Of a stretch of DNA of 59,919 nucleotides, positions 1 through 59,919 are shown piece after piece. Location: assembly GCA_012517255.1 (NCBI GenBank), contig JAAYVH010000027.1, positions 1 to 59,919 of the forward strand, written 5' to 3'. Under the pieces are notes generated by a model. The model worked only from the letters and a program-made list of their open reading frames with translations, had not been told where the DNA came from and ran no database searches. Origin of the DNA: Chthonomonadales bacterium. Lineage in GTDB: Bacteria; Armatimonadota; Chthonomonadetes; Chthonomonadales; CAJBBX01. The stretch's first letter is position 1; every line of letters begins with the position of its first letter. The translations under genes were made by a program, and so were the position numbers.

Positions 1-68
1 ACGGCAGTTCCGCTCGGCGGTTGATTCGCCCCTACGGTCTCTCCGAGGACGCTCTCCTCGGCCTGAAA

Positions 69-174
69 CGATCCGTCCACGTCATCGCGAGCGAAGCGAC
101 GCGATCCCGAACAGTCCATGGCGATCCGCCCACGGCATCGCGAGCGAAGCGGCGCGATCCCGAACAGTCCACGC
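69..174. repeat. 53-bp tandem direct repeat, two copies, in the non-coding region 1-405
   Basis: Two adjacent copies, 69-121 and 122-174, differ at about six positions. Each contains the core CATCGCGAGCGAAGCG followed by CGCGATCCCGAACAGTCCA. A diverged inverted relative lies near 232-274 (GGATCC, then CTTCGCCTGCGCTCGCAATCACG), so the region could form a long imperfect hairpin. The core resembles a family of dispersed intergenic repeats with a GCGAGCGAAGCGA-type core seen in many bacteria. Reading frames through this stretch have no RBS and no recognisable product. Apart from these repeats and the dnaG promoter I see nothing else in 1-405. Confidence 0.75.
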
Positions 175-367
175 CGATCGGCACTTTGGCGCCGCGACAA
201 GCGATGCCCACGATCCTTCGGGACTATCCGGTACGGATCCGTATGGACTTCGCCTGCGCTCGCAATCACGTGTGGGCGCGCCGGCGGCAATGGTGCGCAC
301 ACGTTGCGACGTGGCCCCCCGGGGCAACGAAGCCAAGTCGTCGTCAGGGCGTCAGGGCCGGCGTGCA

Positions 368-396
368 TTCGCAACGGCAGGGACGTCCGGTACACT
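368..396 (+). promoter_or_regulatory. Possible sigma-70 promoter of dnaG
   Basis: A weak match to the consensus: TTCGCA at 368-373, a 17-bp spacer, and TACACT at 391-396. It would place the transcription start within a few bases of the ATG at 406, giving a nearly leaderless dnaG mRNA. That agrees with the absence of a Shine-Dalgarno sequence before 406. Sequence-only guess. Confidence 0.35.
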
Positions 397-405
397 CTTT
401 CTAGC

Positions 406-2283
406 ATGCAGGTCGACAAGGAAGAGATACGCGCACGCAGCGACATCGTGGAGATTATCGGCGCGGTGGTCCAGCTCCAGCGCCGCGGTCGCAACTGGGT
501 GGGGCTGTGCCCCTTCCATCAGGAGAAGACGCCCTCGTTCAATGTCGACCCTGTGACGCAGAGCTTCAAGTGCTTCGGCTGCGGTGCCTCGGGCGATGTG
601 TTCACATTCGTGGAGCGACACGAGAACATGTCGTTCATCGAAGCCGCCGAGCATCTGGCACGCCGAGCAGGCGTGGAACTGGCCCGGCGAGGAGGCGGAC
701 CGCCGCGGCCGCAGGGGGAACGCGAGGCGCTCTTCGACGCGAATGCCGCAGCGAACACCTATTTCCGCAAGACGCTATCCCAGGCGTCTGCGGCGATCGA
801 CTATCTGGCCCGCCGCGGCATCCTGCCGGAGACCGTCGAGAAGTGGCAGATCGGCTTCGCGCCCGATGCCTGGGATGGGCTCCTCAACTACCTCGTAAGC
901 CGTAAGTTCGATCTGCGCGTCGCTGAGCGGGCCGGCCTCATCCACAAGGCCCGCACCGGCAACTACGTGGACGCGTTCCGCAACCGGATCATCTTCCCGA
1001 TCCACGACGACCAGCAGCGCATCGTTGGTTTCGGCGGACGCGCGATGGGCGACGAGCCGCCGAAGTACCTGAACACGGGCGAGACACCGATTTTCACGAA
1101 GAGCAAGCTCCTCTTCGGGCTCCATCATGCTCGCAAGAGCATGGCAGAACAGGGGCACGCCCTTCTGATGGAGGGCTACACCGACGTGATCTCGGCGCAT
1201 CAGGCCGGTTTCACCGCGGCAGTCGCCACGCTGGGCACCTCGTTGACCACCGAACACGCCAAACGGCTCGCCCGCCTGTCGCCCCGCATCGTGATCGTCT
1301 ATGATGCAGACTCGGCGGGCATCAAGGCCGCACTGCGCGCCGCGACTGAGCTCGAACGCGAGTCGGCGCAGGTGCGGATCGTGGCGCTTCCTGCCGGCGA
1401 CGATCCCGATTCGCTCATTCGAGCCGGGCATGCCGACCGGCTGAAGCGGGCCATTGACAACGCCGTGACCAGAGTGCAGTTCGAGCTCGATCTGGCAGTC
1501 GCCGCGGCCGACCAGTCCACCGACGAGGGCCGTCATGAGCTCGTCCGCCGCGTGATCGCCATTCTGGCCACGGTTCCGACGCGCACCGAGCGTGACCTCT
1601 ATATCGAGCGCGTGTGGCAACTGCATCCGCTGAGCGTGCACGGTCCGGCGCTGGCCAAGCAGCAACTCCATCAGGATGCCGAGCAGGTTGCGGGACGCAA
1701 GGTAACGGCCATAGCGCCCCGTCAGACGTTCAACCACGGGCGCACGCGCTATGAGAGTCGGCGACGGGACGAAGGCCGTTCGTCCGGTCACGGCGCTTTC
1801 CCAGGGCGCGGGCCGAACCGTCAAGCCGTGGTGCCGCCGCCTTCAACCCGAGTCCATGCGTCGGAGCTGCTTCTCGTGAGGGCGCTCACGTCCGAGGGAC
1901 TCCGAGCCGATGCGCTCGACATGGTGACGCCGGACGACCTCCTGCATGAGACCGACCGACGCCTCTTTGCCCTCGTCGCCAAGCACCGTCAGGCATTGAC
2001 CGATGAAGCCAGCCTCATGCGTCTCGTGCGTGCCCAGAACGATGATCAGTTTTCGCAGGACGTTGCCGATCGTTTGCAGGAATCGCACGCCGTTACAGCG
2101 AATGAACCGCTGGATGCCGAGGTACTATCCGGCGCCGCTAAAACCATCCGTGAGCGGCGGCTCGCAACGGTCGAGGCTGAGATCGGGGCAATCCTGAAAT
2201 CGCGAGCTGTGCTTACTGAGGATGACCGAGAGCGTGTCAGGCAGCTTCAGGAAGTGCAGTCCAGGCTCCGAGGGTCTGCCTAG
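406..2283 (+). CDS. dnaG: DNA primase DnaG
   Basis: Primase that synthesises RNA primers at the replication fork. The 625-aa protein starts with the CHC2 zinc-binding domain (C35, H38, C56, C59 in [11 protein letters not shown] and [10 protein letters not shown]). It continues with the catalytic core and a Toprim domain at about residues 250-340, with the acidic motifs MEGYTD (about 255) and YDADSAG (about 299). The C-terminal third is less conserved and should be the helicase-interaction region. The frame is open upstream to 118, but the homology begins exactly at [16 protein letters not shown], so ATG 406 is chosen although it has no clear RBS. The sigma factor gene follows after 20 nt, the familiar dnaG-rpoD arrangement of the macromolecular synthesis operon. 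Length is close to the family norm of about 600 aa. Confidence 0.97.
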
Positions 2284-2303
2284 CCGCATCGGATGACGAG
2301 AGG

Positions 2304-3434
2304 GTGGCGACAGTGGAAGGTCTGGCAATAGAGGATCTCAAGGATTCCGCGGAGTTTCAGCGACTGCTGGGCTGCGGCAGGGACCGTGGATACCTGACGT
2401 ATGACGAGATCAATGAGTCGTTACCTGCGGAAGACATTTACGCCGATGCCATAGACGATATTCTGCAGGAGTTCGCCGATGCCGGCATTCAGGTGCTCGC
2501 CCATCCGAAGACCGACGATGAACCGGCCGTCGAGCCCGATGCTCCCATTCACGCCGACGCGAAGGACGAGCGCTCCGAGGATGACCCCGCAGCCATCGAG
2601 GGTCTTCCTCTTGACGATTCGGTGCGCATGTGGCTGCGCGAGATTGGCCGTACCCCCCTGCTGACGATGGAGCGGGAGATCGAACTGGCCAGGCGCATCG
2701 AGCGGGGCGACGCAACGGCGAAGGAGGAGCTTACTCGGGCCAATCTGCGCCTCGTCGTATCTATAGCGAAGCGCTACACCGGCCGAGGCATGTCCTTCCC
2801 GGACCTGATCCAGGAGGGCAATATCGGCCTGATGCGTGCCGTCGAAAAGTTCGACTTCCGCAAGGGCTACAAGTTCAGCACCTACGCCACATGGTGGATT
2901 CGACAGGCCATCACGCGCGCCATCGCCGATCAGGGCCGCACCATCCGCATCCCGGTGCACATGGTGGAGACGATCAACCGGTTCATCCGGGCCAGCAGCC
3001 ACCTGTTGCAGGAGTTACGGCGCGAGCCGACGCTCGAAGAGATCGCTCGCGAACTCGAGATGCCCATAGAGCGCGTGGCCGAAATAGTGCGCATCGCGCC
3101 CGAGCCCCTATCGCTGGAGGCGCCGGTTGGTGACGAGGAGGACACGCATCTGGCGGACTTCGTCGAGGATCATCAGACGGTGTCGCCATCGGAAGCCGCA
3201 TCGCACCTCATGTTGCGCCAGAGAATCGAAGAGGCGCTGGATATGCTCACGCCTCGCGAGCGCGATGTGCTGATCATGCGCTTCGGCCTTGCCGACGGCT
3301 GTTCGCGCACGCTGGAAGAGGTTGGACGCCACTTCCGTGTAACCCGCGAGCGCATACGTCAGATCGAGGCCAAAGCCCTGCGCAAACTGCGCAGCCCCAA
3401 TCGCAGCCGCAAGCTGCGCGACCTGCTGGGATAG
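2304..3434 (+). CDS. rpoD: Primary RNA polymerase sigma factor (sigma-70, RpoD/SigA)
   Basis: Housekeeping sigma factor of 376 aa. A short region 1.1 is visible at about residues 8-65. Region 1.2 begins at [17 protein letters not shown] (about 105-120). Region 2 includes [12 protein letters not shown], the core-binding [20 protein letters not shown] and the -10 recognition stretch [15 protein letters not shown]. Region 3 follows, and region 4 ends in the helix-turn-helix [20 protein letters not shown]. Compact size and an intact region 1.1 are typical of primary sigma factors outside proteobacteria. The start is GTG 2304 or GTG 2313, both in frame behind a GAGAGG-like RBS; there is no good ATG. 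It follows dnaG by 20 nt and is probably co-transcribed with it. Confidence 0.96.
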
Positions 3435-3539
3435 TCTACGCCCGGCCCGGCGTGCTGGTTACCGCACAGCGAAGATCCAGGCCGGAGCTCTGAACACGCC
3501 ATGCGCCGCGATCACGGCGCAGAAAGGAAACATGTACTC

Positions 3540-6500
3540 ATGCGACGTCTGAGCATGCCGCGGACCCGCATTCGCCGGCTAACGGTGTTCGCGTTGCTAG
3601 CAGTACTCGGAGGAGCAGCGGCGTTCAGCCTGGCTCAATCGGGACGGAAGGAGAGGGCGGTGGAGACGCCCAACGACAAAGGCACGTCTGCCGCGCGACA
3701 GGCATACACGCTTTCGCCGCCTGAAGCCGGCATCATCGCAGGCGCCATCGTTCAGCGCGACGCAGCCACAGGGCGGGTGCTGCGCGTACGCGGCGAGGTG
3801 CCCATGCCCGGAGCGCGATCGCCTGAACAGGCCGCCGAGCGGTTCCTGAAGGCGAACGCGGAGACGCTGGGGATTGCGCCCAACCTCGGGAACCTCGCGC
3901 ATGCCCGGACCGTTTCGAGCCTGACAGGCCACCACATTACCTACCAGCAGGTTCTGGCAGGATTGCCCGTGCTGGGCGGTCAGGTATCGGTCCACACGAA
4001 CAAGAACCTGGCTGTGGTGCTCGTGAACAACGGCTCGATCAAGATCAAGGGCGCTCTCCCCGCCGTTGCGCCAGGCAATCCCAATGCTGCGATCGGCGTC
4101 GCCCTGAACGCCCTCACGCTGGAGGTTCCGCCTACCATTCCCCCTGCCGCGTCCCTCGCCGTATTTGTCCAGAACGACCAGCCTCTGTTGGTCTGGAAGG
4201 TAAACGTCGAGACGCGGAAGCCCGCCGGCTCCTGGGAGATCCTCGTGTCGGTTCCGGACGGCAAGGTCCTCCAGAAGGTCAATCGCGCCCGCTTTGTCGA
4301 CGGCGTCGGCATGGTGTTCCTCCCGAACCCGGTCAACACGTCCGGCAACGCCAACCTTGCCGATGACAACGACCAGGACTCGGCCGCCCTCACCAACGAG
4401 CGCGTCGCCGTGACGCTCAAAGACCTCGATGGATCCGGGTTTCTGCAGGGCCCGTACTGCACGACTGCTCCCACCGACATGCAGCCGCGCGCCAATGAGC
4501 CGGGCCTGAGCTATGACTACACCCGCTCGGACGACCGCTTCGAAGAGGTCATGTGTTACTACCACATTGACGCGGCCCAGCGGCATATCCAGAGCCTTGG
4601 CTTCACGAACGTCAACAACCGCCAGCAAGGCATGAATGTCAACGGGAGCGAGGAGGACAACGCCTGGTACTCGCCCTGGACCGGCGATATCACCATGGGC
4701 ACGGGCGGCGTGGACGATGCCGAGGACGCCCATGTGATATGGCACGAGTACGGCCACGCGATTCAGGACAACCAGGTGCCGGGGTTCGGCGCAAGCCATG
4801 AGGCTGGCTCGATGGGCGAAGGCTTCGGCGACTACTGGGCTTTAACCACGTTCGCAGGGCTCGGCCCCAATGCGCCAGCCTGGGATGTCTATGTGGCCAC
4901 GTGGGACGCGACCTCTTACGCTCCCGGCAATCCCGCGTATCTGCGCCGCGTTGACGGCACCAAGCACTATCCCGAGGGCATGATCGGCGAAGTGCACGCC
5001 GACGGCGAGATCTGGAGCGCGTGCCTCTGGCAGGTGCGCGAGATCGTCGGCGCCGTTCGATCGGACACCATCATTCTCGAGTCCCATTTCAGACTGGCGC
5101 CGGACGCCTCCTTCCAGGATGGCGCTCTGGCCATCCTGGCGGCCAACCGTGATCTGTATGGCGGCGCCGACGGCGATGCAATCATGCAGGTGTTCGTGGA
5201 TCGCGGCATTCTGCTGGATCCGCGTCTGACTGCGCTGTCTGTCGGGTCGCTGCCAACGCGCGCGGGCTCCGACGTCGTCCTCAGCGCGACGCTCATTCGG
5301 CGCCTGGATGACAGTCCGATCGCAGGCAAGGAGGTCAGCTTCACGGTTGACGGTACAGGCGTCGGCTCTGCTCTGACCAGTGCCGGCGGCGTGGCTGAGC
5401 TGCCTTTCACCGTTCCGGCAGACGCTCAGCCCGGCGACTACATCGTGACAGCCGACTTTGCCGGCGACGAGGAGGCCTTCGCCGCCTCCGGAGACGGAAA
5501 GCTGTATGTCCTGGAGATGTCGCATATCGCCGGATCGGTGACCGATTCCGGCGTGGGAATGGAGGGCGTGCCTGTCACTCTAACTGCCGCAGATCCGAAG
5601 GCGAGCGATGCTCCCAACGCTCCCATACCCGACGGTGACCCAGGCGGCGTGGAAGTCGCGCTCGAGCTGCGCAACACCGGGACGGTGGGCGACGTAAGCG
5701 TGAGCGTCGACATCGCCCACACGTGGATCGGCGATCTCGAGGTTGCTCTCATTCACCCGGACGGCACCACGGTGCTCCTGCACAATATGACGGGCGGCAG
5801 CGACGACAACATCGTCACGACCTATCCGACCCTGACGCCTCCGGCGGAGAGCCTCAGCGTGCTGCAAGGCAAACCTATCGCAGGAACCTGGAAGCTGCGC
5901 GTGCGTGACTACTACCAGCAGGACAGCGGAACCATTCGGTCGTGGGGCCTGAGCATCGGCAGAGAGACGCCTCTCATCGTTGATACGGTCACCGGACCCG
6001 ACGGAACGTACCTGGCAACAGACCTCGAGCCTGGGACATGGCGCGTCGCTCCCAACAATGGACACTCGGCATTCAAGCCGGAGTTCCGGGACATCACGGT
6101 CGGCCCCAGCCGGGACGGGGTGGACTTCGCTCTGAACAGCTTCACCATCGCCGGCAAGGCCACGGTCAACAACCAGCCTGCCGAGGATGTGCTGGTGACG
6201 CTTACCAGCCCACAGGACCAGGCTATCAGTTACTGGGACTGGCCGGGCGTCGAAATCCCTGACAACAACACGAAGGGCATCGAGTCGCCCATCACGATCA
6301 CCGATCCGGGAACCATCACGGATATCCGCGTGGGTGTCAGTATCACCCATCCGTACATCGCGGATCTCGAGGTATCGCTGATCCATCCGGACGGCACGCG
6401 CGTGCGCCTGCACAATCGAACGGGCGGCAATGCTCGGGACATCGTCACGAGCTATCCCGACCAGACGCGCCCAGCCGAGAGCCTATCGGCGCTGGTGGGC

Positions 6501-7940
6501 AAGCCTGTTGCCGGCACATGGAAGCTGCGCGTTCGCGACCTCAACTACTACGACGTCGGAACGCTCAACGGGTGGGGACTGGATCTCGCCATCTCAGGCT
6601 TCGCCGATCGCGTGACGACGACGGGGCCCGACGGCGCCTATTCCTTCGAGGACTGCATCGGAGGCACGCATAGTCTGGTCGCCAGGAAAGGCTGGCTCTC
6701 GTTCGATCCGAACCCTGCTGTGGTCGTCGTTGGTCCTCACCAGATGAACGTTGACTTTGCTGCCGTTGGTACGAGGACCGCTCTGACCGTACCGCCGACA
6801 GCCGGCGATCGCGGCGAGACCGTGGACCTGACGGCCGTCCTCACAACGGACGGCGGCGACCCGATCAGCGATCAGCAGATCGCCTTCGCCGTTGACGGCA
6901 CAGCGGTAGGCGAAGCAGTGACAGACGCGTCGGGAGTTGCCTCGCTGCCGTTCGCCATCCCCGGCGACGCTGTGATTGGTGACCTCGCTGTGCAGGCCGA
7001 CTTCATGGGTGCAGACCCGTACTTGCCCGCCACGGCAGTCGGTACCCTTACCGTCAAGGGGGCCCAGGTGCTTATCTACGGCCTCGATAGAACCGGCGTG
7101 ATCGGGTATTCCGTGGATCTGCGGGCGTTCCTGTACACGGCGGTTGGCCGCAATCCCATCCCCGGAAAGACGATCGGGTTCGCGGTGAACGGAACGCCGG
7201 TCGGCGATGCAGAGACAAGCGACACCGGGCGCGCCTCGCTCCCGTATGTTGTGGCTGGTCCGGCTGGCACCTACCCGCTGACGTTCACGTTTGCGGGCGA
7301 CATGGACTTCGGTCCCGGAACCGCATCTGCGACGCTGACCGCCCAGAAGCTGGCAACCAGCATCATCATCTCCGATCGGACCGGCAAGATCGCGAGCGCC
7401 ACGTCGCTCCGCGCGTTCCTCTACTCCCAGCCCGGATCCAAACCGCTGCAGGGCAAGTCGGTGGACTTCAGCGTCGACGGCACGGCGGCCGGCTCTGCCG
7501 TGACCACGCCCACAGGCCGCGCCCTCCTCTACTATCCGGTGCCGGATGAGAACGGTGCCGGAACCCGCACCATCCAGGCTTCGTTCGCCGGCGAGCCGGG
7601 ATATGAACCGGTGGCCGGCACGGCAACCCTGACAGTGGATCGGGCGCCGGTCTACATCTGGGCCACTGCAAAGACGATCATCGCCGGCCAGACGGCGACC
7701 TTGCGGGCGTACGTCCGGCGTCTGCCGGACTACCAGTGGCTGCCCGGACGCCCGATCACGTTCGCCGTGGACGGCACGGATGTCGGGGTCGCCGATACCG
7801 ACGGCAGCGGCGTGGCTCGCTTCAGTTACGCAGGCTCTGCCGCGCTGGTACCCGGGACCTACGGGTTCACGGCATCCTTCGCCGGTGATGCCTGGGTTGC
7901 GCCGGGCAGCGGCACAGGCCAGTTCAAGATCCTGCCGTAG
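3540..7940 (+). CDS. Secreted M36 (fungalysin-type) metalloprotease with P-domains and Ig-like domains
   Basis: Exported multidomain zinc protease, 1466 aa. A signal peptide is clear (RIRRLTVFALLAVLGGAAAFSLAQ). An FTP-type propeptide follows to about residue 200. The catalytic M36 domain has the zinc motif HEYGHA (about residue 402) and the downstream glutamate in MGEGFGDYWA, plus EVHADGEIWSACLW. After it comes an Ig-like module, then two proprotein-convertase-type P-domains alternating with carboxypeptidase-regulatory-like linkers. Both P-domains show DLEVALIHPDGT or DLEVSLIHPDGT and (I/V)AGTWKLRVRD. Four further Ig-like (Big-type) modules share VDGT and FAGD motifs. ATG 3540, behind AAAGGA, is preferred over ATG 3501 because it gives a normal signal-peptide N-region. 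It does not carry the C-terminal cassette of the 13.7-34.5 kb cluster. Its substrate is unknown. Confidence 0.88.
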   Translation: MRRLSMPRTRIRRLTVFALLAVLGGAAAFSLAQSGRKERAVETPNDKGTSAARQAYTLSPPEAGIIAGAIVQRDAATGRVLRVRGEVPMPGARSPEQAAERFLKANAETLGIAPNLGNLAHARTVSSLTGHHITYQQVLAGLPVLGGQVSVHTNKNLAVVLVNNGSIKIKGALPAVAPGNPNAAIGVALNALTLEVPPTIPPAASLAVFVQNDQPLLVWKVNVETRKPAGSWEILVSVPDGKVLQKVNRARFVDGVGMVFLPNPVNTSGNANLADDNDQDSAALTNERVAVTLKDLDGSGFLQGPYCTTAPTDMQPRANEPGLSYDYTRSDDRFEEVMCYYHIDAAQRHIQSLGFTNVNNRQQGMNVNGSEEDNAWYSPWTGDITMGTGGVDDAEDAHVIWHEYGHAIQDNQVPGFGASHEAGSMGEGFGDYWALTTFAGLGPNAPAWDVYVATWDATSYAPGNPAYLRRVDGTKHYPEGMIGEVHADGEIWSACLWQVREIVGAVRSDTIILESHFRLAPDASFQDGALAILAANRDLYGGADGDAIMQVFVDRGILLDPRLTALSVGSLPTRAGSDVVLSATLIRRLDDSPIAGKEVSFTVDGTGVGSALTSAGGVAELPFTVPADAQPGDYIVTADFAGDEEAFAASGDGKLYVLEMSHIAGSVTDSGVGMEGVPVTLTAADPKASDAPNAPIPDGDPGGVEVALELRNTGTVGDVSVSVDIAHTWIGDLEVALIHPDGTTVLLHNMTGGSDDNIVTTYPTLTPPAESLSVLQGKPIAGTWKLRVRDYYQQDSGTIRSWGLSIGRETPLIVDTVTGPDGTYLATDLEPGTWRVAPNNGHSAFKPEFRDITVGPSRDGVDFALNSFTIAGKATVNNQPAEDVLVTLTSPQDQAISYWDWPGVEIPDNNTKGIESPITITDPGTITDIRVGVSITHPYIADLEVSLIHPDGTRVRLHNRTGGNARDIVTSYPDQTRPAESLSALVGKPVAGTWKLRVRDLNYYDVGTLNGWGLDLAISGFADRVTTTGPDGAYSFEDCIGGTHSLVARKGWLSFDPNPAVVVVGPHQMNVDFAAVGTRTALTVPPTAGDRGETVDLTAVLTTDGGDPISDQQIAFAVDGTAVGEAVTDASGVASLPFAIPGDAVIGDLAVQADFMGADPYLPATAVGTLTVKGAQVLIYGLDRTGVIGYSVDLRAFLYTAVGRNPIPGKTIGFAVNGTPVGDAETSDTGRASLPYVVAGPAGTYPLTFTFAGDMDFGPGTASATLTAQKLATSIIISDRTGKIASATSLRAFLYSQPGSKPLQGKSVDFSVDGTAAGSAVTTPTGRALLYYPVPDENGAGTRTIQASFAGEPGYEPVAGTATLTVDRAPVYIWATAKTIIAGQTATLRAYVRRLPDYQWLPGRPITFAVDGTDVGVADTDGSGVARFSYAGSAALVPGTYGFTASFAGDAWVAPGSGTGQFKILP

Positions 7941-7966
7941 CTCACTGGCGGCAGTTGCTCCGCACC

Positions 7967-9097
7967 TTAGCCTGCAGGGGGAACGTTCCCCTGCAGGCTT
8001 TTTCTGGTCGTCTCGTAGAGACTCTCCAGGCGGTCCAGCATTGCATCGAGCGAAAAGTGCGCATGCACCCGCTCACGCCCTGCTTCGCCAAGTCTCGTGC
8101 GCAATACCGGGTCCTGTGCCAGCCGGATGAGCGCGTCCGCCAGCGCCACCGGGTCCTCGGGCGGCACGAGCAGACCCGTCAGACCGTCTTCGATGACTTC
8201 GGGAAGCCCTCCGACGCCCGATGCCACCACCGCCACGCCAAGCGCCATCGATTCCAGCGCAACCAGGCCCTGCCCCTCCATTCGCGACGGCACGGCGACA
8301 GCATCGGCGACAGCCAGCCACGCAGCCAGCTCCGGAACGTGACCAACAAGGCGCACATGATCGGTCAGGCCGGTCGCCGCCGCCTGTGCCAGCAGACGAT
8401 CGCGCTCCGGCCCTGCGCCGCACAGCACGAGGTCTGCTGCAATGGACGTGTGGCGCAGACGACCGAAGGCCTCAATGAGCACGTCGAAGCCCTTTTCGGG
8501 GGCCAGGCGGCCGGCTCCCATCACGACAAACCGGTCTGGGCTCAGGCCCAGGTCTCCACGCTGTTGTGCTGGTCGGCTGGCCGGAACGCGGACGCCGTTC
8601 GGCACCACGGTCACCTTCTGGGCCGGCACGCCTAGATGAACAAGCCTGTCGGCAACCGCGCCCGACACCGCCACGACTGCCCTTGCAGCGAGGACGGAAC
8701 GCTTGAGCGCCCATCGCCGTGATGCGGTCAGTCGGCCTGGCACGTTGTGTGCCGTCATCACCATCGGCGTTCGCGAGAGGCAGGCCGCCCATCCCCCGAT
8801 CCACGCAGCTCGCAGTCCGTGCGCGTGGATGACGCCATGCGATCGTGCCGCCCTGGCGACCCGCGCGATGGCGATCAGGTCACCTGCTGGATGAAATGAG
8901 CCGCGGATCGGTGCATCCACCGCCACGGAGATCCTATCCGCCCAGGTGGGCAGATGGACGGTGGGGCCGGCTACCGTGCACGCAATGCCGCGCGCTCTCA
9001 TCCCGTCGCACACGTCGGCGACATGACGCAGCATGCCGCCCGCCGCAGGCCGCAGCACCTGCAGAACGCTGAACCGGATGGCCCCATCATCCGTCAT
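7967..9097 (-). CDS. GT4-family glycosyltransferase
   Basis: Retaining glycosyltransferase of 376 aa with two Rossmann-like halves, cytoplasmic, presumably transferring a nucleotide-activated sugar to a polysaccharide or lipid acceptor. Family signs: an N-terminal GGMLRHVADVCDGMRARG donor-side motif, IHAHGLRAAWIG, VPNGVRVP, GRLAPEKGFDVLIEAF and the GT-B C-terminal PSRMEGQGLVALESMALGVAVVAS with the E-x7-E type arrangement, then GGLPEVIEDG. The frame stays open upstream to 9607, but AAGGAGCCCACGT before ATG 9097 and the start of homology fix the start. It is divergent from the carbonic-anhydrase fusion gene. The C-terminal tail (SLQGNVPPAG) is encoded by the terminator hairpin. The acceptor cannot be deduced. 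Confidence 0.9.
   Translation of the reverse strand: MTDDGAIRFSVLQVLRPAAGGMLRHVADVCDGMRARGIACTVAGPTVHLPTWADRISVAVDAPIRGSFHPAGDLIAIARVARAARSHGVIHAHGLRAAWIGGWAACLSRTPMVMTAHNVPGRLTASRRWALKRSVLAARAVVAVSGAVADRLVHLGVPAQKVTVVPNGVRVPASRPAQQRGDLGLSPDRFVVMGAGRLAPEKGFDVLIEAFGRLRHTSIAADLVLCGAGPERDRLLAQAAATGLTDHVRLVGHVPELAAWLAVADAVAVPSRMEGQGLVALESMALGVAVVASGVGGLPEVIEDGLTGLLVPPEDPVALADALIRLAQDPVLRTRLGEAGRERVHAHFSLDAMLDRLESLYETTRKSLQGNVPPAG
7969..8003. terminator. Strong bidirectional rho-independent terminator between convergent genes
   Basis: An almost perfect palindrome at 7969-7999: AGCCTGCAGGGG, GAACGTTC, CCCCTGCAGGCT-type arms. It is followed by TTTTTC on the plus strand. It terminates the M36 protease transcript. 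It also lies inside the last codons of the minus-strand glycosyltransferase, whose TAA stop occupies 7967-7969. Confidence 0.9.
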
Positions 9098-9201
9098 ACG
9101 TGGGCTCCTTTCGTACTCCGAGGCTCCGTTTCCTGCGACCTCCGGCCGCTGGGGAAGGACGGCCGCCATGGCGCGGCGTATGATAGCGATGGGAGGCTCC
9201 G

Positions 9202-10797
9202 ATGAGATCATGTCCGGTGTGCAGGCTATTCCTGGCGGAACGCGAGTGGCAGGGCAGTCCGAGGCTCGTATGCGCCAGCTGCGGCGGCGTCTGGCTGGAT
9301 GGTCCAGCGTTCGACAGTCTGGCTTCTGTGGCCAACTCGCCGCTGCCGGAACCGGACACGCTGTCGCCCGGCACGTCACAGCCGAGCGCGTTCGAAGGTC
9401 TGCTCCGCCTGTGTCCCGACTGCAAGACGACGGCGCTTGAGCTGACGGACGTCGAGAGCCTCGGACGGGAGATCCATCGTTGCCCGAAGTGCCGCGGTGT
9501 ATGGTGGCAGCCCCGACCGCCAGCCTCTCCGGCTCCGTCTGAACCGCCGCGACCACTTGCGGTGTCCGAGAGCGCTGCCACGCCGTCACCGGCTGCCGCT
9601 GCGCCAACGGCCCTCGATGAGGAGTATGGCCTCGCCGCTAACATGCCTGATCGTGATACGGGGCCGATCCTGCCGCTGTCGCTTTCGCCGGCTGCTCCGG
9701 AACTTGCAGAGATACAAGAGCTACCCGTCCATGGCCCCGACGATGCCTGGAAACGGCTCGTGGACGGTAACGCTCGATTTGCGGCAGGCCTGGCCCGGCA
9801 TCCGCGCAACTCACCGGATCGTGCGTCCGAGGTCGTAACTGGCCAGCATCCCTTTGCCGTCGTCGTATGCTGCTCGGATTCCCGCGTTCCGCCGGAGATC
9901 GTCTTTGATCAGGGCCTTGGCGATCTCTTCGTCGTCCGGTCCGCTGGCCACGTTCTGGCTTCCACCACCATGGCCAGCATCCTCTATGCCGTGGACCATC
10001 TGCACGTTCCGCTCGTGGTGGTCCTCGGCCATTCGGACTGCGGCGCCGTGACGGCCGCGGTCCGGTCGTCGGGCAGCCATCCGACCTATCTGGAGCCCCT
10101 CTTGCGCGTGCTCCGGCCTGCTGCCGAGCTAGCCGCGCCGCTTCGTGGCGATGCCGTGTGGGAGACGGTGCGCATTCACGCGGCGAGAAGCGCCGAACGG
10201 GTCAGCGAGGCCATAGGTTCGAATCTGCCGGATCTGCCGTCCTGCCGCGTGCAGGTGGTCAGCGCCGTCTATGATCTCCGCACCCGCCTCGTCGAGCGGC
10301 TCCCGGACACTCCGAAGGAGCCGAAGCCTGCCGAGGCCCATCATCCGCAGGCTGAGCCTGCCTCCGATCATAGCTTGAGCGCGTCACGCCCCGATGCCCC
10401 GCCCAGCCATGCTGACGCGGCTGCGGAGCTGACCCCGCCGGGCGACGCCGTCGCATCGCGATATCCGCGGTGGTGCCCGCGATGTCGCGGAGGCTTCGGG
10501 GCGCAGACTGCGCTCTGTCCCCGGTGCGGGGTGGTGCTGGTCCAGCCATGGTACAGGGTACCGTGCCTGAAGTGCAAGAAAGACAACCTCATCGGTCTGG
10601 ACCGGTGCTGGAACTGCAGGGCCGATCTACATCCTGACTGGCTCGTCTCGGGAGGCCGGGCGCCATCGCCGCCCAAGGTGTCTCTCAGACCGGTCATCAC
10701 GACACAGCGTGACGGCTCGCAGGGCTGCAGCACCAGCATCGTCCTATGGGCTGGAGTTGTCGCGCTGGGCTACGCGCTGCTGACCCGGCTGCTCTAG
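9202..10797 (+). CDS. Zinc-ribbon / beta-carbonic anhydrase / zinc-ribbon fusion with C-terminal membrane anchor
   Basis: A 531-aa fusion. Residues 1-100 hold two zf-TFIIB-like zinc ribbons (CPVC...CASCGGVWLD and CPDC...CPKCRGVWW). After a Pro/Ala-rich linker, residues about 178-360 form a beta-class carbonic anhydrase. This shows the zinc and catalytic residues of the family (CSDSR with Cys-Asp-Arg, and HSDCGAV with His and Cys) and WKRLVDGNARF at its start, so it should interconvert CO2 and bicarbonate. A second Pro/Ala linker leads to more zinc ribbons (CPRC...CPRC, CLKC...CWNC). The last ~22 residues (STSIVLWAGVVALGYALL) form a membrane segment, suggesting a tail-anchored protein. ATG 9202 follows GGGAGG. 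The beta-CA residues look intact; the fusion architecture is unusual, and the role of the ribbons is unknown. Confidence 0.85.
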   Translation: MRSCPVCRLFLAEREWQGSPRLVCASCGGVWLDGPAFDSLASVANSPLPEPDTLSPGTSQPSAFEGLLRLCPDCKTTALELTDVESLGREIHRCPKCRGVWWQPRPPASPAPSEPPRPLAVSESAATPSPAAAAPTALDEEYGLAANMPDRDTGPILPLSLSPAAPELAEIQELPVHGPDDAWKRLVDGNARFAAGLARHPRNSPDRASEVVTGQHPFAVVVCCSDSRVPPEIVFDQGLGDLFVVRSAGHVLASTTMASILYAVDHLHVPLVVVLGHSDCGAVTAAVRSSGSHPTYLEPLLRVLRPAAELAAPLRGDAVWETVRIHAARSAERVSEAIGSNLPDLPSCRVQVVSAVYDLRTRLVERLPDTPKEPKPAEAHHPQAEPASDHSLSASRPDAPPSHADAAAELTPPGDAVASRYPRWCPRCRGGFGAQTALCPRCGVVLVQPWYRVPCLKCKKDNLIGLDRCWNCRADLHPDWLVSGGRAPSPPKVSLRPVITTQRDGSQGCSTSIVLWAGVVALGYALLTRLL

Positions 10798-10811
10798 CAG
10801 ACACGCTAGAG
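10792..10811. terminator. Hairpin at convergent gene ends
   Basis: Perfect 7-bp stem CTCTAGC/GCTAGAG around a 6-nt loop, containing the TAG stop of the carbonic-anhydrase fusion. It lies in the 16-bp gap before the convergent barrel gene. No T-tract, so it may act as an mRNA 3' end stabiliser rather than a classic terminator. Confidence 0.45.
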
Positions 10812-10813
10812 GC

Positions 10814-12829
10814 TTAGAACCGCGTCGCCTCGAGGTCCAGCATGAACCTGTGGTGCAGCGTGGAGTACGAGAGAACGAGATCGCGGCCAGCCAGGTTGCG
10901 CGCCAGCGATACGATATAGTCCGAGTAACTGCCAGCCGAGTAGCGATGGGCGCTCGCCGACAGTGACATGCGCCATCGGGGCGCGAGAAGATAATAGAGG
11001 TCGCCTACAAAGCTCATGGCGCCGGCATCGAGTACCATCGTGTTGTAGAGGTAAAGACCCCAGCGCTGCTCGCCGGAACTCAGGCTGAAGCTGAGCCGGT
11101 GATCACCCTCGGAGTAGTTCACGGGCTGCTTCAAGTAGTCGTAGCCCACCTGCAGCGAGCTGCTGCCGCCGAGGGATCGCATGGCGCTCACTGTCGCATT
11201 GACCGTGGCGCCTGTTGCGCCCCGCTTGCTCCATGTATGCCCCACCGACAGCGCATTGCTCAGCGTTGTTGAGCGATCCAGGCGTATCGAGGGCGTGAAC
11301 ATACGTGCCTGTAGCCCCTGCGTCAGACCGTAGCTTCTGAACTCCCCTGAGCGCGTCCGGGAGGTGGATATGCTGGCCCCCAGGGAGTACATGGCCCGTG
11401 TCGAAGCCAGCTTTGCGGGGATGGTCTCGACATAGGCATCGGCATGCGTGCCGGAGGAGCTCGGTCCCGTCAGGGTCGAGTTCGCCGAGGCGTTCAGACC
11501 GAGATACAGTCCGCCCATGCGGTGGCCAACGTTGCCGGACCCGAACACGCTGCGGTGCTGAGGGAAGTCGAGATGCAGGCCTGTGCGTGTGTCGGCTCCC
11601 AGCTCCTGGCTGTGGGTCCATCGGAATCCCCAGTCGCTCCGGGTAACGCCGGTGAATCCGAACTCGCCCGCATATCGGCCGCGCTGGGTCGAGTTATAGG
11701 CCTGGATCAGGTCCAGCGCGAGGCCTGGCCTCCGAGCATAGGCGCTGCCATATCGCTCGCCGTACTTGACGCGCACGAGCCCTCGCGACGCCGGCGTCAG
11801 ATCGTAGTAGAGGGGCAGGTCCACCCCTACGCCCTGCGTTCCGAGGCTCAGAAACTGATCGCTGAACAGCTGGTTTGAGTAGAGTGACAGCGAGTAGAAC
11901 GCGAGGGTGAAGAGATGCTGGCCGTCCTCATAGAAGCGCGGCCTCTTGAACTGCAGTTTCTCCCCGGGAAAGAGCGTGATCTGCCTCGCGACGATAACCA
12001 GCTTGGCATCGGCCGGGTCCGTCATCTCGAAGAACTTCGGCGCGATGCCGATGGCCACAGGCTCAGTCTTGAGATCCATGCCCTCGATCTGCACGGGAAC
12101 CAGCGAACGGCCCTGCTCCGCCACCGCGTAGCCCTTGCCGGTCATCACGTTGTAGAACAGCTTGGCCGCCCGCAACTCCGCCTTGCCGCGCTTGAGCGCC
12201 ACCATCCCCGACGCCCGGACGGTATTGGCCGAGCAGTCCACCTGCAGCCGCTCTGCCCGAAGCTCGAGGTTCCTGAAGCGCAGCTCTGCTCCGGCGAGCG
12301 CTGGCAGGCCGTTGGAGGGCGGACGCGACGCAGCATCTATCACCCGTTCGGCCGCCAGATAGGACAGAGCGCCGGACGCCGTCACAGAGACCCAGGTGTT
12401 GCCCTGAAACGTCTCTTCCGGGTCGTCCGTGAACAGCACATCCATCCGCTGGAATCCACCGCCAGCCACCGTGGCGCTCACGGTCGCCGTGCCCTTGCTT
12501 TGACTGGTCATCGTGACGCGTGCCGAGCCGGACCGCGTACGCACGGTTGCGCTGGGCCCCTCACGCGCGAAGATTCCGAGATTGGTCGTGAACACAACGG
12601 CCGTCCCATCAGGAACAAACCGCCCGGACCCGTCGCGCACCTCGGCGATGATCTCAACCGAGTCGCGCCCATCGCTGAGCGCAGCGAAGCGCGACGATGT
12701 CATGGTGATCGTGGGAGGTCCGGCTGCCCGACATACGCCGGCTATGCCCAGAAGCACGAGCGTTGAGCGCGCGAATCGCAGGAGTGAAATGGCTCGAACA
12801 GAAAAACGGGGATGCCGCGTGTCAGGCAT
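10814..12829 (-). CDS. LptD/OstA-like outer-membrane beta-barrel protein with N-terminal Ig-like domain
   Basis: Exported protein of about 671 aa. After a signal peptide (SLLRFARSTLVLLGIAGVCRAAG) comes an invasin/Big-type Ig-like domain at about residues 40-135 (DGSGRFVPDGTAVVFTTNLGI). An OstA/LptA-like stretch follows (RAERLQVDCSANTVRASGMV, then GKAELRAAKLFYNVMTGKGY), as in the periplasmic part of LptD. The rest is rich in alternating amphipathic strands with paired aromatic residues and ends in Phe (LDLEATRF), the usual C-terminal signature of outer-membrane barrels. A role in moving a lipid or polysaccharide to the outer membrane is inference. True LptD lacks an N-terminal Ig domain. In-frame starts at 12853 and 12871 are also possible; none has a good RBS. 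It is the last gene of the minus-strand envelope block. Confidence 0.7.
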   Translation of the reverse strand: MPDTRHPRFSVRAISLLRFARSTLVLLGIAGVCRAAGPPTITMTSSRFAALSDGRDSVEIIAEVRDGSGRFVPDGTAVVFTTNLGIFAREGPSATVRTRSGSARVTMTSQSKGTATVSATVAGGGFQRMDVLFTDDPEETFQGNTWVSVTASGALSYLAAERVIDAASRPPSNGLPALAGAELRFRNLELRAERLQVDCSANTVRASGMVALKRGKAELRAAKLFYNVMTGKGYAVAEQGRSLVPVQIEGMDLKTEPVAIGIAPKFFEMTDPADAKLVIVARQITLFPGEKLQFKRPRFYEDGQHLFTLAFYSLSLYSNQLFSDQFLSLGTQGVGVDLPLYYDLTPASRGLVRVKYGERYGSAYARRPGLALDLIQAYNSTQRGRYAGEFGFTGVTRSDWGFRWTHSQELGADTRTGLHLDFPQHRSVFGSGNVGHRMGGLYLGLNASANSTLTGPSSSGTHADAYVETIPAKLASTRAMYSLGASISTSRTRSGEFRSYGLTQGLQARMFTPSIRLDRSTTLSNALSVGHTWSKRGATGATVNATVSAMRSLGGSSSLQVGYDYLKQPVNYSEGDHRLSFSLSSGEQRWGLYLYNTMVLDAGAMSFVGDLYYLLAPRWRMSLSASAHRYSAGSYSDYIVSLARNLAGRDLVLSYSTLHHRFMLDLEATRF

Positions 12830-12860
12830 GAGCCGAACTCGACATCCCCCCATAGTTGCT

Positions 12861-12885
12861 CGCTCGATCATGTCCTGATCGAGCG
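12861..12885. repeat. Perfect 10-bp inverted repeat between two envelope genes
   Basis: CGCTCGATCA and TGATCGAGCG flank a 5-nt spacer. It lies just after the stop of the 263-aa gene and at the 5' edge of the barrel gene. With no T-tract it could be an operator, an attenuator or a processing hairpin. One candidate start of the barrel gene (12871) would lie in its loop. Confidence 0.55.
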
Positions 12886-12896
12886 CATATGGATTC

Positions 12897-13688
12897 CTAT
12901 CGAGGCGGAGGGGGCGGACTCTCGATACCCGAGCCGCCGCTGCCGCCACCGCCCGAAAGACCGATTCCCAGGCCAAGACCGATCGCGAGGAGTCCCCAGA
13001 CCCAGTCGTTGTTGCGCTTCTTCTTCTCGGTGGTGGTCTTCACCGGCTGCTCCACCACGACAGCCCCGCCCACGGGCGCCAGTTGCGCCATCAGCTTCTC
13101 GCTGGCCTGCCGGACCGCATCAAGGTTCAGCTCTTCTTCCTTGCTGCGCTCGTTGCCCTTGGCGCTGCTCGCGGACAGGCTGACATTCTTCAGCACCTGC
13201 CCGGTCTCTACTACCAGAATGCGCCCGCTGACGGTGACGGTCACCTGCCGGTCGCTTTCGTTGTACTGATAGTCGTCGAGCGAGCCGACACACACAGTGT
13301 CATAGCCAACCGCCTTGGCGACCTTCACCGACTTCCGGTTGTCCTCGGCGAACGGCGGGATGATGTCCGCCTCGGGTAGCTGCTGGTCATTGTGCAACCG
13401 TGCGACCGGCGGCCACGCCCGATAGAACGTCGTCACCGTGTACTGGTTGGACGCGATGAGCCTCGAAGCGGCTGCATCGGTCAGCAACGCCGACAGCTCC
13501 TCTGCATTGGTCGCAGTCGAGCTGGGCACATCGAACGGGAAGAGCAGCAGGGTCTTCTTGAGCACATGGCCCAGATTCCCCTTCTCAGCCCGCTTGCCGG
13601 TCTGTGCGCCGACCGAGGTTGTGAGCACGAGCGCCGCACACAGCATTCCACACAGCATCCATGCGCCATGCGGTCGTTTCGTCTTCAT
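12897..13688 (-). CDS. Exported CsgG/LpoB-like envelope protein with C-terminal Gly-rich membrane segment
   Basis: A 263-aa protein of unknown function. A signal peptide (MLCGMLCAALVLTTSVGAQ) is followed by an alpha/beta domain. That domain's pattern (LLLFPFDVP, SALLTDAAASRLIAS, VAKAVGYDTVCVGSLDDYQY, VTVSGRILVVETGQVL) resembles CsgG- or LpoB-type envelope lipoproteins that sense or build oligomers, but no lipobox is visible. The C-terminus has a Lys-rich linker, a hydrophobic stretch (WVWGLLAIGLGLGIGL) and a Gly/Pro-rich tail. ATG 13688 lies 12 nt after GGGGAGG; a TTG directly before it is also in frame. It sits between the 2374-aa surface protein and the barrel gene and probably belongs to the same envelope function. 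Confidence 0.6.
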   Translation of the reverse strand: MKTKRPHGAWMLCGMLCAALVLTTSVGAQTGKRAEKGNLGHVLKKTLLLFPFDVPSSTATNAEELSALLTDAAASRLIASNQYTVTTFYRAWPPVARLHNDQQLPEADIIPPFAEDNRKSVKVAKAVGYDTVCVGSLDDYQYNESDRQVTVTVSGRILVVETGQVLKNVSLSASSAKGNERSKEEELNLDAVRQASEKLMAQLAPVGGAVVVEQPVKTTTEKKKRNNDWVWGLLAIGLGLGIGLSGGGGSGGSGIESPPPPPR

Positions 13689-13715
13689 CAAGCTACGTTA
13701 CCTCCCCACATCGCG

Positions 13716-13737
13716 GGGACCGACCGTGGTCGGTCCC
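13716..13737. terminator. Hairpin after the 2374-aa surface protein gene
   Basis: Near-perfect palindrome with 10-bp arms (GGGACCGACC/GGTCGGTCCC) in the 67-bp gap between two minus-strand genes. It lacks a following T-run, so termination would be partial or depend on a factor. It may allow different expression of the giant structural gene and the genes behind it. Confidence 0.45.
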
Positions 13738-13755
13738 GTTGACGTGAACGTATCG

Positions 13756-16700
13756 TTAGCGCACCAGCGTGACCGGCAGTATCGCCGTCGCGGCGCGGCC
13801 CTCACCATCGGTGGCTGTCAGTTTCACAAGATAGGTTCCGCTCGGCACCGAGATGCCCTTCTGGTCGCGGCCATCCCACAGCAGGACGTTGGCGCCTTCC
13901 GTGGCCGATCTACCCTGCGAGAGCGTCCGAACCACATTGCCGGCGGAGCCGACGATCTGGGCGCGAACCGTCGCCGGTCCGGACAGCGTGTAGGCAAAGG
14001 CGAGGGAGCCTGCCGACCGGCCCGTGGTCTTGAGATCGCTGATGACCAGTCTGCTGTTGGCGGTAACTGGCCGAACGAGCAACGCGAACCTGCGAGCGCC
14101 CGCGTTTTCGCCGGAGTTGAACACGTAGGTGCCCGATGTTGCGAGAGCACGGGTTGTGTTCGTCGCCAGATCCACCAGCGTGATCTCAGCCTTGCGTCCG
14201 AGTACCGCCACGTTCGGGAACGCCAGCGTCACGTCAGCGTTCGCCTTGTTGGTGACAGCCTCGAAGGCAACAACCGTCTGGCCGGCTCTTGTCGGCACCT
14301 GTCCCGCCACCTCGGTCGCCGGTATCTGCTGGATCGAAGCGTATTCGCCGACAAACGGCGGCTTCTCGACGAACGCTCGGGTGGCCGGGCTCAGGCTCAG
14401 ATAGTTGTCTGCGTCGAGCCGATTGTCAAGCCGTGCCGTCACCTGGATGGCGTTGGCGGTCACGTCGGCATCTCTGCTGCCAGCGGCTGCCTTCGTTCCC
14501 GGGGTTGGCAGGATGATCTCGCAGGGCTGCAGCACGCGCACCCAGTAGCCGCGTCCGGGCTTCAGGACGCCGCCCGATTGGATGAGCGTGTAGCCGCCGG
14601 TTGTCGGGTTGTAGCCCCAGGCGTAGGGTCGGAGCACGTCGCCAGCGTTTGCCAACGGCAGGACGTTGCCCTGGAAGCGCACCTGCACGGCGCCCCAGTT
14701 GATGTCCTGGTTGAACACGGAGCCGATCATGTTCCAGCCGGGAGCCACACCGATCGTGTATGGCAACGTCTGATCCCAGATCTTGCCGCGCGGGTTCAGC
14801 GTTACGGCCTCGGTCGGCAGCGTCCAGTATGCACGTCCGCCTCCAGCGCCCGGGAAGGTCGCGTCGCGGTTGAGCGACACATACTTGCCGTTCGGCGGCA
14901 CCGTCGGCGACCAGACAACGAGATCGAGGACAGACACAGGAGCGGTCGACCCATTGCTGCGGACCGGGTTGAAGGTCAGCGACGGATCCGGCGTGACGGG
15001 CACGATCGGCAAGCTGATCATGTCGAGAACGCCGGCGGCAAGCGGCACGGCAGTTCCTGTAACCTTGAACGACGCTTCCGCTGCGGCGGCGTCATACGTT
15101 CCCGGTACGCCTATCCAGTCGAGCTTGACTTTCCAATCGCCCGTCTGGTCCAGCGTGGTGCTGGACGTGTACGTGAACGCGCCATCGGCTGCAGTGGTGA
15201 GGCTCGCCGTCGCTCCGCTGCCGTCGGGCTTCACCAGTTGCACGGCTACCTGCTGAGCGCCGATCGGCGAGTTGGTATCGAGCCGTCCTTGAACCGTTAC
15301 CGTGCCACCGACAACGATGGGACCGCCGGGACCAGCCGGAGGCTGCGAGACGCCGGTGATGACGAAGTAGGCGGTGTTCAGAGTCGGACCTGCGAGGTCA
15401 CCCGCCGCAGGATACCGAACGACCGCATCACTCACGGTGTCCTTGGCCTCGAACCTGTAGGAGTGGTTTCTCTGCCGCTCATCCCGCGGGAAGCGGAACT
15501 TGAACTCATAGAGGACGCCTACGCGGTAGTCGGTGCTTGTAGTCGCCCTGGTCATGTCATGGGCAACGCCGTCAATCAGAACGCGCACATACTGCGGCGC
15601 ATTGTTGTCAGCGTTCGTGTAGATCACCTGGTAGGTGAAGTCCGTCGACGGCGGTCCGAGCTGCGGTTTGAGCGTGCCGTCCGTCGGCGCGCTCAACGCC
15701 AACAGCGCATTCGACACTGTCGGACCGTTGAGATTGTTCAGGCTGGCAGGCGTCAATCCATCGGTCGCCCGGAAGCTGTAGGTATGAGCGCCCACAGCCA
15801 GCTCCATAGACGTGGTGTCGTAGCCGTAAATGACGCCGGTGCGGTAGTCGAATGGACCGGAGCCCTGCGGCGTCAGATTCACGGTCTTCTCTGAAGCCTG
15901 GCCTTCGTCAATCACCAGCTGGATGGACTGCGGCGCCGTGTTGTCCAGATGGGTGTACTTCACCCGGTAGCGGTAGATCGTTGATCGTATGCCAGCTATC
16001 GGGTCCAGCGTCCCGTCATTCGTGTTCGGGTCGGATGGCCCGGGCGCCGCCAGGACCGGAATGTTCCGGACGGACATGTTGGTGATGTTGGAGCCGCCAG
16101 CAGGAAGCTGCACGGTGTCGCCCATCGCTCCCGGTCCGTCGAACGCAACAAACCGGAACTGAATGTCGCCGGGGTCGATGTTCGACAGCTCGAGCTCATA
16201 GACAACACCGTTGGCATAGTCGTTGGAGGTTGCAACCATCGGCCTCGGCGTGCCCTCGTTCAGGATCAGGTGCACATAGTGATCCGCCTCGGGCACGTTC
16301 GGGTTGTTCTGGTCTATGTCTCGGTACGTTATCCGGAACAGGTACCGATCGTTCAGCGTGCCGACAAGCTGCGGCGTCAACTGGTTGTTCGGCCCGACGG
16401 TACTGACCACGCCAGAACCGACCTTGGTCACCTCCACCGTCGAAAGCTCAGGCGGGAAGTTGACCTTGGGGCCGCTGAGCTCACCCGTGGGCGGCAACAG
16501 CACGGTCTGGAAGCGGTCCTGCGCCTCAAACCGGAACGCATGCGTACCCGGCGGCAAGCGCTGCGGATCGCTCTCGTAGATCACGCCGTTCACGTAGTCC
16601 AGCGGATCACCCGTCTTCGGCTTCAGGTCGTAGATCAACGGCACGCCGCTCGGATTGACGATCACCTGGATCCGGTATGGCGCGATGTTGTCGCTGTGCG

Positions 16701-19700
16701 TGTACTTGACGCTGTAGACGTAGGTGTTGGCCTGGTTGCCGCGGTCGGGAGTGACGCTGCCATCAGACAGGGTCATGATCCCAGCGGAGTCGATCTGGAA
16801 CGCTGCCGGTACCGCGGGAACCGGGTCGGCAGGCTCCGTGTCATCCGAGGCCAGGAACTGGTAGATGTGGCTGCCTACCCCTATGGTAGAGCCTGGAATG
16901 GTCCACGTGTATACGACGCCAGCCTTGTAGTCGGCAACCGTCGGGTTTGCAGGCGTGCTGACCGGCTGGACGGCCACCGGCTGGCGGTTGATCTGCAGTT
17001 CCATCCTCGACGGGGCATCGCCCAGCATCGCATCGGTGTACTTGACGCTGAACACGACGTCCTGAGCGGCTGTCGCGGGGTTGGGCGCAACGCTCCAGTC
17101 GCTCAGCACCGGCTTGTCATTGACCAGGAGCTGCTGGTACGGAACGTAGCTCTGGGTCCGATCGCCCTGGAAGCCCACCGTGATCGTGTGCTGCCCAGGC
17201 TCGAGCGGAGCGCTCGGCGCGGTCAACTGGGCCCGGAAGCGCACTCCGTTCTGATAGGCGCCCGGAACGATCGGGTCAATGGCTGTCATCACGGTGTAGG
17301 TGTAGTTTGCCCCCGTCGTATCCGAGACCCACAGCTCGATGGGCCCGCGCCCGCTGTCTTCCGGCGCGCGATCGTCCTGGCTGCGGTACGTTACGGTGAA
17401 CTGGTAGAGCTGGTTGCTGCGGCCCTTCGGGAACGGCTCGATGGTCAGGTCGGTGAGACTGGCCGTGCTGGTGACCACGACCGGAAGATCCGCCGGAATG
17501 GGATCGCCATTCCCGTCGACATCATCGGCGAGAAGCGGACGTCGGCTCATCCCTGCGCCATCGGTTGCCTCGAAGTGATACACGTGATGGCCGATGGGCA
17601 GCGCCGTACCGCCTATGTATCGCACCTTTGTCCGGTAGTCCACCGGCGTCGGCGTATTCGGATCACGCTGCAGCGGGAACCGCGTGTTGTTGTCAACGAC
17701 GAGATAGACGCCCTCGGTCACGCCGTCGGTAAGGATCGGCGGCTGATTGTCGGCGTCGGTGTAGTCAATGGCGAACTGGAAGATGGTTGTGGTGTCGCCC
17801 GTGGTCTGCGAGATGGTCTTGTAGTTCAGCGGTTTGTCGTAAGCGTCAGGCAGATCAAGGACAGGAACGACGTTCTCGTTCACCACCGGTCCCACAGTCT
17901 GTTCGTACCGGTAGGACACCCGCACCACGTCGTTGGGGCCTGCCGTCGGGATGGTGATCCGTCCGGCAGCGCTGTCAACGGAGAAGTCCCCCGGAGCCAG
18001 CAGCGTAGAAACTCCGCCGGACGTCAGCCAGACGAACAGCGTCGGGTCATTGACCCATGCTCGCGTCCCGGCCGGGTCATCGTAGACCGTCGGAGCCACC
18101 ATGCGCAACACGCGAGCGGTGTTCAGTTGCAGCGATGTCGCGCCGGTGCCAACCGTGACCAGATTCGTCTGATCCACGCCGTCGCTCGTGCCAAACCGGA
18201 ACCGGTATTCCTGTCCCAGTCCGGCGGGCGCGAGCCGAATCGGCGCTGCCAGATGATACTGCACTCCGGATGCGTAGTTGGTACCGCTCTCGGACGGGAT
18301 CAGCGAAGTACCAGGGTCGGTGGTCAGGCGCTGGCCCGTGGCGCTGTCGTAGAGCTCGATGAATATCTTCAGGCTGTTCGGCGCATTGTTATCAGCATCC
18401 CGATACCGTACGAAGAAGTCGTACTTCGTCGCGGAGTTGTACGCCGTGTCGCTTGCTGCAACGCTGACCTCGCGGAGCTCTGGCGCGCTGTTGGCAATGA
18501 TCGTCGGACCCTCAATGACGTTGCTCGGGTTGCCGCTGTCGTCGCCTTGCGGGAAGGTCACCCATTCGCCAAACTCCCGGCGTATGGGCCGGTTCGAGGT
18601 CGCCCAGTTATCGCGGAACTGGAAGTAGAAGTTGTACTTGTTCAGCGGAACGCCCGGAAGCTGGTTCAAGACCAACCGGTACCGTCGTCCCTGAGCATAG
18701 CTATTGCCAGCATCCTCCGGAGCCTCGGTCATGCGATAGCGCCAGTGCTCCGGCTTGTTGTTGATGATCACCCATGCATCGGCCGGCGGATCGTTGTCGG
18801 CGTCGCGATACAGCACCTCATACACAAAGGACGTACCGAGAACGCCTGACGAGGGCGTCACCTTGCCGCCCGACAGCTCTGGCCGGTTGTTCACCCACGG
18901 CTCGAGCATGTAGTTCTTGCCAACGCGGTTGACCGATCCGAAGAACAGCGCGTCGTTTCGGTTGGGAAGGCTTGCGCCCTGCGGGTCATCTGCCGGGCGT
19001 CGCGGCCAGATGCAGCGGTTCACGCCATCGTCAGCTTCAAAGTAGATGGCATGTCGCCCCTCGTTGCCCGGCCCTAGCACTGTGTCGTAGTAGTAGAGCA
19101 CGCCCTGAGCGTAGTCTATCGCCCCCTGGTTCGGAGCGACCTGCATCATGTAGGGTCGCATCGAACCGTCGGCCATGCTGCCGATCCACACGCGGACCGT
19201 CAGCGGCCCCGATATGCTGACCTGGGGTACGTGCACCACGCGGACCTGGAACCGAACCTTGGTCTTAGTTGTCACGCGGGAGCGGCGAGCGTTCGACGCG
19301 AGGGTCGTGGTCGGATCATTGTACGGCGGCCACGGTTCTATGTTCAGCAGGTAGTTCGGCGGCTTCTGCAGGTTGCGGTTCTCGATCAGGTCATCCGTCC
19401 AGTGGCCGTCCACCAGGATGGGCGTAACGTACGGATGAACGTAGGGGATCTCCGCGTCCACGTTGCGCGGATCCGGCTCGTCACTGTCCTGCAGGCGTCG
19501 GTACCGCGTCGGGGTCTGCCCCCAGTTCTCTCTGTAGTCCGTCCATCGGCGATTGGGAGGATCCCCCACCGAGGTAGCGAGGAAGTTGTCGGCGTTCTGA
19601 TCGTTGCCGATCGCAGGATCCGGTCGAAAGTCAATGGACGATCGGATGTAGTAGCCCCACTGGCCGGCGCGTCCTCCCACGCCTGTGCTGTAGATCGGCA

Positions 19701-20880
19701 TGGGCGGTGGCGGCGACATGAACGCCGCGTACAGGATCGTCGAATCCAGCTCGTTGAACGAGGCATACACATTGGCGAACGGACGACCCGTGAAGGTCGT
19801 TCCTATGCCGCCTCCCAGCGGAATAGTCGGGAGGCCGTCAGGCACCGTGAACTGCGGCGACATGCTCTGAAGGTCACCGCCGAAGAACGTTGCCATCCCA
19901 TCCCACCAGAACTCCGTGGGTTCCATCGTGTAGGAGTAGATGACGCCGCTTGCCAGCGCCTGATTGGCCTGGGGATGAAGGAACGGTCCTTCAGTCGGAT
20001 AGGTTGCGAGCGGATCAATCTCCGGCGCCTGCATGGGGCTGACCCGTACGTTGCCGGCGGGATCAACGAGATACAGAAGTACGCCGGAGCGCAGCCGGTC
20101 ATAGCGGTCCTGGTTCCCGAACCACAGGTTCCAGTAGTCGAACGTGCTCGGCCGCTGGAAGAGTCCCGGCGGCAGGCCGCCCAGAGTACGAACCCTGACA
20201 CGCCACGTGAACCGGTGAGCCCCGCCGCCATCATTGGGCCTCGTGTCATCCTGCGGATCAACCCGCAGTCCGTTCCCGTTCTGGCCGGGTCCGGGCGCGA
20301 TATCATCGTTGCCGCTGGCATCCACCGGGATCAGCTCAACCGCCCACTGCCCTGACGACGTATCCCGCACCGATGGGTAGACGTTCACGTTCAGCGTGTC
20401 GCTGGCCGCCATCGAAGCCGTGCCCTGACTGTCCACTTCCCATGCTTCCACAGCCCAGTTCGAGGAGACGGTCCTGCCTGAGCCTGACAGCGGCACGGTA
20501 TGCCCGTCGGCAAGGTCCGGAATCGTGTTGCCCCGCACAAACGCTATCCAGAACGTATCTCGCCCGAAGCTGCTGCGGGTCATGTCACGTTCCATGGTGA
20601 CGCGCCGGCGCGATATGATGATGCCGTTTGTCGCATCCACAAGCTGAACGCCGAGGTGCAGGTTCGGCGTACCCACCAGGTTCGACGTGTCGGCGCTCGG
20701 CGAGACGACTGCGCGGAACACGAACCAGGTCTGCTCGGTCCCTGCCTCGGTCGAATCGTCCACCCGCACTGCGAAGCACTCCGCACTCACGTTCGGAGCG
20801 GCCATGGCAGGAAGGGCCATGAGCGCCCCAAGAACGCCCGCTGCAAAGAGCCAGCGCAGTACGCCGCGATAGGATTTCAT
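13756..20880 (-). CDS. Giant exported repeat protein (2374 aa) with C-terminal FlgD-like sorting-type cassette
   Basis: Very large predicted surface protein. A signal peptide (WLFAAGVLGALMALPAMA) follows ATG 20880, which has the RBS AGGGAGAG. The N-terminal ~500 aa are unique. The middle consists of about ten tandem ~120-residue modules with the recurring pattern Y-x-V-x-Y-x-D-x-D-N-x-x-P, then (N/A)GV(I/V)Y, then G-x-H-x-Y-x-F-x-A-x-D-G. The last ~430 aa hold VLDMISLPIVP, GWNMIGSVF and GYWVRV, and close with a FlgD-like Ig module (LLWDGRDQKGISVPSGTYLV) ending in TLVR. The same C-terminal cassette occurs in the 891-, 1000- and 1868-aa proteins of this cluster. It is likely a structural or adhesive surface component. 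No enzymatic motif was found. Confidence 0.8.
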   Translation of the reverse strand: MKSYRGVLRWLFAAGVLGALMALPAMAAPNVSAECFAVRVDDSTEAGTEQTWFVFRAVVSPSADTSNLVGTPNLHLGVQLVDATNGIIISRRRVTMERDMTRSSFGRDTFWIAFVRGNTIPDLADGHTVPLSGSGRTVSSNWAVEAWEVDSQGTASMAASDTLNVNVYPSVRDTSSGQWAVELIPVDASGNDDIAPGPGQNGNGLRVDPQDDTRPNDGGGAHRFTWRVRVRTLGGLPPGLFQRPSTFDYWNLWFGNQDRYDRLRSGVLLYLVDPAGNVRVSPMQAPEIDPLATYPTEGPFLHPQANQALASGVIYSYTMEPTEFWWDGMATFFGGDLQSMSPQFTVPDGLPTIPLGGGIGTTFTGRPFANVYASFNELDSTILYAAFMSPPPPMPIYSTGVGGRAGQWGYYIRSSIDFRPDPAIGNDQNADNFLATSVGDPPNRRWTDYRENWGQTPTRYRRLQDSDEPDPRNVDAEIPYVHPYVTPILVDGHWTDDLIENRNLQKPPNYLLNIEPWPPYNDPTTTLASNARRSRVTTKTKVRFQVRVVHVPQVSISGPLTVRVWIGSMADGSMRPYMMQVAPNQGAIDYAQGVLYYYDTVLGPGNEGRHAIYFEADDGVNRCIWPRRPADDPQGASLPNRNDALFFGSVNRVGKNYMLEPWVNNRPELSGGKVTPSSGVLGTSFVYEVLYRDADNDPPADAWVIINNKPEHWRYRMTEAPEDAGNSYAQGRRYRLVLNQLPGVPLNKYNFYFQFRDNWATSNRPIRREFGEWVTFPQGDDSGNPSNVIEGPTIIANSAPELREVSVAASDTAYNSATKYDFFVRYRDADNNAPNSLKIFIELYDSATGQRLTTDPGTSLIPSESGTNYASGVQYHLAAPIRLAPAGLGQEYRFRFGTSDGVDQTNLVTVGTGATSLQLNTARVLRMVAPTVYDDPAGTRAWVNDPTLFVWLTSGGVSTLLAPGDFSVDSAAGRITIPTAGPNDVVRVSYRYEQTVGPVVNENVVPVLDLPDAYDKPLNYKTISQTTGDTTTIFQFAIDYTDADNQPPILTDGVTEGVYLVVDNNTRFPLQRDPNTPTPVDYRTKVRYIGGTALPIGHHVYHFEATDGAGMSRRPLLADDVDGNGDPIPADLPVVVTSTASLTDLTIEPFPKGRSNQLYQFTVTYRSQDDRAPEDSGRGPIELWVSDTTGANYTYTVMTAIDPIVPGAYQNGVRFRAQLTAPSAPLEPGQHTITVGFQGDRTQSYVPYQQLLVNDKPVLSDWSVAPNPATAAQDVVFSVKYTDAMLGDAPSRMELQINRQPVAVQPVSTPANPTVADYKAGVVYTWTIPGSTIGVGSHIYQFLASDDTEPADPVPAVPAAFQIDSAGIMTLSDGSVTPDRGNQANTYVYSVKYTHSDNIAPYRIQVIVNPSGVPLIYDLKPKTGDPLDYVNGVIYESDPQRLPPGTHAFRFEAQDRFQTVLLPPTGELSGPKVNFPPELSTVEVTKVGSGVVSTVGPNNQLTPQLVGTLNDRYLFRITYRDIDQNNPNVPEADHYVHLILNEGTPRPMVATSNDYANGVVYELELSNIDPGDIQFRFVAFDGPGAMGDTVQLPAGGSNITNMSVRNIPVLAAPGPSDPNTNDGTLDPIAGIRSTIYRYRVKYTHLDNTAPQSIQLVIDEGQASEKTVNLTPQGSGPFDYRTGVIYGYDTTSMELAVGAHTYSFRATDGLTPASLNNLNGPTVSNALLALSAPTDGTLKPQLGPPSTDFTYQVIYTNADNNAPQYVRVLIDGVAHDMTRATTSTDYRVGVLYEFKFRFPRDERQRNHSYRFEAKDTVSDAVVRYPAAGDLAGPTLNTAYFVITGVSQPPAGPGGPIVVGGTVTVQGRLDTNSPIGAQQVAVQLVKPDGSGATASLTTAADGAFTYTSSTTLDQTGDWKVKLDWIGVPGTYDAAAAEASFKVTGTAVPLAAGVLDMISLPIVPVTPDPSLTFNPVRSNGSTAPVSVLDLVVWSPTVPPNGKYVSLNRDATFPGAGGGRAYWTLPTEAVTLNPRGKIWDQTLPYTIGVAPGWNMIGSVFNQDINWGAVQVRFQGNVLPLANAGDVLRPYAWGYNPTTGGYTLIQSGGVLKPGRGYWVRVLQPCEIILPTPGTKAAAGSRDADVTANAIQVTARLDNRLDADNYLSLSPATRAFVEKPPFVGEYASIQQIPATEVAGQVPTRAGQTVVAFEAVTNKANADVTLAFPNVAVLGRKAEITLVDLATNTTRALATSGTYVFNSGENAGARRFALLVRPVTANSRLVISDLKTTGRSAGSLAFAYTLSGPATVRAQIVGSAGNVVRTLSQGRSATEGANVLLWDGRDQKGISVPSGTYLVKLTATDGEGRAATAILPVTLVR
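15400..19280 (-). repeat. Region coding for about ten tandem ~120-aa modules
   Basis: Approximate extent of the internal protein repeats of the 2374-aa gene. Individual modules are recognisable by cores such as EVLYRDADNDPP, FVRYRDADNNAP, AIDYTDADNQPP, SVKYTHSDNIAP, RVKYTHLDNTAP and QVIYTNADNNAP. Each is followed by a GV(I/V/L)Y motif and a terminal F-x-A-x-D-G-like motif. The DNA copies have diverged, so this is an old protein-level repeat, not a recent duplication. Confidence 0.75.
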
Positions 20881-20930
20881 ATGTCTCTCCCTCAACCCCA
20901 ACGTAGCTCGTCTATGGGTGGATCCGACCA

Positions 20931-23606
20931 TCAGCGCGTCACCACCAGCGGAGCAACCACACGCGCGGTCTGCCCGTCACCGGATACCGCCTTGATCTCC
21001 ACCGTGTAGGTGCCCGCTGGAACTGCAACGCCCTTGCTGTCGCGCATATCCCAGATGATCTGGGCCAGCTCGGTCCCGCTGGTCGCTCGGCTTGTCAGGC
21101 GTCGAACCGCCGTTCCCGTCGGTCCAAGAACTCGAACGGTGAGCGCTGCGCTCTGAGTCGCCGCCACTGCAATGGTCGCCGTTGACCTGCTCCGGGACGG
21201 CGTGACATTCCACGACGTGATCCTGAAGGCGCCGCCAGCCGATCGCGGCTCTGCCGTGATCGTCAGTGAGCGCGTTCCGGTCGGGCCGGTGTTGATCGTG
21301 ATAGAACTGGCCTGCCGCATCGCGCGGCGTGGGCTGCCTGCATCATCGGCGATGTACAGCTCGTGGGTCTTAGGCAACGTGCCGATCTCGGGCCACGTGA
21401 TGGTCACATCGGTGTTCGGCTCGCGTGAAGTCACGGCTAGACGCCACGTCTTCGCGCCTCCGGCAGGCGATCGCATGTCTTGCGCGTACGCTTCCGCTCG
21501 GCCGCCAGTCTCCTCGCGGACGATGGCCATCGAGACGCTTTCCGCAGGCGCCGGAGGCTTCGCGACGTCCCGAACATCCGATCCGTCGAGAGCGTCGGGG
21601 CCTATCCCGATGAAGTTGCAGGCGTCCGAGGTTACGCCATCCGAAGCCTTCAACCGGAGACGCCAACCGCCGGAAGGCGCCACTGATCGCGACCATGCGG
21701 CGATCTGTGCGGCGCGACCGGTCGGCTTCGTGATGAGCAGCTCCAGGTTCGGCTTGTTAGCCTTGACCCAGTACCCCGCGACGGGCAACAGATCCGTGGC
21801 GTAGTCCTGATCGAACTCGTAGCTGCCCGTCGCCGGATTGTAGCGGAAGATCGCCGACGAGATCCATTGGCGGGTGACGCTCGCTGCATCCTGAACGCTC
21901 AGGGGCACCAGATAGTCAGGATCCGTGGCGTCCGTGTTGATCACGCGCACATCTGCCCAGCGGACGCGGAGCAGATAGGGGTTGGCTACCTGGTTCCACC
22001 CGCGGGCCAGCTTCACGCTGAAGTCCCCGGTGGGCGTCTGCACGGGCTGCGGGTCGTTGAGCGTCAGCGTCGAGTTATTCGAAAGGCGCAGCCAGTAGCC
22101 TTCGCCCGGATTGATGTACTGAACGGCCTGGTAGTGACCTGCGGCCGCGTTCCACCGCACGAGGTCATAGAAGCCGGATCCCAGCTGGATAGCGCCGGCG
22201 GGCGTCCGGTCGTCCAGCACGTAGGGGAACGAGACCATCTGCCAGCCCGCACCGAACTCCTGCGACGGCAAGGCTGGGATGTCAATGTCCCTGGCTACGC
22301 TGATGCCCTGGCCGCCGGGATCGGCGCTGATCGCCACAGAATAGGTCAGACGTCCGGAAATCGTCCCGGTTGGCACCACGTCCCACTTGAAGGTCGCTTC
22401 GCCGTCGGCTCCAATGGTCGCCACGGTCTTTAGCGACGTCTGGCCGGCCGCCAGCTTGAGACCCTCAGGCAACGACAGCACGGCCCTAACGTTGCCGATT
22501 GCCACGGTGTTCATGTTGTGGACGAACGCCGTGATCGCCATCGGGTTGGGCTGAAGCTGCTTGTCGGCCGGTTGCGACGGATCGTACGTCAAAGAAGGCG
22601 GTCCTTCAAGGCCCGCCGCAAGCCGCTGGCCGAACTCATATGCGGCGCCTGCTGCACCGAACACCATCGTCACGTCGCGCTTCTGCCCCGGAGCGTACTG
22701 CACCGGATTGTAGTAGACAGCCGCGGAGCCGTCCAGAAGGTCCCCCACGAACTCCTCGCCGGCAGTCGGGGTGAAGTCCCAAATAGACCCGGCAACGTTC
22801 TTGGTCAGCCCGAATACGAGCCGGTCCGGCCGCGTCGGATATGGCGAGCTCCCGCTCGGCAACAGGCTTGCACCAACGGTACTGGGGCTCTGCGCAGCCG
22901 CCGCGCGCCAGTAGGCGGGGATGAAGGTGCTGATCAGCGAAGTCTCGGTCCTGATCATGCCAGTGCGCGAGGTCATGACGGGACCATCAACGCTCTGGGG
23001 CACCGCGAAGTCCTGTGCGAAGCGCAGACCGACCGTGTGGGGTCGCGTGTCCTTATTGGTGACGGTGAAGGTGTACAGAACCATGTCGTACACCAGCCGC
23101 ATCTTCAGGTCAACCTGTATCTCAGGAATGGCGGGATCGGCCTCGGCGTCCGGTATCGTTCTCCACTTGGCCACGATCACCGTTGGGCTCACGACTGTCG
23201 GCACCTGCACCCACTCACCCGTGATATCCGTGTCCTCGGTGTCCTCATATCCCCACGCGATGTCCCAGCCGGGTACGCCTTCCGCCACAGTGCCATCTGC
23301 GAGGAATGGGGTGCCTCCGTCGATCCGGACCGTAACATAGCTTCCGATCTGCCCCAGATCCGTCGAGCGCGGCAACTGGAGCAGGACGCCGCCAGACTGG
23401 CCCGCTTCCACGATTCCGAATCTGCCGGCCACATTCACGCTGTTAAGATCATCCTCCTGGCCCACGGAAGCCGCCAGCTTGGAGTTCTGGATCGTGACAA
23501 GCGTCTGGCCCCATGCCGGCCGCATTGTGCCGGCCACCAGCGCCAATCCGGCCACCATCGCCGCAACCGGCATAATCCGCTTGCTGCGTGCGCTAAGCCA
23601 CCCCAT
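20931..23606 (-). CDS. Exported protein (891 aa) with C-terminal FlgD-like sorting-type cassette
   Basis: Function not recognised. ATG 23606 follows GGGGAGGA and begins a signal peptide (IMPVAAMVAGLALVAGTMRPAWG). The N-terminal ~450 residues are rich in beta-strand patterns, for example IVEAGQSGGVLLQLP and MVLYTFTVTNKDTRPHTVGLRF, the latter like a galactose-mutarotase or surface-layer fold. From about residue 450 the shared cassette starts: GWQMVSFPYVL, GEGYWLRL, GWNQVANPYLL, GYWVKAN, DVRDVAKPPAP, then a FlgD-like module (IIWDMRDSKGVAVPAGTYTV) ending in VVTR. The gaps to its neighbours are 71 and 50 nt, so it is likely co-transcribed with the subtilase and the 2374-aa protein. Confidence 0.75.
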   Translation of the reverse strand: MGWLSARSKRIMPVAAMVAGLALVAGTMRPAWGQTLVTIQNSKLAASVGQEDDLNSVNVAGRFGIVEAGQSGGVLLQLPRSTDLGQIGSYVTVRIDGGTPFLADGTVAEGVPGWDIAWGYEDTEDTDITGEWVQVPTVVSPTVIVAKWRTIPDAEADPAIPEIQVDLKMRLVYDMVLYTFTVTNKDTRPHTVGLRFAQDFAVPQSVDGPVMTSRTGMIRTETSLISTFIPAYWRAAAAQSPSTVGASLLPSGSSPYPTRPDRLVFGLTKNVAGSIWDFTPTAGEEFVGDLLDGSAAVYYNPVQYAPGQKRDVTMVFGAAGAAYEFGQRLAAGLEGPPSLTYDPSQPADKQLQPNPMAITAFVHNMNTVAIGNVRAVLSLPEGLKLAAGQTSLKTVATIGADGEATFKWDVVPTGTISGRLTYSVAISADPGGQGISVARDIDIPALPSQEFGAGWQMVSFPYVLDDRTPAGAIQLGSGFYDLVRWNAAAGHYQAVQYINPGEGYWLRLSNNSTLTLNDPQPVQTPTGDFSVKLARGWNQVANPYLLRVRWADVRVINTDATDPDYLVPLSVQDAASVTRQWISSAIFRYNPATGSYEFDQDYATDLLPVAGYWVKANKPNLELLITKPTGRAAQIAAWSRSVAPSGGWRLRLKASDGVTSDACNFIGIGPDALDGSDVRDVAKPPAPAESVSMAIVREETGGRAEAYAQDMRSPAGGAKTWRLAVTSREPNTDVTITWPEIGTLPKTHELYIADDAGSPRRAMRQASSITINTGPTGTRSLTITAEPRSAGGAFRITSWNVTPSRSRSTATIAVAATQSAALTVRVLGPTGTAVRRLTSRATSGTELAQIIWDMRDSKGVAVPAGTYTVEIKAVSGDGQTARVVAPLVVTR

Positions 23607-23677
23607 CAATCGTTCCTCCCCTATGGCCTCTGCCGTAGCTGCCTGGCCGACACACCTTCTTGTCGCTCGCACGTCCA

Positions 23678-26600
23678 TCACCGAACCATCGAGAACGGCT
23701 GGATCACGCGGACGACATCACCATCTGATCCGATCGCCTTGATCTGCATCAGGTACGTGCCCGCAGGAACGCTGCGGCCTGCGGCATCGCGACCACCCCA
23801 TACGAGGTTGATGTCACCTGCCTGAGCGGCCCGAGAGCCGACCGTCGCGACCGGTCTGCCGTCGGCGCCAAGCACTCGCACGTCGTAGGTCGCCGCATTC
23901 GACAACGTAAACCCGATCTGCACCGCGCCGGTTGCGCGCGTCGATCCCGTGCGCACCGCCACGTTGGTGATCCGCGTAGCGTTGCCCGTAGCCGGGACTG
24001 CGCTAACCTTGAACAGCCTCGGGGTCGGATTGGGGCCCGCATTGAACGTCACCGACGCGCGGGTCCGCATGTCAACCGTCTGACCGGTCGCCACGTCGGT
24101 CCAGAGGAGCTTGACATTCCTTGGCCACGACGCAACCGCATTCCAGCGAACCGTCACATCCGCATTGGCCACATCGGTACTGACCACCACATCCCAGACC
24201 TTTTGACCGCCAGCGGAACGCATGTCCTGCGCGAGCAGTCCGCCGCTGACATCCGAGTTCTGGATACCGACCGTGACATATGGGCTCACCATCGGAGGCT
24301 TGGCAACATCCGCGAGATCGCGGCCATCCGACGCTCCCGACGAAACACCCAGGAAGTTGTAGGTGTCGTTCTGGCCGGCTGTCGATGCGGCTAGCCGCAA
24401 CTTCCAGCCCGAACGATCGGCAACACTGGCAACAGCCGTGGCCGACCGCGTTGCGCGGGCCGGGGGAACGACCAGCGCGATATCGGCCTGAGTCGTAACG
24501 CCGATCCAGTGGCCTTCCCATGCGCGCAGTGCGCCATCGGGCAGTGTTCGGAACGTGTAGCCATTGGCGCCGTCGTACGAGAAGATGTTCGGAAGCACGT
24601 ACCCGCGGTCGACGGCAGCGCCGATCGTGATGCGGCCTTCAGGCGTGTCCACAAGCAGCGCGTTGAACGGCACATCAAACGGGAACGGGCATCCCACCAT
24701 GTTCCAGTTGATCGGCACCCCCAGGCTGCCGCGGCCACGCAACGGGATGATGAACGGCTTGGCAGGCATGGCCTGACCTTTGGTCAGCACAGGCTTGACC
24801 GACTCCGTATCGGCCCAGAAAGCAAGGCCGACCGGGTACTTCGGCGCAGGATCGCCCTCGGGACGCGGCCTGACGTCGGGCGGGCTGAAGGACGCTCCCG
24901 GATCGGTTCCGACCATCGGCGCGTAGATTGCGTAGCGGTTTTCCAGAGGCATCCATCGCGCCAGCCGGAACGTCAGGCCGAAGTACGTCTCCGGGGTTGC
25001 GTCTTCCTGATAGTAGGGTATCGAGATCAGCGAGCGGCCTGCTGCGATCTGCCGCGGCTGGATGACAAACTTGCGCGTATCGGTGACAACGCGATCCGGC
25101 GGACCGGGCTTGACGCCTGACACTTCGACCACATTCTGGCCCGCTGGCATGTCTACGCCCTGAATCACCGCTTCGTACACTACCGGCACATCGTTGCCCT
25201 GGAGGTCCTTTACCGTCCGGGTGACATTCTCGACCGTCCACGAAGTAACGATCGCGCCGTTCAGCTTCACGGTGAGATTCGAGGGTTCTATCTGATTCAC
25301 GGCGATCCGAATGAGAGGTCGCATCGTCTCGACGGGATCCGGATTCCTTGGGATACCACCCTGCGAGGCCTTCCCACCCGTGCCGTCGGGCTCTACGACC
25401 GTGACGCTAACCCCTGCCTTGAGCAGCGCGGCGTAGGCATCGATGACCCCGTAGCCGTAGGCATCGCTCGGGACCGTCGTCATCATCGAGCGGTCAGCGG
25501 TGCTCGTCAGTGCTTCCTTGATTTCCGAGGGCGCAGCGCCAGCGCTCAGCAGCAGAGCAACCACGCCTGCAGCGTTGGGAGCGGCCATAGAGGTGCCCTG
25601 CAGGAACTCATAGCCGCCGCTCGAGAGCAGGTAGGTGCTCAGCACGCCATCCGTCGGCGCGGTCTCTTGATTCCCGCCAGGCGCGGTGATGGTCGTGTAC
25701 TTCCGAGCCGACGAGTAGGGAGCCTGACGCTTCAGCTTATCGCACGCGGCCACGCAGATGATGTTCGGCTCGAGCTGCGCCAGATAGGCCGGCGTGATGG
25801 GAGGGTTTCCGTCCGTGAAGCTATTGCCAGCCGCGATGGTGAAGACCACCCCTGCACGCGCCATCTGGACGATCTTGGCCTCATCCGGCGGGAGCTGCGC
25901 CGGCGGCGTATCGGAAGTCGTCGGCGCGCCGAGGCTCATATTGACGGCGTGAACGCCCTGTGTCTGCGCATACTGGAGCGCATCGACAATGGCGGTGATC
26001 GTAGTGCCGCCGTCTCCGCCCTTCAGCGGGAGAACCTTCACCCCCTCGTACGCGACCCCCGCGACGCCAATGCCGTTGTTCGTCGCAGCCACGATCGTCC
26101 CAATGACATGGGTGCCATGTCCGTCATTGTCCGTGACATCGGTGGTCGAACCGCCGCTGGCGTTGTAACCCGGCAGCAGGCGTCCCTGGAGGTCCGGATG
26201 GCTCACCGTCACGCCTGAGTCCACAACGCCAACGATGATGCCGTCCTTTCCCTTCTCGAGGTCCCACGCCTGAGGCATGTTCATCAGGGGGAGGTGCCAC
26301 TGCTCGCGGTACCGAGGATCGTTGGGCACGGTATCAAGATAACGATAGATACGGTTCGTGCCGACCCAGCGGAACAGAGGGCTTGGCTTCAGCGCGTTGA
26401 CGGCATCCGTGGTTTGCGCTGCGGTAGGCGCCGCGCCGCCCGCCGATTTGACACGAAGCAGGTAGACGCCCGGCATCAGGCACGCACGCACGAACTCGCA
26501 GTTCGCATCGGCGCCGGCGTTGCGCACGGCGGCCTCGGACACGCCGTCCTGCGCCCACACAACCACTTCCCCCGGCACAAATGCCGGGGCGTCAGCGGCA

Positions 26601-26680
26601 AGCGCCGGGCCGCCGGTCAACAGCAGTCCCAGGCCCGCCGCAAGGCACACCTGCGCACAGATTCGAAGCCACTTGTTCAT
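23678..26680 (-). CDS. Secreted subtilisin-like serine protease (S8) with C-terminal FlgD-like sorting-type cassette
   Basis: Exported S8 peptidase, 1000 aa, with an RBS (GAGGAG) before ATG 26680 and a signal peptide (AQVCLAAGLGLLLTGGPALA). An I9-like propeptide region spans about 35-110. The catalytic triad is intact: Asp154 (GVVDSGV), His188 (DGHGTHVIGT) and Ser364 (QGTSMAAPNAAGVVALLL), with the oxyanion Asn in AAGNS (about 286). From about residue 545 the protein carries the cassette found in three neighbours: SLISIPYYQ, NWNMVGCPFPF, GHWIGV, DLADVAKPPMV and a FlgD-like module (LVWGGRDAAGRSVPAGTYLM) ending in SMVR. A cell-surface protease that processes or matures the other cluster proteins is plausible but unproven. 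Confidence 0.9.
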   Translation of the reverse strand: MNKWLRICAQVCLAAGLGLLLTGGPALAADAPAFVPGEVVVWAQDGVSEAAVRNAGADANCEFVRACLMPGVYLLRVKSAGGAAPTAAQTTDAVNALKPSPLFRWVGTNRIYRYLDTVPNDPRYREQWHLPLMNMPQAWDLEKGKDGIIVGVVDSGVTVSHPDLQGRLLPGYNASGGSTTDVTDNDGHGTHVIGTIVAATNNGIGVAGVAYEGVKVLPLKGGDGGTTITAIVDALQYAQTQGVHAVNMSLGAPTTSDTPPAQLPPDEAKIVQMARAGVVFTIAAGNSFTDGNPPITPAYLAQLEPNIICVAACDKLKRQAPYSSARKYTTITAPGGNQETAPTDGVLSTYLLSSGGYEFLQGTSMAAPNAAGVVALLLSAGAAPSEIKEALTSTADRSMMTTVPSDAYGYGVIDAYAALLKAGVSVTVVEPDGTGGKASQGGIPRNPDPVETMRPLIRIAVNQIEPSNLTVKLNGAIVTSWTVENVTRTVKDLQGNDVPVVYEAVIQGVDMPAGQNVVEVSGVKPGPPDRVVTDTRKFVIQPRQIAAGRSLISIPYYQEDATPETYFGLTFRLARWMPLENRYAIYAPMVGTDPGASFSPPDVRPRPEGDPAPKYPVGLAFWADTESVKPVLTKGQAMPAKPFIIPLRGRGSLGVPINWNMVGCPFPFDVPFNALLVDTPEGRITIGAAVDRGYVLPNIFSYDGANGYTFRTLPDGALRAWEGHWIGVTTQADIALVVPPARATRSATAVASVADRSGWKLRLAASTAGQNDTYNFLGVSSGASDGRDLADVAKPPMVSPYVTVGIQNSDVSGGLLAQDMRSAGGQKVWDVVVSTDVANADVTVRWNAVASWPRNVKLLWTDVATGQTVDMRTRASVTFNAGPNPTPRLFKVSAVPATGNATRITNVAVRTGSTRATGAVQIGFTLSNAATYDVRVLGADGRPVATVGSRAAQAGDINLVWGGRDAAGRSVPAGTYLMQIKAIGSDGDVVRVIQPFSMVR

Positions 26681-26771
26681 GCTTGCTAAGCTCCTCTCAC
26701 GCTAACCGTTGTGGCGGGCGTCGCTCCGAACGAAGTGACGCCCTGCCATGTCTCGTGCCGTCGCTCGATAC

Positions 26772-28691
26772 CTACGGGGGTGGAGGCGGCATGTCGGCGG
26801 GCGTGAAGCTCCGCACTTCGGAATACACATAACGGAAGGTGCGGTCACCATCCGCATGGTTACGCGTGATCCAATGCACCGGCCCGGGCCGATCCTCGTC
26901 GTTCCGACCGCCGACGCGCCAGTAGATCGTCGGCTTTGCGGCGCCGGGGACGCGGTTCACGTAGTTGGCGAACACCGGATCCTTCAGCAGGACAGGATTT
27001 GTCGTCAGATCGACTGCGCTTCCCAGTACCTGGGTGACGCCTGTTGCCAGCGGCGCCGTCGAATAGACCCGCGGCAGTTGGAGGATCAGCGACTTGTTCT
27101 TGAACGTCCTGTCTGTGCTGACCTCTACTACGAACACGTCCGCGCCGGTGGTGCTCATCCACGTCGGGTTGAACCTCGTCAGGTCGACGTTGCTGTACAG
27201 GTTCTCCGGCATTACCAGCAAGGGCTGGGCAATCGGCGTCACACTCCCCGACGGAACCGGCGAGGTTCCGACGTCTTCGGTGCCGACCTGATTGTTGCCG
27301 CCGCCGCCCTGATTGCCGCCGGTATTGCTGACGGCGAGGGGCCGACGAATGACAGCCGTGAGCGCATACGTGTAGGTCCGTCCGACTGTGAAACCAGGAA
27401 CCGCACCGGCCTCAGGCGTCACGACCTCAGCCTCCGTGCCGCCGTTATTGCCTGTGCCGCCTCCGGTACCGGGCAGCGGAGCTCGCAGGAAGCTGCGCGT
27501 GCCGTCCCAGTAGCTGTACGGAGCAGCGCGGTCCACATAGCGAGGCTCGTACTGCTTGGACGCGATGGGCTCGCCCTGGAAGTTGTAAGGGGCGTCGGGT
27601 ACGCGCCATATCTGGTGTTCTAGCGTCGTTGCGCCCCAGAAGTTGTCGCGCCAGGTGATGCGGACCGTCGGCTCGACACCCTCGACGTCCGCTTCGGCAG
27701 TGACGCCCGTCACGCTCGTGTTCTTGCCGCCCATGACGGCCGCCGCGATTACGACGCCGGCCGCGAGCACGACCAGAACCTTACCCAGAGATGCCACGGA
27801 TCCGCGTGCCGGTGCGGGCTCGGTCTTAATGCCCTTCACTCCCGGGATTGCGGCGAACACCGGCATCGCCATGATCGCCCTGACCTTATCCTCGGGCCGG
27901 ATACCCAGCGTGTTCTCAACCACCTTGGCTTCGGAGTCCGTCGAGAAGACATTGGTGATCTGGATCTTGCCGACCCTTTGCCCCTCGCGGGTCACCAGCA
28001 TCTGCTGGCCGGCTTGCACGCCATCGCGTGATCCGCGGTTCACGAGTATCTGCAGGCTGCTCTGCGGTCCCACGGTGCTCACGATGGTGCCGTCGGGCAG
28101 ATTGGTCGAGAGGATCTGCTTCACCGCGAGCACAGCCGCGTTGTCCACAGCCTCCTGCGCCAGCGACTCATCGTCACTCTGGCCTGGCCGGCCACGGACC
28201 TCGCCCACCTGGGCGGCCCCATTCACGAGCTCCTGTGAGCCTGGCGCGCGCACCATTACCTTCAGTCCGGCGAGCACGCGCTTCGGATCCGACTTGGCGA
28301 CCGTGTTTACGAAGCTGACCTCGCCCGTGACGATGGCCGTCGCGCCGAACGCGGCTGCCAGTCTGTCCTGAGCAACGCGATCGTAGGGACGCTTCAGGCC
28401 CAGCGTGGCCGCCTGCCGCTCAACCTCGTCTCTCCTGAGGACCTCAAAGCGGGCTGAGTTCGCCAGTTCGACTGCCACCGCGTCTGTTGCTCGTCGGGCC
28501 AGCGCCTCGCCGAGAAAACCGGCCTTGTTGACGAAGTCAATCACAACCGCAGTTTGCAGACCCGTTGCCACCGGCGTTTGCGCATATGCGGCGTCCGGGC
28601 CGATCATTCGGCAGGCCATCGGAGCCAGCATGGCTACCGTCAGGACCCAGCTCACAGCCCGGGCGACCCTGCTTCTTCTGATCCGTTTCAC
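26772..28691 (-). CDS. CsgG/FlgT-like envelope protein with internal membrane segment
   Basis: A 639-aa protein. The start is GTG 28691, fixed by GGGAGG 10 nt upstream, which gives a signal peptide (VSWVLTVAMLAPMACRMIGPDAAYAQ). Residues 40-190 resemble the CsgG/FlgT middle domain (AVVIDFVNKAGFLGEALARRATDAVAVELANS, EVLRRDEVERQ, AAAFGATAIVTGEVSFV). Residues about 210-285 look like the FlgT C-terminal SH3-like domain (LQILVNRGSRDGVQAGQQML, GKIQITNVF). A hydrophobic segment (VLVVLAAGVVIAAAVMGG) follows, then a fibronectin-like region and a Pro-rich tail. CsgG forms an outer-membrane pore and FlgT a flagellar outer ring; neither role can be assumed here. Its position among four large exported proteins sharing a terminal cassette suggests a role in assembling or exporting them. 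Confidence 0.65.
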   Translation of the reverse strand: MKRIRRSRVARAVSWVLTVAMLAPMACRMIGPDAAYAQTPVATGLQTAVVIDFVNKAGFLGEALARRATDAVAVELANSARFEVLRRDEVERQAATLGLKRPYDRVAQDRLAAAFGATAIVTGEVSFVNTVAKSDPKRVLAGLKVMVRAPGSQELVNGAAQVGEVRGRPGQSDDESLAQEAVDNAAVLAVKQILSTNLPDGTIVSTVGPQSSLQILVNRGSRDGVQAGQQMLVTREGQRVGKIQITNVFSTDSEAKVVENTLGIRPEDKVRAIMAMPVFAAIPGVKGIKTEPAPARGSVASLGKVLVVLAAGVVIAAAVMGGKNTSVTGVTAEADVEGVEPTVRITWRDNFWGATTLEHQIWRVPDAPYNFQGEPIASKQYEPRYVDRAAPYSYWDGTRSFLRAPLPGTGGGTGNNGGTEAEVVTPEAGAVPGFTVGRTYTYALTAVIRRPLAVSNTGGNQGGGGNNQVGTEDVGTSPVPSGSVTPIAQPLLVMPENLYSNVDLTRFNPTWMSTTGADVFVVEVSTDRTFKNKSLILQLPRVYSTAPLATGVTQVLGSAVDLTTNPVLLKDPVFANYVNRVPGAAKPTIYWRVGGRNDEDRPGPVHWITRNHADGDRTFRYVYSEVRSFTPADMPPPPP

Positions 28692-28841
28692 TCTGAGAGT
28701 TCCTCCCTGGATCACATTCCCCACGGTCCGCGCTCTTCGCCGGTGCCGCAGCAAACGTTGCATCTCGTTCTGGGCGAGCTTACAGCCCGCCTTACTCGCC
28801 ACTTGTTGGTGGCGCTATTCCACCCGACACTTCAGGTTGCA

Positions 28842-28864
28842 GGGCCGCACATCCCGTGCGGCCC
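28842..28864. terminator. Hairpin after the 1868-aa gene
   Basis: Perfect 9-bp stem GGGCCGCAC/GTGCGGCCC with a 5-nt loop, directly downstream of the minus-strand stop at 28875. No T-tract follows. It lies in a 183-bp gap that separates the first gene of the block from the CsgG/FlgT-like gene, so transcription may be attenuated or re-initiated here. Confidence 0.5.
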
Positions 28865-28874
28865 ATCTACCTGG

Positions 28875-31800
28875 CTACCTCGTCAGTATGATCTGCGTCA
28901 ACGCACGTGCGGTCTGCTTGCCGTCCGGCGTCTGTGCGCGTATCTCAACGCGGTAGGCGCCAGCGGGCATGGTGATACCCCGGCTGTCCCGCTGATCCCA
29001 CCGCACCTGCTGCTGACCAGCCGCACGGCTCGTTCCCGCCGGCAGCGTCCGGACCACGGCACCGGAACTGCTGAGGATGCGCACGGTCACCGTTGCAGCA
29101 GTCGAGGTCACGAAGCTGATCTCGGCGCCCGAACCTCTTCCGTTTTGCGTCGCCCGGGCGTCGGTGATCCTGAGCGCGGACCGATCCAGCATCGCCATCT
29201 CGATGCGGAACTTGCGCTCACTGACCGCGCCGTCCGTCTGCCAACTATACCCACTACTGGACCGCATATCCCGCTGTACACCCGTCGCGACATCGACGAG
29301 GGTCAATGCGGCGTTTCGACCGGCTGTCGCAATGTCAGGCCAGGTGAGAGTGGCCGTGCCGCCGACACCCGCCGTGGTCACGGTAAACTCCCAAACCCGC
29401 GGCGTGTTCGACGCCGACCGGATGTCCACGCCATAGCCGCCCGACCGGTCGCCCCAATCGGCATGATCGAAGGTGACCCGCACGAACCGATCGCCGAATG
29501 CCGGCGGCTTCTCGCCCTTGTATGCGTCGAAGCCCTCCGCCGCACCGGTTGCGACGCCGAACTGGTTGCCCGCATCCCGGAGACCGCCCGCTTCAGCTAT
29601 GAGGTTGACCGACCAGCCCTGCGCACCTCTCAGCACCGCGCGGCTCGTGGCGCTCTGAGCTGCACGGCCATACCGTCCGATCACCGGATCGAGCCTCAAC
29701 GTGACGTTTCGGTACGCTCGCACCCAGTAACCACGCCACGGCGCGATCTTGTAGTCCAGGATGTAGCTGCCGGAGACGTAGGTGTATAGAGCCGAGCCGA
29801 TGGCTCCCGTTGCTATGGCATCGTTGAACGGCTTCACTGACCCGCCGTCCACGACGAAGGACTTCGTCCAATCCAGATCGAACAGGAACGGATTCCCGAT
29901 CAGGTTCCAGCCAACGTTCAGCGGAATGTCGAACGGCCTGCTCGTGTCCGCCACGGTCCCTTCCTGGCTTAGCGGTATGTTGTTCTTGTAGGCCATGAAG
30001 TAGCCGCGTCCCGACCGGAACGAGTTGACGCCAGCCTGCGGATAATAGCGGTATCGCTGGAGATCCCACGTCGCGAGCAAGAAGCTTCCGTTGGTCCGAT
30101 CGGCGGGCGGGATGCTGAGGAGATCGCCGGCATCCACCGCGCTGTAGTCATAAGGCGTCGATACCAGCGTCAGCGAGCCCGAGAACGTGTGGAGCGGCTC
30201 CATCTGGAAGTTCACGTTGCGAGTCTCCGTCTGGCTGTCCACCTTCGCTTGCCGCGAGGCAGGCACCGGCGTGAAGCCCTGAGCGGAGACCATGACTGTG
30301 TAGGTCACACCCGCCGGCACGTCTTCCAGCTTGTAGTTGTAGGTGTAGCCGCCGCTGGACACGGCCGTGGTCGTCGTGCCCTCGGCAACCAGATTGCCTG
30401 CAGGATCCCGCACCTCGACACGCACGCCAGCCTGCGCCACGCCGTCACTGGTCCTCGTGACGAGGCCAGAGATGGAGCCAGGCGGGATGGTGGCCAGCTT
30501 GATCGTCGGAACCGTGGCTGTCTCGTTGCTGTTGACGGTTACCGTCTGAGGCGCGCTCGGGCTGTAGCCAGCCGCCGCCGCCACAAATCCCCACGAGCCC
30601 GGATCGAGCCCGTTGGGCGGGGTGTTGTTCTTGCTGAACGAGTAGTTGCCGTTGGCGTCGGTTATCGCAGTGACGTTCGTGGTGCCCTGTGTTGCCGTCA
30701 CGGTTGCGCCAGCAATCGGCTGATCCGTCGCTTCAGCTAGGACACGCCCGGTCGCACCGCCTTGCTCAGCCTTGAGCTTGAAGTTGAAGCCGGTATAGAC
30801 CTTGGCGGGCTGCAGAACCGTATCGCGCTGCCCCTGAATGGGGTCATTCGGGTTCGGCACCGGGTAGCTAACCGGGATGCTCTCGCCGTAGCCGACCGCA
30901 GTACAGGTCAGCGTGTAGGTCGTCTGCGAGGGCACGCGGCTGATCGTGTAGTCGCCGTTCGCGTCTGTCGTAGCTGTGAAGGTCGCATTCGGCGGCAACA
31001 CGTCGGTCAGCGTAACCGTCGCGCCAACCACCGGTGTGGTGCCGTCCAGGCGGGTCACCTTGCCTGTGACAACGGCCGGTTCCGCCTTGGTCATCCTGAA
31101 GCTGATGTCGTCGCGCGCAGCACCGTGGACCACCACGCCCGTCCGCTTTTGGATCGTATAGCCGGGCTTCATCGCGGAGATCTCGTACGCCGCCGGCTCG
31201 ACGCCGTTGATGAAGAACGAGCCATCGTCAGCGGTCATCGCGGTGTAGGCCGTTACCAACTGGCTGCCGCTCTGCCTGTTCGAGAGCCGAACCAGCGCGT
31301 TCGACAGCGGCGCGCCGGCGTTCTCGACGTCAAGAACCGTCCCCGTGATCGTCCCGGTTCTCGCCCAGCAGACGAAGTTGTGGAACAGCTCGCTGCGCCG
31401 GTTCTTGAGGGCGATTGTGTTCTGCGTGTTTGCGGGGCTCCACCAATCGGGGAACAGGCCCTCAAGGCCCATCGGGCTGTAGACGAGCCTGCTTCCGGTC
31501 GCGGGATCCAGATAATAGTGGACCGCGGTGCCTCCCCCGCCGTAGGTGAGAACAGGCACAGCGCCCGTCAGAGAGTTCACGACATCCGGATAGAAGTTGC
31601 CCGGACACGCCAGAGCCCGCGGATTGTTGCTGTCGCTGCCTGCCGCCACGTAGTTGGTCGCGGCGGATATGGGATGGAAGTTGCCCGGCGGCTCGGGCGG
31701 CCCCGGATACACATGCTGCGACGACAGGAAGGTGCCCGGGATGTTCACCCATGGATCATGCGAAATCGGGTTGTACGCTCCGGCCGGTGTCAGCGCGTAT

Positions 31801-34481
31801 GCGCTCGAAATCCCGAAGAAGATCCCGAAACCGCCGCCGCCAACCCGGAAGTACGTGAATCCGGCATCGTCGCGAACATACTGCGCCTTAAGAGCGTTCG
31901 TCAGGAAGGTGTTGCTCGTGGCCCCATCGAGCGTCAGCGCCCAGCCGATATCCTGGCCGTTGACTAGCAGCCGCCCGCCGGCATTGAGGAAGCCGGTGAG
32001 CTGGGTCTGCGTTGCGAGATCGGTCAGCGTCCCGGGTCCAGCAAACACGTTCCCTGTGTACGGCGCGTGCCATATCACGCATCGGGGAGCGACCGTAACC
32101 GTTCTCGGCGTGGTCTCGCCTGCAATCACGTCCGGCGGCTGCTGGGCCGTGTGAGGCAGATACTGCGCGAGGACCGAGTCAGGCACAGGCCCGCGGCAGA
32201 GGATGCGCCAGATGTCGTATTGCTGCGTCGAGGGCACATCCACCCCGTCCACAACGGTGCCATCCCATAGATCGGAGTCCGCCCCACGAGCTGTGAACGG
32301 GTCGCGAGGATCGAACGCTCCGTAGGACTTCACGCCCAGGGCATTGAGGACGTTCACGAGACTGCCGATGGTGGTGTTGTTCTGATAGCTGCGCGGCAGC
32401 AGGTTGACGTCAATGTCCGTCATCCAGCTCTCCGTGCCCCAGAACGTGTGGCGCACATTGACCAGCGCCGCCTCGCCAAAGCGGGAAGCAAAGAACTTCT
32501 GGCCGGCCGCGTAGTCGCTGACGAACAGGATGCCGCGCCCCGCCTGGAACGGTTGCGTCGAGAAGCCCCAGACGTTGTCGTAGATTTTCCAGTTGATCGT
32601 GTCTCCGCTAAACGGATCCACGGCATTGTCATAGACGATGACGTCTATGTGGTAGTCGCTGGGCGTGGTGGGTGTCGTCCACGTTGCGGCGTAGGTCTGA
32701 ACTCCCGTAACGGGATCGCGCGACTCAAAGCTTAGCTTCAGCCACGAAGCATCGGGCGGGTTGTTCCCTCCCGTGAAAGCCCAGAAGTCCGCCTGGCTCG
32801 CCACGTAGCGCGGGTTCGCGTAGGTATTGACCCGCGGGTCGGACGGGTCATTTCCAATGAAGATGCGCTGGGCCTCATACTCCACGGGAACGCTGAGCGC
32901 CACGTTGTTCTGGTCGAGGTTCAGGCCGGCGCCGACATACACCTTGTGCTCGACACCGTCGGCCGACTGGTACTTGCTGTTCGGGTTCTTGATCTGAACC
33001 CAGACGTCGCGGACGCCGGTCTCAAGATCGGCGACTTTCACCGATATTCTGACGGGCGTGCCGGGGATCGCAAGCCGCGGCTCGACTCGGACCACTTCGC
33101 CCGAAGTCTCATCGAAGCGCACCAGCGTAGGCGCATTCAGGTCCATCAGCGTCGAGGCGAAGATGTCCGTGGGCGTCGTCGGCGTCGGATTTGCCGGCTG
33201 CGAGACCTGGTTCACCGGATCAAACGACGTGCGATTCGATTGGAAGATGACGCGATAGCTGCCGATGAACTGCGGCCAGACCGGCTTCCGGTCGTCATAG
33301 ACATGTCCAGGGTCGCCGGTGGGCAGCTTGAACGCAGCATTCGCGCCCGACTCCGGCGTCGTCACCGTCAGCCAGCCGTCGGGCCCCTGCGCGATCGTAA
33401 CCTTCAGCCAGTAGATATCATGAACGTCGGAAGAGCTCACGGCGTTGGCGTTGCCGTCGTTTGCCGTGTCCAAGCGAGTCGATGCGAATGCGATGAGCTG
33501 CTGGCCGTTGACGAAGCCGCTCGTGTCGAGCTTGTTGGTGCTCCACGACGGCTCGATATTGGACGACTGAGATCCGCCGACGCCGAAGTTGGTGACGCGG
33601 GTCGCCGGCGCGGGCCTATCAGCCGGGATCACCCAGATGTCTCGCGTCGCCTTCACGGCGGATCCCTGCGGGTTGGACCGGTTCGAGTCGAACGCGATCA
33701 CCGAGTTCATCTGCGAGGTGCCCACAGCCGGGCTGAGCGTCGGATTCCGGTCGTCGGAAACGCCCGTCGTGACCTGCTGAACCCTGCCGCTCTGCGTATC
33801 AACCGCGTAGATCTTGAACGGACCGCCTGCGGTGGTTCGACCGGCGAACAGCACGGCGATGTTGGCTCCGGCCCACACGCCGTACTGGGGTCCGCTCAAT
33901 GCCACAAACGAGTAGCCGTCGGCGTTGTTCTTGACGAGGGATCGCGTCGTGCGCGTTCCGAGATCGAGCTCGACGATGTCCACGGAGCCGCCGGCAGTCT
34001 CAACGTAGACAATCTTGTTGCCGGCTGCATTGGCCGCCGGCTCCGTCTGGCTCGTGCTCTCGCCCACTTTGCCCTGTGACAGAGGCCCCGTGATCGCAAC
34101 CACGGCAGCCCCGGCAGGTGTCATGCGATAGATGTGATACAGCGTGCCTGCGGCCGATCCTGCCAGATTGCTGCGGTTCGAGTGGAAGTAGACGCTGTTC
34201 TCGTCCTGCGTCCAGAAAGGCGCCCCGTCCGTCACGAGAGGAGTCTTCGGCGTAATGACAATCGTGGCCTTGGTCGTTTCAGCCCGGGTTTGCTTCACGG
34301 GCTTGGCGGTGACCTCACGCGGCATGGGGGCAGTGGTACTGACGAATGGCGGCCCCTTCGGAGGTTGGACACCGCCCCAGAGACCGTCTCCCTGAGCGAA
34401 CGCCGGGGCTAAGCAGGCTATGGCGAGCAATGGGGAGACCAGTGTGATGGAGCAGAGGTGGGTCAGTCTCACTCTTTTCAA
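28875..34481 (-). CDS. Giant exported protein (1868 aa): TolB-like propeller, carboxypeptidase-regulatory repeats, FlgD-like sorting-type cassette
   Basis: First gene of the envelope block. The start is TTG 34481, fixed by GGAGG 11 nt upstream and by a signal peptide (TLVSPLLAIACLAPAFAQ). No ATG fits. The N-terminal ~400 residues contain WD40/PD40-like repeats (VYFHSNRSNL, IAFDSNRSN, VIFQSNRTSF) as in TolB-type propellers. A middle ~550-aa region is not recognised (it includes ILFVSDYAAGQKFF). About four carboxypeptidase-regulatory-like Ig repeats follow (GTVLDVENAGAPLSNALVRL, GKVTRLDGTTPVVGATVTL, GRVLAEATDQPIAGATVTA, GLVTRTSDGVAQAGVRVEV). The cassette covers the last ~435 aa: LTLVSTPYD, GWNLIGNPFLFDLDW, GYWVRAYR and a FlgD-like module (QVRWDQRDSRGITMPAGAY) ending in ILTR. 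Probably surface exposed; ligand unknown. Confidence 0.8.
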   Translation of the reverse strand: MKRVRLTHLCSITLVSPLLAIACLAPAFAQGDGLWGGVQPPKGPPFVSTTAPMPREVTAKPVKQTRAETTKATIVITPKTPLVTDGAPFWTQDENSVYFHSNRSNLAGSAAGTLYHIYRMTPAGAAVVAITGPLSQGKVGESTSQTEPAANAAGNKIVYVETAGGSVDIVELDLGTRTTRSLVKNNADGYSFVALSGPQYGVWAGANIAVLFAGRTTAGGPFKIYAVDTQSGRVQQVTTGVSDDRNPTLSPAVGTSQMNSVIAFDSNRSNPQGSAVKATRDIWVIPADRPAPATRVTNFGVGGSQSSNIEPSWSTNKLDTSGFVNGQQLIAFASTRLDTANDGNANAVSSSDVHDIYWLKVTIAQGPDGWLTVTTPESGANAAFKLPTGDPGHVYDDRKPVWPQFIGSYRVIFQSNRTSFDPVNQVSQPANPTPTTPTDIFASTLMDLNAPTLVRFDETSGEVVRVEPRLAIPGTPVRISVKVADLETGVRDVWVQIKNPNSKYQSADGVEHKVYVGAGLNLDQNNVALSVPVEYEAQRIFIGNDPSDPRVNTYANPRYVASQADFWAFTGGNNPPDASWLKLSFESRDPVTGVQTYAATWTTPTTPSDYHIDVIVYDNAVDPFSGDTINWKIYDNVWGFSTQPFQAGRGILFVSDYAAGQKFFASRFGEAALVNVRHTFWGTESWMTDIDVNLLPRSYQNNTTIGSLVNVLNALGVKSYGAFDPRDPFTARGADSDLWDGTVVDGVDVPSTQQYDIWRILCRGPVPDSVLAQYLPHTAQQPPDVIAGETTPRTVTVAPRCVIWHAPYTGNVFAGPGTLTDLATQTQLTGFLNAGGRLLVNGQDIGWALTLDGATSNTFLTNALKAQYVRDDAGFTYFRVGGGGFGIFFGISSAYALTPAGAYNPISHDPWVNIPGTFLSSQHVYPGPPEPPGNFHPISAATNYVAAGSDSNNPRALACPGNFYPDVVNSLTGAVPVLTYGGGGTAVHYYLDPATGSRLVYSPMGLEGLFPDWWSPANTQNTIALKNRRSELFHNFVCWARTGTITGTVLDVENAGAPLSNALVRLSNRQSGSQLVTAYTAMTADDGSFFINGVEPAAYEISAMKPGYTIQKRTGVVVHGAARDDISFRMTKAEPAVVTGKVTRLDGTTPVVGATVTLTDVLPPNATFTATTDANGDYTISRVPSQTTYTLTCTAVGYGESIPVSYPVPNPNDPIQGQRDTVLQPAKVYTGFNFKLKAEQGGATGRVLAEATDQPIAGATVTATQGTTNVTAITDANGNYSFSKNNTPPNGLDPGSWGFVAAAAGYSPSAPQTVTVNSNETATVPTIKLATIPPGSISGLVTRTSDGVAQAGVRVEVRDPAGNLVAEGTTTTAVSSGGYTYNYKLEDVPAGVTYTVMVSAQGFTPVPASRQAKVDSQTETRNVNFQMEPLHTFSGSLTLVSTPYDYSAVDAGDLLSIPPADRTNGSFLLATWDLQRYRYYPQAGVNSFRSGRGYFMAYKNNIPLSQEGTVADTSRPFDIPLNVGWNLIGNPFLFDLDWTKSFVVDGGSVKPFNDAIATGAIGSALYTYVSGSYILDYKIAPWRGYWVRAYRNVTLRLDPVIGRYGRAAQSATSRAVLRGAQGWSVNLIAEAGGLRDAGNQFGVATGAAEGFDAYKGEKPPAFGDRFVRVTFDHADWGDRSGGYGVDIRSASNTPRVWEFTVTTAGVGGTATLTWPDIATAGRNAALTLVDVATGVQRDMRSSSGYSWQTDGAVSERKFRIEMAMLDRSALRITDARATQNGRGSGAEISFVTSTAATVTVRILSSSGAVVRTLPAGTSRAAGQQQVRWDQRDSRGITMPAGAYRVEIRAQTPDGKQTARALTQIILTR

Positions 34482-34587
34482 GACGGGTCTTACCTCCTAG
34501 CTAGAGAGCACGCTCATGAACGCGACCAGCCCCAAGGGCGTGGACGAACCGAACGTAATCCGAGCAGCGCCTTGCCCTGCCGAGCGG

Positions 34588-34616
34588 ATTATAGCACAAG
34601 CACCTTGCGTGTGCAA
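34588..34616 (-). promoter_or_regulatory. Consensus sigma-70 promoter driving the envelope block
   Basis: On the minus strand TTGCAC (34616-34611), a 17-bp spacer and a perfect TATAAT (34593-34588). It sits 107 bp upstream of the TTG start at 34481, giving a 5' leader of roughly 100 nt. It could drive the block from 34481 down to 10814, subject to the internal hairpins. Confidence 0.8.
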
Positions 34617-34693
34617 CAACGGTTTTTCCTCGTGCCCAAACGTGCGGATAGCGTCACTCTCTTCAGTTGCGAACGTGATAGTACCGATGCTCA

Positions 34694-35302
34694 TCAGACG
34701 CCGCTGCGCGAGAGCTTGTTCTGCCAGATCTCCTCGACCGATCGAGCAAGGTCGCCGATGGTCCCGTCGTTGACGATCACGTGATCCGCGCGCGCCATCT
34801 TCTCTTCGATCGGCATCTGCGCGCGTATCCGCGCTAGGGCGGCCTCTTCCGCAAGACCATCTCGGTTCTGGAGGCGACGCAACTGCTCGCTCTGTGGAGC
34901 AGCAACGACTACCACCTCGTCGAACCATCCCTCGATGCCAACCTCATAGAGAAGCGGCACTTCTACTGTGACAACCTCCGGTTTCGGCGTCCGGTTGCGC
35001 AACTCCTCCACGGCGTCGCGCAGACGCTTCAGGACGACCGGATGCACGATGGCTTCCAGCCTGCCGCGTGCCTCCGGATCCCGAAAGACGAGTTCGGCAA
35101 GCGCCGCGCGGTCCAGAACGCCGTCTCGAACGTACTGGGCGCCCAGGTCGCGAGCGATGGCCTCGATCAGCGGGCTGCCCGGAGCCGTCGCCTCGCGGGC
35201 GATGGCATCGGCGCTCAGCACGATGGCGCCCCTTTGCGCAAAGAGGCGGGCGACCTCGCTCTTTCCGGTCGCCACGCCTCCTGTGATCCCGATCAGCCGC
35301 AT
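34694..35302 (-). CDS. coaE: Dephospho-CoA kinase
   Basis: Last enzyme of coenzyme A synthesis; phosphorylates dephospho-CoA at the ribose 3'-OH. The 202-aa protein has the P-loop GITGGVATGKSEVARLF at residues 5-21, the LSADAIAREAT acidic motif, EAIVHPVV, EVPLLYEVG and the lid-region arginines in LRRLQNRDGL. Length is normal for the family (about 200 aa). It lies 25 nt downstream of rpsA on the same strand and probably shares its transcript. No obvious Shine-Dalgarno sequence precedes ATG 35302. Confidence 0.96.
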   Translation of the reverse strand: MRLIGITGGVATGKSEVARLFAQRGAIVLSADAIAREATAPGSPLIEAIARDLGAQYVRDGVLDRAALAELVFRDPEARGRLEAIVHPVVLKRLRDAVEELRNRTPKPEVVTVEVPLLYEVGIEGWFDEVVVVAAPQSEQLRRLQNRDGLAEEAALARIRAQMPIEEKMARADHVIVNDGTIGDLARSVEEIWQNKLSRSGV

Positions 35303-35327
35303 GCGACGTCGCTTTGGGGCTGCCGCG

Positions 35328-36884
35328 TCAGGACTCGGAGTCCTCTTTGGCCCTCAAAGCGTCGCCTATCGTGAATCGAGGCTCATCGCGGTCCTGGCGT
35401 GCCTGATAGTCGTCCATGACCCTGCGTTCTCGGCGCACCTCTTCTTCCTGGCGCGCCTGGCGCAGCGACAGCGTCATCTTGCGCTCATCGGGCCTCAGGT
35501 CAATGATCTTGACTTCCACTTCCATCCCCTGATGGATGAGGTCGCTCGCCTTGACGCCCCTTCTAGAGCTCATCTCCGAGTTCGGAATGATGCCCTCGAT
35601 GCCGCCTTCCACCTGCACGAAGGCCCCGAAGGGAACCATCCGGGTCACCTGGCCGCGAATGACGTCGCCGATGCGGTACATCTTCTCGATTTCACGCCAG
35701 GGGTCGGGCAGTATCTGCCGGCGGCCCAGGCTGACGCGTCCCTGCGAGAGGTCCATCTTCAGGATCACGACCTGAATCTCCTGGCCTTCCTTGAGGACCT
35801 CCTGCGGGTGGTTGATGCGCGTCCATGCCATCTCGGAGATGTGCAGCAGACCGTCTATCCCCCCGAGGTCAACGAATGCGCCATAGTTGGTCAGGCGGCG
35901 CACCGTGCCGGTTCGAATCTGGCCGACCTGCAGGCTCGCGACCGTGTCCTGCTTCTTGTGCTGGCGCTCCTCCTCCATGGCCAATCTGTTGGACAGAACG
36001 ACCTTGCGCCGTTCCTTGTCCACTTCGATCACCTTGAGCGGTATGGACTGCCCCACGAAGCGATCCAGATTGGTCTTGAGAGAACCGTTGCCCACATGCG
36101 ACGCCGGCACAAACCAGCGGATGCCTAGGTCCACCACCAGCCCGCCCTTGACCCTGTCGGTGACCATCGCCTGGATGATCTTGCCGGTCTCCTTGGCCTC
36201 GAGCACGCGCTCCCATGCTTTCTCGAAGTCCGCGCGCTTCTTGCTCAGGATCAGGCGACCATCGGCGCTTTCGGCCTCCATAACGTAAACATCTATCTGT
36301 TCGCCCACCGAAACCAGATCCTCGGCCTGGGCGGTCACATCCTTCGAGAGCTCATTAAGACGGATGATGCCTTCGGACTTGGCGCCGACGTCGACGAGCA
36401 CGCCCTCACGGTCAATGTGGACGACAACCCCTTTCACGACCTCGCCTTCGGTCAGATTGGGGAAGCTCGACTCGTACTGCGCCGCAGCCTGCGAGTTCAT
36501 ACCCTCCGTCTCAGCCGCAGGCTCGGGAGCGCTCGGAGGAGCCGGCGTCGCAACGGGCGCGACTGTCACCTCGGGCGCTGGCGAGGGAGCAGCCTCGGCC
36601 TCGAGGACCGCCTCCACCGCCACAGGCGCTGCGGCAGCCACAACCGTTGCGGGCGGCGCTGGAGGCGCTGGCTCGGAGATCTCGGCAACCACCTCAGGCT
36701 GATCCTCGGAGGCCGTCTCGAGCGTCGGCTCCACTGCCACGGCGGCAGCCTGGGCCTCAGCGGCCTCCTCCGAAGGCGTCGAGTCGGCTGTCTCGGACGT
36801 CTGGACTGGCTGTGCCGTCTCCGCCTCTCCCTGTTCAGTAGCAGCTACCTGCTGGCTCAGATCGTCACGAATCTCCTCGGACAT
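35328..36884 (-). CDS. rpsA: 30S ribosomal protein S1-like protein with four S1 domains and long acidic N-terminal extension
   Basis: RNA-binding ribosomal protein, 518 aa from ATG 36884 (GGAGAG upstream). Residues 1 to about 128 are low-complexity and rich in Ala, Pro, Glu and Val, without a recognised fold. Four S1 (OB-fold) domains follow from about residue 146: GEVVKGVVVHIDREGVLVDVG, GKIIQAMVTDRVKGGLVVDLG, GQIRTGTVRRLTNYGAFVDLG and GDVIRGQVTRMVPFGAFVQVEG. The third and fourth are the most canonical, with GLLHISEM and GIIPNSEM. The E. coli protein has six domains; four is common in other phyla. Met129 could be an internal alternative start, but the frame is open and coding-like upstream, so the longer form is preferred. 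coaE follows. Confidence 0.9.
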   Translation of the reverse strand: MSEEIRDDLSQQVAATEQGEAETAQPVQTSETADSTPSEEAAEAQAAAVAVEPTLETASEDQPEVVAEISEPAPPAPPATVVAAAAPVAVEAVLEAEAAPSPAPEVTVAPVATPAPPSAPEPAAETEGMNSQAAAQYESSFPNLTEGEVVKGVVVHIDREGVLVDVGAKSEGIIRLNELSKDVTAQAEDLVSVGEQIDVYVMEAESADGRLILSKKRADFEKAWERVLEAKETGKIIQAMVTDRVKGGLVVDLGIRWFVPASHVGNGSLKTNLDRFVGQSIPLKVIEVDKERRKVVLSNRLAMEEERQHKKQDTVASLQVGQIRTGTVRRLTNYGAFVDLGGIDGLLHISEMAWTRINHPQEVLKEGQEIQVVILKMDLSQGRVSLGRRQILPDPWREIEKMYRIGDVIRGQVTRMVPFGAFVQVEGGIEGIIPNSEMSSRRGVKASDLIHQGMEVEVKIIDLRPDERKMTLSLRQARQEEEVRRERRVMDDYQARQDRDEPRFTIGDALRAKEDSES

Positions 36885-37015
36885 AGCAACATCTCTCCTC
36901 TCGTGGCGTGCATCCAACCGTATGCTTCACGCCTGCGTACAGTCATGGCGGGCCGTGTACCGCCGGCGCCGTGCTGACGACAGCACGGGGACCCGCCCGA
37001 TAGCACATCGCCGGG

Positions 37016-37021
37016 ATTATA
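37016..37021 (-). promoter_or_regulatory. Likely -10 element upstream of rpsA
   Basis: A perfect TATAAT on the minus strand (37021-37016), about 132 bp before the rpsA ATG, in the 238-bp gap between polA and rpsA. The matching -35 is poor at 17-bp spacing (TCTGCC-like). It is the only good -10 in this gap. Confidence 0.5.
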
Positions 37022-37122
37022 GTTTAGACGCTTCACCGGCAGATTCCTTCTACTTCACGCAACAAAATGTCCTGCCGACTCGCGCGGCCTGTCGCCTGTC
37101 CTTTATGACGGAGCGACCCAAG

Positions 37123-39837
37123 CTAGCCGACAGGAGCCATTTCCGCCCAGTTCGGGCCAGCCTTGGCGTCTACCCTGAGCGGCACGGCGATGGAGTACGC
37201 CATCTCCATGCATTGCCGGATCACCGCCGCTGCGTCGCTCAGCGCAGCCGTCGGCGTCTCCACGAGAAGCTCATCGTGCACCTGCAGCAACAGCCTCCAG
37301 GGCCTGCCGCGCGACTGAATATCGTCGCTCACGGCGATCATGGCCAGCTTCATGAGATCGGCGGCAGTGCCCTGAATGGGCATGTTCACCGCCGCTCGCT
37401 CTGCTGCGAGCCGCACGTTGCGGTTGCCGCTGCGCAAGTCAGGGAGATAGCGCCGGCGTCCGAACAGCGTCTCAACGTAACCCGTGGAGCGGGCCAGCTC
37501 CAGCACCTTCTCGGTCCACGTCTTGACGCCGGGGAACTGCCGGAAATACCGCTCGATGAAGTCGCGGGCCTCGCCCACGGGGATGCCAAGAGACTGGGAC
37601 AGCCCGAAGTCGCTCTGGCCATAGATGACGGCGAAGTTCACGGTCTTGGCTCGCCGGCGCATCTCGGGGGTGACATCCTGTGGCTCCGCGCCGAACAGCC
37701 GAACTGCCGTCGCCGTGTGGATGTCTTCGTCGGCTTCGAAGGCCCGTATCAGCTCGGCATCGCGCGTGAAATGCGCGAAGACGCGCAACTCGATCTGCGA
37801 GTAGTCGCACGACAGCAGTGACATGCCGTCGGGAGCGACAAAGGCCTTGCGAATGGATCGGCCTGTCTCCGAGCGCACGGGGATGTTCTGCAGATTGGGG
37901 TCGCTGGACGAAAGGCGACCGGTGGAAGTGACGGTCTGGTTCAGAGTCGTATGAATGCGTCCGGTCGTCGGATTGACGAGCTTGGGGAGGGCGTCGGCGT
38001 AGGTGCTCTTGAGCTTGGTCAGCTCTCGGTACTCGAGGATGAGCCGCGCGATCTCGTGCTCGTGGGCAAGCGTCTCGAGATGGCCGGCGGCCATGGTGTG
38101 ACCGGTCTTCGTGCGCTTGCCGGCCGGCAGCTCGAGCTTCTCGAAGAGCACCCTCTGAAGCTGCTGGGTCGAACCGATCGCAAACCGTTCTCCTGCCAGC
38201 GTGTAGATCGCTTCGCTGAGCTCGTGAATGCGCGCTTCCATCTGGGCAGACAGGGCGGCGAGCCATCGCCTATCCACGAGAATGCCCGCGGCTTCCATGG
38301 CTTCCAGAATCGGTATGAGCGGCATCTCGATGTCGCTCATTACGCGCATCAGGCCATCGCCCTCAAGGCGCGCCTTGAGGGCATCGTACAGCCGCAATGT
38401 CCGCTCGGCAGCCTGGCAAGCCGCATGGGCCGTGTCGGCCGAGGGCTCGTCCGGTTCTTCGTCCATGTAGCGGCTGGCCAGTTCGTTCAGGCCCACGGCG
38501 CCTCGCCCGGGATCGAGCAGATAGCCGGCCACCATGGTATCAAACGCGAACGGTCCGATTGTCACCCCGGATGCTCTTGCCTGCTTCATCAGCGCCTTGA
38601 CGTCATGGGCGACACGGAGGGCGCCCGGCGACGCGAGCGCGCTGGCGAGGGCTGTCGGGCTGACGGCAAAGCCGCGTGGCTCGTCGGATCCGATCAGAAG
38701 ACCGGAGCCGCTCGCCGCCGCCTCGATCGAAACATACACAGCGCGCCGCTCCCCGAAGGCCATAGCGAGTCCCGCCCATTCGCGGCGGTCACCGAACTCG
38801 CGCGTGTCCATATGGATGGCCACGGGTCCATCGCCGATACCCGCCAGCGCAGCCTCGAGATCCTCCGACGACGCACATACGCTCCATTTCAGCTCCCGCT
38901 GACCGGGCGGAGCCGAGGTCTCATGCGGCACGGACTCCACGGCAACGTCCGGCAACCGACGCACGAGGTTGCGGAACTCCAGGTCCGCGAACACGTCGCG
39001 CACGGCCTGCCACGTCGCCGCGGTCGGCGTATACCGCCGCAAGGGTCTCTCCACCGGGGCATCGGTTCGGATCGTAGTCAGCGTCCGGGCGAGCCTGGCG
39101 GTCTCGCCAGCGGAGCGCAGCGCCTCTTTGACCTTTTTCTCGGTGGCGGTCCGGTCCGGAAGCGCATCCACGTTATTCAGCAGGTTCTCCAGCGAGCCCC
39201 ACTGGCGCAGGAGCTTGGCGGCGGTTACCGCGCCGACACCCGGCACTCCGGGCACGTTGTCGGATTTGTCGCCGACGAGGGCCTTGAACTCGGCGACCTG
39301 CTCCGGTCCGATGCCGTACTTTTCGCGCACCCGGTCGGCATCGAAGTCCACGGTCTCGCTGACGCCGCGCGTCGTCATGCGGACCTTCACCCGGTCATCC
39401 ACAAGCTGAAGCTGATCGGAGTCACCGGTCAAGACGATGACATCGTAGCCTTCGGCCTTGCCGACCTCCGCCAGAGTCCCGATCAGATCATCGGCTTCGA
39501 ATCCCGGCACCTCGGCGCAGGCGACGCCGAACGCATCCACCATGCGACGCGCGACATCGAACTGAGCCTTGAGGTCCGGGTCGGTCTCCGGTCGCGTCGC
39601 CTTATAGGCGTCATACAGCTCGTCCCTGAAGGTCGGCCCGGGCGCGTCCCATGCGACGTAGATGGCGTCGGGTTTCTCCTGTTCGAGGATGCTCAACAGC
39701 ATTCCCGTGAAGCCGTGCACGGCTCCTGTCGGCCGCCCATCGCGCGTCCGAAGCGAATCGGCCGAGCCGTAGGCCATGTGAGCTCGGAAGAGCAGGCTGT
39801 AGCCGTCTATCAGCACCAAGCGCGGGCGCGTATTCAT
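37123..39837 (-). CDS. polA: DNA polymerase I
   Basis: Family A polymerase, 904 aa, for Okazaki-fragment maturation and repair. The N-terminal 5'-3' exonuclease spans about 1-290 (LVLIDGYSLLFRAHMAY, GFEADDLIGTLAE, LTGDSDQLQLVD, GDKSDNVPGVPGVG). The central 3'-5' exonuclease fold (about 320-480) appears degenerate: the DxE motif reads MDTREF and the second and third acidic motifs are not recognisable (AHDVKALMKQA, GLNELASRY), so proofreading is probably lost, as in Thermus and Bacillus enzymes. The polymerase domain is intact: motif A LSCDYSQIELR (about 680), motif B RRRAKTVNFAVIYG, motif C QVHDELLVETP. ATG 39837 has the RBS GGAGG. It lies 57 nt downstream of the ABC permease gene on the same strand. 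Confidence 0.96.
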   Translation of the reverse strand: MNTRPRLVLIDGYSLLFRAHMAYGSADSLRTRDGRPTGAVHGFTGMLLSILEQEKPDAIYVAWDAPGPTFRDELYDAYKATRPETDPDLKAQFDVARRMVDAFGVACAEVPGFEADDLIGTLAEVGKAEGYDVIVLTGDSDQLQLVDDRVKVRMTTRGVSETVDFDADRVREKYGIGPEQVAEFKALVGDKSDNVPGVPGVGAVTAAKLLRQWGSLENLLNNVDALPDRTATEKKVKEALRSAGETARLARTLTTIRTDAPVERPLRRYTPTAATWQAVRDVFADLEFRNLVRRLPDVAVESVPHETSAPPGQRELKWSVCASSEDLEAALAGIGDGPVAIHMDTREFGDRREWAGLAMAFGERRAVYVSIEAAASGSGLLIGSDEPRGFAVSPTALASALASPGALRVAHDVKALMKQARASGVTIGPFAFDTMVAGYLLDPGRGAVGLNELASRYMDEEPDEPSADTAHAACQAAERTLRLYDALKARLEGDGLMRVMSDIEMPLIPILEAMEAAGILVDRRWLAALSAQMEARIHELSEAIYTLAGERFAIGSTQQLQRVLFEKLELPAGKRTKTGHTMAAGHLETLAHEHEIARLILEYRELTKLKSTYADALPKLVNPTTGRIHTTLNQTVTSTGRLSSSDPNLQNIPVRSETGRSIRKAFVAPDGMSLLSCDYSQIELRVFAHFTRDAELIRAFEADEDIHTATAVRLFGAEPQDVTPEMRRRAKTVNFAVIYGQSDFGLSQSLGIPVGEARDFIERYFRQFPGVKTWTEKVLELARSTGYVETLFGRRRYLPDLRSGNRNVRLAAERAAVNMPIQGTAADLMKLAMIAVSDDIQSRGRPWRLLLQVHDELLVETPTAALSDAAAVIRQCMEMAYSIAVPLRVDAKAGPNWAEMAPVG

Positions 39838-39894
39838 GGCGAACCTCCAGGTCCGGTGATTCGCCGCATGGCAACCGGACTCCTTCGCTTCGTC

Positions 39895-41211
39895 CTATGC
39901 CGACCGCCGCCGCCTCAGGCGATCCACCAGCACGGCGCCGAGGATGACCAGCCCCAGCACGCCCTTCTGCGTGTAGGCCTCGACGTTCATCAGGTTCATG
40001 CCGTTGCGGATGACGGCGATGATGAATGCGCCGACGAGCGTACCGAATATGCGGCCTTCTCCTCCCGAGAGACTGGTGCCCCCCACCACGACGGCGGCGA
40101 TGACGTAGAGCTCGTACATGAGGCCATACGTCGGCGAGCCGGCCTTCAGCTGGGATGCCGTTATCACGCCGCCGACGCCAGCCATCAGTCCCGACACCGC
40201 GTACACGAACAGGAGCGTGCGCGCGATGCTCACGCCCGACAGCCGGGCGGCTTCGGCGTTGCCGCCCACGGCGTAGATTCGCCGCCCCGTGGCGGTGCGA
40301 ACCATCATCACGTGCGCGCAACTATATATGAACAGCATCAGCGCAACAGCATTGGGCAGCGACGCAATCGCCTCGCCCCTGCCAAGCGAGGTGAACGCGA
40401 CCGGCACATCGTAGATGGTCTGGCCCCGCGCGAGGATGAACGCGAGGCCCGCAGCCACCTGCATCATGGCGAGCGTCGCGATGAATGGGGGAATGCGAAA
40501 CGCGGTGATGACGGCTCCCGAGAACACGCCGATCAGACCGCTCAGCGCCACTGCCCCCGCGCATGCCGCCACGAGCGCGCCGATCGAGGCCGACGCGCCG
40601 CCCATGCTGCGAATGAGCCACGCCGTCGCAACCGCCGAGAGCGCCACCAGACTCCCCACCGACAGGTCGATGCCGCCGGTGATGATGACCATCGTCATGC
40701 CGACGGCGATGATGGCGATGACGGCAATCTGATCGGCGACGTTGCGCAGGTTGGTGGGCGAAAGAAAGGCCGAACGTCCCCGAGCGGACGGGCCGAGCAC
40801 CTCGAGGCTCGCGAGGTCGGGCGCCGATGCACGCAGGCTGCTCCACAGCGTCCATGCGCTGGCCTCGGGAGTGGCGACTACGACGAGCGGTGTCTTCAGG
40901 TCGGCGGTCACCTGATCGACCCGCGACCGAACCTGTTGGGGAGTTCCGAGTGCGCGCAGGACCTCGGTCCGGGTGGCCAACGCCTCGCAGGCCGCCTCGA
41001 CAAAGGCCCTCCCGTTAGCGTCGTCACCGCCGACAACGAGGATACGAGGCGGTAGCCTGTCGCGGCGCAGCATCTCCTGCGCGACTGCGATGCCGCCTTC
41101 TCGGCCGGATGGTGCGCCTTCGGTCCATGTCGCCCATGTGAAGAACGCGCACAGTAGGAAGAGGATGGCCGGCATGCTGACCGCCGCCGGAAACGCTTTC
41201 GGGGTACGCAT
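39895..41211 (-). CDS. RbsC-type sugar ABC transporter permease with extra N-terminal insert
   Basis: Inner-membrane permease of the ribose/xylose/AI-2 family (BPD_transp_2), 438 aa, longer than the usual ~320. The permease core begins at about residue 150 with NLRNVADQIAVIAIIAVGMTMVIITGGIDLS and includes the family motifs GGIDLSVGS, YAVGGNAEAARLSGV and GGTSLSGGEGRIFGTLVGA. Between the first membrane segment (VSMPAILFLLCAFFTWATW) and the core lies a ~110-residue soluble insert (EMLRRDRLPPRILVVGGDD...). This would face the periplasm and looks like a small alpha/beta domain. It is 49 nt downstream of the binding-protein gene. No ATPase (RbsA-like) gene is in the window. The sugar is unknown. 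Confidence 0.88.
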   Translation of the reverse strand: MRTPKAFPAAVSMPAILFLLCAFFTWATWTEGAPSGREGGIAVAQEMLRRDRLPPRILVVGGDDANGRAFVEAACEALATRTEVLRALGTPQQVRSRVDQVTADLKTPLVVVATPEASAWTLWSSLRASAPDLASLEVLGPSARGRSAFLSPTNLRNVADQIAVIAIIAVGMTMVIITGGIDLSVGSLVALSAVATAWLIRSMGGASASIGALVAACAGAVALSGLIGVFSGAVITAFRIPPFIATLAMMQVAAGLAFILARGQTIYDVPVAFTSLGRGEAIASLPNAVALMLFIYSCAHVMMVRTATGRRIYAVGGNAEAARLSGVSIARTLLFVYAVSGLMAGVGGVITASQLKAGSPTYGLMYELYVIAAVVVGGTSLSGGEGRIFGTLVGAFIIAVIRNGMNLMNVEAYTQKGVLGLVILGAVLVDRLRRRRSA

Positions 41212-41260
41212 GCATGGACCGCCTAACGGTGTCTCTGTTCGACCGCGCAGGCCCGAAGCG

Positions 41261-42214
41261 TCACTTCAGGCTCGGGTCTTGTTCTGCATCCGCCTTCTTG
41301 TAGAGGCCGGTGGGAATCAGGGTCTCAGACGGCACCTGCTCGCCCGCGAAGTACTTTGCCACAGACTCGATGCTCAGCTTGCCGATCTTGTCGGGATACT
41401 GCATCGACGTGGCATACATCTTGCCCTCCTTGATGGCCTGCTTGGCCTCAGGCTGTCCGTCGAACCCCACCACCTTGACGCGGCCCATGCGTCCGGCCTT
41501 CTCGATGGCTGCGACCGCTCCGAGCGCCGACGGATCGTTGATGGCGAAGATGCCGTCCAGATCGGGATGCTTCTCGAGGATATCCTGAGCCGTCTTGAAG
41601 GCCGAGTCCCGCATGCCGCCGCCCGGAAGCTGGGCAACCACCGAGATGTCCTTGACCTTGCCGATAACCTCGCGGAACCCGTTGGTTCTCAGGATCACGG
41701 ATTCGACCTCGGGATGGTCAATGATCGCGACCTTGCCCTTGCCGCCGATGGCTTCGATCATGGCCTCTGCTGCGAGCTTGCCGCCGGCGAAGTTGTCCGT
41801 AGCGATGTGCGACACCACCCTGGCGGACTTGTCGAGGCACGCGATGTCCGCCGTGAATACGGGGATGCCGGCCTGGTTGGCCTCCTGGATGGAGGTCCCA
41901 ACCGAGCGTGAGTCGGCGGGACAGAGGATGATCGCCGCCACCTTCTTGCTGATGAAATCCTTCACCTGATCCTTCTGTCGCGCGGGATCCATATCGGCCG
42001 AGGTGATGACGACCTCATAGCCCCGAGCCTTGGCCTCGGCCTGCATGGCGTCGCCCATTACCTTGAAGAATGGATTCGCCAGCGTCAGGAGCGAAACGCC
42101 GATCACGGGCGTCGCAGGTTTCTGGCTCGCGGCAACGTGCGGCTTCTCCTTGCCGCAGGACACCGCCCCGAGCGCGAGCGCCGCGATGACGCCCAGGATG
42201 CCTATTCTTCGCAT
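41261..42214 (-). CDS. Sugar ABC transporter substrate-binding lipoprotein (RbsB family)
   Basis: Periplasmic binding protein of 317 aa with lipoprotein signal MRRIGILGVIAALALGAVSC (lipobox LGAVSC). It belongs to the peripla_BP_4/RbsB fold: VIGVSLLTLANPFFKVMGDAMQAEA, KDFISKKVAAIILCPAD, VSHIATDNFAGGKLAAEAM, DLDGIFAINDPSALGAVAAIEKAG and VVGFDGQPEAKQAIKEG are all typical. Aromatic and Asp residues at the usual sugar-contact places point to a monosaccharide or polyol ligand, which cannot be named. ATG 42214 follows GGAGGTGAAGCAT. It forms an operon with the permease. Upstream is the terminator of the prepilin-like gene. Confidence 0.92.
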   Translation of the reverse strand: MRRIGILGVIAALALGAVSCGKEKPHVAASQKPATPVIGVSLLTLANPFFKVMGDAMQAEAKARGYEVVITSADMDPARQKDQVKDFISKKVAAIILCPADSRSVGTSIQEANQAGIPVFTADIACLDKSARVVSHIATDNFAGGKLAAEAMIEAIGGKGKVAIIDHPEVESVILRTNGFREVIGKVKDISVVAQLPGGGMRDSAFKTAQDILEKHPDLDGIFAINDPSALGAVAAIEKAGRMGRVKVVGFDGQPEAKQAIKEGKMYATSMQYPDKIGKLSIESVAKYFAGEQVPSETLIPTGLYKKADAEQDPSLK

Positions 42215-42361
42215 ATGCTTCACCTCCCGCGACCCGAACCGGTCGGGCCGAATCGCCGGGAACTTCGCCCCCTGCATCAGCTTTTCCTGCTGCCGCGCAG
42301 CCGTACCAGGACCCGTCCGCGGCGGCGGCATGTGACCCAGCTCAGCGCATCCCCTCGACGG

Positions 42362-42390
42362 AAAACGGGCTGTCCGCAACGGACAGCCCG
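42362..42390 (-). terminator. Rho-independent terminator of the prepilin-like operon
   Basis: Minus-strand stem CGGGCTGTCCG / CGGACAGCCCG with a short loop (42390-42366), followed by TTTTC. It lies 47 bp after the stop of the 42437-43213 gene and insulates it from the ABC transporter genes. Confidence 0.88.
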
Positions 42391-42436
42391 CAGTTCCGAT
42401 GGAGCCGGCAACGGCGCCGGCGGCATCCTTCGTGTT

Positions 42437-43213
42437 CTAGTTGGCCGGCGAGAGATTGCCGCGGGTCATGTTCTCCCACTTCATCCACTTGGCATGACCG
42501 TCAACAAAGGCGACGTTCTGGCCACCCGTGTGGCGGGTGGAGCTCTCCAGCTCGTTCTGGCTGTAGTTGGCCTTGAACCATGCGGCGTCGTGGCCGTCCT
42601 GCCAGATCAGGCAGCAGCCCTGGTTCGAGAACGCAGCGCGGCACGCGATCTGGACCATCTCCGCCGGGTTCGTTGTCTCCCACGAGTTGACCAGGCCGAT
42701 CGAGGAGTCCATGAGCATGGCGTAGTTCGCCGGGCTCTTCACTGCAGCGAGCTTGCGTCCGCCCATCAGCGCCTCGTTGATGCCGTAGGAGATGAAGTTC
42801 GGATTGTTCGGCTTCTCCCACCAGTAGCGATCCGCCCAGCTTGCGAACGGGTCATGGGCGCCGGCATCGGGTCCCTGACCGGTCCAGTCGTTGACCGTCG
42901 GCCACTCGAGAGCGTCGCTCGGGCACTGATACAGCTTGATGGACTTGATGTACGGCAGAGCGCACACCGACCAGTACGAAGCCGAATCCATTACGAAGCG
43001 CTGACCCCAGTTCCAGCCCGTGAACTTCTCATCGTTGTCCTGGGTGTACATGAGCTGGGCGAGGGCCAACTGCTTGGTGTTGGAGAGGCACGAGATGGAC
43101 CGTGCCTTCTCGCGAGCCTGTGCGAACACAGGGAACAGAATGGCTGCGAGAATCGCGATAATCGCGATGACGACGAGCAGCTCGATCAGCGTGAAACCAC
43201 GTCGTGACGACAT
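42437..43213 (-). CDS. DUF1559-type prepilin-like protein
   Basis: A 258-aa exported protein with a type IV prepilin/pseudopilin N-terminus: short leader, then [20 protein letters not shown]. Cleavage by a prepilin peptidase between Gly and Phe is expected, with Glu5 conserved. The next ~200 residues form the SBP/DUF1559 domain, ending in the H-x9-DG motif ([17 protein letters not shown]). The family is greatly expanded in Armatimonadota and Planctomycetes; its role is unknown. The first ~33 mature residues are identical to those of the gene at 48401. It is preceded by a small membrane-protein gene (46 nt gap) and a strong promoter. No pilus assembly genes are nearby. Confidence 0.9.
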
Positions 43214-43259
43214 CGTTGTAGACCTCCGTGTTTCTGTGGTGATGCTTGCGATTGCGGGT

Positions 43260-43514
43260 CTATCGAGGACCCGATTGTTGGGGCGTTGCCCACTGGGTTG
43301 TGGCGCCTGGACGCGCGACGGGGGCCGAACCCTCCTGTCCCTTGAGCGTGAAACCCCGCTCTTTCATCATCTCGCGCATCTTGGCCTGCTGGTCCATGCT
43401 CATGGTCTTCTTGCCGGTTCCGCGCCAGATGAACGCGCCAGCAACGGCGACTACGAGCACGATGACCACAATGGCGACCCAGGGCGGTATCTCTGGGCCG
43501 GACTTTATCGCCAT
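43260..43514 (-). CDS. Small single-pass membrane protein upstream of a prepilin-like gene
   Basis: An 84-aa protein of unknown function. ATG 43514 has an excellent RBS (GAAAGGAGGCAAG). One membrane segment spans about residues 12-30 ([19 protein letters not shown]), followed by a basic, Met-rich helix ([21 protein letters not shown]) and a Pro/Gln-rich tail. It is the first gene behind the promoter at 43602-43630 and lies 46 nt before the DUF1559 prepilin-like gene, so it is likely needed with it. No known family was recognised. Confidence 0.8.
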
Positions 43515-43601
43515 CTTGCCTCCTTTCTCCCGTGTAAAGCACTGCGGCGCTTCGGACTCGCCCTGTCTGCGCGGCCGGCAGTCCGCTGTTGCTTACACCG
43601 T

Positions 43602-43630
43602 ATTATAGGTCCGACTCGCCTAAAACGCAA
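43602..43630 (-). promoter_or_regulatory. Strong sigma-70 promoter of the small-protein/prepilin operon
   Basis: Minus-strand TTGCGT (43630-43625), 17-bp spacer, perfect TATAAT (43607-43602), giving an ~80-nt leader before ATG 43514. The rest of the ~230-bp gap up to 43743 shows nothing else clear. Confidence 0.82.
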
Positions 43631-43743
43631 GCCGATCGGACGGCTCCATGTAACCGGTATGCTTTCCGATGACAGTAGTGCGTCGCCCACAATGTCGAAG
43701 ATTCGCGCTCCCCGACGAATCTCCTCCCTGCCGGCGCTCGATT

Positions 43744-44736
43744 CTAGGTCCACCGGAATACGACGGTCAGTTGCTTGCTGTCTGGTTTCGACAACTCCCG
43801 ATATATCTCCTCCGCATTTTCGGGAGATTCTTCGGAACTGATCCATGACCGCGCATCGAAGCCGCCCTGCGCCATGAGTTCCATCACCCGCGCGCGATCG
43901 CCCCGCGTGCAGTCCCGGGGAAACTTCAGGACAAGCTGCTTGAGGAACGCGTCCTGATAGGGTACCGGCAGCACGTCCGGATAGCTCCCCTGGACCACGT
44001 AGGTCGTGGGTTCGATCGGCGCATCCTCCCACGGCACGTCGCGCGCGATCCGTATCGCGTCATTCATCACCCGAGCGTTGCCGGTCACGTCCGCAATAAC
44101 GTCCGGCCCCTCCGGTATATGCGGCCCGAGCGCGGCGGCAAGATCGCCGGACACCAGCTCGGCCTTCGTACCAAGCCTTCGCGCCGTTTGGACACGATCG
44201 GCGTTCACGTCGCAGGCGACCGCCCTGCAGCCCAGAAGCGCATACATCCGCGCGCACATCTGTCCCAGAACGCCGAGCCCGATGACGGCGACCGTGTCAC
44301 CCGGGGCAGCGCCGGACACGATGCTGCCATGATAGGCGATGCCCGCGAGATGCGCGAAGCTCGCTTCGAGGGTGGATACGCCCCGAGGAATGTCGATGCA
44401 GGAGTCGTCCGGCGCAATCGCATGGGACGCATGGCCCCCCCACATGCGCGCAAGCCGCCCTGCATCCGCAGTGCCGTTCAGGTAGACCATGGCACCCGGC
44501 TCGAATCGTGCTCCCGGGCCTGCCTCGATCACTTCGCCCGCCATCGCATAGCCCGGGATGAACGGCCACGGAGCCGGATTGGGCTGCTTGCCGGCAAGAC
44601 AGCGCAGTTCGGTGCCCGGGCTGATGCACGTATGGTGCGCTCGGACCAGCACCTCGCCCGGTCCCGGCTCTCGCACATCAAAGTCATCGAGACCCACGAC
44701 GCCCGGGCCGCGAAACACGATCGCGCGGGCCTTCAT
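43744..44736 (-). CDS. MDR-family dehydrogenase lacking the catalytic-zinc motif
   Basis: Medium-chain dehydrogenase/reductase, 330 aa. The GroES-like N-terminal domain (PGPGEVLVRAHHTCISPGTELRCLAG) is followed by a Rossmann fold with VAVIGLGVLGQMCARMYALLG and DVNADRVQTARRLG, which should bind NAD(P). The usual GHExxGxV motif that supplies the catalytic-zinc histidine reads GYAMAGEV, so this is probably a zinc-independent MDR, as in BchC-like or bi-domain relatives. ATG 44736 overlaps the TGA of the phosphotriesterase-family gene (ATGA), so the two are translationally coupled. The frame is open further upstream, but homology starts at MKARAIVF. Substrate unknown; perhaps a sugar-derived alcohol or acid, judging from its partner. 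Confidence 0.85.
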   Translation of the reverse strand: MKARAIVFRGPGVVGLDDFDVREPGPGEVLVRAHHTCISPGTELRCLAGKQPNPAPWPFIPGYAMAGEVIEAGPGARFEPGAMVYLNGTADAGRLARMWGGHASHAIAPDDSCIDIPRGVSTLEASFAHLAGIAYHGSIVSGAAPGDTVAVIGLGVLGQMCARMYALLGCRAVACDVNADRVQTARRLGTKAELVSGDLAAALGPHIPEGPDVIADVTGNARVMNDAIRIARDVPWEDAPIEPTTYVVQGSYPDVLPVPYQDAFLKQLVLKFPRDCTRGDRARVMELMAQGGFDARSWISSEESPENAEEIYRELSKPDSKQLTVVFRWT

Positions 44737-45743
44737 GCGCCCACCTCGAAGGCGCGGCGCGGATTCTCCACGATCAGCGATTTCACCTGGCTTCGCTTCA
44801 TCCCTTCCCGTTCCAGCATGGGGATCAGATCGCGGACGAGCGGCGTGAACGGCTTGATCTCCCCGCCGCCAGCCTCGCCGACGTGATACCATCCGGCATC
44901 GTGCGAAAGAAGCAGCCGCTCCGCAGGGCCCTGTGCGAGAAACGCGGTAATCAGCCGGACGTGGTCGGCCAGAGGCTTCCAGCCGATGGAGTCATACTCC
45001 ACCCACGCGCCAGCGTGGGCGACGTCGAGGTGGAACTTCATGTCCCCCTCGGCGTCGGCGTGAACGAAGATGAACCGCGACAGCGGGAGCCGTTCGTCGC
45101 GAAGCAGGTCGAGGCACTCCAGCGCTGCCGGTCCGTGTCCCGTATGACAGGCAATGGTGAGGCCAGTGGCGCGACTGCACCGCGCTGCCGCTCTGACGAT
45201 GGTGCGCTGCACCTCGATGAGCTTTCCAGGGTTCACAGCGATTTTGATGAAGCCGGGCCGGATGCCCGTTCCTTCGATCCCCTCCCGCCATTCGGCCGTC
45301 CATCGCGCCGCGAGTGCGTCGGCGTCCTCACGCAGAGCGTACTCTGGTAGGTAAGGCTCCTTGTACAGTCCGGTGTTCGTCAGGATGTGCAGGCCGCTTG
45401 CCTCCGCCAACCGTCGGAGCAGCCGAACGTCCCTGCCAAGGTACATCGGCGTGCATTCGACGAACCCGGTAATCCCGGCCTTGCGGGCTGCCCGAAGATG
45501 CGGAAGCATCGCGGCGAACACCTCGTCGGCGTTCCAGCGGTGGGGACCGGTCTTGTCGGCGCCGATGAAGTCCACCATGACGTGCTCATGAGGCAACGTG
45601 CGTCCGAACCTTGCAGGATCAATCGCCCCTCGAACGGTCATGATGATCCGTTTTGGTGCAGCCGCCTCCGTGGCATGCGGCGCGGCGGCTAGGCTGGCCG
45701 CGGCGCCGACGATGAGGTCGCGGCGGGTGATCGGAGCGTCCAT
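44733..45743 (-). CDS. Phosphotriesterase-family metallohydrolase, exported
   Basis: Amidohydrolase-superfamily enzyme, 336 aa. The complete binuclear metal site is visible: HxH in LPHEHVMVD (H52, H54), the carbamylated lysine K167 (GFIKIAVN), H200 (IACHTGHG), H228 (FVHADAEGD) and D282 (LLSHDAGWY). This family includes phosphotriesterases and lactonases; the real substrate is unknown, and a lactone or sugar-phosphate ester is more likely than a pesticide. The N-terminus has a twin-arginine-like motif (TRRDLIVGAAASLAAAP), so export by Tat is likely. ATG 45743 or 45752 may be used. It overlaps the MDR gene by 4 nt and is divergent from the octaheme cytochrome gene (174-bp gap). Confidence 0.9.
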   Translation of the reverse strand: MDAPITRRDLIVGAAASLAAAPHATEAAAPKRIIMTVRGAIDPARFGRTLPHEHVMVDFIGADKTGPHRWNADEVFAAMLPHLRAARKAGITGFVECTPMYLGRDVRLLRRLAEASGLHILTNTGLYKEPYLPEYALREDADALAARWTAEWREGIEGTGIRPGFIKIAVNPGKLIEVQRTIVRAAARCSRATGLTIACHTGHGPAALECLDLLRDERLPLSRFIFVHADAEGDMKFHLDVAHAGAWVEYDSIGWKPLADHVRLITAFLAQGPAERLLLSHDAGWYHVGEAGGGEIKPFTPLVRDLIPMLEREGMKRSQVKSLIVENPRRAFEVGA

Positions 45744-45917
45744 ATATTCCATATTCGGCCATGCGTCGCGCGATTCCTGCTCTCGCGGAGACACCGAAGC
45801 CGGCACGACACGCGGTTTTTTTCTCTTCGCACAGAAGGATTCCGCATGCGCGCGTCGAAAACACCGTCTGACGAGACCGCGCCGCATCATCCCAGGCGCG
45901 GCCGTGGAGGTACAGAC

Positions 45918-47237
45918 ATGCGTAAGACGATGTTGCTGGGAGTCTATGCCTGTGCCGGCATCGCTGCGTTCGGCGCGCTGCTTCTGGCGGCATCCGGAAC
46001 CGGCCTCGCTCAGGCAAAGCAGCTGCAGCTTAAGCCCAAACCCATGCCGGATGCTGTGTGCGTGAACTGCCACAAGATGACCACGCCGGGCATCGTGGAA
46101 GACTACACGCTCAGCAAGCACCGACAGGTCATGGTCGGTTGCGCCACCTGCCATGGTTCCGACCACAACTCGCCGGCCAACGTGGACAAGGCGAAGATAC
46201 CGACCGCCGATACCTGCGGCCAGTGTCACTCGGAGCGTGTGGCGCAGTTCAAGAAGGGCAAGCACGCTCTCGCGTGGGCTGCGATGAAGGCCATGCCGAC
46301 CATGCACTTCCAGCCCATGGCGCTCACCGAGGGCATGAAGGGCTGCGGGGGATGCCACAAGATCGGGCTGAAGACCGAGCAGGAGATCAAAGAACTCAAG
46401 GATCAGGGGCAGGGCTACGGCAGAGCATCGTGCGATGGGTGCCATACCCGACATACCTTCTCGGTAGTCGAGGCTCGCCAGCCTCAGGCGTGCCAGACCT
46501 GTCACATGGGCTTCGATCACCCGCAGTGGGAGATGTACTCCGCATCGAAGCATGGCGTGCGCCATCTCCTTAAGCAGAACAAGACCCTGCATCAAGGCGC
46601 CTCGGCGCCGACGTGCCAGACGTGCCACATGCCCGGCGGAGACCACGCGAACGAGACGGCGTGGGGCTTCCTTGCGGTGCGACTGCCCATGCCCGAGGAC
46701 AAGGAATGGGCCGCAGACCGCGCGACGATTCTGCAGGGGCTCGGCGTGCTGGATCCGGAAGGCAAGCCGACGGCACGACTGGATGTCGTCAAGGCCGCCA
46801 ACGTGGCCAAGCTCACACAGGAGGCCTGGCAGGCCAAGCGTGACGAGATGATTGGCATCTGCAGTCAGTGCCATTCGCGCAAGTTTGCGACCGGCGAACT
46901 GCAGAAGGGCGACGACATGATTCGCCAGGCTGACAAGCTCATGGCCCAGGGCATCAGGATCGTTGCCGGACTCTATGAGGACGGCGTGATCAAGAAGCCC
47001 GAGCACTACGCTCACCCGTTCCCTGATCTTCTGGCGTTTCATGACGCGACCACCGAGGTCGAGCAGGTCCTGTTCAAGATGTTCCTCGAGCATCGGATGC
47101 GAGCGTTCCAGGGCACTTTCCATGCCAACCCGGATTACGCGCTGTGGTACGGCTGGAGCGAGATGGTGCAGGACCTGACCAAGATCAAGGAGCTGGCTGC
47201 CAACATGCGAAGGGTCGCCGGCAAACCCGCCGAATAG
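45918..47237 (+). CDS. Octaheme cytochrome c of the hydroxylamine oxidoreductase family
   Basis: Exported multiheme protein, 439 aa, with eight CxxCH motifs (CVNCH, CATCH, CGQCH, CGGCH, CDGCH, CQTCH twice, CSQCH). HAO-family marks include FKKGKHALAWAAMKAMPTMHF, EMYSASKHG and the C-terminal FHANPDYALWYGW. The fourth heme is the expected active-site heme. Known relatives oxidise hydroxylamine or hydrazine or reduce nitrite. Whether the cross-linking Tyr of oxidative HAO is present cannot be settled from sequence alone. The signal peptide follows ATG 45918 (RBS GGAGGTACAGAC). No partner cytochrome c554 or quinone-interacting gene is in the window, so its electron route is open. Confidence 0.87.
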   Translation: MRKTMLLGVYACAGIAAFGALLLAASGTGLAQAKQLQLKPKPMPDAVCVNCHKMTTPGIVEDYTLSKHRQVMVGCATCHGSDHNSPANVDKAKIPTADTCGQCHSERVAQFKKGKHALAWAAMKAMPTMHFQPMALTEGMKGCGGCHKIGLKTEQEIKELKDQGQGYGRASCDGCHTRHTFSVVEARQPQACQTCHMGFDHPQWEMYSASKHGVRHLLKQNKTLHQGASAPTCQTCHMPGGDHANETAWGFLAVRLPMPEDKEWAADRATILQGLGVLDPEGKPTARLDVVKAANVAKLTQEAWQAKRDEMIGICSQCHSRKFATGELQKGDDMIRQADKLMAQGIRIVAGLYEDGVIKKPEHYAHPFPDLLAFHDATTEVEQVLFKMFLEHRMRAFQGTFHANPDYALWYGWSEMVQDLTKIKELAANMRRVAGKPAE

Positions 47238-47260
47238 CGCACCTGCCTTCCGCTTCCGAG

Positions 47261-47309
47261 ACGCCGCACACCGGCCCGCGATCGTCGGCGGGACAGGGTG
47301 CGGCGTTTC
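47261..47309 (+). terminator. Terminator of the octaheme cytochrome gene
   Basis: Outer stem ACGCCGCAC (47261-47269) / GTGCGGCGT (47298-47306) encloses an inner CCCGC/GCGGG hairpin and is followed by a short TTT. It lies 23 nt after the stop codon. Confidence 0.7.
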
Positions 47310-47352
47310 GGCTCTGCGGGTACGATGGGTCATTCCATCGGGGAGGTACGCA

Positions 47353-48159
47353 GTGACACGGGACGCCAGGACCGCCGGCGGCGCTCGCCGCGATCGGCTC
47401 AGGGATACCGCCATAGGACTCTACATGGGTTCGCTCGTCTGGATGGCGCTCGTCATGACCAGCATTCCCAAAGCGTTCCTGGAGTTTGACCGATGGTGGG
47501 GCATCTTCGTGTTCGCCCCTCTGTGTGCACTCATTCACGGGACGCGAGCGCGCTGGCTCGTATGGGCCACAGGCGGCATGGTGATCCTGCTTTTTGTGCT
47601 CGCCGTGGCGACCCCGTTGTTCACAAGGGCTGCGCGCTCGCTGGTCCGAACGGACGAACTGCGGAAGGCCGACGCCGTGATCGTGCTGTCTTCCGCGACG
47701 ACGAAGGAGCGGCGTCTGGACGAGTACGGGTTCATTCGCACGATCGAAGGCATGAGGCTCGTCAGCGACGGATGGGCTCCGACGCTGGTGCGCACAGAAG
47801 TTGGGGGCGACTTTCCGCGCGCCGATGCCGATATTGCGGAACTTGCGCGCCTGTGTGGTCGTCCCCATATCGAGGTTATCGGCCCGGTGTACAGCACGCG
47901 GGATGAAGCCACACGCTTCGCCGATGTCGCTCGCGAGCGTGGATGGGAACGAGTCATTGTGGTGACCTCACCCTATCACAGCGCCCGAGCGGCAGCGGTT
48001 TTAGAGAAGGTGGGCATCACCGTCGTCTCGCACCCGTGTCCCGAGCGCGAGTTCGCACCCTCGAACCCGAGGAGCATGAAGGAGCGACTGGCCGTATTGC
48101 GCTGGTGGCTGTATGAGCAGGTGCGCTGGGCGCTCTACAGGGCGCGAGGCTGGGTCTAG
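47353..48159 (+). CDS. DUF218 (YdcF/SanA/ElyC-like) membrane protein
   Basis: A 268-aa protein. GTG 47353 follows GGGGAGGTACGCA. Two or three N-terminal membrane segments (GLYMGSLVWMALVMTSI, WGIFVFAPLCALI, WLVWATGGMVILLFVLAVA) lead to a DUF218 domain with KADAVIVLSSATT, the signature region STRDEATRFADVARERGWERVIVVTSPYHSARAA and the terminal HPCPE. The family contains ElyC and SanA, linked to envelope polysaccharide metabolism. The exact reaction is unknown. It lies 115 nt after the octaheme gene, beyond a terminator, and is probably transcribed separately. Confidence 0.88.
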   Translation: MTRDARTAGGARRDRLRDTAIGLYMGSLVWMALVMTSIPKAFLEFDRWWGIFVFAPLCALIHGTRARWLVWATGGMVILLFVLAVATPLFTRAARSLVRTDELRKADAVIVLSSATTKERRLDEYGFIRTIEGMRLVSDGWAPTLVRTEVGGDFPRADADIAELARLCGRPHIEVIGPVYSTRDEATRFADVARERGWERVIVVTSPYHSARAAAVLEKVGITVVSHPCPEREFAPSNPRSMKERLAVLRWWLYEQVRWALYRARGWV

Positions 48160-48198
48160 ACGTCAGAACTGTAACCGGCACGCCCTGACATTCTGTTC

Positions 48199-48227
48199 TT
48201 GACAACTGAGCAAGGGTGTTGTACTCT
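48199..48227 (+). promoter_or_regulatory. Near-consensus sigma-70 promoter of the second prepilin-like gene
   Basis: A perfect -35 TTGACA (48199-48204), exactly 17 bp, then TACTCT (48222-48227). Transcription should start near 48234, leaving a leader of about 165 nt. Confidence 0.82.
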
Positions 48228-48234
48228 AGTATTT

Positions 48235-48400
48235 GACCGTTGTAGGCATTGCCTCGTGCGGTGAGTCGCTACGTCCTTAGCGACATCCGGGACGAGGCCC
48301 CGAGGCGACGTGGGCCGGGTTCGGCCGGAGCTGTCGCTGTCAAGTCGTGAAGTAGTTGCGCCAAGCCGCAAGTCTCTAAGCTTAGAGGGAGGAGCAACTG
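48235..48400 (+). promoter_or_regulatory. Structured 5' leader of the prepilin-like gene (candidate cis-regulatory RNA)
   Basis: Several nested complementarities. GCCTCGT (48251-48257) pairs with ACGAGGC (48292-48298), enclosing GTCGCTA/TAGCGAC (48265-48271/48278-48284) and a CGG/CCG step. GCGAC (48305-48309) pairs with GTCGC (48333-48337), enclosing GGCCG/CGGCC (48313-48317/48322-48326). A 14-bp palindrome CTCTAAGCTTAGAG (48374-48387) touches the RBS GGGAGGAG. It does not match the c-di-GMP-I consensus or any class I recognise. Confidence 0.5.
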
Positions 48401-49219
48401 ATGAACCATCGTGAGCGATCAGGCTTTACCCTGATCGAGCTGCTCGTAGTGATCGCGATCATCGCGATCTTGGCCGCCATCCTGTTCCCCGTGTTCGCTC
48501 AGGCGCGCGAGAAGGCGCGGCAGACCTCCTGTCTCGCCAACACCAAGCAGATCGCCCTGGGTACGCTGATGTATGTCCAGGATTATGATGAAGTCCTTCC
48601 GCTCGTGTACGACCTCAACACCCTCGGCTCCTGGACCGACCGCATCCAGCCGTACGTCAAGAACTGGGATCTCATGTTCTGCCCGTCCGGCGGCGGCAAG
48701 CGCTTGCCCGCCACGCTGAATGTGTCCGCCAACCGATGGTGGGGCTGGTGGCGGTACTTCACGCAGTACGGGTTCAATGCGACCTATCTGAACCGTGCCA
48801 ACTACGGGTGCGGCAACATCATGGTGAATGGCAACGCGTTTGGACCGCCGGTGCCCGTCGCTGGCGCGACCAAGCCTGCTGAGACCGTGATGATCGCCGA
48901 GTCCGGCCAGATCGGCACGGACATCAACGTAGGCTCGCACATCGTCTATGCGCCGGGTGGACTGACCGCAAACGACGTGTGCACCTACGGCGACTGGGGC
49001 CAGCCCAATGGCGGCGTGTGGTTCGCCATGATCGGCCGGACCAACACCGGCTTCTTCTATGCGCGCCACAACGACGGCGGCAACGTCGCTTTCCTGGACG
49101 GACACTCGAAGCATCTCCGCCCGGGTCAGGCGGCCGCCGGCACCAACTGGACGCCCACCACTGCCTACGGAGCGGTCCAGATCATCGATCGCTCGCAGTA
49201 CATCTGGGATCTCGACTAA
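48401..49219 (+). CDS. DUF1559-type prepilin-like protein
   Basis: A 272-aa exported protein with prepilin leader and hydrophobic helix ([21 protein letters not shown], then [13 protein letters not shown]), identical over ~33 residues to the protein at 42437. The DUF1559 domain follows and ends in the H-x9-DG motif ([17 protein letters not shown]). Aromatic-rich segments ([15 protein letters not shown]) are typical. ATG 48401 has the RBS GGGAGGAGCAACTG. It is a single-gene unit with a consensus promoter and a long structured leader, so it is probably abundantly expressed. Role unknown; it should be a minor or specialised pilin-like filament subunit if it is processed and assembled. Confidence 0.92.
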
Positions 49220-49300
49220 CCGGCTGAGCAGTTCTGCGGGAGCTTGATGCTCCTCCCGGCTTGCGCCAGCATGCCGGTCGGTAAGTCATGTTCGCTAGAG

Positions 49301-49330
49301 AGCGGGGCAGGCCGTCATGGCTGCCCCGCT
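49301..49330. terminator. Hairpin at convergent ends of prepilin-like and glycosyltransferase genes
   Basis: Perfect 10-bp stem AGCGGGGCAG / CTGCCCCGCT with a 10-nt loop. The TGA of the minus-strand glycosyltransferase (49315-49317) lies in the loop. It lacks a strong T-run on either side. It likely serves as a shared 3' end. Confidence 0.6.
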
Positions 49331-50469
49331 TCGGACTCTGAACCGTACATCGTGACCAGCTGCGCAGCTATCGTGCGTGCCGCGTGTGGTCGTGCATGCT
49401 CGAGCGCAGCGGCCGCCATCGCATCAAGACGGACCCGGTCGCCAAGCAAAGCGTGAACTGCGCCCGCGAGGGACCGCCGGTCGCGTGCAATGATGCCGCA
49501 GCCGCACGCCACCATATGCCCGGCGTTCTGCTCCTCCTGCCCCGGAATGAGCAGCTCCCCGCAGATGACCATGGGCTTGCCGAGCGCCATACACTCGGAC
49601 ATGGTCAGCCCCCCGGGCTTGCCGACGACGATGTCGGCAGCGCGCAAGAGCATGGCGAAGCGCGCCTGAGGCAAGTACCCGAGGACGGCCACGCGGTCCC
49701 GCATCAAGTCGGGAAGATTCGCCGCGAACCTCGCGCACTGGCTGCTCGCCTTCACGTTCCGTCCACAGACCACGAGGATGTGGTCGGCTTCATCAACCCG
49801 ACACAGCGCCTCTAGCACGCCGGTCAGCGGGCCGCCTCCAATACCCCCTGACGTCAGCGCCACCACACGTGCGGAGGCGCCCAGGTTCAGAACGCGGCGC
49901 GCCTCCTCCTTCGACATGTCGAGCGTGAACGCCTCATGGATGGGAATGCCGGTGACCTCGGTCCGCGCAGACGAACCCGGGAGCCTCTCTGCCAGCCTGT
50001 CGCGGGAGGCTTCGGTGGGAACGAAATACCGGTCGGCTCGCCCGCGAAGCCACATGCGATGGGGGTGCAGGTCCGTGATGACCACCGCGACCGGAACATC
50101 GGCCGCCGGTCCGGTTAGCCGCGCCAGACGCGGCAACGGCAGGGCCTGCGTGCATACGATGCAGTTGGGGCGCTCGGCCTCAATCAGCGAGGCCAATCCG
50201 ACCAGCATTCGATCGTCGAGCAACGTCTGGAATGCGTAGGCAAGACCAGGCCGATCCGACCACCGATAGAGCGCTCCCCAGAACCACGGCCAGCGACGCA
50301 CGAGAGTCTCATAGCCGCCCGTGAACCACAGGCGGAACGCACGCGGGGCGCAGTCCAGGGCATCTACCGTGCGAGCCTCGGCGCCCATTCGGACGAGCGC
50401 CGCTTCGATGGCTCGGCTGGCGCTGATATGGCCGTCGCCCGCTGCTGCAGTCAGGATCAGCGCCTTCAT
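49315..50469 (-). CDS. MGDG-synthase/UgtP-like glycosyltransferase
   Basis: A 384-aa GT28-type glycosyltransferase with an MGDG-synthase N-terminal domain: LILTAAAGDGHISASRAIEAAL is the acceptor-side glycine-rich motif, and VAVVITDLHPHRMWL is also typical. The C-terminal donor domain carries VALTSGGIGGGPL, VLGYLPQARFAMLLRAADIVVGKPGGLTMSECMALGKPMV and PGQEEQNA, which bind UDP-sugar. Homologues add galactose or glucose to diacylglycerol at the inner membrane. ATG 50469 overlaps the TGA of the upstream membrane-protein gene (ATGA). With the metallophosphatase and the membrane protein it suggests a glycolipid pathway. The exact sugar and lipid are not known. Confidence 0.9.
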   Translation of the reverse strand: MKALILTAAAGDGHISASRAIEAALVRMGAEARTVDALDCAPRAFRLWFTGGYETLVRRWPWFWGALYRWSDRPGLAYAFQTLLDDRMLVGLASLIEAERPNCIVCTQALPLPRLARLTGPAADVPVAVVITDLHPHRMWLRGRADRYFVPTEASRDRLAERLPGSSARTEVTGIPIHEAFTLDMSKEEARRVLNLGASARVVALTSGGIGGGPLTGVLEALCRVDEADHILVVCGRNVKASSQCARFAANLPDLMRDRVAVLGYLPQARFAMLLRAADIVVGKPGGLTMSECMALGKPMVICGELLIPGQEEQNAGHMVACGCGIIARDRRSLAGAVHALLGDRVRLDAMAAAALEHARPHAARTIAAQLVTMYGSESEAGQP

Positions 50470-51335
50470 GTGCTCTCCCTGCCGCTGCCGCGTGATGCGC
50501 CGCGACGCAAGAGCGGCTGGAGCCTGACCCTATGCTGCCGCTGGAGCAGCGCGCATACGAGATTCAGCCACCATAGAAACACGACGAACAGGACGCCGGG
50601 GACGTACCGGTCCCTCACAAACACGATCGCGAACGGCACGTGGAGCGTCGTGCCAAACAGATGGGTGAGCTCGGCCGTGCACGTCTCAGCCTCAAACGCT
50701 GCCAGCCCCGCGCGACCTCCCACAACATTGCGGAAGCTCATCGCGCGCCCCTCGCCTGAGGTCACGCGCATCAGCCAGAGAACGAAGCGACGGAATCCCT
50801 CAACGCCGAGACGCACATAGAGCCGTTCCGTCTCGCACGGGAAGGGTCCGAAGAACCCGCCCGAGGGCCGCTGCGGGCAGGCTCCGGGCTTCGAGTCGGT
50901 AGGGTCCGAGGCGATCCCCTCAACGCTCAGACCCGACCCCAGAAGATCGTCGCAGATCGCCCGCTTATAGCGCTCGAGCATGACAGAGAGTGCATGCGGC
51001 AACAGAAGCAGCGCTGCATATGCCGTCAGAGCTCGGTGCCCCAGGCTCCACGCCATGCCGACGAGGGGAAGCTGGATAAGCACGCTGATCACGTTGACCA
51101 TTTCGTGATAGCGGGCGCGCAATCGGGTGCGCTCCGCCTCATCCCGCGCGAGCGATCGGGACTGTGGCTCGGGCAGCGTCTCGCCGAATAGGGCAGCCAT
51201 CCGTCGGAACAGGGGCACGAGGCCGACGGCTGCGTAGATGCGTCCCGACCGCTCGCATCTGCGCAGACGGTACCAGGTCTCGAGAATCTCCGGAAGCCCG
51301 CGGCACGGCTCAGGCGCCCTTGGTTCGCTACCCAT
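50466..51335 (-). CDS. Membrane protein of unknown function in glycolipid-type operon
   Basis: About 289 aa from ATG 51335; TTG 51350 is an alternative, directly behind the stop of the metallophosphatase gene. Hydrophobic segments are seen at MVNVISVLIQLPLVGMAWSL, ALTAYAALLLLPHALSVML and the C-terminal VPGVLFVVFLWWLNLVCALL, with a further partial one (FRRFVLWLMRV). This suggests a multi-pass membrane protein with a basic Arg-rich tail. It resembles the glycosyl-4,4'-diaponeurosporenoate acyltransferase-like proteins only vaguely (FFGPFPCETERLYVRLGVEGFRRF), so I do not assign that function. It is coupled to the downstream glycosyltransferase by a 4-nt overlap. Confidence 0.7.
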   Translation of the reverse strand: MGSEPRAPEPCRGLPEILETWYRLRRCERSGRIYAAVGLVPLFRRMAALFGETLPEPQSRSLARDEAERTRLRARYHEMVNVISVLIQLPLVGMAWSLGHRALTAYAALLLLPHALSVMLERYKRAICDDLLGSGLSVEGIASDPTDSKPGACPQRPSGGFFGPFPCETERLYVRLGVEGFRRFVLWLMRVTSGEGRAMSFRNVVGGRAGLAAFEAETCTAELTHLFGTTLHVPFAIVFVRDRYVPGVLFVVFLWWLNLVCALLQRQHRVRLQPLLRRGASRGSGREST

Positions 51336-51350
51336 GTGGACCGCACGCAA

Positions 51351-52160
51351 TCAGAGATCGAGCCTCGCATACAGCGCCGATGGCGGACGTTGCTCGTCTA
51401 CGCGCGCATCCACAAGATCGTCCCAGAAGACGAGCTCCAGCCTGCCGTCCCAGTGCTCCACGAGCGCCGAACAATGGGAGACCCAGTCGCCCGTGTTGGC
51501 GTAGAGCGCTCCGCATTCATGCACAGCCATCAACGGGCCATGCACATGCCCGCACACAACGCCGTCGAAGCCCTGACGCTGGGCGTCCACCGTGATGCGC
51601 TCCTGGAAGTTCGTGAAGTATTCGAAGAAGCTCTTGATGCGCTTCTTGGCCCGCGCTGCCAGATCCATGCTGCCGGCGCCCCGCCCGCCGAAGACCGCGT
51701 TGAGCCACGCGCCGGTCACCGTGAGGAACTCATAGCACCAGGCGCCGACCCACGCAAGCGGCTTGAACGCTGTCACGGTTCGATCGTAGATGTCCCCGTG
51801 CACCACGAGGAGGCGCTTGCCGTCGGCAGTCGTGTGAACGAACATGTGATCCACGAGGATGTTGCCGAGTTCAGCCCCGCAGAGCTTTCTGCATAGCCCA
51901 TCGTGGTTGCCCGGCGTGTAGCGCACCTGACAGCCGCCCTTTGCTTTGCCGAGGATTGTCCGGATGACGTTCGTGTGGGCCTGCTTCCACTTCCAGGATT
52001 GCGCGCCGACCCAGACATCCACGATATCGCCCACGAGATAGAGGTACTCGCACTCCGTGTGATAGAGAAAGCGCTGGATCCGTTCGGTATGGCAAGCTGC
52101 CGAACCCAGGTGCAGGTCCGATACAAACACCGCGCGGTACGATAGTCTGTGGTCGAACAC
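51351..52160 (-). CDS. LpxH-like metallophosphoesterase (UDP-2,3-diacylglucosamine pyrophosphatase family)
   Basis: Calcineurin-type phosphoesterase, 269 aa, with the full metal motif set: D-x-H (FVSDLHLGS), GD (LVGDIVDVW), GNHD (YTPGNHDGL), H in VVHGDIYD and GHxH (VCGHVHGPL). The short inserts and the W-rich stretch after GDIVDVW fit the UDP-diacylglucosamine hydrolase-like branch, which splits a nucleotide-lipid pyrophosphate in lipid A synthesis. Other substrates are possible. The start is GTG 52160, preceded by GAGGAGCGTACCC. It leads a three-gene operon with a membrane protein and a diacylglycerol-glycosyltransferase-like enzyme. Confidence 0.85.
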   Translation of the reverse strand: MFDHRLSYRAVFVSDLHLGSAACHTERIQRFLYHTECEYLYLVGDIVDVWVGAQSWKWKQAHTNVIRTILGKAKGGCQVRYTPGNHDGLCRKLCGAELGNILVDHMFVHTTADGKRLLVVHGDIYDRTVTAFKPLAWVGAWCYEFLTVTGAWLNAVFGGRGAGSMDLAARAKKRIKSFFEYFTNFQERITVDAQRQGFDGVVCGHVHGPLMAVHECGALYANTGDWVSHCSALVEHWDGRLELVFWDDLVDARVDEQRPPSALYARLDL

Positions 52161-52380
52161 GGGTACGCTCCTCAGATGTCAGCCCCGGGCGGCCCCAAAC
52201 TGCTGACGATGCCTGGCACCCGTTTGGCGCACACGGCCGGTACGTCAATGTACCTGCAGAGCGAGGTCACGCGCTACTCAGGCATCCAGCGCGACCTGGC
52301 GGCAGGGATCGGGCCATCCAGACAGAAAAAGGGGATTGGGCCGTAAGCATCGTAGGCCCACACAAGGGAGGTACACAGCC

Positions 52381-53805
52381 GTGATCGCATGGGACATACG
52401 CTGGCTTGGGGTGACTCTGGCGGTGAGCGCAGGCTTCGTTACGGCAATCGGCGCCATGGGTCAAGATCCGCCCGCCAAGCCGATCGGCAAGAACGCTGAT
52501 CGTATCCGACCCTACGCGAAGAATGCACGCTACTGGCAGTACCGCGGTAAGCCGGTCCTGCTGCTGGGAGGCAGCAAGGACGACAATCTGTTCCAGATTC
52601 CGGACCTACGGGACCACCTGGACGCCATGGCCCGGATCGGGGCCAACTACATCCGCAACACGATGAGCGATCGCCCGGACTTCGGCTTCGAGGTCTATCC
52701 GTTCTTCAAGCGATCGGACGGGAAGTACGACCTCGAACGATGGAACCCCGAGTACTGGCGGCGCTTCTCGGAGATGCTCAGGCTGACATACGACCGTAGC
52801 ATCTTCGTTCAGATCGAAGTCTGGGACCGCTTCGACTACAGTCAGTCGCGGTGGCCGATCCATCCGTACAATCCGGCGAACAACGTGAACTACACGTTCG
52901 AACAGTCGGGGTTCCGACGCGAGTACCCGAACCATCCGGGCGCCAACGATCAGCCGTTCTTCTTCACGACGCCCGATCAGCGCGACAACAAGGTGGTCTT
53001 CCGTTACCAGCAGCGGTTCGTGGACGAGATGCTGCAACGGTCGCTGCCCTATCCCCATGTGCTCTACTGCATGGACAATGAGACCTCTGGCGACGAGAAG
53101 TGGGGCGCTTTCTGGGCGCGGTACATCCGGCAGAAGGCAGCGGCGATGGGAGTCGACGTGTTCGTGACGGAGATGTGGGACGACTGGGACATCACCTCGA
53201 AGACCCACTTACGCACGCTTGACCATCCCGAGCTCTACAACTTTGTGGACGTGTCGCAGAACAATCACAATAAAGGCCAGACGCACTGGGACAGGTTTCA
53301 GCAAGTCCGGGCATACATCTCCCGGCGTCCCCGTCCGATCAACACCGTCAAGACCTACGGCGCTGCCGGCGGTCCCTTCGGCAGCGGCGCCGACGGCATC
53401 GAGCGCTGGTGGCGGCACTTCATCGGCGGCGCTGCCGGCGTGCGGTTCCACAGGCCGGACTCGGGCATCGGCCTTTCGGAGCCGGCAATCGCCTCGATCA
53501 AGGCTGGCCGCCTGCTGGAGTCCCGCGTGAAGCCGTGGCTGACCGAGCCTGCCAATCACCTCCTGAACGACAGGACACCCGATGAGGCCTATCTGACAGC
53601 CAAGCCCGGCGAGCTCTACGCCCTCTACTTCCCGCGGGCAGGCAGCGTCGGTCTGGACATGAACGGGGTCCGCGGAGACTTCACGCTCCGGTGGATTGAC
53701 ATCGGGAAGGGCGAATGGGGTCCGACAGCCCGGATCACGGGCGGGTCGGTTGTCCCGATAACGACCCCCGGCGCCGGGATGTGGGCCGCGACGGTAACCC
53801 GATAG
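52381..53805 (+). CDS. Exported glycoside-hydrolase-like (TIM-barrel) protein
   Basis: A 474-aa secreted protein. The start is GTG 52381, set by GGGAGG nine nt upstream; the next residues form a signal peptide ([20 protein letters not shown]). The catalytic-type TIM barrel begins with [16 protein letters not shown] and [19 protein letters not shown], includes [12 protein letters not shown], and has a conserved-looking acid motif in [21 protein letters not shown], followed by [11 protein letters not shown] small beta-rich C-terminal domain ends the protein. It resembles DUF4038/GH140-like or GH5-clan putative glycosidases; the substrate is unknown. It converges on the GH42-like gene with an 18-nt gap. 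The ~220-bp region before it shows no clear promoter. Confidence 0.78.
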
Positions 53806-53823
53806 ACAGTTGGCCGGACGCCC

Positions 53824-56388
53824 TTAGCGGTCGCCGGCCACCAGTATGCAGCTGGTCTCGAATGCCGGCAAGACTACATCGCATCCGTGCCGGGTACGAC
53901 GCACGGAGATCGGTCTGGCCGGCGCCAGGTCGGCGAGCACGCGCACGATTGTGGCACGTCGGTTCGCCAGACGCACGAGGACGTTGCGAGCCGGACTGTC
54001 GGCGTGATTGACGAGGTACATCGCCTCGCGCCCTGAGCCGCCCCAGCGGACGATCCGAACGCTGCTGGGCAACCCGCCCGCGGGCACCTCGCCCAGTCGA
54101 GCTGCCATGAACTCTCGGGCACGTCGGACCGCATCGCGCGACTGCGGCGTGTCCGTCTTCCAGAGGAAGAGCGGAGGGGTGTTGCCCGCGTGCGTGTCGC
54201 GCACCGGATCGCCGGCATAGATTCGGCCCAGATCGGGAGCGCGTCGGACCTGCATCTGCCTCGGCCTCTGCCGCCCACGATCGTCCCGTTCGGCGAAGCG
54301 TCCCGCGGTGATGAGCTTGCCTCCGCTTGCTCTATAGGTCTGCAAGGCGTGGAGCGCAGCGTCACTGATGTCACGGCAATCGGGCACGAGTACCCATGGG
54401 TAGCGCTTGAGATCCGCCCCCGCGTCCAGTTCTCGCAGTGTCACCACGTCCACCGTATAGTGCATCCGCTCCAACAGCTTGTACCATCCGACGAAGCTGC
54501 GCCAGTCGTTGCGGATGCCGTTCCTGTCGTCAGGCGTCGCCGGCAGCATGGGCATGATCAGCGCGCCATGTGGCTTCACCCGCATGCCGGCCATAGCCTC
54601 GACGCCCTTCATGGCGCGCCCGATCATCCTGGCGTGATCGGAGGTGGAATGGTAAGGATGGAAGCTGTAGTCGAGCACGCTCGGGATATGCCAGGCGCAG
54701 TAGATGATGCCCGCCGCGCCGTGCTGGATCGTCGCCTGCGTGATCTGATCCATGGCCTTCGGCCCGATGTGAACGCCCGATGTGAAGTCCACCAGGTCGA
54801 CGGCCCAGAGCGGCTTCTTGTACTTGCGCATTAGGTCCAGGCATGCGGTGATGCGGTATGGGTCGCGGTCGGCAGAGCAGAGCTGCATCCCGAACGCGTC
54901 AATGTGCTTGCCGCGCATCCCCACGACATCCGGCGCAATGGCGCTGCGCTGCATCTCGTCCCATTCGGAGGGGGCGGCCCAGGCCATCGTCAAGTAGGTC
55001 ACCGTGGGACGCGTGGGGTCGCGTCGTTTCATCATCTCCGACATGGCGTTGATGTAGTCGGCCCCGGCCTCGAACCAGTATGTGCTCCAATCGTGAAAGG
55101 CCGCCGTGGCGTTTCCGACGCCGGGCTTCTGGTCGGACGGACGACGCACCTCGATCCGCAGACACGAGCCGCCCGACCGGCCCTGCCCCCGGAGCCACTC
55201 GGCCTCCGCGTGTGCGCCGCCGGTCCAGTTCTGGAAGCGCCATGCAGCGGGCCCGCTGTCGCCTCCGTCTTCGAGATCGGCATTGGGCGCGAGCTCGGAC
55301 CCCGCAGGAACCTCTTTGAAGCTCACGTCATCGTAGCGAGCGGCACCCAGACCCATGAACTTCAGCAGCAGCCAGGCCCGGCCGGCGTTCGGCGGCGCCG
55401 TGAACGCTGCCTCCATCCGATGCCATTGGCCCATGGGCCCCGCTACCGGTCGTCCCATGTCAATCGCGATGGGCGGCCCGCCGTTCGAACCGACCCACGC
55501 CACTTCGGGGAACACCCCCGGTCCCTGCAGGCTCTCGATGAACACCCACGCCGACAGCCGGTACCGCTTGCCGGGCGTAACCGCCGGGTATGTCTGAGGC
55601 CCGGGACTTGCAGCCGCGTCCATGGCCGCCGGCGTGCTCCACGAACAGTGCTGCGGTCCGTCGCCGATGTTCACTACCGTGGCAAGCCCTCGTTGCCCCT
55701 TGTAGCCGCCCATCATCTCCATGCGCGGGGCGACAACCGAATCGTAGTCTGGGAAGGAGGACTTCCAGACGCGGTTCAGGGTCGCGATAGAGCCGTACTT
55801 ACGCGCCAGCCACCGGCGAAAACGCGCCACGTCGTCGGGGTGATAGCGCTCGCCCATCGGAAACCACCACTCGGCTCCGGGGTGGTAGAAGGCCACGCGT
55901 CGTGTCGTGTCGCGTTCCTTGACGTGCTGGACGAAGGCGTCGAGGAGTCGCTCCTGTTCAGCACGGAACGCCTTCGAGGAGATGGACGGGATAGACAGAA
56001 CGTTGCCGTTGGCATCGCGCGCCGATTCACCGGCGGCCTTGACCTTCTCGCGCAGCCACGCGGGCGTGTAGTACGGGTTGATCTCCTGGATGATGGCAAG
56101 CTTCAGGTTGTGCTTCTCGGCGTAGGCCAGTTGCGCATCGAAAGGGCCAAAGTCCACCTTACCCTCGACCTGCCCCATGCCCCAGCCGCCGGAGCAGACC
56201 GACAGCACGGATGCCCGCGACTCGGGCAGTAGTGCCATGCCCACATCTACGAACGGATAGAAGCAGCACCAGCCGATGGGTGGGGCACTGGTCGTATCGG
56301 CCACACTGGTCGGATTCCTCCCATGGGACTGATACGACCAATGGGAGGCCAACGCGAGACCTGCCGCGAGCAGCGCCGCTCGGATCAT
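53824..56388 (-). CDS. GH42-like (beta-galactosidase-type) exported protein with inserted beta-sandwich
   Basis: An 854-aa protein. ATG 56388 overlaps the E2 stop (ATGA) and opens a signal sequence (IRAALLAAGLALASHWSY). The first barrel segment holds FVQHVKERDTTRRVAFYHPGAEWWFPMGERYHPDD, with a likely catalytic Glu, and KYGSIATLNRVWKSSFPDYD, typical of GH42. A beta-sandwich, probably carbohydrate-binding, interrupts the barrel at about residues 240-420 (YRLSAWVFIE, WHRMEAAFTAPP, SELAPNADLEDGG). After it come the remaining barrel strands (DVVGMRGKHIDAFGMQL, KKPLWAVDLVDFTSG) and a GH42 middle domain (YPWVLVPDC, YRASGGKLITAGRF). The substrate is unknown. It is odd that it is translationally coupled to a 2-oxoacid dehydrogenase gene. 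Confidence 0.72.
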   Translation of the reverse strand: MIRAALLAAGLALASHWSYQSHGRNPTSVADTTSAPPIGWCCFYPFVDVGMALLPESRASVLSVCSGGWGMGQVEGKVDFGPFDAQLAYAEKHNLKLAIIQEINPYYTPAWLREKVKAAGESARDANGNVLSIPSISSKAFRAEQERLLDAFVQHVKERDTTRRVAFYHPGAEWWFPMGERYHPDDVARFRRWLARKYGSIATLNRVWKSSFPDYDSVVAPRMEMMGGYKGQRGLATVVNIGDGPQHCSWSTPAAMDAAASPGPQTYPAVTPGKRYRLSAWVFIESLQGPGVFPEVAWVGSNGGPPIAIDMGRPVAGPMGQWHRMEAAFTAPPNAGRAWLLLKFMGLGAARYDDVSFKEVPAGSELAPNADLEDGGDSGPAAWRFQNWTGGAHAEAEWLRGQGRSGGSCLRIEVRRPSDQKPGVGNATAAFHDWSTYWFEAGADYINAMSEMMKRRDPTRPTVTYLTMAWAAPSEWDEMQRSAIAPDVVGMRGKHIDAFGMQLCSADRDPYRITACLDLMRKYKKPLWAVDLVDFTSGVHIGPKAMDQITQATIQHGAAGIIYCAWHIPSVLDYSFHPYHSTSDHARMIGRAMKGVEAMAGMRVKPHGALIMPMLPATPDDRNGIRNDWRSFVGWYKLLERMHYTVDVVTLRELDAGADLKRYPWVLVPDCRDISDAALHALQTYRASGGKLITAGRFAERDDRGRQRPRQMQVRRAPDLGRIYAGDPVRDTHAGNTPPLFLWKTDTPQSRDAVRRAREFMAARLGEVPAGGLPSSVRIVRWGGSGREAMYLVNHADSPARNVLVRLANRRATIVRVLADLAPARPISVRRTRHGCDVVLPAFETSCILVAGDR

Positions 56389-57677
56389 ACGCCAGCCTCT
56401 ATCGCCCGAGCGATGGTCTGGAGGAACCGTGCCGCCGGCCCGCCGTCCACGAGCCGGTGGTCGAAGGTAAGGCTCAGCCACATGGCCTGACGGATGCCGA
56501 TGCAATCGCCCACAACCCACGGGGTCGGCTTGATACGGCCCACGCCGAGGATGGCGCACTCGGGCGTGTTGATGATCGGCGTGAAGGCGTCGATGCCGAA
56601 CATGCCGAGATTGGTGATCGTGAAGGTGCTGCCGTGGAGCTCATCCGGGGTGATCTGGGCGTTGCGCGCGCGTTCGATGATCGAGGCGGTCGCCGCCGCA
56701 ATCTCAGCAAGCGACAGGGTCTCCACGCCGCGCACAACCGGAGCCAACAAGCCGCGATCGGTGTCGACCGCCAGAGCGATATTGATCTCGCGGCAGACCA
56801 TCGCATGGTCGTTCTCAAACCTGACGTTCATGCGAGGATGCTCGCGCAGGGCGCGCGAGACGACGAGCACAAGCAGGTCGTTATAGCTCACGCGGAGGCC
56901 CTCGGCGACGAGCCGCCGCCGCGTCTCGACAAAGCGTGTGGCATCCACCTCGGTCGTCAGCGTGACGGGGGCTGTCTCGTGCGCGCCGCGATACATGCGC
57001 TCGGCGATCCTGCCCCGTATGCCGGTGAGGGCGAAGGTCTCGACGGGCTCGGTCTGACCGTCGGCAGACGAGACAGCCTCGCCGGCACGACTGAAGGAGA
57101 TCACGTCCGCGCGGGTGATCCTGCCCAGATGGCCCGAGCCGGTCATGCGGCTGATGTCGGCGTCGCTCGATTGAGCGATGCGCCGTGCGAGCGGCGTTGC
57201 CGGCGATCGGCGAGAGGGACGCACAGCCTCAACATCGCGTCCCAGCACTGCTCCCATAGGGCCCGAACCCGCGAGCGCAGTCCAGTCGAGTTCGCGCTCT
57301 CGGGCCAGCGTCCGTGCCCAGGGAGAGGCGAACCGGCGCGCGGAATCGGGCGAGACAGCTTGATGGGATTGCGGGACAGAATGGCCTTCGACCACGGATT
57401 CGGCGGGTCGCGACGCGGGTGCGCCCCTCGACGCCTCACTCTCGGCGCCAAGCCAGGCGATCTCGCTGAGGGCGGCGACTTCGTCGCCCTCGGCTGCCAA
57501 CACGCCGTGGAGTATGCCGCTCGCGGGGGCTTCCACATCGAGCACGGCCTTGTCGGTTTCGACGGCAAAGAGCGGCTCGCCGGCGGCGACCTCCTCGCCC
57601 TCGCGCTTGTACCACGTGACGAGCGTGACGGTGTCGACGTTCGTGCCGAGGGGCGGCACCACTACCGCGGTTGCCAT
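56385..57677 (-). CDS. 2-oxoacid dehydrogenase E2 (dihydrolipoamide acyltransferase) with two E3-binding domains
   Basis: Acyltransferase core of a pyruvate/acetoin/branched-chain-type dehydrogenase complex, 430 aa. The N-terminal lipoyl domain carries lipoyl-Lys43 (VETDKAVLDVEAPASG). Two peripheral-subunit-binding-like domains follow (WARTLARERELDWTALAGSG and LARRIAQSSDADISRMTGSG, each with a G-RITRADV-like end). The catalytic 2-oxoacid_dh domain has the active-site HxxxDG in TFDHRLVDGGPAARFLQ. ATG 57677 follows the E1-beta stop by four nt, and its own stop overlaps the GH42-like start. E3 (lipoamide dehydrogenase) is not in the window. The substrate 2-oxoacid or acetoin is not decided by sequence. 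Confidence 0.93.
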   Translation of the reverse strand: MATAVVVPPLGTNVDTVTLVTWYKREGEEVAAGEPLFAVETDKAVLDVEAPASGILHGVLAAEGDEVAALSEIAWLGAESEASRGAPASRPAESVVEGHSVPQSHQAVSPDSARRFASPWARTLARERELDWTALAGSGPMGAVLGRDVEAVRPSRRSPATPLARRIAQSSDADISRMTGSGHLGRITRADVISFSRAGEAVSSADGQTEPVETFALTGIRGRIAERMYRGAHETAPVTLTTEVDATRFVETRRRLVAEGLRVSYNDLLVLVVSRALREHPRMNVRFENDHAMVCREINIALAVDTDRGLLAPVVRGVETLSLAEIAAATASIIERARNAQITPDELHGSTFTITNLGMFGIDAFTPIINTPECAILGVGRIKPTPWVVGDCIGIRQAMWLSLTFDHRLVDGGPAARFLQTIARAIEAGV

Positions 57678-57681
57678 CGGC

Positions 57682-58698
57682 CTACCCCACAAGCCTGCGC
57701 ACGGCGTCAACCACACGCTCAACGCTCGGCACGTAGAGTTCCTCGAGATTGGGGGCGAACGGAGGCGGAGTGTCGGGAGCCGATACCCGCACAGGCGGCC
57801 CATCGAGCCACCAGAAAGCCTCTTCAGCCACCATCGCGGCGATCTCGGCGCCCCATCCGTGCGTTCGGTTGTCCTCCTCTACGACCACAAAGCGGTGAGT
57901 CTTGCGCACCGACTCGAGGATCATCTCCTTGTCCAGCGGTATGAGCGACCTTGGATCGATAACCTCGGCCTCGATGCCGTCCTCCGCGAGGCGATCGGCA
58001 GCCGCCAGAGCTCGATAGACGGTCAGGAGCTTGCCGACAATGGTCACGTCCCTGCCCTTACGCCGGATAGCGCCCTTGCCGATGGGCACGACGTAGTCTT
58101 CGTCGGGGACCTCGCCGATGGGGCTCACAGCGCCCTTCTCGGCCCTGTTCCCCTTGCTGCCGTAGAGGAGCTTATGCTCGAACATGAGCACCGGGTTGTC
58201 GTCGCGCACCGCTGCCTTGAGCAGCCCCTTGGCGTCGTAGGCCGTGCTGGGTGCGACCACTTTGAGGCCCGGGATGTGCGTGAAGAAGACCTCGAGCGTC
58301 TGTGCATGCTGGGCGCCGCGCCGCGTCGAACCCACGGGAGCGCGCATCACCAGCGGCACCTTGACGGCGCCTCCCGCCATGTAGGTCATCTTGGCCGCCT
58401 GATTGGCGAGCTGATCCATCATACAGAACAGGAAGTCGCCGTATTGCACGTCCGCGATGGGCCGCATGCCGGTCATCGCTGCGCCGATGGCGATTCCGCA
58501 GAATCCCGACTCGGAGATCGGCGTGTCCAGGATCCGCTCGGGACCGAACTCGTCCACAAGGCCGAGCGTGACGGTGAACGCCCCGCCCCAACCGCCCTTG
58601 ACGCCGATGTCCTCGCCGATGCAGAACACCGTCGGATCGCGGCGCATCTCCTCGCGGATGCCTTCGCGGAGCGCCTCGGCGATGCCCATGGTGGCCAT
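57682..58698 (-). CDS. 2-oxoacid dehydrogenase E1 component, beta subunit
   Basis: Thiamine-diphosphate enzyme, beta chain, 338 aa, with family motifs GEDIGVKGGWGGAFTVTLGL, DTPISESGFCGIAIGAAMTG, QYGDFLFCMMDQLANQAAK, MRAPVGSTRRGAQHAQTLE and EVIDPRSLIPLD. Length is normal (about 325 aa). ATG 58698 is one nt after the E1-alpha stop, with GGGAGGG as RBS inside the E1-alpha end, so the subunits are coupled. Pairs with E1-alpha to decarboxylate the 2-oxoacid and transfer the acyl group to E2 lipoyl. Confidence 0.95.
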   Translation of the reverse strand: MATMGIAEALREGIREEMRRDPTVFCIGEDIGVKGGWGGAFTVTLGLVDEFGPERILDTPISESGFCGIAIGAAMTGMRPIADVQYGDFLFCMMDQLANQAAKMTYMAGGAVKVPLVMRAPVGSTRRGAQHAQTLEVFFTHIPGLKVVAPSTAYDAKGLLKAAVRDDNPVLMFEHKLLYGSKGNRAEKGAVSPIGEVPDEDYVVPIGKGAIRRKGRDVTIVGKLLTVYRALAAADRLAEDGIEAEVIDPRSLIPLDKEMILESVRKTHRFVVVEEDNRTHGWGAEIAAMVAEEAFWWLDGPPVRVSAPDTPPPFAPNLEELYVPSVERVVDAVRRLVG

Positions 58699-58699
58699 G

Positions 58700-59701
58700 T
58701 CAGTCGCCCTCCCAGTAGACGTGGCGTTCGAGGTCCTCCGGAGCGGGCGCCGGGCTCTCCTCGGCAAAGGCGATGGCATCGTCAATCTCGGCGGCGACGT
58801 CGGCTTCTATGCCGGATGGGTCGAATGGGACGGGCGGGACCAACGCCCGTATGCGGGCGGCAGCCACCTTAAGCGGGTCGCGCTCCTTCCAGAGCGCCTC
58901 CTCCTCATCCGGTCTATAGTCGCAGGCATCGCTGCGCGAATGGCCGCACTGCCGATAGGTCAGACACTCGAGAAGGGTCGGGCCAGCGCCGCTCCGAGCG
59001 CGTTCGACTGCCCGAAGCGCGGCATCATGCACCGCCACAACGTCGTTGCCATCCACAGTCTCGCCAGGCATGCCATAGGCGCATGCGCGATCGGACACGC
59101 GCGGAATGGCGAATGCCTTGCTGAAGTGCGTCGAGGCGCCGTAGAGGTTATTCTCGCACACGAACAGGACCGGCAGCTTCCAGATCGCCGCCATGTTGAG
59201 CGCCTCGTGCCAGTCGCCTTCGTTGGCAGCGCCTTCGCCGTGGAAAGCCACAGCCACCTGATCGGTTCCGCGCATCCTGGCCGATAGAGCGGCTCCGGCG
59301 GCGATGGGCAGTCCCGCGCCGACGATGGCGACGGCGGGGAACACTCCCTTGCGGACGTCGCCGACGTGCATAGATCCGCCCTTGCCCCTGCAGCATCCGG
59401 TCACCTTGGCCATGAGCTCCGCCATGATGACTCGCGGGCTGACCCCCTTGGCCAGCGCATGGCCATGGGGCCGATGGGTGCCCACGACCCAATCATCTGC
59501 CCGCAGAGCCGAACAGACACCCGTGGCGACCGCCTCCTGACCGATGTACAGGTGCAGCGTTGACGGGATACGCCCTTGCAGAAAGAGTGCGTTGCATCGC
59601 TCCTCGAAGCGCCGAATGAGAAGCATCGTTCGATAGAGCGCGATCAAGTCCGCCTCACCCGGGACAGACGACTGAAGGCCGTTGGCGTTTGCGGCGTTCA
59701 T
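58700..59701 (-). CDS. 2-oxoacid dehydrogenase E1 component, alpha subunit
   Basis: Alpha chain of the thiamine-diphosphate E1 enzyme, 333 aa. Diagnostic pieces are RTMLLIRRFEERCNALFLQG, HLYIGQEAVATGVCSAL, HRPHGHALAKG, GKGGSMHVGDV and the ThDP motif (GEGAANEGDWHEALNMA ending in CENN). It resembles the acetoin/pyruvate-dehydrogenase branch of single-domain alpha chains. ATG 59701 overlaps the TGA of the upstream partial gene (ATGA). First recognisable gene of the complex in this window. Confidence 0.95.
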   Translation of the reverse strand: MNAANANGLQSSVPGEADLIALYRTMLLIRRFEERCNALFLQGRIPSTLHLYIGQEAVATGVCSALRADDWVVGTHRPHGHALAKGVSPRVIMAELMAKVTGCCRGKGGSMHVGDVRKGVFPAVAIVGAGLPIAAGAALSARMRGTDQVAVAFHGEGAANEGDWHEALNMAAIWKLPVLFVCENNLYGASTHFSKAFAIPRVSDRACAYGMPGETVDGNDVVAVHDAALRAVERARSGAGPTLLECLTYRQCGHSRSDACDYRPDEEEALWKERDPLKVAAARIRALVPPVPFDPSGIEADVAAEIDDAIAFAEESPAPAPEDLERHVYWEGD

Positions 59702-59919
59702 TGCGCCCGCCCGGAACTGCCGTAGAGGCGCATCAGCTCGCGGACCTTGGCGGTCAGCGCTTCGCGCGCCTCGCGCGTGCAATCGGCGTCCTTGCGCGAG
59801 CCAAGCAGCTCGTGCAATCGGACGGCGTCGGGCCAGGCGATTTCCCGTCCGATCCGCTCGCTAAGCGCCTGCCAGTAGACCCGCTTGAGCGCCGTCCCGA
59901 CGTTGAACTTCACGCCATG
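59698..59919 (-). CDS. Unidentified protein, C-terminal part, coupled to E1-alpha (partial at window edge)
   Basis: An open frame runs off the right edge and stops at 59698, overlapping the E1-alpha ATG by four nt, as expected for a real upstream operon gene. The visible ~70 residues contain KRVYWQALSERIGREIAWPDAVRLHELLGSR-type helices and end in KVRELMRLYGSSGRAQ. A GTG at 59913 could be its start, making a 71-aa protein, but it may equally be the tail of a larger one. No family was recognised. Confidence 0.5.
   Translation of the reverse strand, partial: HGVKFNVGTALKRVYWQALSERIGREIAWPDAVRLHELLGSRKDADCTREAREALTAKVRELMRLYGSSGRAQ

What the first reader, a model, noticed from the sequence alone, without database searches (positions are those of the whole stretch)
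9202..10797. Membrane-tethered beta-carbonic anhydrase flanked by zinc ribbons on both sides
The C-x-D-x-R and H-x-x-C catalytic set of a beta-carbonic anhydrase is intact. It is embedded between two N-terminal zf-TFIIB-like ribbons and at least two C-terminal ribbons, and the chain ends in a single hydrophobic segment. I know of no characterised carbonic anhydrase with this architecture. The ribbons may mediate oligomerisation, protein binding or zinc delivery.
Basis: partly seen in the sequence, partly recalled or inferred. Interest (0 to 1): 0.7.

Follow-up and report, generated by a model that had tools for sequence, protein, structure and literature searches.

The report
Membrane-tethered carbonic anhydrase with zinc ribbons
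One family of uncultured Armatimonadota bacteria carries its carbonic anhydrase (in most of them the only one of the usual bacterial kind) inside a larger protein that has conserved zinc-binding ribbons on both sides and a membrane anchor at the end, an arrangement not found in any other group searched here.

Summary
The ORF at 9202-10797 encodes 531 aa: a double zf-TFIIB ribbon unit, a Pro/Ala-rich linker, a complete beta-carbonic anhydrase (CA) domain, a second linker, two more C4 ribbons, a Cys, and a terminal transmembrane helix. It is not an assembly join: 11 of 12 genomes of the same bacterial family (phylum Armatimonadota) carry an ortholog. All eight N-terminal ribbon Cys and all catalytic residues are invariant in 11/11, the eight C-terminal Cys in 10/10, and the tail anchor with its preceding Cys in 9/11. 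The C-terminal ribbons (mean pairwise identity 51%) are better conserved than the CA domain (42%); the linkers are not conserved. I found this architecture nowhere else in 291 Armatimonadota genomes, in about 1,190 genomes of three other phyla, in 80 named CA loci, or in the open-access papers searched. It is the only beta-CA in the window's genome, which also has no alpha-CA or RuBisCO. Best reading: an active housekeeping beta-CA held on the cytoplasmic face of the inner membrane, with the ribbons as docking or assembly modules. Catalysis and anchoring are well supported by sequence; the role of the ribbons is inferred. New variant of a known kind.

The parts
9191..9196 (+). GGGAGG ribosome-binding-site-like hexamer, 5 bases before the ATG
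   Evidence: read directly
9202..10797 (+). whole gene: ribbon-flanked, tail-anchored beta-carbonic anhydrase, 531 aa
   Evidence: full-length orthologs
9211..9321 (+). zf-TFIIB ribbon 1 (residues 4-40; C4 C7 C24 C27 invariant in 11/11)
9412..9504 (+). zf-TFIIB ribbon 2 (residues 71-101; C71 C74 C94 C97 invariant in 11/11)
9514..9732 (+). Pro/Ala-rich linker (residues 105-177), unconserved, predicted disordered
9733..10299 (+). beta-carbonic anhydrase domain (residues 178-366; Pfam Pro_CA core 219-361)
9871..9885 (+). C224-x-D226-x-R228: zinc ligand and Asp-Arg pair
   Evidence: invariant in 11/11
10030..10041 (+). H277-x-x-C280: zinc ligands
   Evidence: invariant in 11/11
10300..10461 (+). 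Pro/Ala/Ser-rich linker (residues 367-420), unconserved
10474..10617 (+). C-terminal pair of C4 ribbons (residues 425-472), eight Cys invariant in 10/10
   Evidence: (DZR below cut-off); an ortholog reaches DZR E=1.4e-5
10726..10728 (+). Cys509, invariant in the 9 orthologs that have a tail anchor, directly before the hydrophobic segment
10729..10791 (+). C-terminal transmembrane helix (residues 510-530)
10814..12976 (-). convergent neighbour: about 720-aa protein with a Big_1 domain; same convergent partner in all 10 family loci where it can be seen, including the window
12897..13691 (-). conserved neighbour, 264 aa, no Pfam family
13756..20931 (-). conserved neighbour, 2391-aa protein with FlgD_ig domain

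Best explanation
This is a catalytically competent beta-class carbonic anhydrase that serves as the cell's main CO2/bicarbonate interconverting enzyme. It is made in the cytoplasm and inserted after translation by its C-terminal tail, so that the CA domain and all four zinc ribbons face the cytoplasm at the inner membrane. The CA domains should pair as in other beta-CAs. The flexible Pro/Ala linkers let the N-terminal double zf-TFIIB unit and the C-terminal C4 ribbon pair reach out as docking or assembly modules that fix the enzyme to a partner or into clusters at the membrane. Shown by sequence and prediction: the CA fold and complete active-site set, the ribbon cysteines under strong constraint, the predicted TM helix, and that no other beta-CA or alpha-CA was found in the genome. 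Inferred: activity, cytoplasmic topology, and docking by the ribbons. The partner is unknown.
For: CA fold: best sequence and structure match is M. tuberculosis Rv3588c (phmmer 7e-36; Foldseek 2a5v, TM 0.85 on the target). The catalytic set is invariant in 11 orthologs of which ten are only 34-51% identical to this one. It is the only Pro_CA in the window's genome and in 8 of the 11 carriers, with no alpha-CA and no RuBisCO, which fits a housekeeping rather than a carbon-fixing role. Ribbon Cys are invariant and the C-ribbons (51% mean identity) exceed the CA domain (42%) while the linkers are free, so the ribbons are selected. The N-terminal unit aligns over its whole length, spacer included, to ribbon-only proteins and to the tails of HtpX-like M48 proteases of the phylum (hhalign E 1.3e-18 and 2.3e-16; Pfam), so it is a reusable module. 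Tail: helix 510-530, 4-8 Lys/Arg in the 35 residues before the last 25. No hydrophobic segment at the N-terminus, and C4 ribbons need reduced cysteines (general knowledge), which points to the cytoplasm.
Against: No activity, localisation or partner data exist. Two of 11 orthologs lack the tail helix (G004) or the tail and C-ribbons (G002), so anchoring is not indispensable, though those assemblies are fragmented. The relative orientation of ribbons and CA is not predicted with confidence (pTM 0.50). The conserved neighbouring genes are convergent, not co-directional, so they name no partner. A gamma-class CA or MpsAB-type bicarbonate transporter in the genome was not tested.
Confidence: 0.6

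Rival explanations
1. Domain accretion without a specific partner: the ribbons and linkers only stabilise or space the enzyme, in a bacterial group that attaches zinc ribbons to many proteins.
For: zf-TFIIB ribbons occur in several other proteins of these genomes; tail and C-ribbons are missing in one or two orthologs.
Against: All 16 ribbon Cys are invariant where present, and the C-ribbons are more conserved than the enzyme; one locus (G003) even duplicated the C-ribbon pair.
Confidence: 0.15
2. Regulatory or sensor protein: the CA domain reports CO2/bicarbonate or zinc, and the ribbons bind a protein or nucleic acid output.
For: Flexible multi-ribbon arrangement and membrane anchor; ribbons often bind nucleic acid or protein (general knowledge).
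Against: Complete, invariant catalytic set and it is the only beta-CA in the genome, so loss of catalysis would leave none of that class or of the alpha class; no signalling partner gene next to it.
Confidence: 0.12
3. Zinc buffering or delivery: the ribbons hold zinc and pass it to the CA active site.
For: Four C4 sites surround a zinc enzyme.
Against: zf-TFIIB and DZR ribbons are normally structural tight sites (general knowledge); the same N-terminal unit is attached to M48 proteases and occurs alone; beta-CAs elsewhere load zinc without ribbons.
Confidence: 0.08
4. The protein is exported, with the CA in the periplasm like many of its signal-peptide-bearing relatives.
For: Many related beta-CAs have an upstream hydrophobic segment (61 of 127 frames by a crude hydropathy test that also reads untranslated frame); signal peptides are known in beta-CAs (PMC5746736).
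Against: No N-terminal signal in any of 11 orthologs; the chain starts directly with a ribbon; the only terminal hydrophobic segment is at the C-terminus.
Confidence: 0.04
5. Artefact: frameshift or assembly join between a CA gene and ribbon genes.
For: The genome is a draft in 327 contigs.
Against: Same architecture in 11 assemblies of 8 genera, with conserved synteny.
Confidence: 0.01

Closest known systems
Beta-carbonic anhydrase Rv3588c of Mycobacterium tuberculosis (PDB 2a5v, 1ym3) and NCBIfam PRK15219 'carbonic anhydrase family protein'
   Same: CA domain: 37-38% identity over about 200 columns, same fold, same CxDxR / HxxC set
   Different: These are CA domains alone; no ribbons, linkers or tail anchor. 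PRK15219 is matched at 78.7 bits against a 221-bit cut-off, so the protein is not a member of that NCBI subfamily
HtpX-like M48 proteases with a C-terminal double zf-TFIIB unit (L170, L171) and ribbon-only proteins with two such units around a DZR ribbon (L160-L163, L166, L167, L169)
   Same: Same two-ribbon unit including its spacer (hhalign E 2.3e-16 and 1.3e-18); the last C-terminal ribbon also resembles the central ribbon of the ribbon-only proteins
   Different: Different enzyme or none; the unit sits at the other end in the proteases; no CA
CcaA, the beta-CA of carboxysomes (PDB 5swc)
   Same: A beta-CA with an extra C-terminal part that places it in a larger assembly (placement from general knowledge; the fold match is)
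   Different: No zinc ribbons and no membrane anchor; works with RuBisCO, which this genome lacks
SulP-type transporters fused to beta-CA-like domains (general knowledge, not tested here)
   Same: CA tied to the membrane
   Different: Those are multi-pass transporters; here there is a single tail helix and four ribbons

Membership tests
Beta-class carbonic anhydrase | Pro_CA fold | tested here: met
   Pfam PF00484 E=3.9e-31, 108.9 bits vs 25.7 cut-off; Foldseek to 2a5v E=3.9e-19
Beta-class carbonic anhydrase | Zinc ligands Cys-His-Cys with Asp-Arg pair (CxDxR, HxxC) | tested here: met
   C224, D226, R228, H277, C280, invariant in 11/11
Beta-class carbonic anhydrase | Dimer or tetramer | not testable with these tools
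   only single-chain prediction was available
Beta-class carbonic anhydrase | CO2 hydration activity | not testable with these tools
   needs an assay
Zn_ribbon_TFIIB (PF13453) | Two C4 ribbons over the curated score | tested here: met
   40.3 bits vs 22, two stretches; each over the cut-off
DZR double zinc ribbon (PF12773) | Score over the curated cut-off | tested here: not met
   16.9 vs 27.3 bits for this protein; the one ortholog tried reaches 25.6. The eight Cys are nevertheless invariant
NCBIfam PRK15219 subfamily | Score over the curated cut-off | tested here: not met
   78.7 vs 221 bits
Clade D beta-CA / COS hydrolase | Short (about 163 aa) clade D sequence type (PMC8209446) | tested here: inconclusive
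   nearest solved relative is Rv3588c at 7e-36; no clade D reference tree was built here
Tail-anchored membrane protein | Single C-terminal TM helix with almost nothing after it and no N-terminal signal | tested here: met
   (9 of 11 orthologs)
Tail-anchored membrane protein | Membrane localisation in cells | not testable with these tools
   needs fractionation or reporter fusions

The most novel reading that the evidence does not exclude
A membrane-bound CO2/bicarbonate hub: the CA domain works both as enzyme and sensor, and the conserved ribbons dock a specific effector (protein or nucleic acid) whose activity follows local CO2 or zinc status. That would be a regulatory type of carbonic anhydrase not previously described.
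Probability: 0.1. Interest if true: 0.75.

Novelty: new variant of a known kind. Interest (0 to 1): 0.45.

Why it matters
Bacterial CAs are usually treated as free cytoplasmic or secreted enzymes. Here a whole bacterial family keeps its beta-CA (in most members the only one) in a ribbon-flanked, membrane-tethered form whose C-terminal ribbons are better conserved than the enzyme itself. This makes a plain question testable: why would a cell need its CO2/bicarbonate enzyme at a fixed place, and what do the zf-TFIIB ribbon units attached to unrelated enzymes in Armatimonadota bind?

Tried and rejected
Assembly join or frameshift: rejected by 11 orthologs. Single-protein pattern scan of genome contigs: no hit; the alignment scan returned 80 beta-CAs whose matches cover the CA region only, and in the 40 whose open frames I checked for CxxC motifs only one CxxC was seen and no ribbon pairs. 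Frameshift check for the missing tails of G002 and G004: no ribbon or TM tail found in other frames, so they are reported as shorter variants or assembly effects. CA-domain tree (quick method; the careful search did not finish): too weakly resolved to show one or several origins; one origin is not ruled out. Searches of Chloroflexota and Acidobacteriota at E<=1e-75 were empty; they had no positive control inside those phyla, and a partial architecture could fall below that threshold. Literature: no paper in the open-access library joins carbonic anhydrase with zf-TFIIB, or beta-carbonic anhydrase with zinc ribbon, and the one paper that holds 'carbonic anhydrase', 'zinc ribbon' and 'domain architecture' is off-topic. 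Subscription papers and InterPro architecture tables could not be searched.

Full report
Observation. The ORF at 9202-10797 (+) is real: 531 aa from an ATG preceded by GGGAGG at 9191-9196. Pfam finds Pro_CA (3.9e-31) and two Zn_ribbon_TFIIB stretches (2.1e-10); the C-terminal eight-Cys region resembles DZR but stays below that model's cut-off.

Conservation. A protein search of 61 related genomes found the full architecture in the window's own bacterial family only. A profile of 11 orthologs (A1) recovered it in 11 of the 12 held genomes of that family, covering all 8 genera. The twelfth (G009) has no Pro_CA at all. In 291 genomes of the phylum no listed match outside that family has it; all other strong matches cover the CA domain only, and weaker ones the N-terminal ribbon unit only. 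In 392 Planctomycetota genomes all matches were CA-only. About 400 genomes each of Chloroflexota and Acidobacteriota gave nothing at E<=1e-75 (no positive control there). The phylum is Armatimonadota: locus L063, titled Chthonomonadaceae bacterium, lies in G061, and the same match appears as G125 in the phylum list (L063 is printed as Armatimonadota).

What is constrained. The eight N-terminal ribbon Cys and C224, D226, R228, H277, C280 are invariant in 11/11. The eight C-terminal Cys are invariant in the 10 that have the region. Cys509, just before the tail helix, is invariant in the 9 that have the tail. Mean pairwise identity: ribbon 1 41%, ribbon 2 41%, CA 42%, C-ribbons 51%, linkers 23-25% with many gaps. 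So the ribbons are selected parts, joined by free Pro/Ala-rich linkers. Variants: G003 carries a second C-terminal ribbon pair, G004 lacks the tail helix and G002 lacks tail and C-ribbons.

Enzyme. The closest solved relative by sequence and by fold is Rv3588c of M. tuberculosis. [quoted passage not shown] This is the only Pro_CA in the window's genome and in 8 of the 11 carriers; the genome has no alpha-CA and no RuBisCO. Most bacteria need a CA or a bicarbonate transporter to supply inorganic carbon (abstract of PMC8567241), so a housekeeping role is the plain reading. Gamma-CA and MpsAB were not tested.

Topology. Only the last 20 or so residues form a terminal hydrophobic segment in the tailed orthologs, with 4-8 basic residues in the 35 residues before the last 25. 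AlphaFold2 predicts that helix, a confident CA domain and disordered linkers (mean pLDDT 68, pTM 0.50). C4 ribbons need reduced cysteines, so the cytoplasm is expected (general knowledge). The tail-anchored, N-in topology is therefore inferred, not shown.

Origin of the ribbons. The N-terminal 105 residues align end to end, spacer included, with ribbon-only proteins and with the tails of HtpX-like M48 proteases of the same phylum (hhalign E 1.3e-18 and 2.3e-16; Pfam). The last C-terminal ribbon resembles the central DZR ribbon of those ribbon-only proteins (E 4.9e-8). The CA was thus joined to a module set already in use. Shared synteny supports orthology: a convergent Big_1 protein of about 660-720 aa lies beside or near the gene in all 10 loci where it can be seen (nine plus the window), followed in nine of them by a 264-aa-type protein and in most by a large FlgD_ig-type protein. 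The CA-domain tree is too weak to decide on one origin.

Mechanism. Best supported: an active beta-CA at the cytoplasmic face of the inner membrane with ribbons as docking or assembly modules. Catalysis about 0.9 likely, anchoring about 0.8 for this protein, docking by ribbons about 0.5; overall 0.6. Rivals are listed in their field.

Novelty. The parts are known; the combination was not found in any library, genome set or paper searched here. I file it as a new variant of a known kind (a beta-CA), not a new system. Limits: open-access papers only, no InterPro architecture table, and genome sets sampled rather than complete.

Noticed in passing
window 10814-20931: Conserved neighbouring block on the minus strand: about 720-aa Big_1 protein, 264-aa protein without Pfam family, and a 2391-aa FlgD_ig-type protein; found next to the CA gene across the family. 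Looks like a surface or secretion cassette.
   Followed up: partly
window 10726-10728 (residue 509): Cys directly before the C-terminal membrane helix, invariant in all 9 tailed orthologs; no explanation.
   Followed up: partly
L160-L163, L166, L167, L169: Ribbon-only proteins of about 300-350 aa made of two double zf-TFIIB units around a DZR ribbon, in several Armatimonadota; function unknown.
   Followed up: partly
L170, L171: HtpX-like M48 proteases carrying the same double zf-TFIIB unit as a C-terminal tail.
   Followed up: partly
L008 and L137 (G003): Ortholog with a duplicated C-terminal ribbon pair (eight extra Cys) between the CA domain and the usual pair.
   Followed up: partly
G009 genome: The one family member without any Pro_CA match (92% complete), though its genus mate G007 has the fusion protein.
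   Followed up: no
L084:9866-11815: Planctomycetia protein with two tandem beta-CA domains in one chain followed by hydrophobic segments.
   Followed up: no
window 118-7940: dnaG primase and rpoD-type sigma factor adjacent (118-3434), followed at 3501-7940 by an M36 fungalysin-like protein with P-domains and Ig repeats.
   Followed up: no

What the first reader, a model, noticed from the sequence alone, without database searches (positions are those of the whole stretch)
13756..34481. A ~430-residue C-terminal cassette shared by four large exported proteins of different function, ending in a FlgD-like Ig module
Seen directly: the 1868-, 1000-, 891- and 2374-aa proteins all carry the same order at their C-termini. 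First a (I/V)S(L/F/I/T)P strand, then a GWN(M/L/Q)-IG-PF-like motif and G-YW-(V/L) motif, then in several a D-x-DVAKPP motif and a D-M-R/W block. Last comes a module of the form VR-x-LG-x-G-x-V(V/R)R-L...W-(D/G)-x-RD-x-x-G-x-x-(V/M)P(A/S)G-(T/A)Y, finishing in (V/L/M)xR at the very C-terminus. The coding lengths (about 1278, 1320, 1368 and 1306 nt) are nearly equal, while the N-terminal parts are unrelated: propeller plus carboxypeptidase-regulatory repeats, subtilase, unknown beta-rich, and giant tandem repeats. A conserved terminal tail on otherwise different exported proteins is the pattern of a sorting or cell-surface attachment signal. The last module resembles type IX secretion C-terminal domains built on a FlgD-like Ig fold.
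Basis: partly seen in the sequence, partly recalled or inferred. Interest (0 to 1): 0.88.

Follow-up and report, generated by a model that had tools for sequence, protein, structure and literature searches.

The report
Armatimonadota C-terminal outer-membrane sorting tail
Four large exported proteins here, and dozens more across the little-studied phylum Armatimonadota, end in the same four-domain tail whose last residue is almost always arginine; it looks like an address tag for the outer membrane, similar in kind to the tag of the type IX secretion system but in a phylum where we found no such system.

Summary
Four exported proteins of one operon share a 432-458 aa C-terminal cassette (28-33% identity, E 1e-37 to 1e-56), while their N-terminal parts show no similarity. 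The cassette has four beta domains: a duplicated GWN/GYW module, a "KPP" sandwich and a FlgD-type Ig domain (AlphaFold pLDDT 88). It occurs in 275 of 291 Armatimonadota genomes, at 2-58 copies in the positive genomes counted. It ends within 3 residues of the C-terminus in 98 of 102 proteins, and the last residue is Arg in 95 of 102. This is the behaviour of a sorting or anchoring tail.

It is not shown to be type IX secretion. No genome of 291 has SprA above cut-off, and GldM and PorV gave nothing above cut-off. Instead, cassette genes are linked to two outer-membrane barrels: a previously unrecognised LptD-like protein (last gene of this operon; 280 of 291 genomes) and a 780-1260 aa barrel carrying a SprA-type domain (adjacent in 7 of 17 genomes; 0.45 expected).

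Best reading: a phylum-wide C-terminal outer-membrane sorting/anchoring tag, T9SS-CTD-like in logic, with its own machinery. Translocation, recognition and cleavage are inferred, not shown.

The parts
28875..34481 (-). P1, 1868 aa: signal peptide, TolB-like propeller region, carboxypeptidase-regulatory-like repeats, cassette
   Evidence: phylum-conserved
28878..30191 (-). cassette of P1 (438 aa), ends ILTR
26772..28802 (-). P5, 676 aa, exported, no cassette: LpoB/CsgG-like, FlgT_C/TsaP-like and FN3 parts; always in the operon
23678..26680 (-). P2, 1000 aa: signal peptide, subtilase (S8) with triad motifs DSGV/HGTHV/GTSMAAP, cassette
23681..25054 (-). cassette of P2 (458 aa), ends SMVR
20931..23681 (-). 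P3, 916 aa (891 aa from an internal Met): beta-rich exported protein, cassette
20934..22268 (-). cassette of P3 (445 aa), ends VVTR; structure-prediction target
21711..22268 (-). cassette domains D1+D2 in P3: tandem GWN/GYW modules
   Evidence: strand order; hhalign D1 vs D2 probability 95, E 5e-8
21234..21671 (-). cassette domain D3 in P3: 'KPP' beta-sandwich, no Pfam family
20934..21233 (-). cassette domain D4 in P3: FlgD-type Ig domain with PxGTY motif and terminal Arg
13756..20931 (-). P4, 2391 aa (2374 aa from an internal Met): giant repeat protein, cassette
13759..15054 (-). cassette of P4 (432 aa), ends TLVR
12897..13691 (-). 264-aa exported protein with C-terminal hydrophobic stretch, conserved member of the operon
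10814..12976 (-). LptD-like outer-membrane barrel with N-terminal Big_1 (intimin/invasin-type) domain; last gene of the operon
34694..39837 (-). coaE, rpsA (S1) and polA upstream of the operon; order conserved across the phylum

Best explanation
The cassette is a C-terminal outer-membrane sorting/anchoring tag found throughout Armatimonadota. The carriers cross the inner membrane by N-terminal signal peptides. The four-domain tail, above all its last Ig domain and C-terminal strand ending in Arg, is then recognised at the outer membrane. It places the proteins on, or fixes them to, the cell surface. This is the logic of T9SS C-terminal domains but not shown to be the T9SS machine. The receptor is unknown. 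The two candidates flagged by gene linkage are the LptD-like barrel at the end of this operon and the SprA-domain barrel next to another cassette gene. Shown: architecture, strict terminal position, terminal Arg, phylum-wide spread, operon and barrel linkage. Inferred: recognition, translocation, surface location, and whether the tail is cleaved.
For: The same tail ends unrelated exported proteins: TolB-like propeller, subtilase, NHL propeller and others. The cassette ends within 3 residues of the stop in 98 of 102 ORFs, and the last residue is Arg in 95 of 102. After clustering the tails at 60% identity, Arg still ends 42 of 48, against 6.7% Arg inside the cassettes. Found in 275 of 291 genomes; 2-58 per positive genome. 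In this genome FlgD_ig above cut-off occurs only inside the six cassettes. The operon with the LptD-like barrel is conserved across distant families, down to P5-P3-LptD-like in G076. The SprA-domain barrel lies within about 5 kb of a cassette gene in 7 of 17 genomes, 0.45 expected, none of 200,000 random draws reached 7. The last domain matches FlgD and, weakly, PorU in the PDB. T9SS tails also need their extreme C-terminus and share a PxGxY motif and terminal basic residues (PMC5445135; PMC10202324).
Against: No experiment exists. The tail is 4-5 times longer than a T9SS CTD, and in this genome the FlgD-Ig domain never occurs alone. Many genomes carry only 2-6 copies, which suits a fixed set of envelope proteins as well as a general tag. 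PxGTY is a general FlgD-Ig motif. G195 (family f22) and its relatives have the LptD-like barrel but no detectable cassette, so that barrel is not devoted to cassette proteins. In 10 of the 17 genomes the SprA-domain barrel is not seen next to a cassette gene.
Confidence: 0.5

Rival explanations
1. Structural anchoring/assembly module: the tail is not a transport signal but a fixed joining part by which a small set of envelope proteins assemble with each other, with LPS or with outer-membrane barrels (a surface coat or an envelope bridge). It is terminal because the working N-terminal parts point away from the membrane.
For: P1-P5 form one phylum-conserved operon with an LptD-like barrel. In other genomes a cassette gene sits with CsaB-, SprA-domain-barrel- and LptC/LptA-like genes (CsaB and LptC/LptA named from sequence inspection). 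P5 resembles LpoB and TsaP, which are envelope proteins. Only 2-6 copies in many genomes.
Against: A near-invariant C-terminal Arg suggests recognition of the free C-terminus. Some genomes carry 33-58 copies on diverse proteins, which suits a general tag.
Confidence: 0.32
2. Generic structural tail: common beta-sandwich and Ig modules at the end of exported proteins, spread by duplication, with no sorting or anchoring role.
For: Foldseek matches to the cassette are generic Ig/FnIII folds. The FlgD-Ig fold is common in exported proteins.
Against: Strict terminal position and terminal Arg at about 30% identity over a whole phylum. No stand-alone FlgD-Ig domain in this genome. Non-random linkage to outer-membrane barrels.
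Confidence: 0.12
3. True type IX secretion: a diverged T9SS with the SprA-domain barrel as Sov/SprA and the PorV/PorQ-like proteins as shuttles.
For: All 10 SprA-domain barrels scanned match TIGR04189 locally, best 75 bits. PorV_fam matches reach 73 bits. The barrel neighbours cassette genes.
Against: 0 of 291 genomes pass the SprA cut-off, and the listed matches nearly all cover one ~100-residue domain. The barrel is 780-1260 aa against 2319 model positions, and its profile finds no PDB chain even at E 10. GldM 0 of 41, without positive control. No C25 (PorU-type) peptidase in this genome.
Confidence: 0.06

Closest known systems
T9SS type A C-terminal domain (TIGR04183 / PF18962), Bacteroidota
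   Same: Extreme C-terminal Ig-type domain on Sec-exported, otherwise unrelated proteins; PxGxY motif; conserved basic residue at the very end.
   Different: The cassette has four domains (432-458 aa), scores below the family cut-off, ends in Arg with no KxxxK motif, and occurs in a phylum with no recognisable T9SS core. Cleavage unknown.
FlgD Ig-like domain (PF13860)
   Same: D4 is a member by curated cut-off in all four window proteins; PDB FlgD is its best sequence match (E 1e-10).
   Different: Here it ends exported surface-type proteins, always behind D1-D3 in this genome; not part of flagellar hook assembly.
T9SS type B CTD (TIGR04131 / PF13585)
   Same: Larger C-terminal region (over 200 residues) needed, genes clustered with a cognate barrel, probably not cleaved (PMC10202324).
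   Different: No match to TIGR04131 or PF13585 was reported for the window proteins; no PorP/SprF linkage was tested.
LptD (LPS transport outer-membrane barrel)
   Same: The operon's last protein has an LptA/LptD_N-like region and a barrel; Foldseek's top 15 hits are all LptD (E 9e-15 to 9e-11).
   Different: Not detected by PF04453; carries an N-terminal Big_1 domain; sits in an operon with cassette proteins.

Membership tests
T9SS cargo / type A CTD | Over the curated cut-off of TIGR04183 | tested here: not met
   13.9 and 12.7 bits against cut-off 23 for P2 and P4; no listed match for P1 and P3
T9SS cargo / type A CTD | Extreme C-terminal Ig-type domain with N-terminal signal peptide | tested here: met
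   signal peptides of P1-P4 read from sequence
T9SS cargo / type A CTD | Motif D (PxGxY) and terminal basic motif E (KxxxK) | tested here: inconclusive
   PxGTY present but general to FlgD-Ig domains; a terminal Arg in 95 of 102 replaces KxxxK
Type IX secretion system | SprA/Sov translocon in the genome | tested here: not met
   0 of 291 genomes over the TIGR04189 cut-off; only one ~100-aa domain shared. The control genomes held no positive
Type IX secretion system | GldM/PorM motor | tested here: inconclusive
   0 of 41 genomes, but nothing rang in the controls
Type IX secretion system | PorV shuttle | tested here: not met
   PorV/PorQ-family matches below cut-off in 13 of 41 genomes; best 72.7 against 90 bits
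Type IX secretion system | PorU (C25) sortase | tested here: not met
   no Peptidase_C25 in this genome; 11 of 41 relatives have one, not shown to be PorU
Type IX secretion system | PorK, PorL, PorN, PorP, PorT | not tested
Type IX secretion system | Tail-dependent crossing of the outer membrane and tail cleavage | not testable with these tools
   needs experiments
FlgD_ig (PF13860) | Over the curated cut-off, 27 bits | tested here: met
   31.6-44.7 bits in P1-P4
LptD (last gene of the operon) | LptD_N/LptA-like domain followed by an LptD-type barrel | tested here: met
   profile to LptD 7omm E 1.8e-5; Foldseek LptD ranks 1-15; LptD_N in 4 of 17 members, best E 0.0025; model pLDDT only 76
LptD (last gene of the operon) | Over the PF04453 cut-off | tested here: not met
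   no match in 31 genomes including this one
SprA/Sov (cassette-linked barrel) | Over the TIGR04189 cut-off of 200 bits and full length | tested here: not met
   best 75 bits, 780-1110 aa in the scanned members

The most novel reading that the evidence does not exclude
Armatimonadota have their own outer-membrane protein-export system. The four-domain cassette with its terminal Arg is its necessary and sufficient signal, and the SprA-domain barrel (or the LptD-like barrel with its Big_1 domain) is its translocon or attachment site, so that cargo is delivered to, or joined with, surface LPS.
Probability: 0.22. Interest if true: 0.9.

Novelty: new variant of a known kind. Interest (0 to 1): 0.66.

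Why it matters
T9SS-type C-terminal sorting is described as restricted to Bacteroidota (PMC4793230, PMC10202324). A phylum-wide terminal tail with a near-invariant last residue, in distant diderm bacteria with no recognisable T9SS, points either to independent evolution of C-terminal sorting or to an older common root with FlgD-Ig tails. It also gives Armatimonadota, whose envelope is hardly studied, a testable list of surface proteins, a candidate LptD and a candidate export barrel, all open to test in cultured strains.

Tried and rejected
Canonical T9SS was considered and not accepted. SprA identity of the linked barrel was considered: the match is one small domain also related to phage-tail families (TIGR02217, DUF2460), and its profile finds no PDB chain. 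PF04453 did not find the LptD-like protein; the profile and fold comparisons did. Foldseek on the whole cassette gave generic Ig/FnIII matches, with PorU at rank 11, and was not used as evidence of kinship. A tblastn of the P3 cassette against plasmids found nothing. The search for related loci with the cassette alignment A2 and the barrel alignment A3 found no stretch conserved enough. A crude signal-peptide test marked 63 of 110 carriers; many of those ORFs are cut at the N-terminus by the fetched region and one control gene rang too, so I rely on it only for the four window proteins. No paper was found that describes the cassette.

Full report
WHAT IS THERE. The window is contig C56 of a 4.77-Mb, 327-contig genome. 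The nearest named relatives are Chthonomonadales, phylum Armatimonadota. On the minus strand one gene row runs polA - rpsA - coaE - P1 (1868 aa) - P5 (676 aa) - P2 (1000 aa, subtilase) - P3 (916 aa) - P4 (2391 aa) - a 264-aa protein - a 720-aa barrel. P1 to P4 share their last 432-458 residues (28-32% pairwise identity, E 1e-37 to 1e-56), and nothing else of theirs aligns. A profile of the four finds no other ORF in the window.

ANATOMY. AlphaFold2 on the P3 tail with 25 related tails gives mean pLDDT 88 and pTM 0.72, with strands falling into four units: D1 (residues 1-80), D2 (about 81-186), a low-confidence linker, D3 (about 200-345) and D4 (346-445). D1 and D2 are a tandem duplication (hhalign probability 95, E 5e-8). 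D3 holds the 'KPP' and 'DMRS' motifs and has no Pfam family. D4 is FlgD_ig over the curated cut-off in all four proteins. A profile search of the PDB gives FlgD (E 1e-10) and, weakly, PorU (E 0.004) for D4 and nothing for D1-D3. Foldseek on the whole tail gives generic Ig/FnIII matches, PorU being rank 11.

STRICTLY TERMINAL, WITH A FIXED LAST RESIDUE. Among 102 distinct closed ORFs with the cassette in the loci I held, 98 end within three residues of the match, 88 of them exactly, and the last residue is Arg in 95. After clustering tails at 60% identity over the last 40 residues, 42 of 48 end in Arg, while Arg makes up 6.7% of the cassette. The consensus end is R-x-V-x-P-(L/I/V)-(V/I)-(V/L)-T-R-stop. 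An Ig fold alone does not need this, and it suggests that the free C-terminus is recognised. These loci are biased towards good matches, so the fractions are not a random sample.

SPREAD. This genome has six cassette proteins. The two outside the window are also exported-type proteins with the cassette at the end. FlgD_ig occurs above cut-off nowhere else in it. In the phylum 275 of 291 genomes have the cassette. Counts in 24 genomes run from 0 (G195) and 2 to 33 and 58. The carriers differ in their N-terminal parts: subtilases, NHL propellers, unknown domains.

THE OPERON ENDS IN AN LptD-LIKE BARREL. The 720-aa protein has an N-terminal Big_1 domain (17 of 17 homologues). Its profile matches LptD (7omm, E 1.8e-5) and LptA. 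Foldseek on its model (pLDDT 76, pTM 0.53) returns LptD as ranks 1-15, E 9e-15 to 9e-11. It is in 280 of 291 genomes, while PF04453 finds nothing in 31, so it is probably the LptD of the phylum. The gene order is kept in distant families, down to S1 - CoaE - P5 - one cassette protein - LptD-like in G076. Of 16 loci found by the barrel alone, 13 of the 14 that hold enough upstream sequence have a cassette gene there; L083 does not. The barrel also occurs without the cassette in family f22, so it cannot serve cassette proteins only.

A SECOND BARREL. The weak SprA matches proved to be a family of 780-1260 aa proteins with a barrel-like C-terminal half that carry one or two copies of a ~100-residue SprA-type domain. 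In seven genomes of seven families (G007, G191, G203, G208, G227, G246, G270) it lies within about 5 kb of a cassette gene. That is 7 of 17 genomes with a full-length copy, against 0.45 expected for random placement, and no random draw of 200,000 reached seven. This test ignores phylogeny and contig breaks. In G203 and G208 the same row holds genes that by sequence look like CsaB and LptC/LptA; these names rest on inspection, not on a profile search. In this genome a CsaB-like gene also lies next to the barrel.

HOW IT MOST LIKELY WORKS. Sec export by the signal peptide, then recognition of the tail, above all D4 and its C-terminal strand, at the outer membrane, ending with the protein on or at the surface. 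The parallel with T9SS is close in logic: there too the tail is an Ig domain, the last residues are required (loss of two residues blocks RgpB secretion), and a PxGxY motif and terminal basic residues are conserved (PMC5445135; PMC10202324). Type B tails there need more than 200 residues and lie beside a cognate barrel gene (PMC10202324), which is a nearer model for a 430-residue cassette. Everything after the anatomy, the distribution and the linkage is inference.

NOT SHOWN TO BE T9SS. SprA is below cut-off in all 291 genomes, GldM is not found in 41 (no positive control), PorV-family matches are below cut-off, and this genome has no C25 peptidase. The literature places T9SS and its tails in Bacteroidota only (PMC4793230; PMC10202324). 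Fimbriimonas, a cultured member of the phylum, is described as an LPS diderm with a type II system and no sortase (PMC4072686).

NOVELTY. C-terminal sorting tails are known, so I class this as a new variant of a known kind. I found no paper describing this cassette, the LptD-like barrel in this phylum or their linkage, within an open-access library only. Whether the full cassette occurs outside Armatimonadota was not tested beyond plasmids, and that is the main gap.

Noticed in passing
10814-12976 (-): Diverged LptD-like barrel with an intimin/invasin-type Big_1 domain at its N-terminus, in 280 of 291 Armatimonadota genomes and missed by PF04453; probably the phylum's LptD.
   Followed up: yes
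L091 (G000:C319:32000-38000); L096, L097, L154: Family of 780-1260 aa barrel-like proteins with a SprA-type ~100-aa domain, near CsaB-like genes and, in several genomes, a cassette gene.
   Followed up: partly
26772-28802 (-): P5 combines an LpoB/CsgG-like N-terminus, a TsaP/FlgT_C-like middle and FN3-like parts, no Pfam hit, always in the cassette operon.
   Followed up: partly
G195 and other f22 genomes: A family with the LptD-like barrel but no detectable cassette and, in G195, no SprA-domain barrel: a natural loss or outgroup case.
   Followed up: no
L092 (G000:C49), L099, L100, L102: PorV/PorQ-family (UPF0164/FadL-like) proteins below the NCBIfam cut-off in several genomes.
   Followed up: partly
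L087-L090 and others: Gingipain-family (C25) peptidases in 11 of 41 relatives but not in this genome; whether they carry the cassette was not checked.
   Followed up: no
3501-7940 (+): 1479-aa fungalysin-type (M36) metallopeptidase with two P-domains and Big_3_5 repeats; exported but without the cassette.
   Followed up: no
9202-10797 (+): 531-aa protein with zinc-ribbon motifs around a beta-type carbonic anhydrase domain, next to the operon in relatives too.
   Followed up: no
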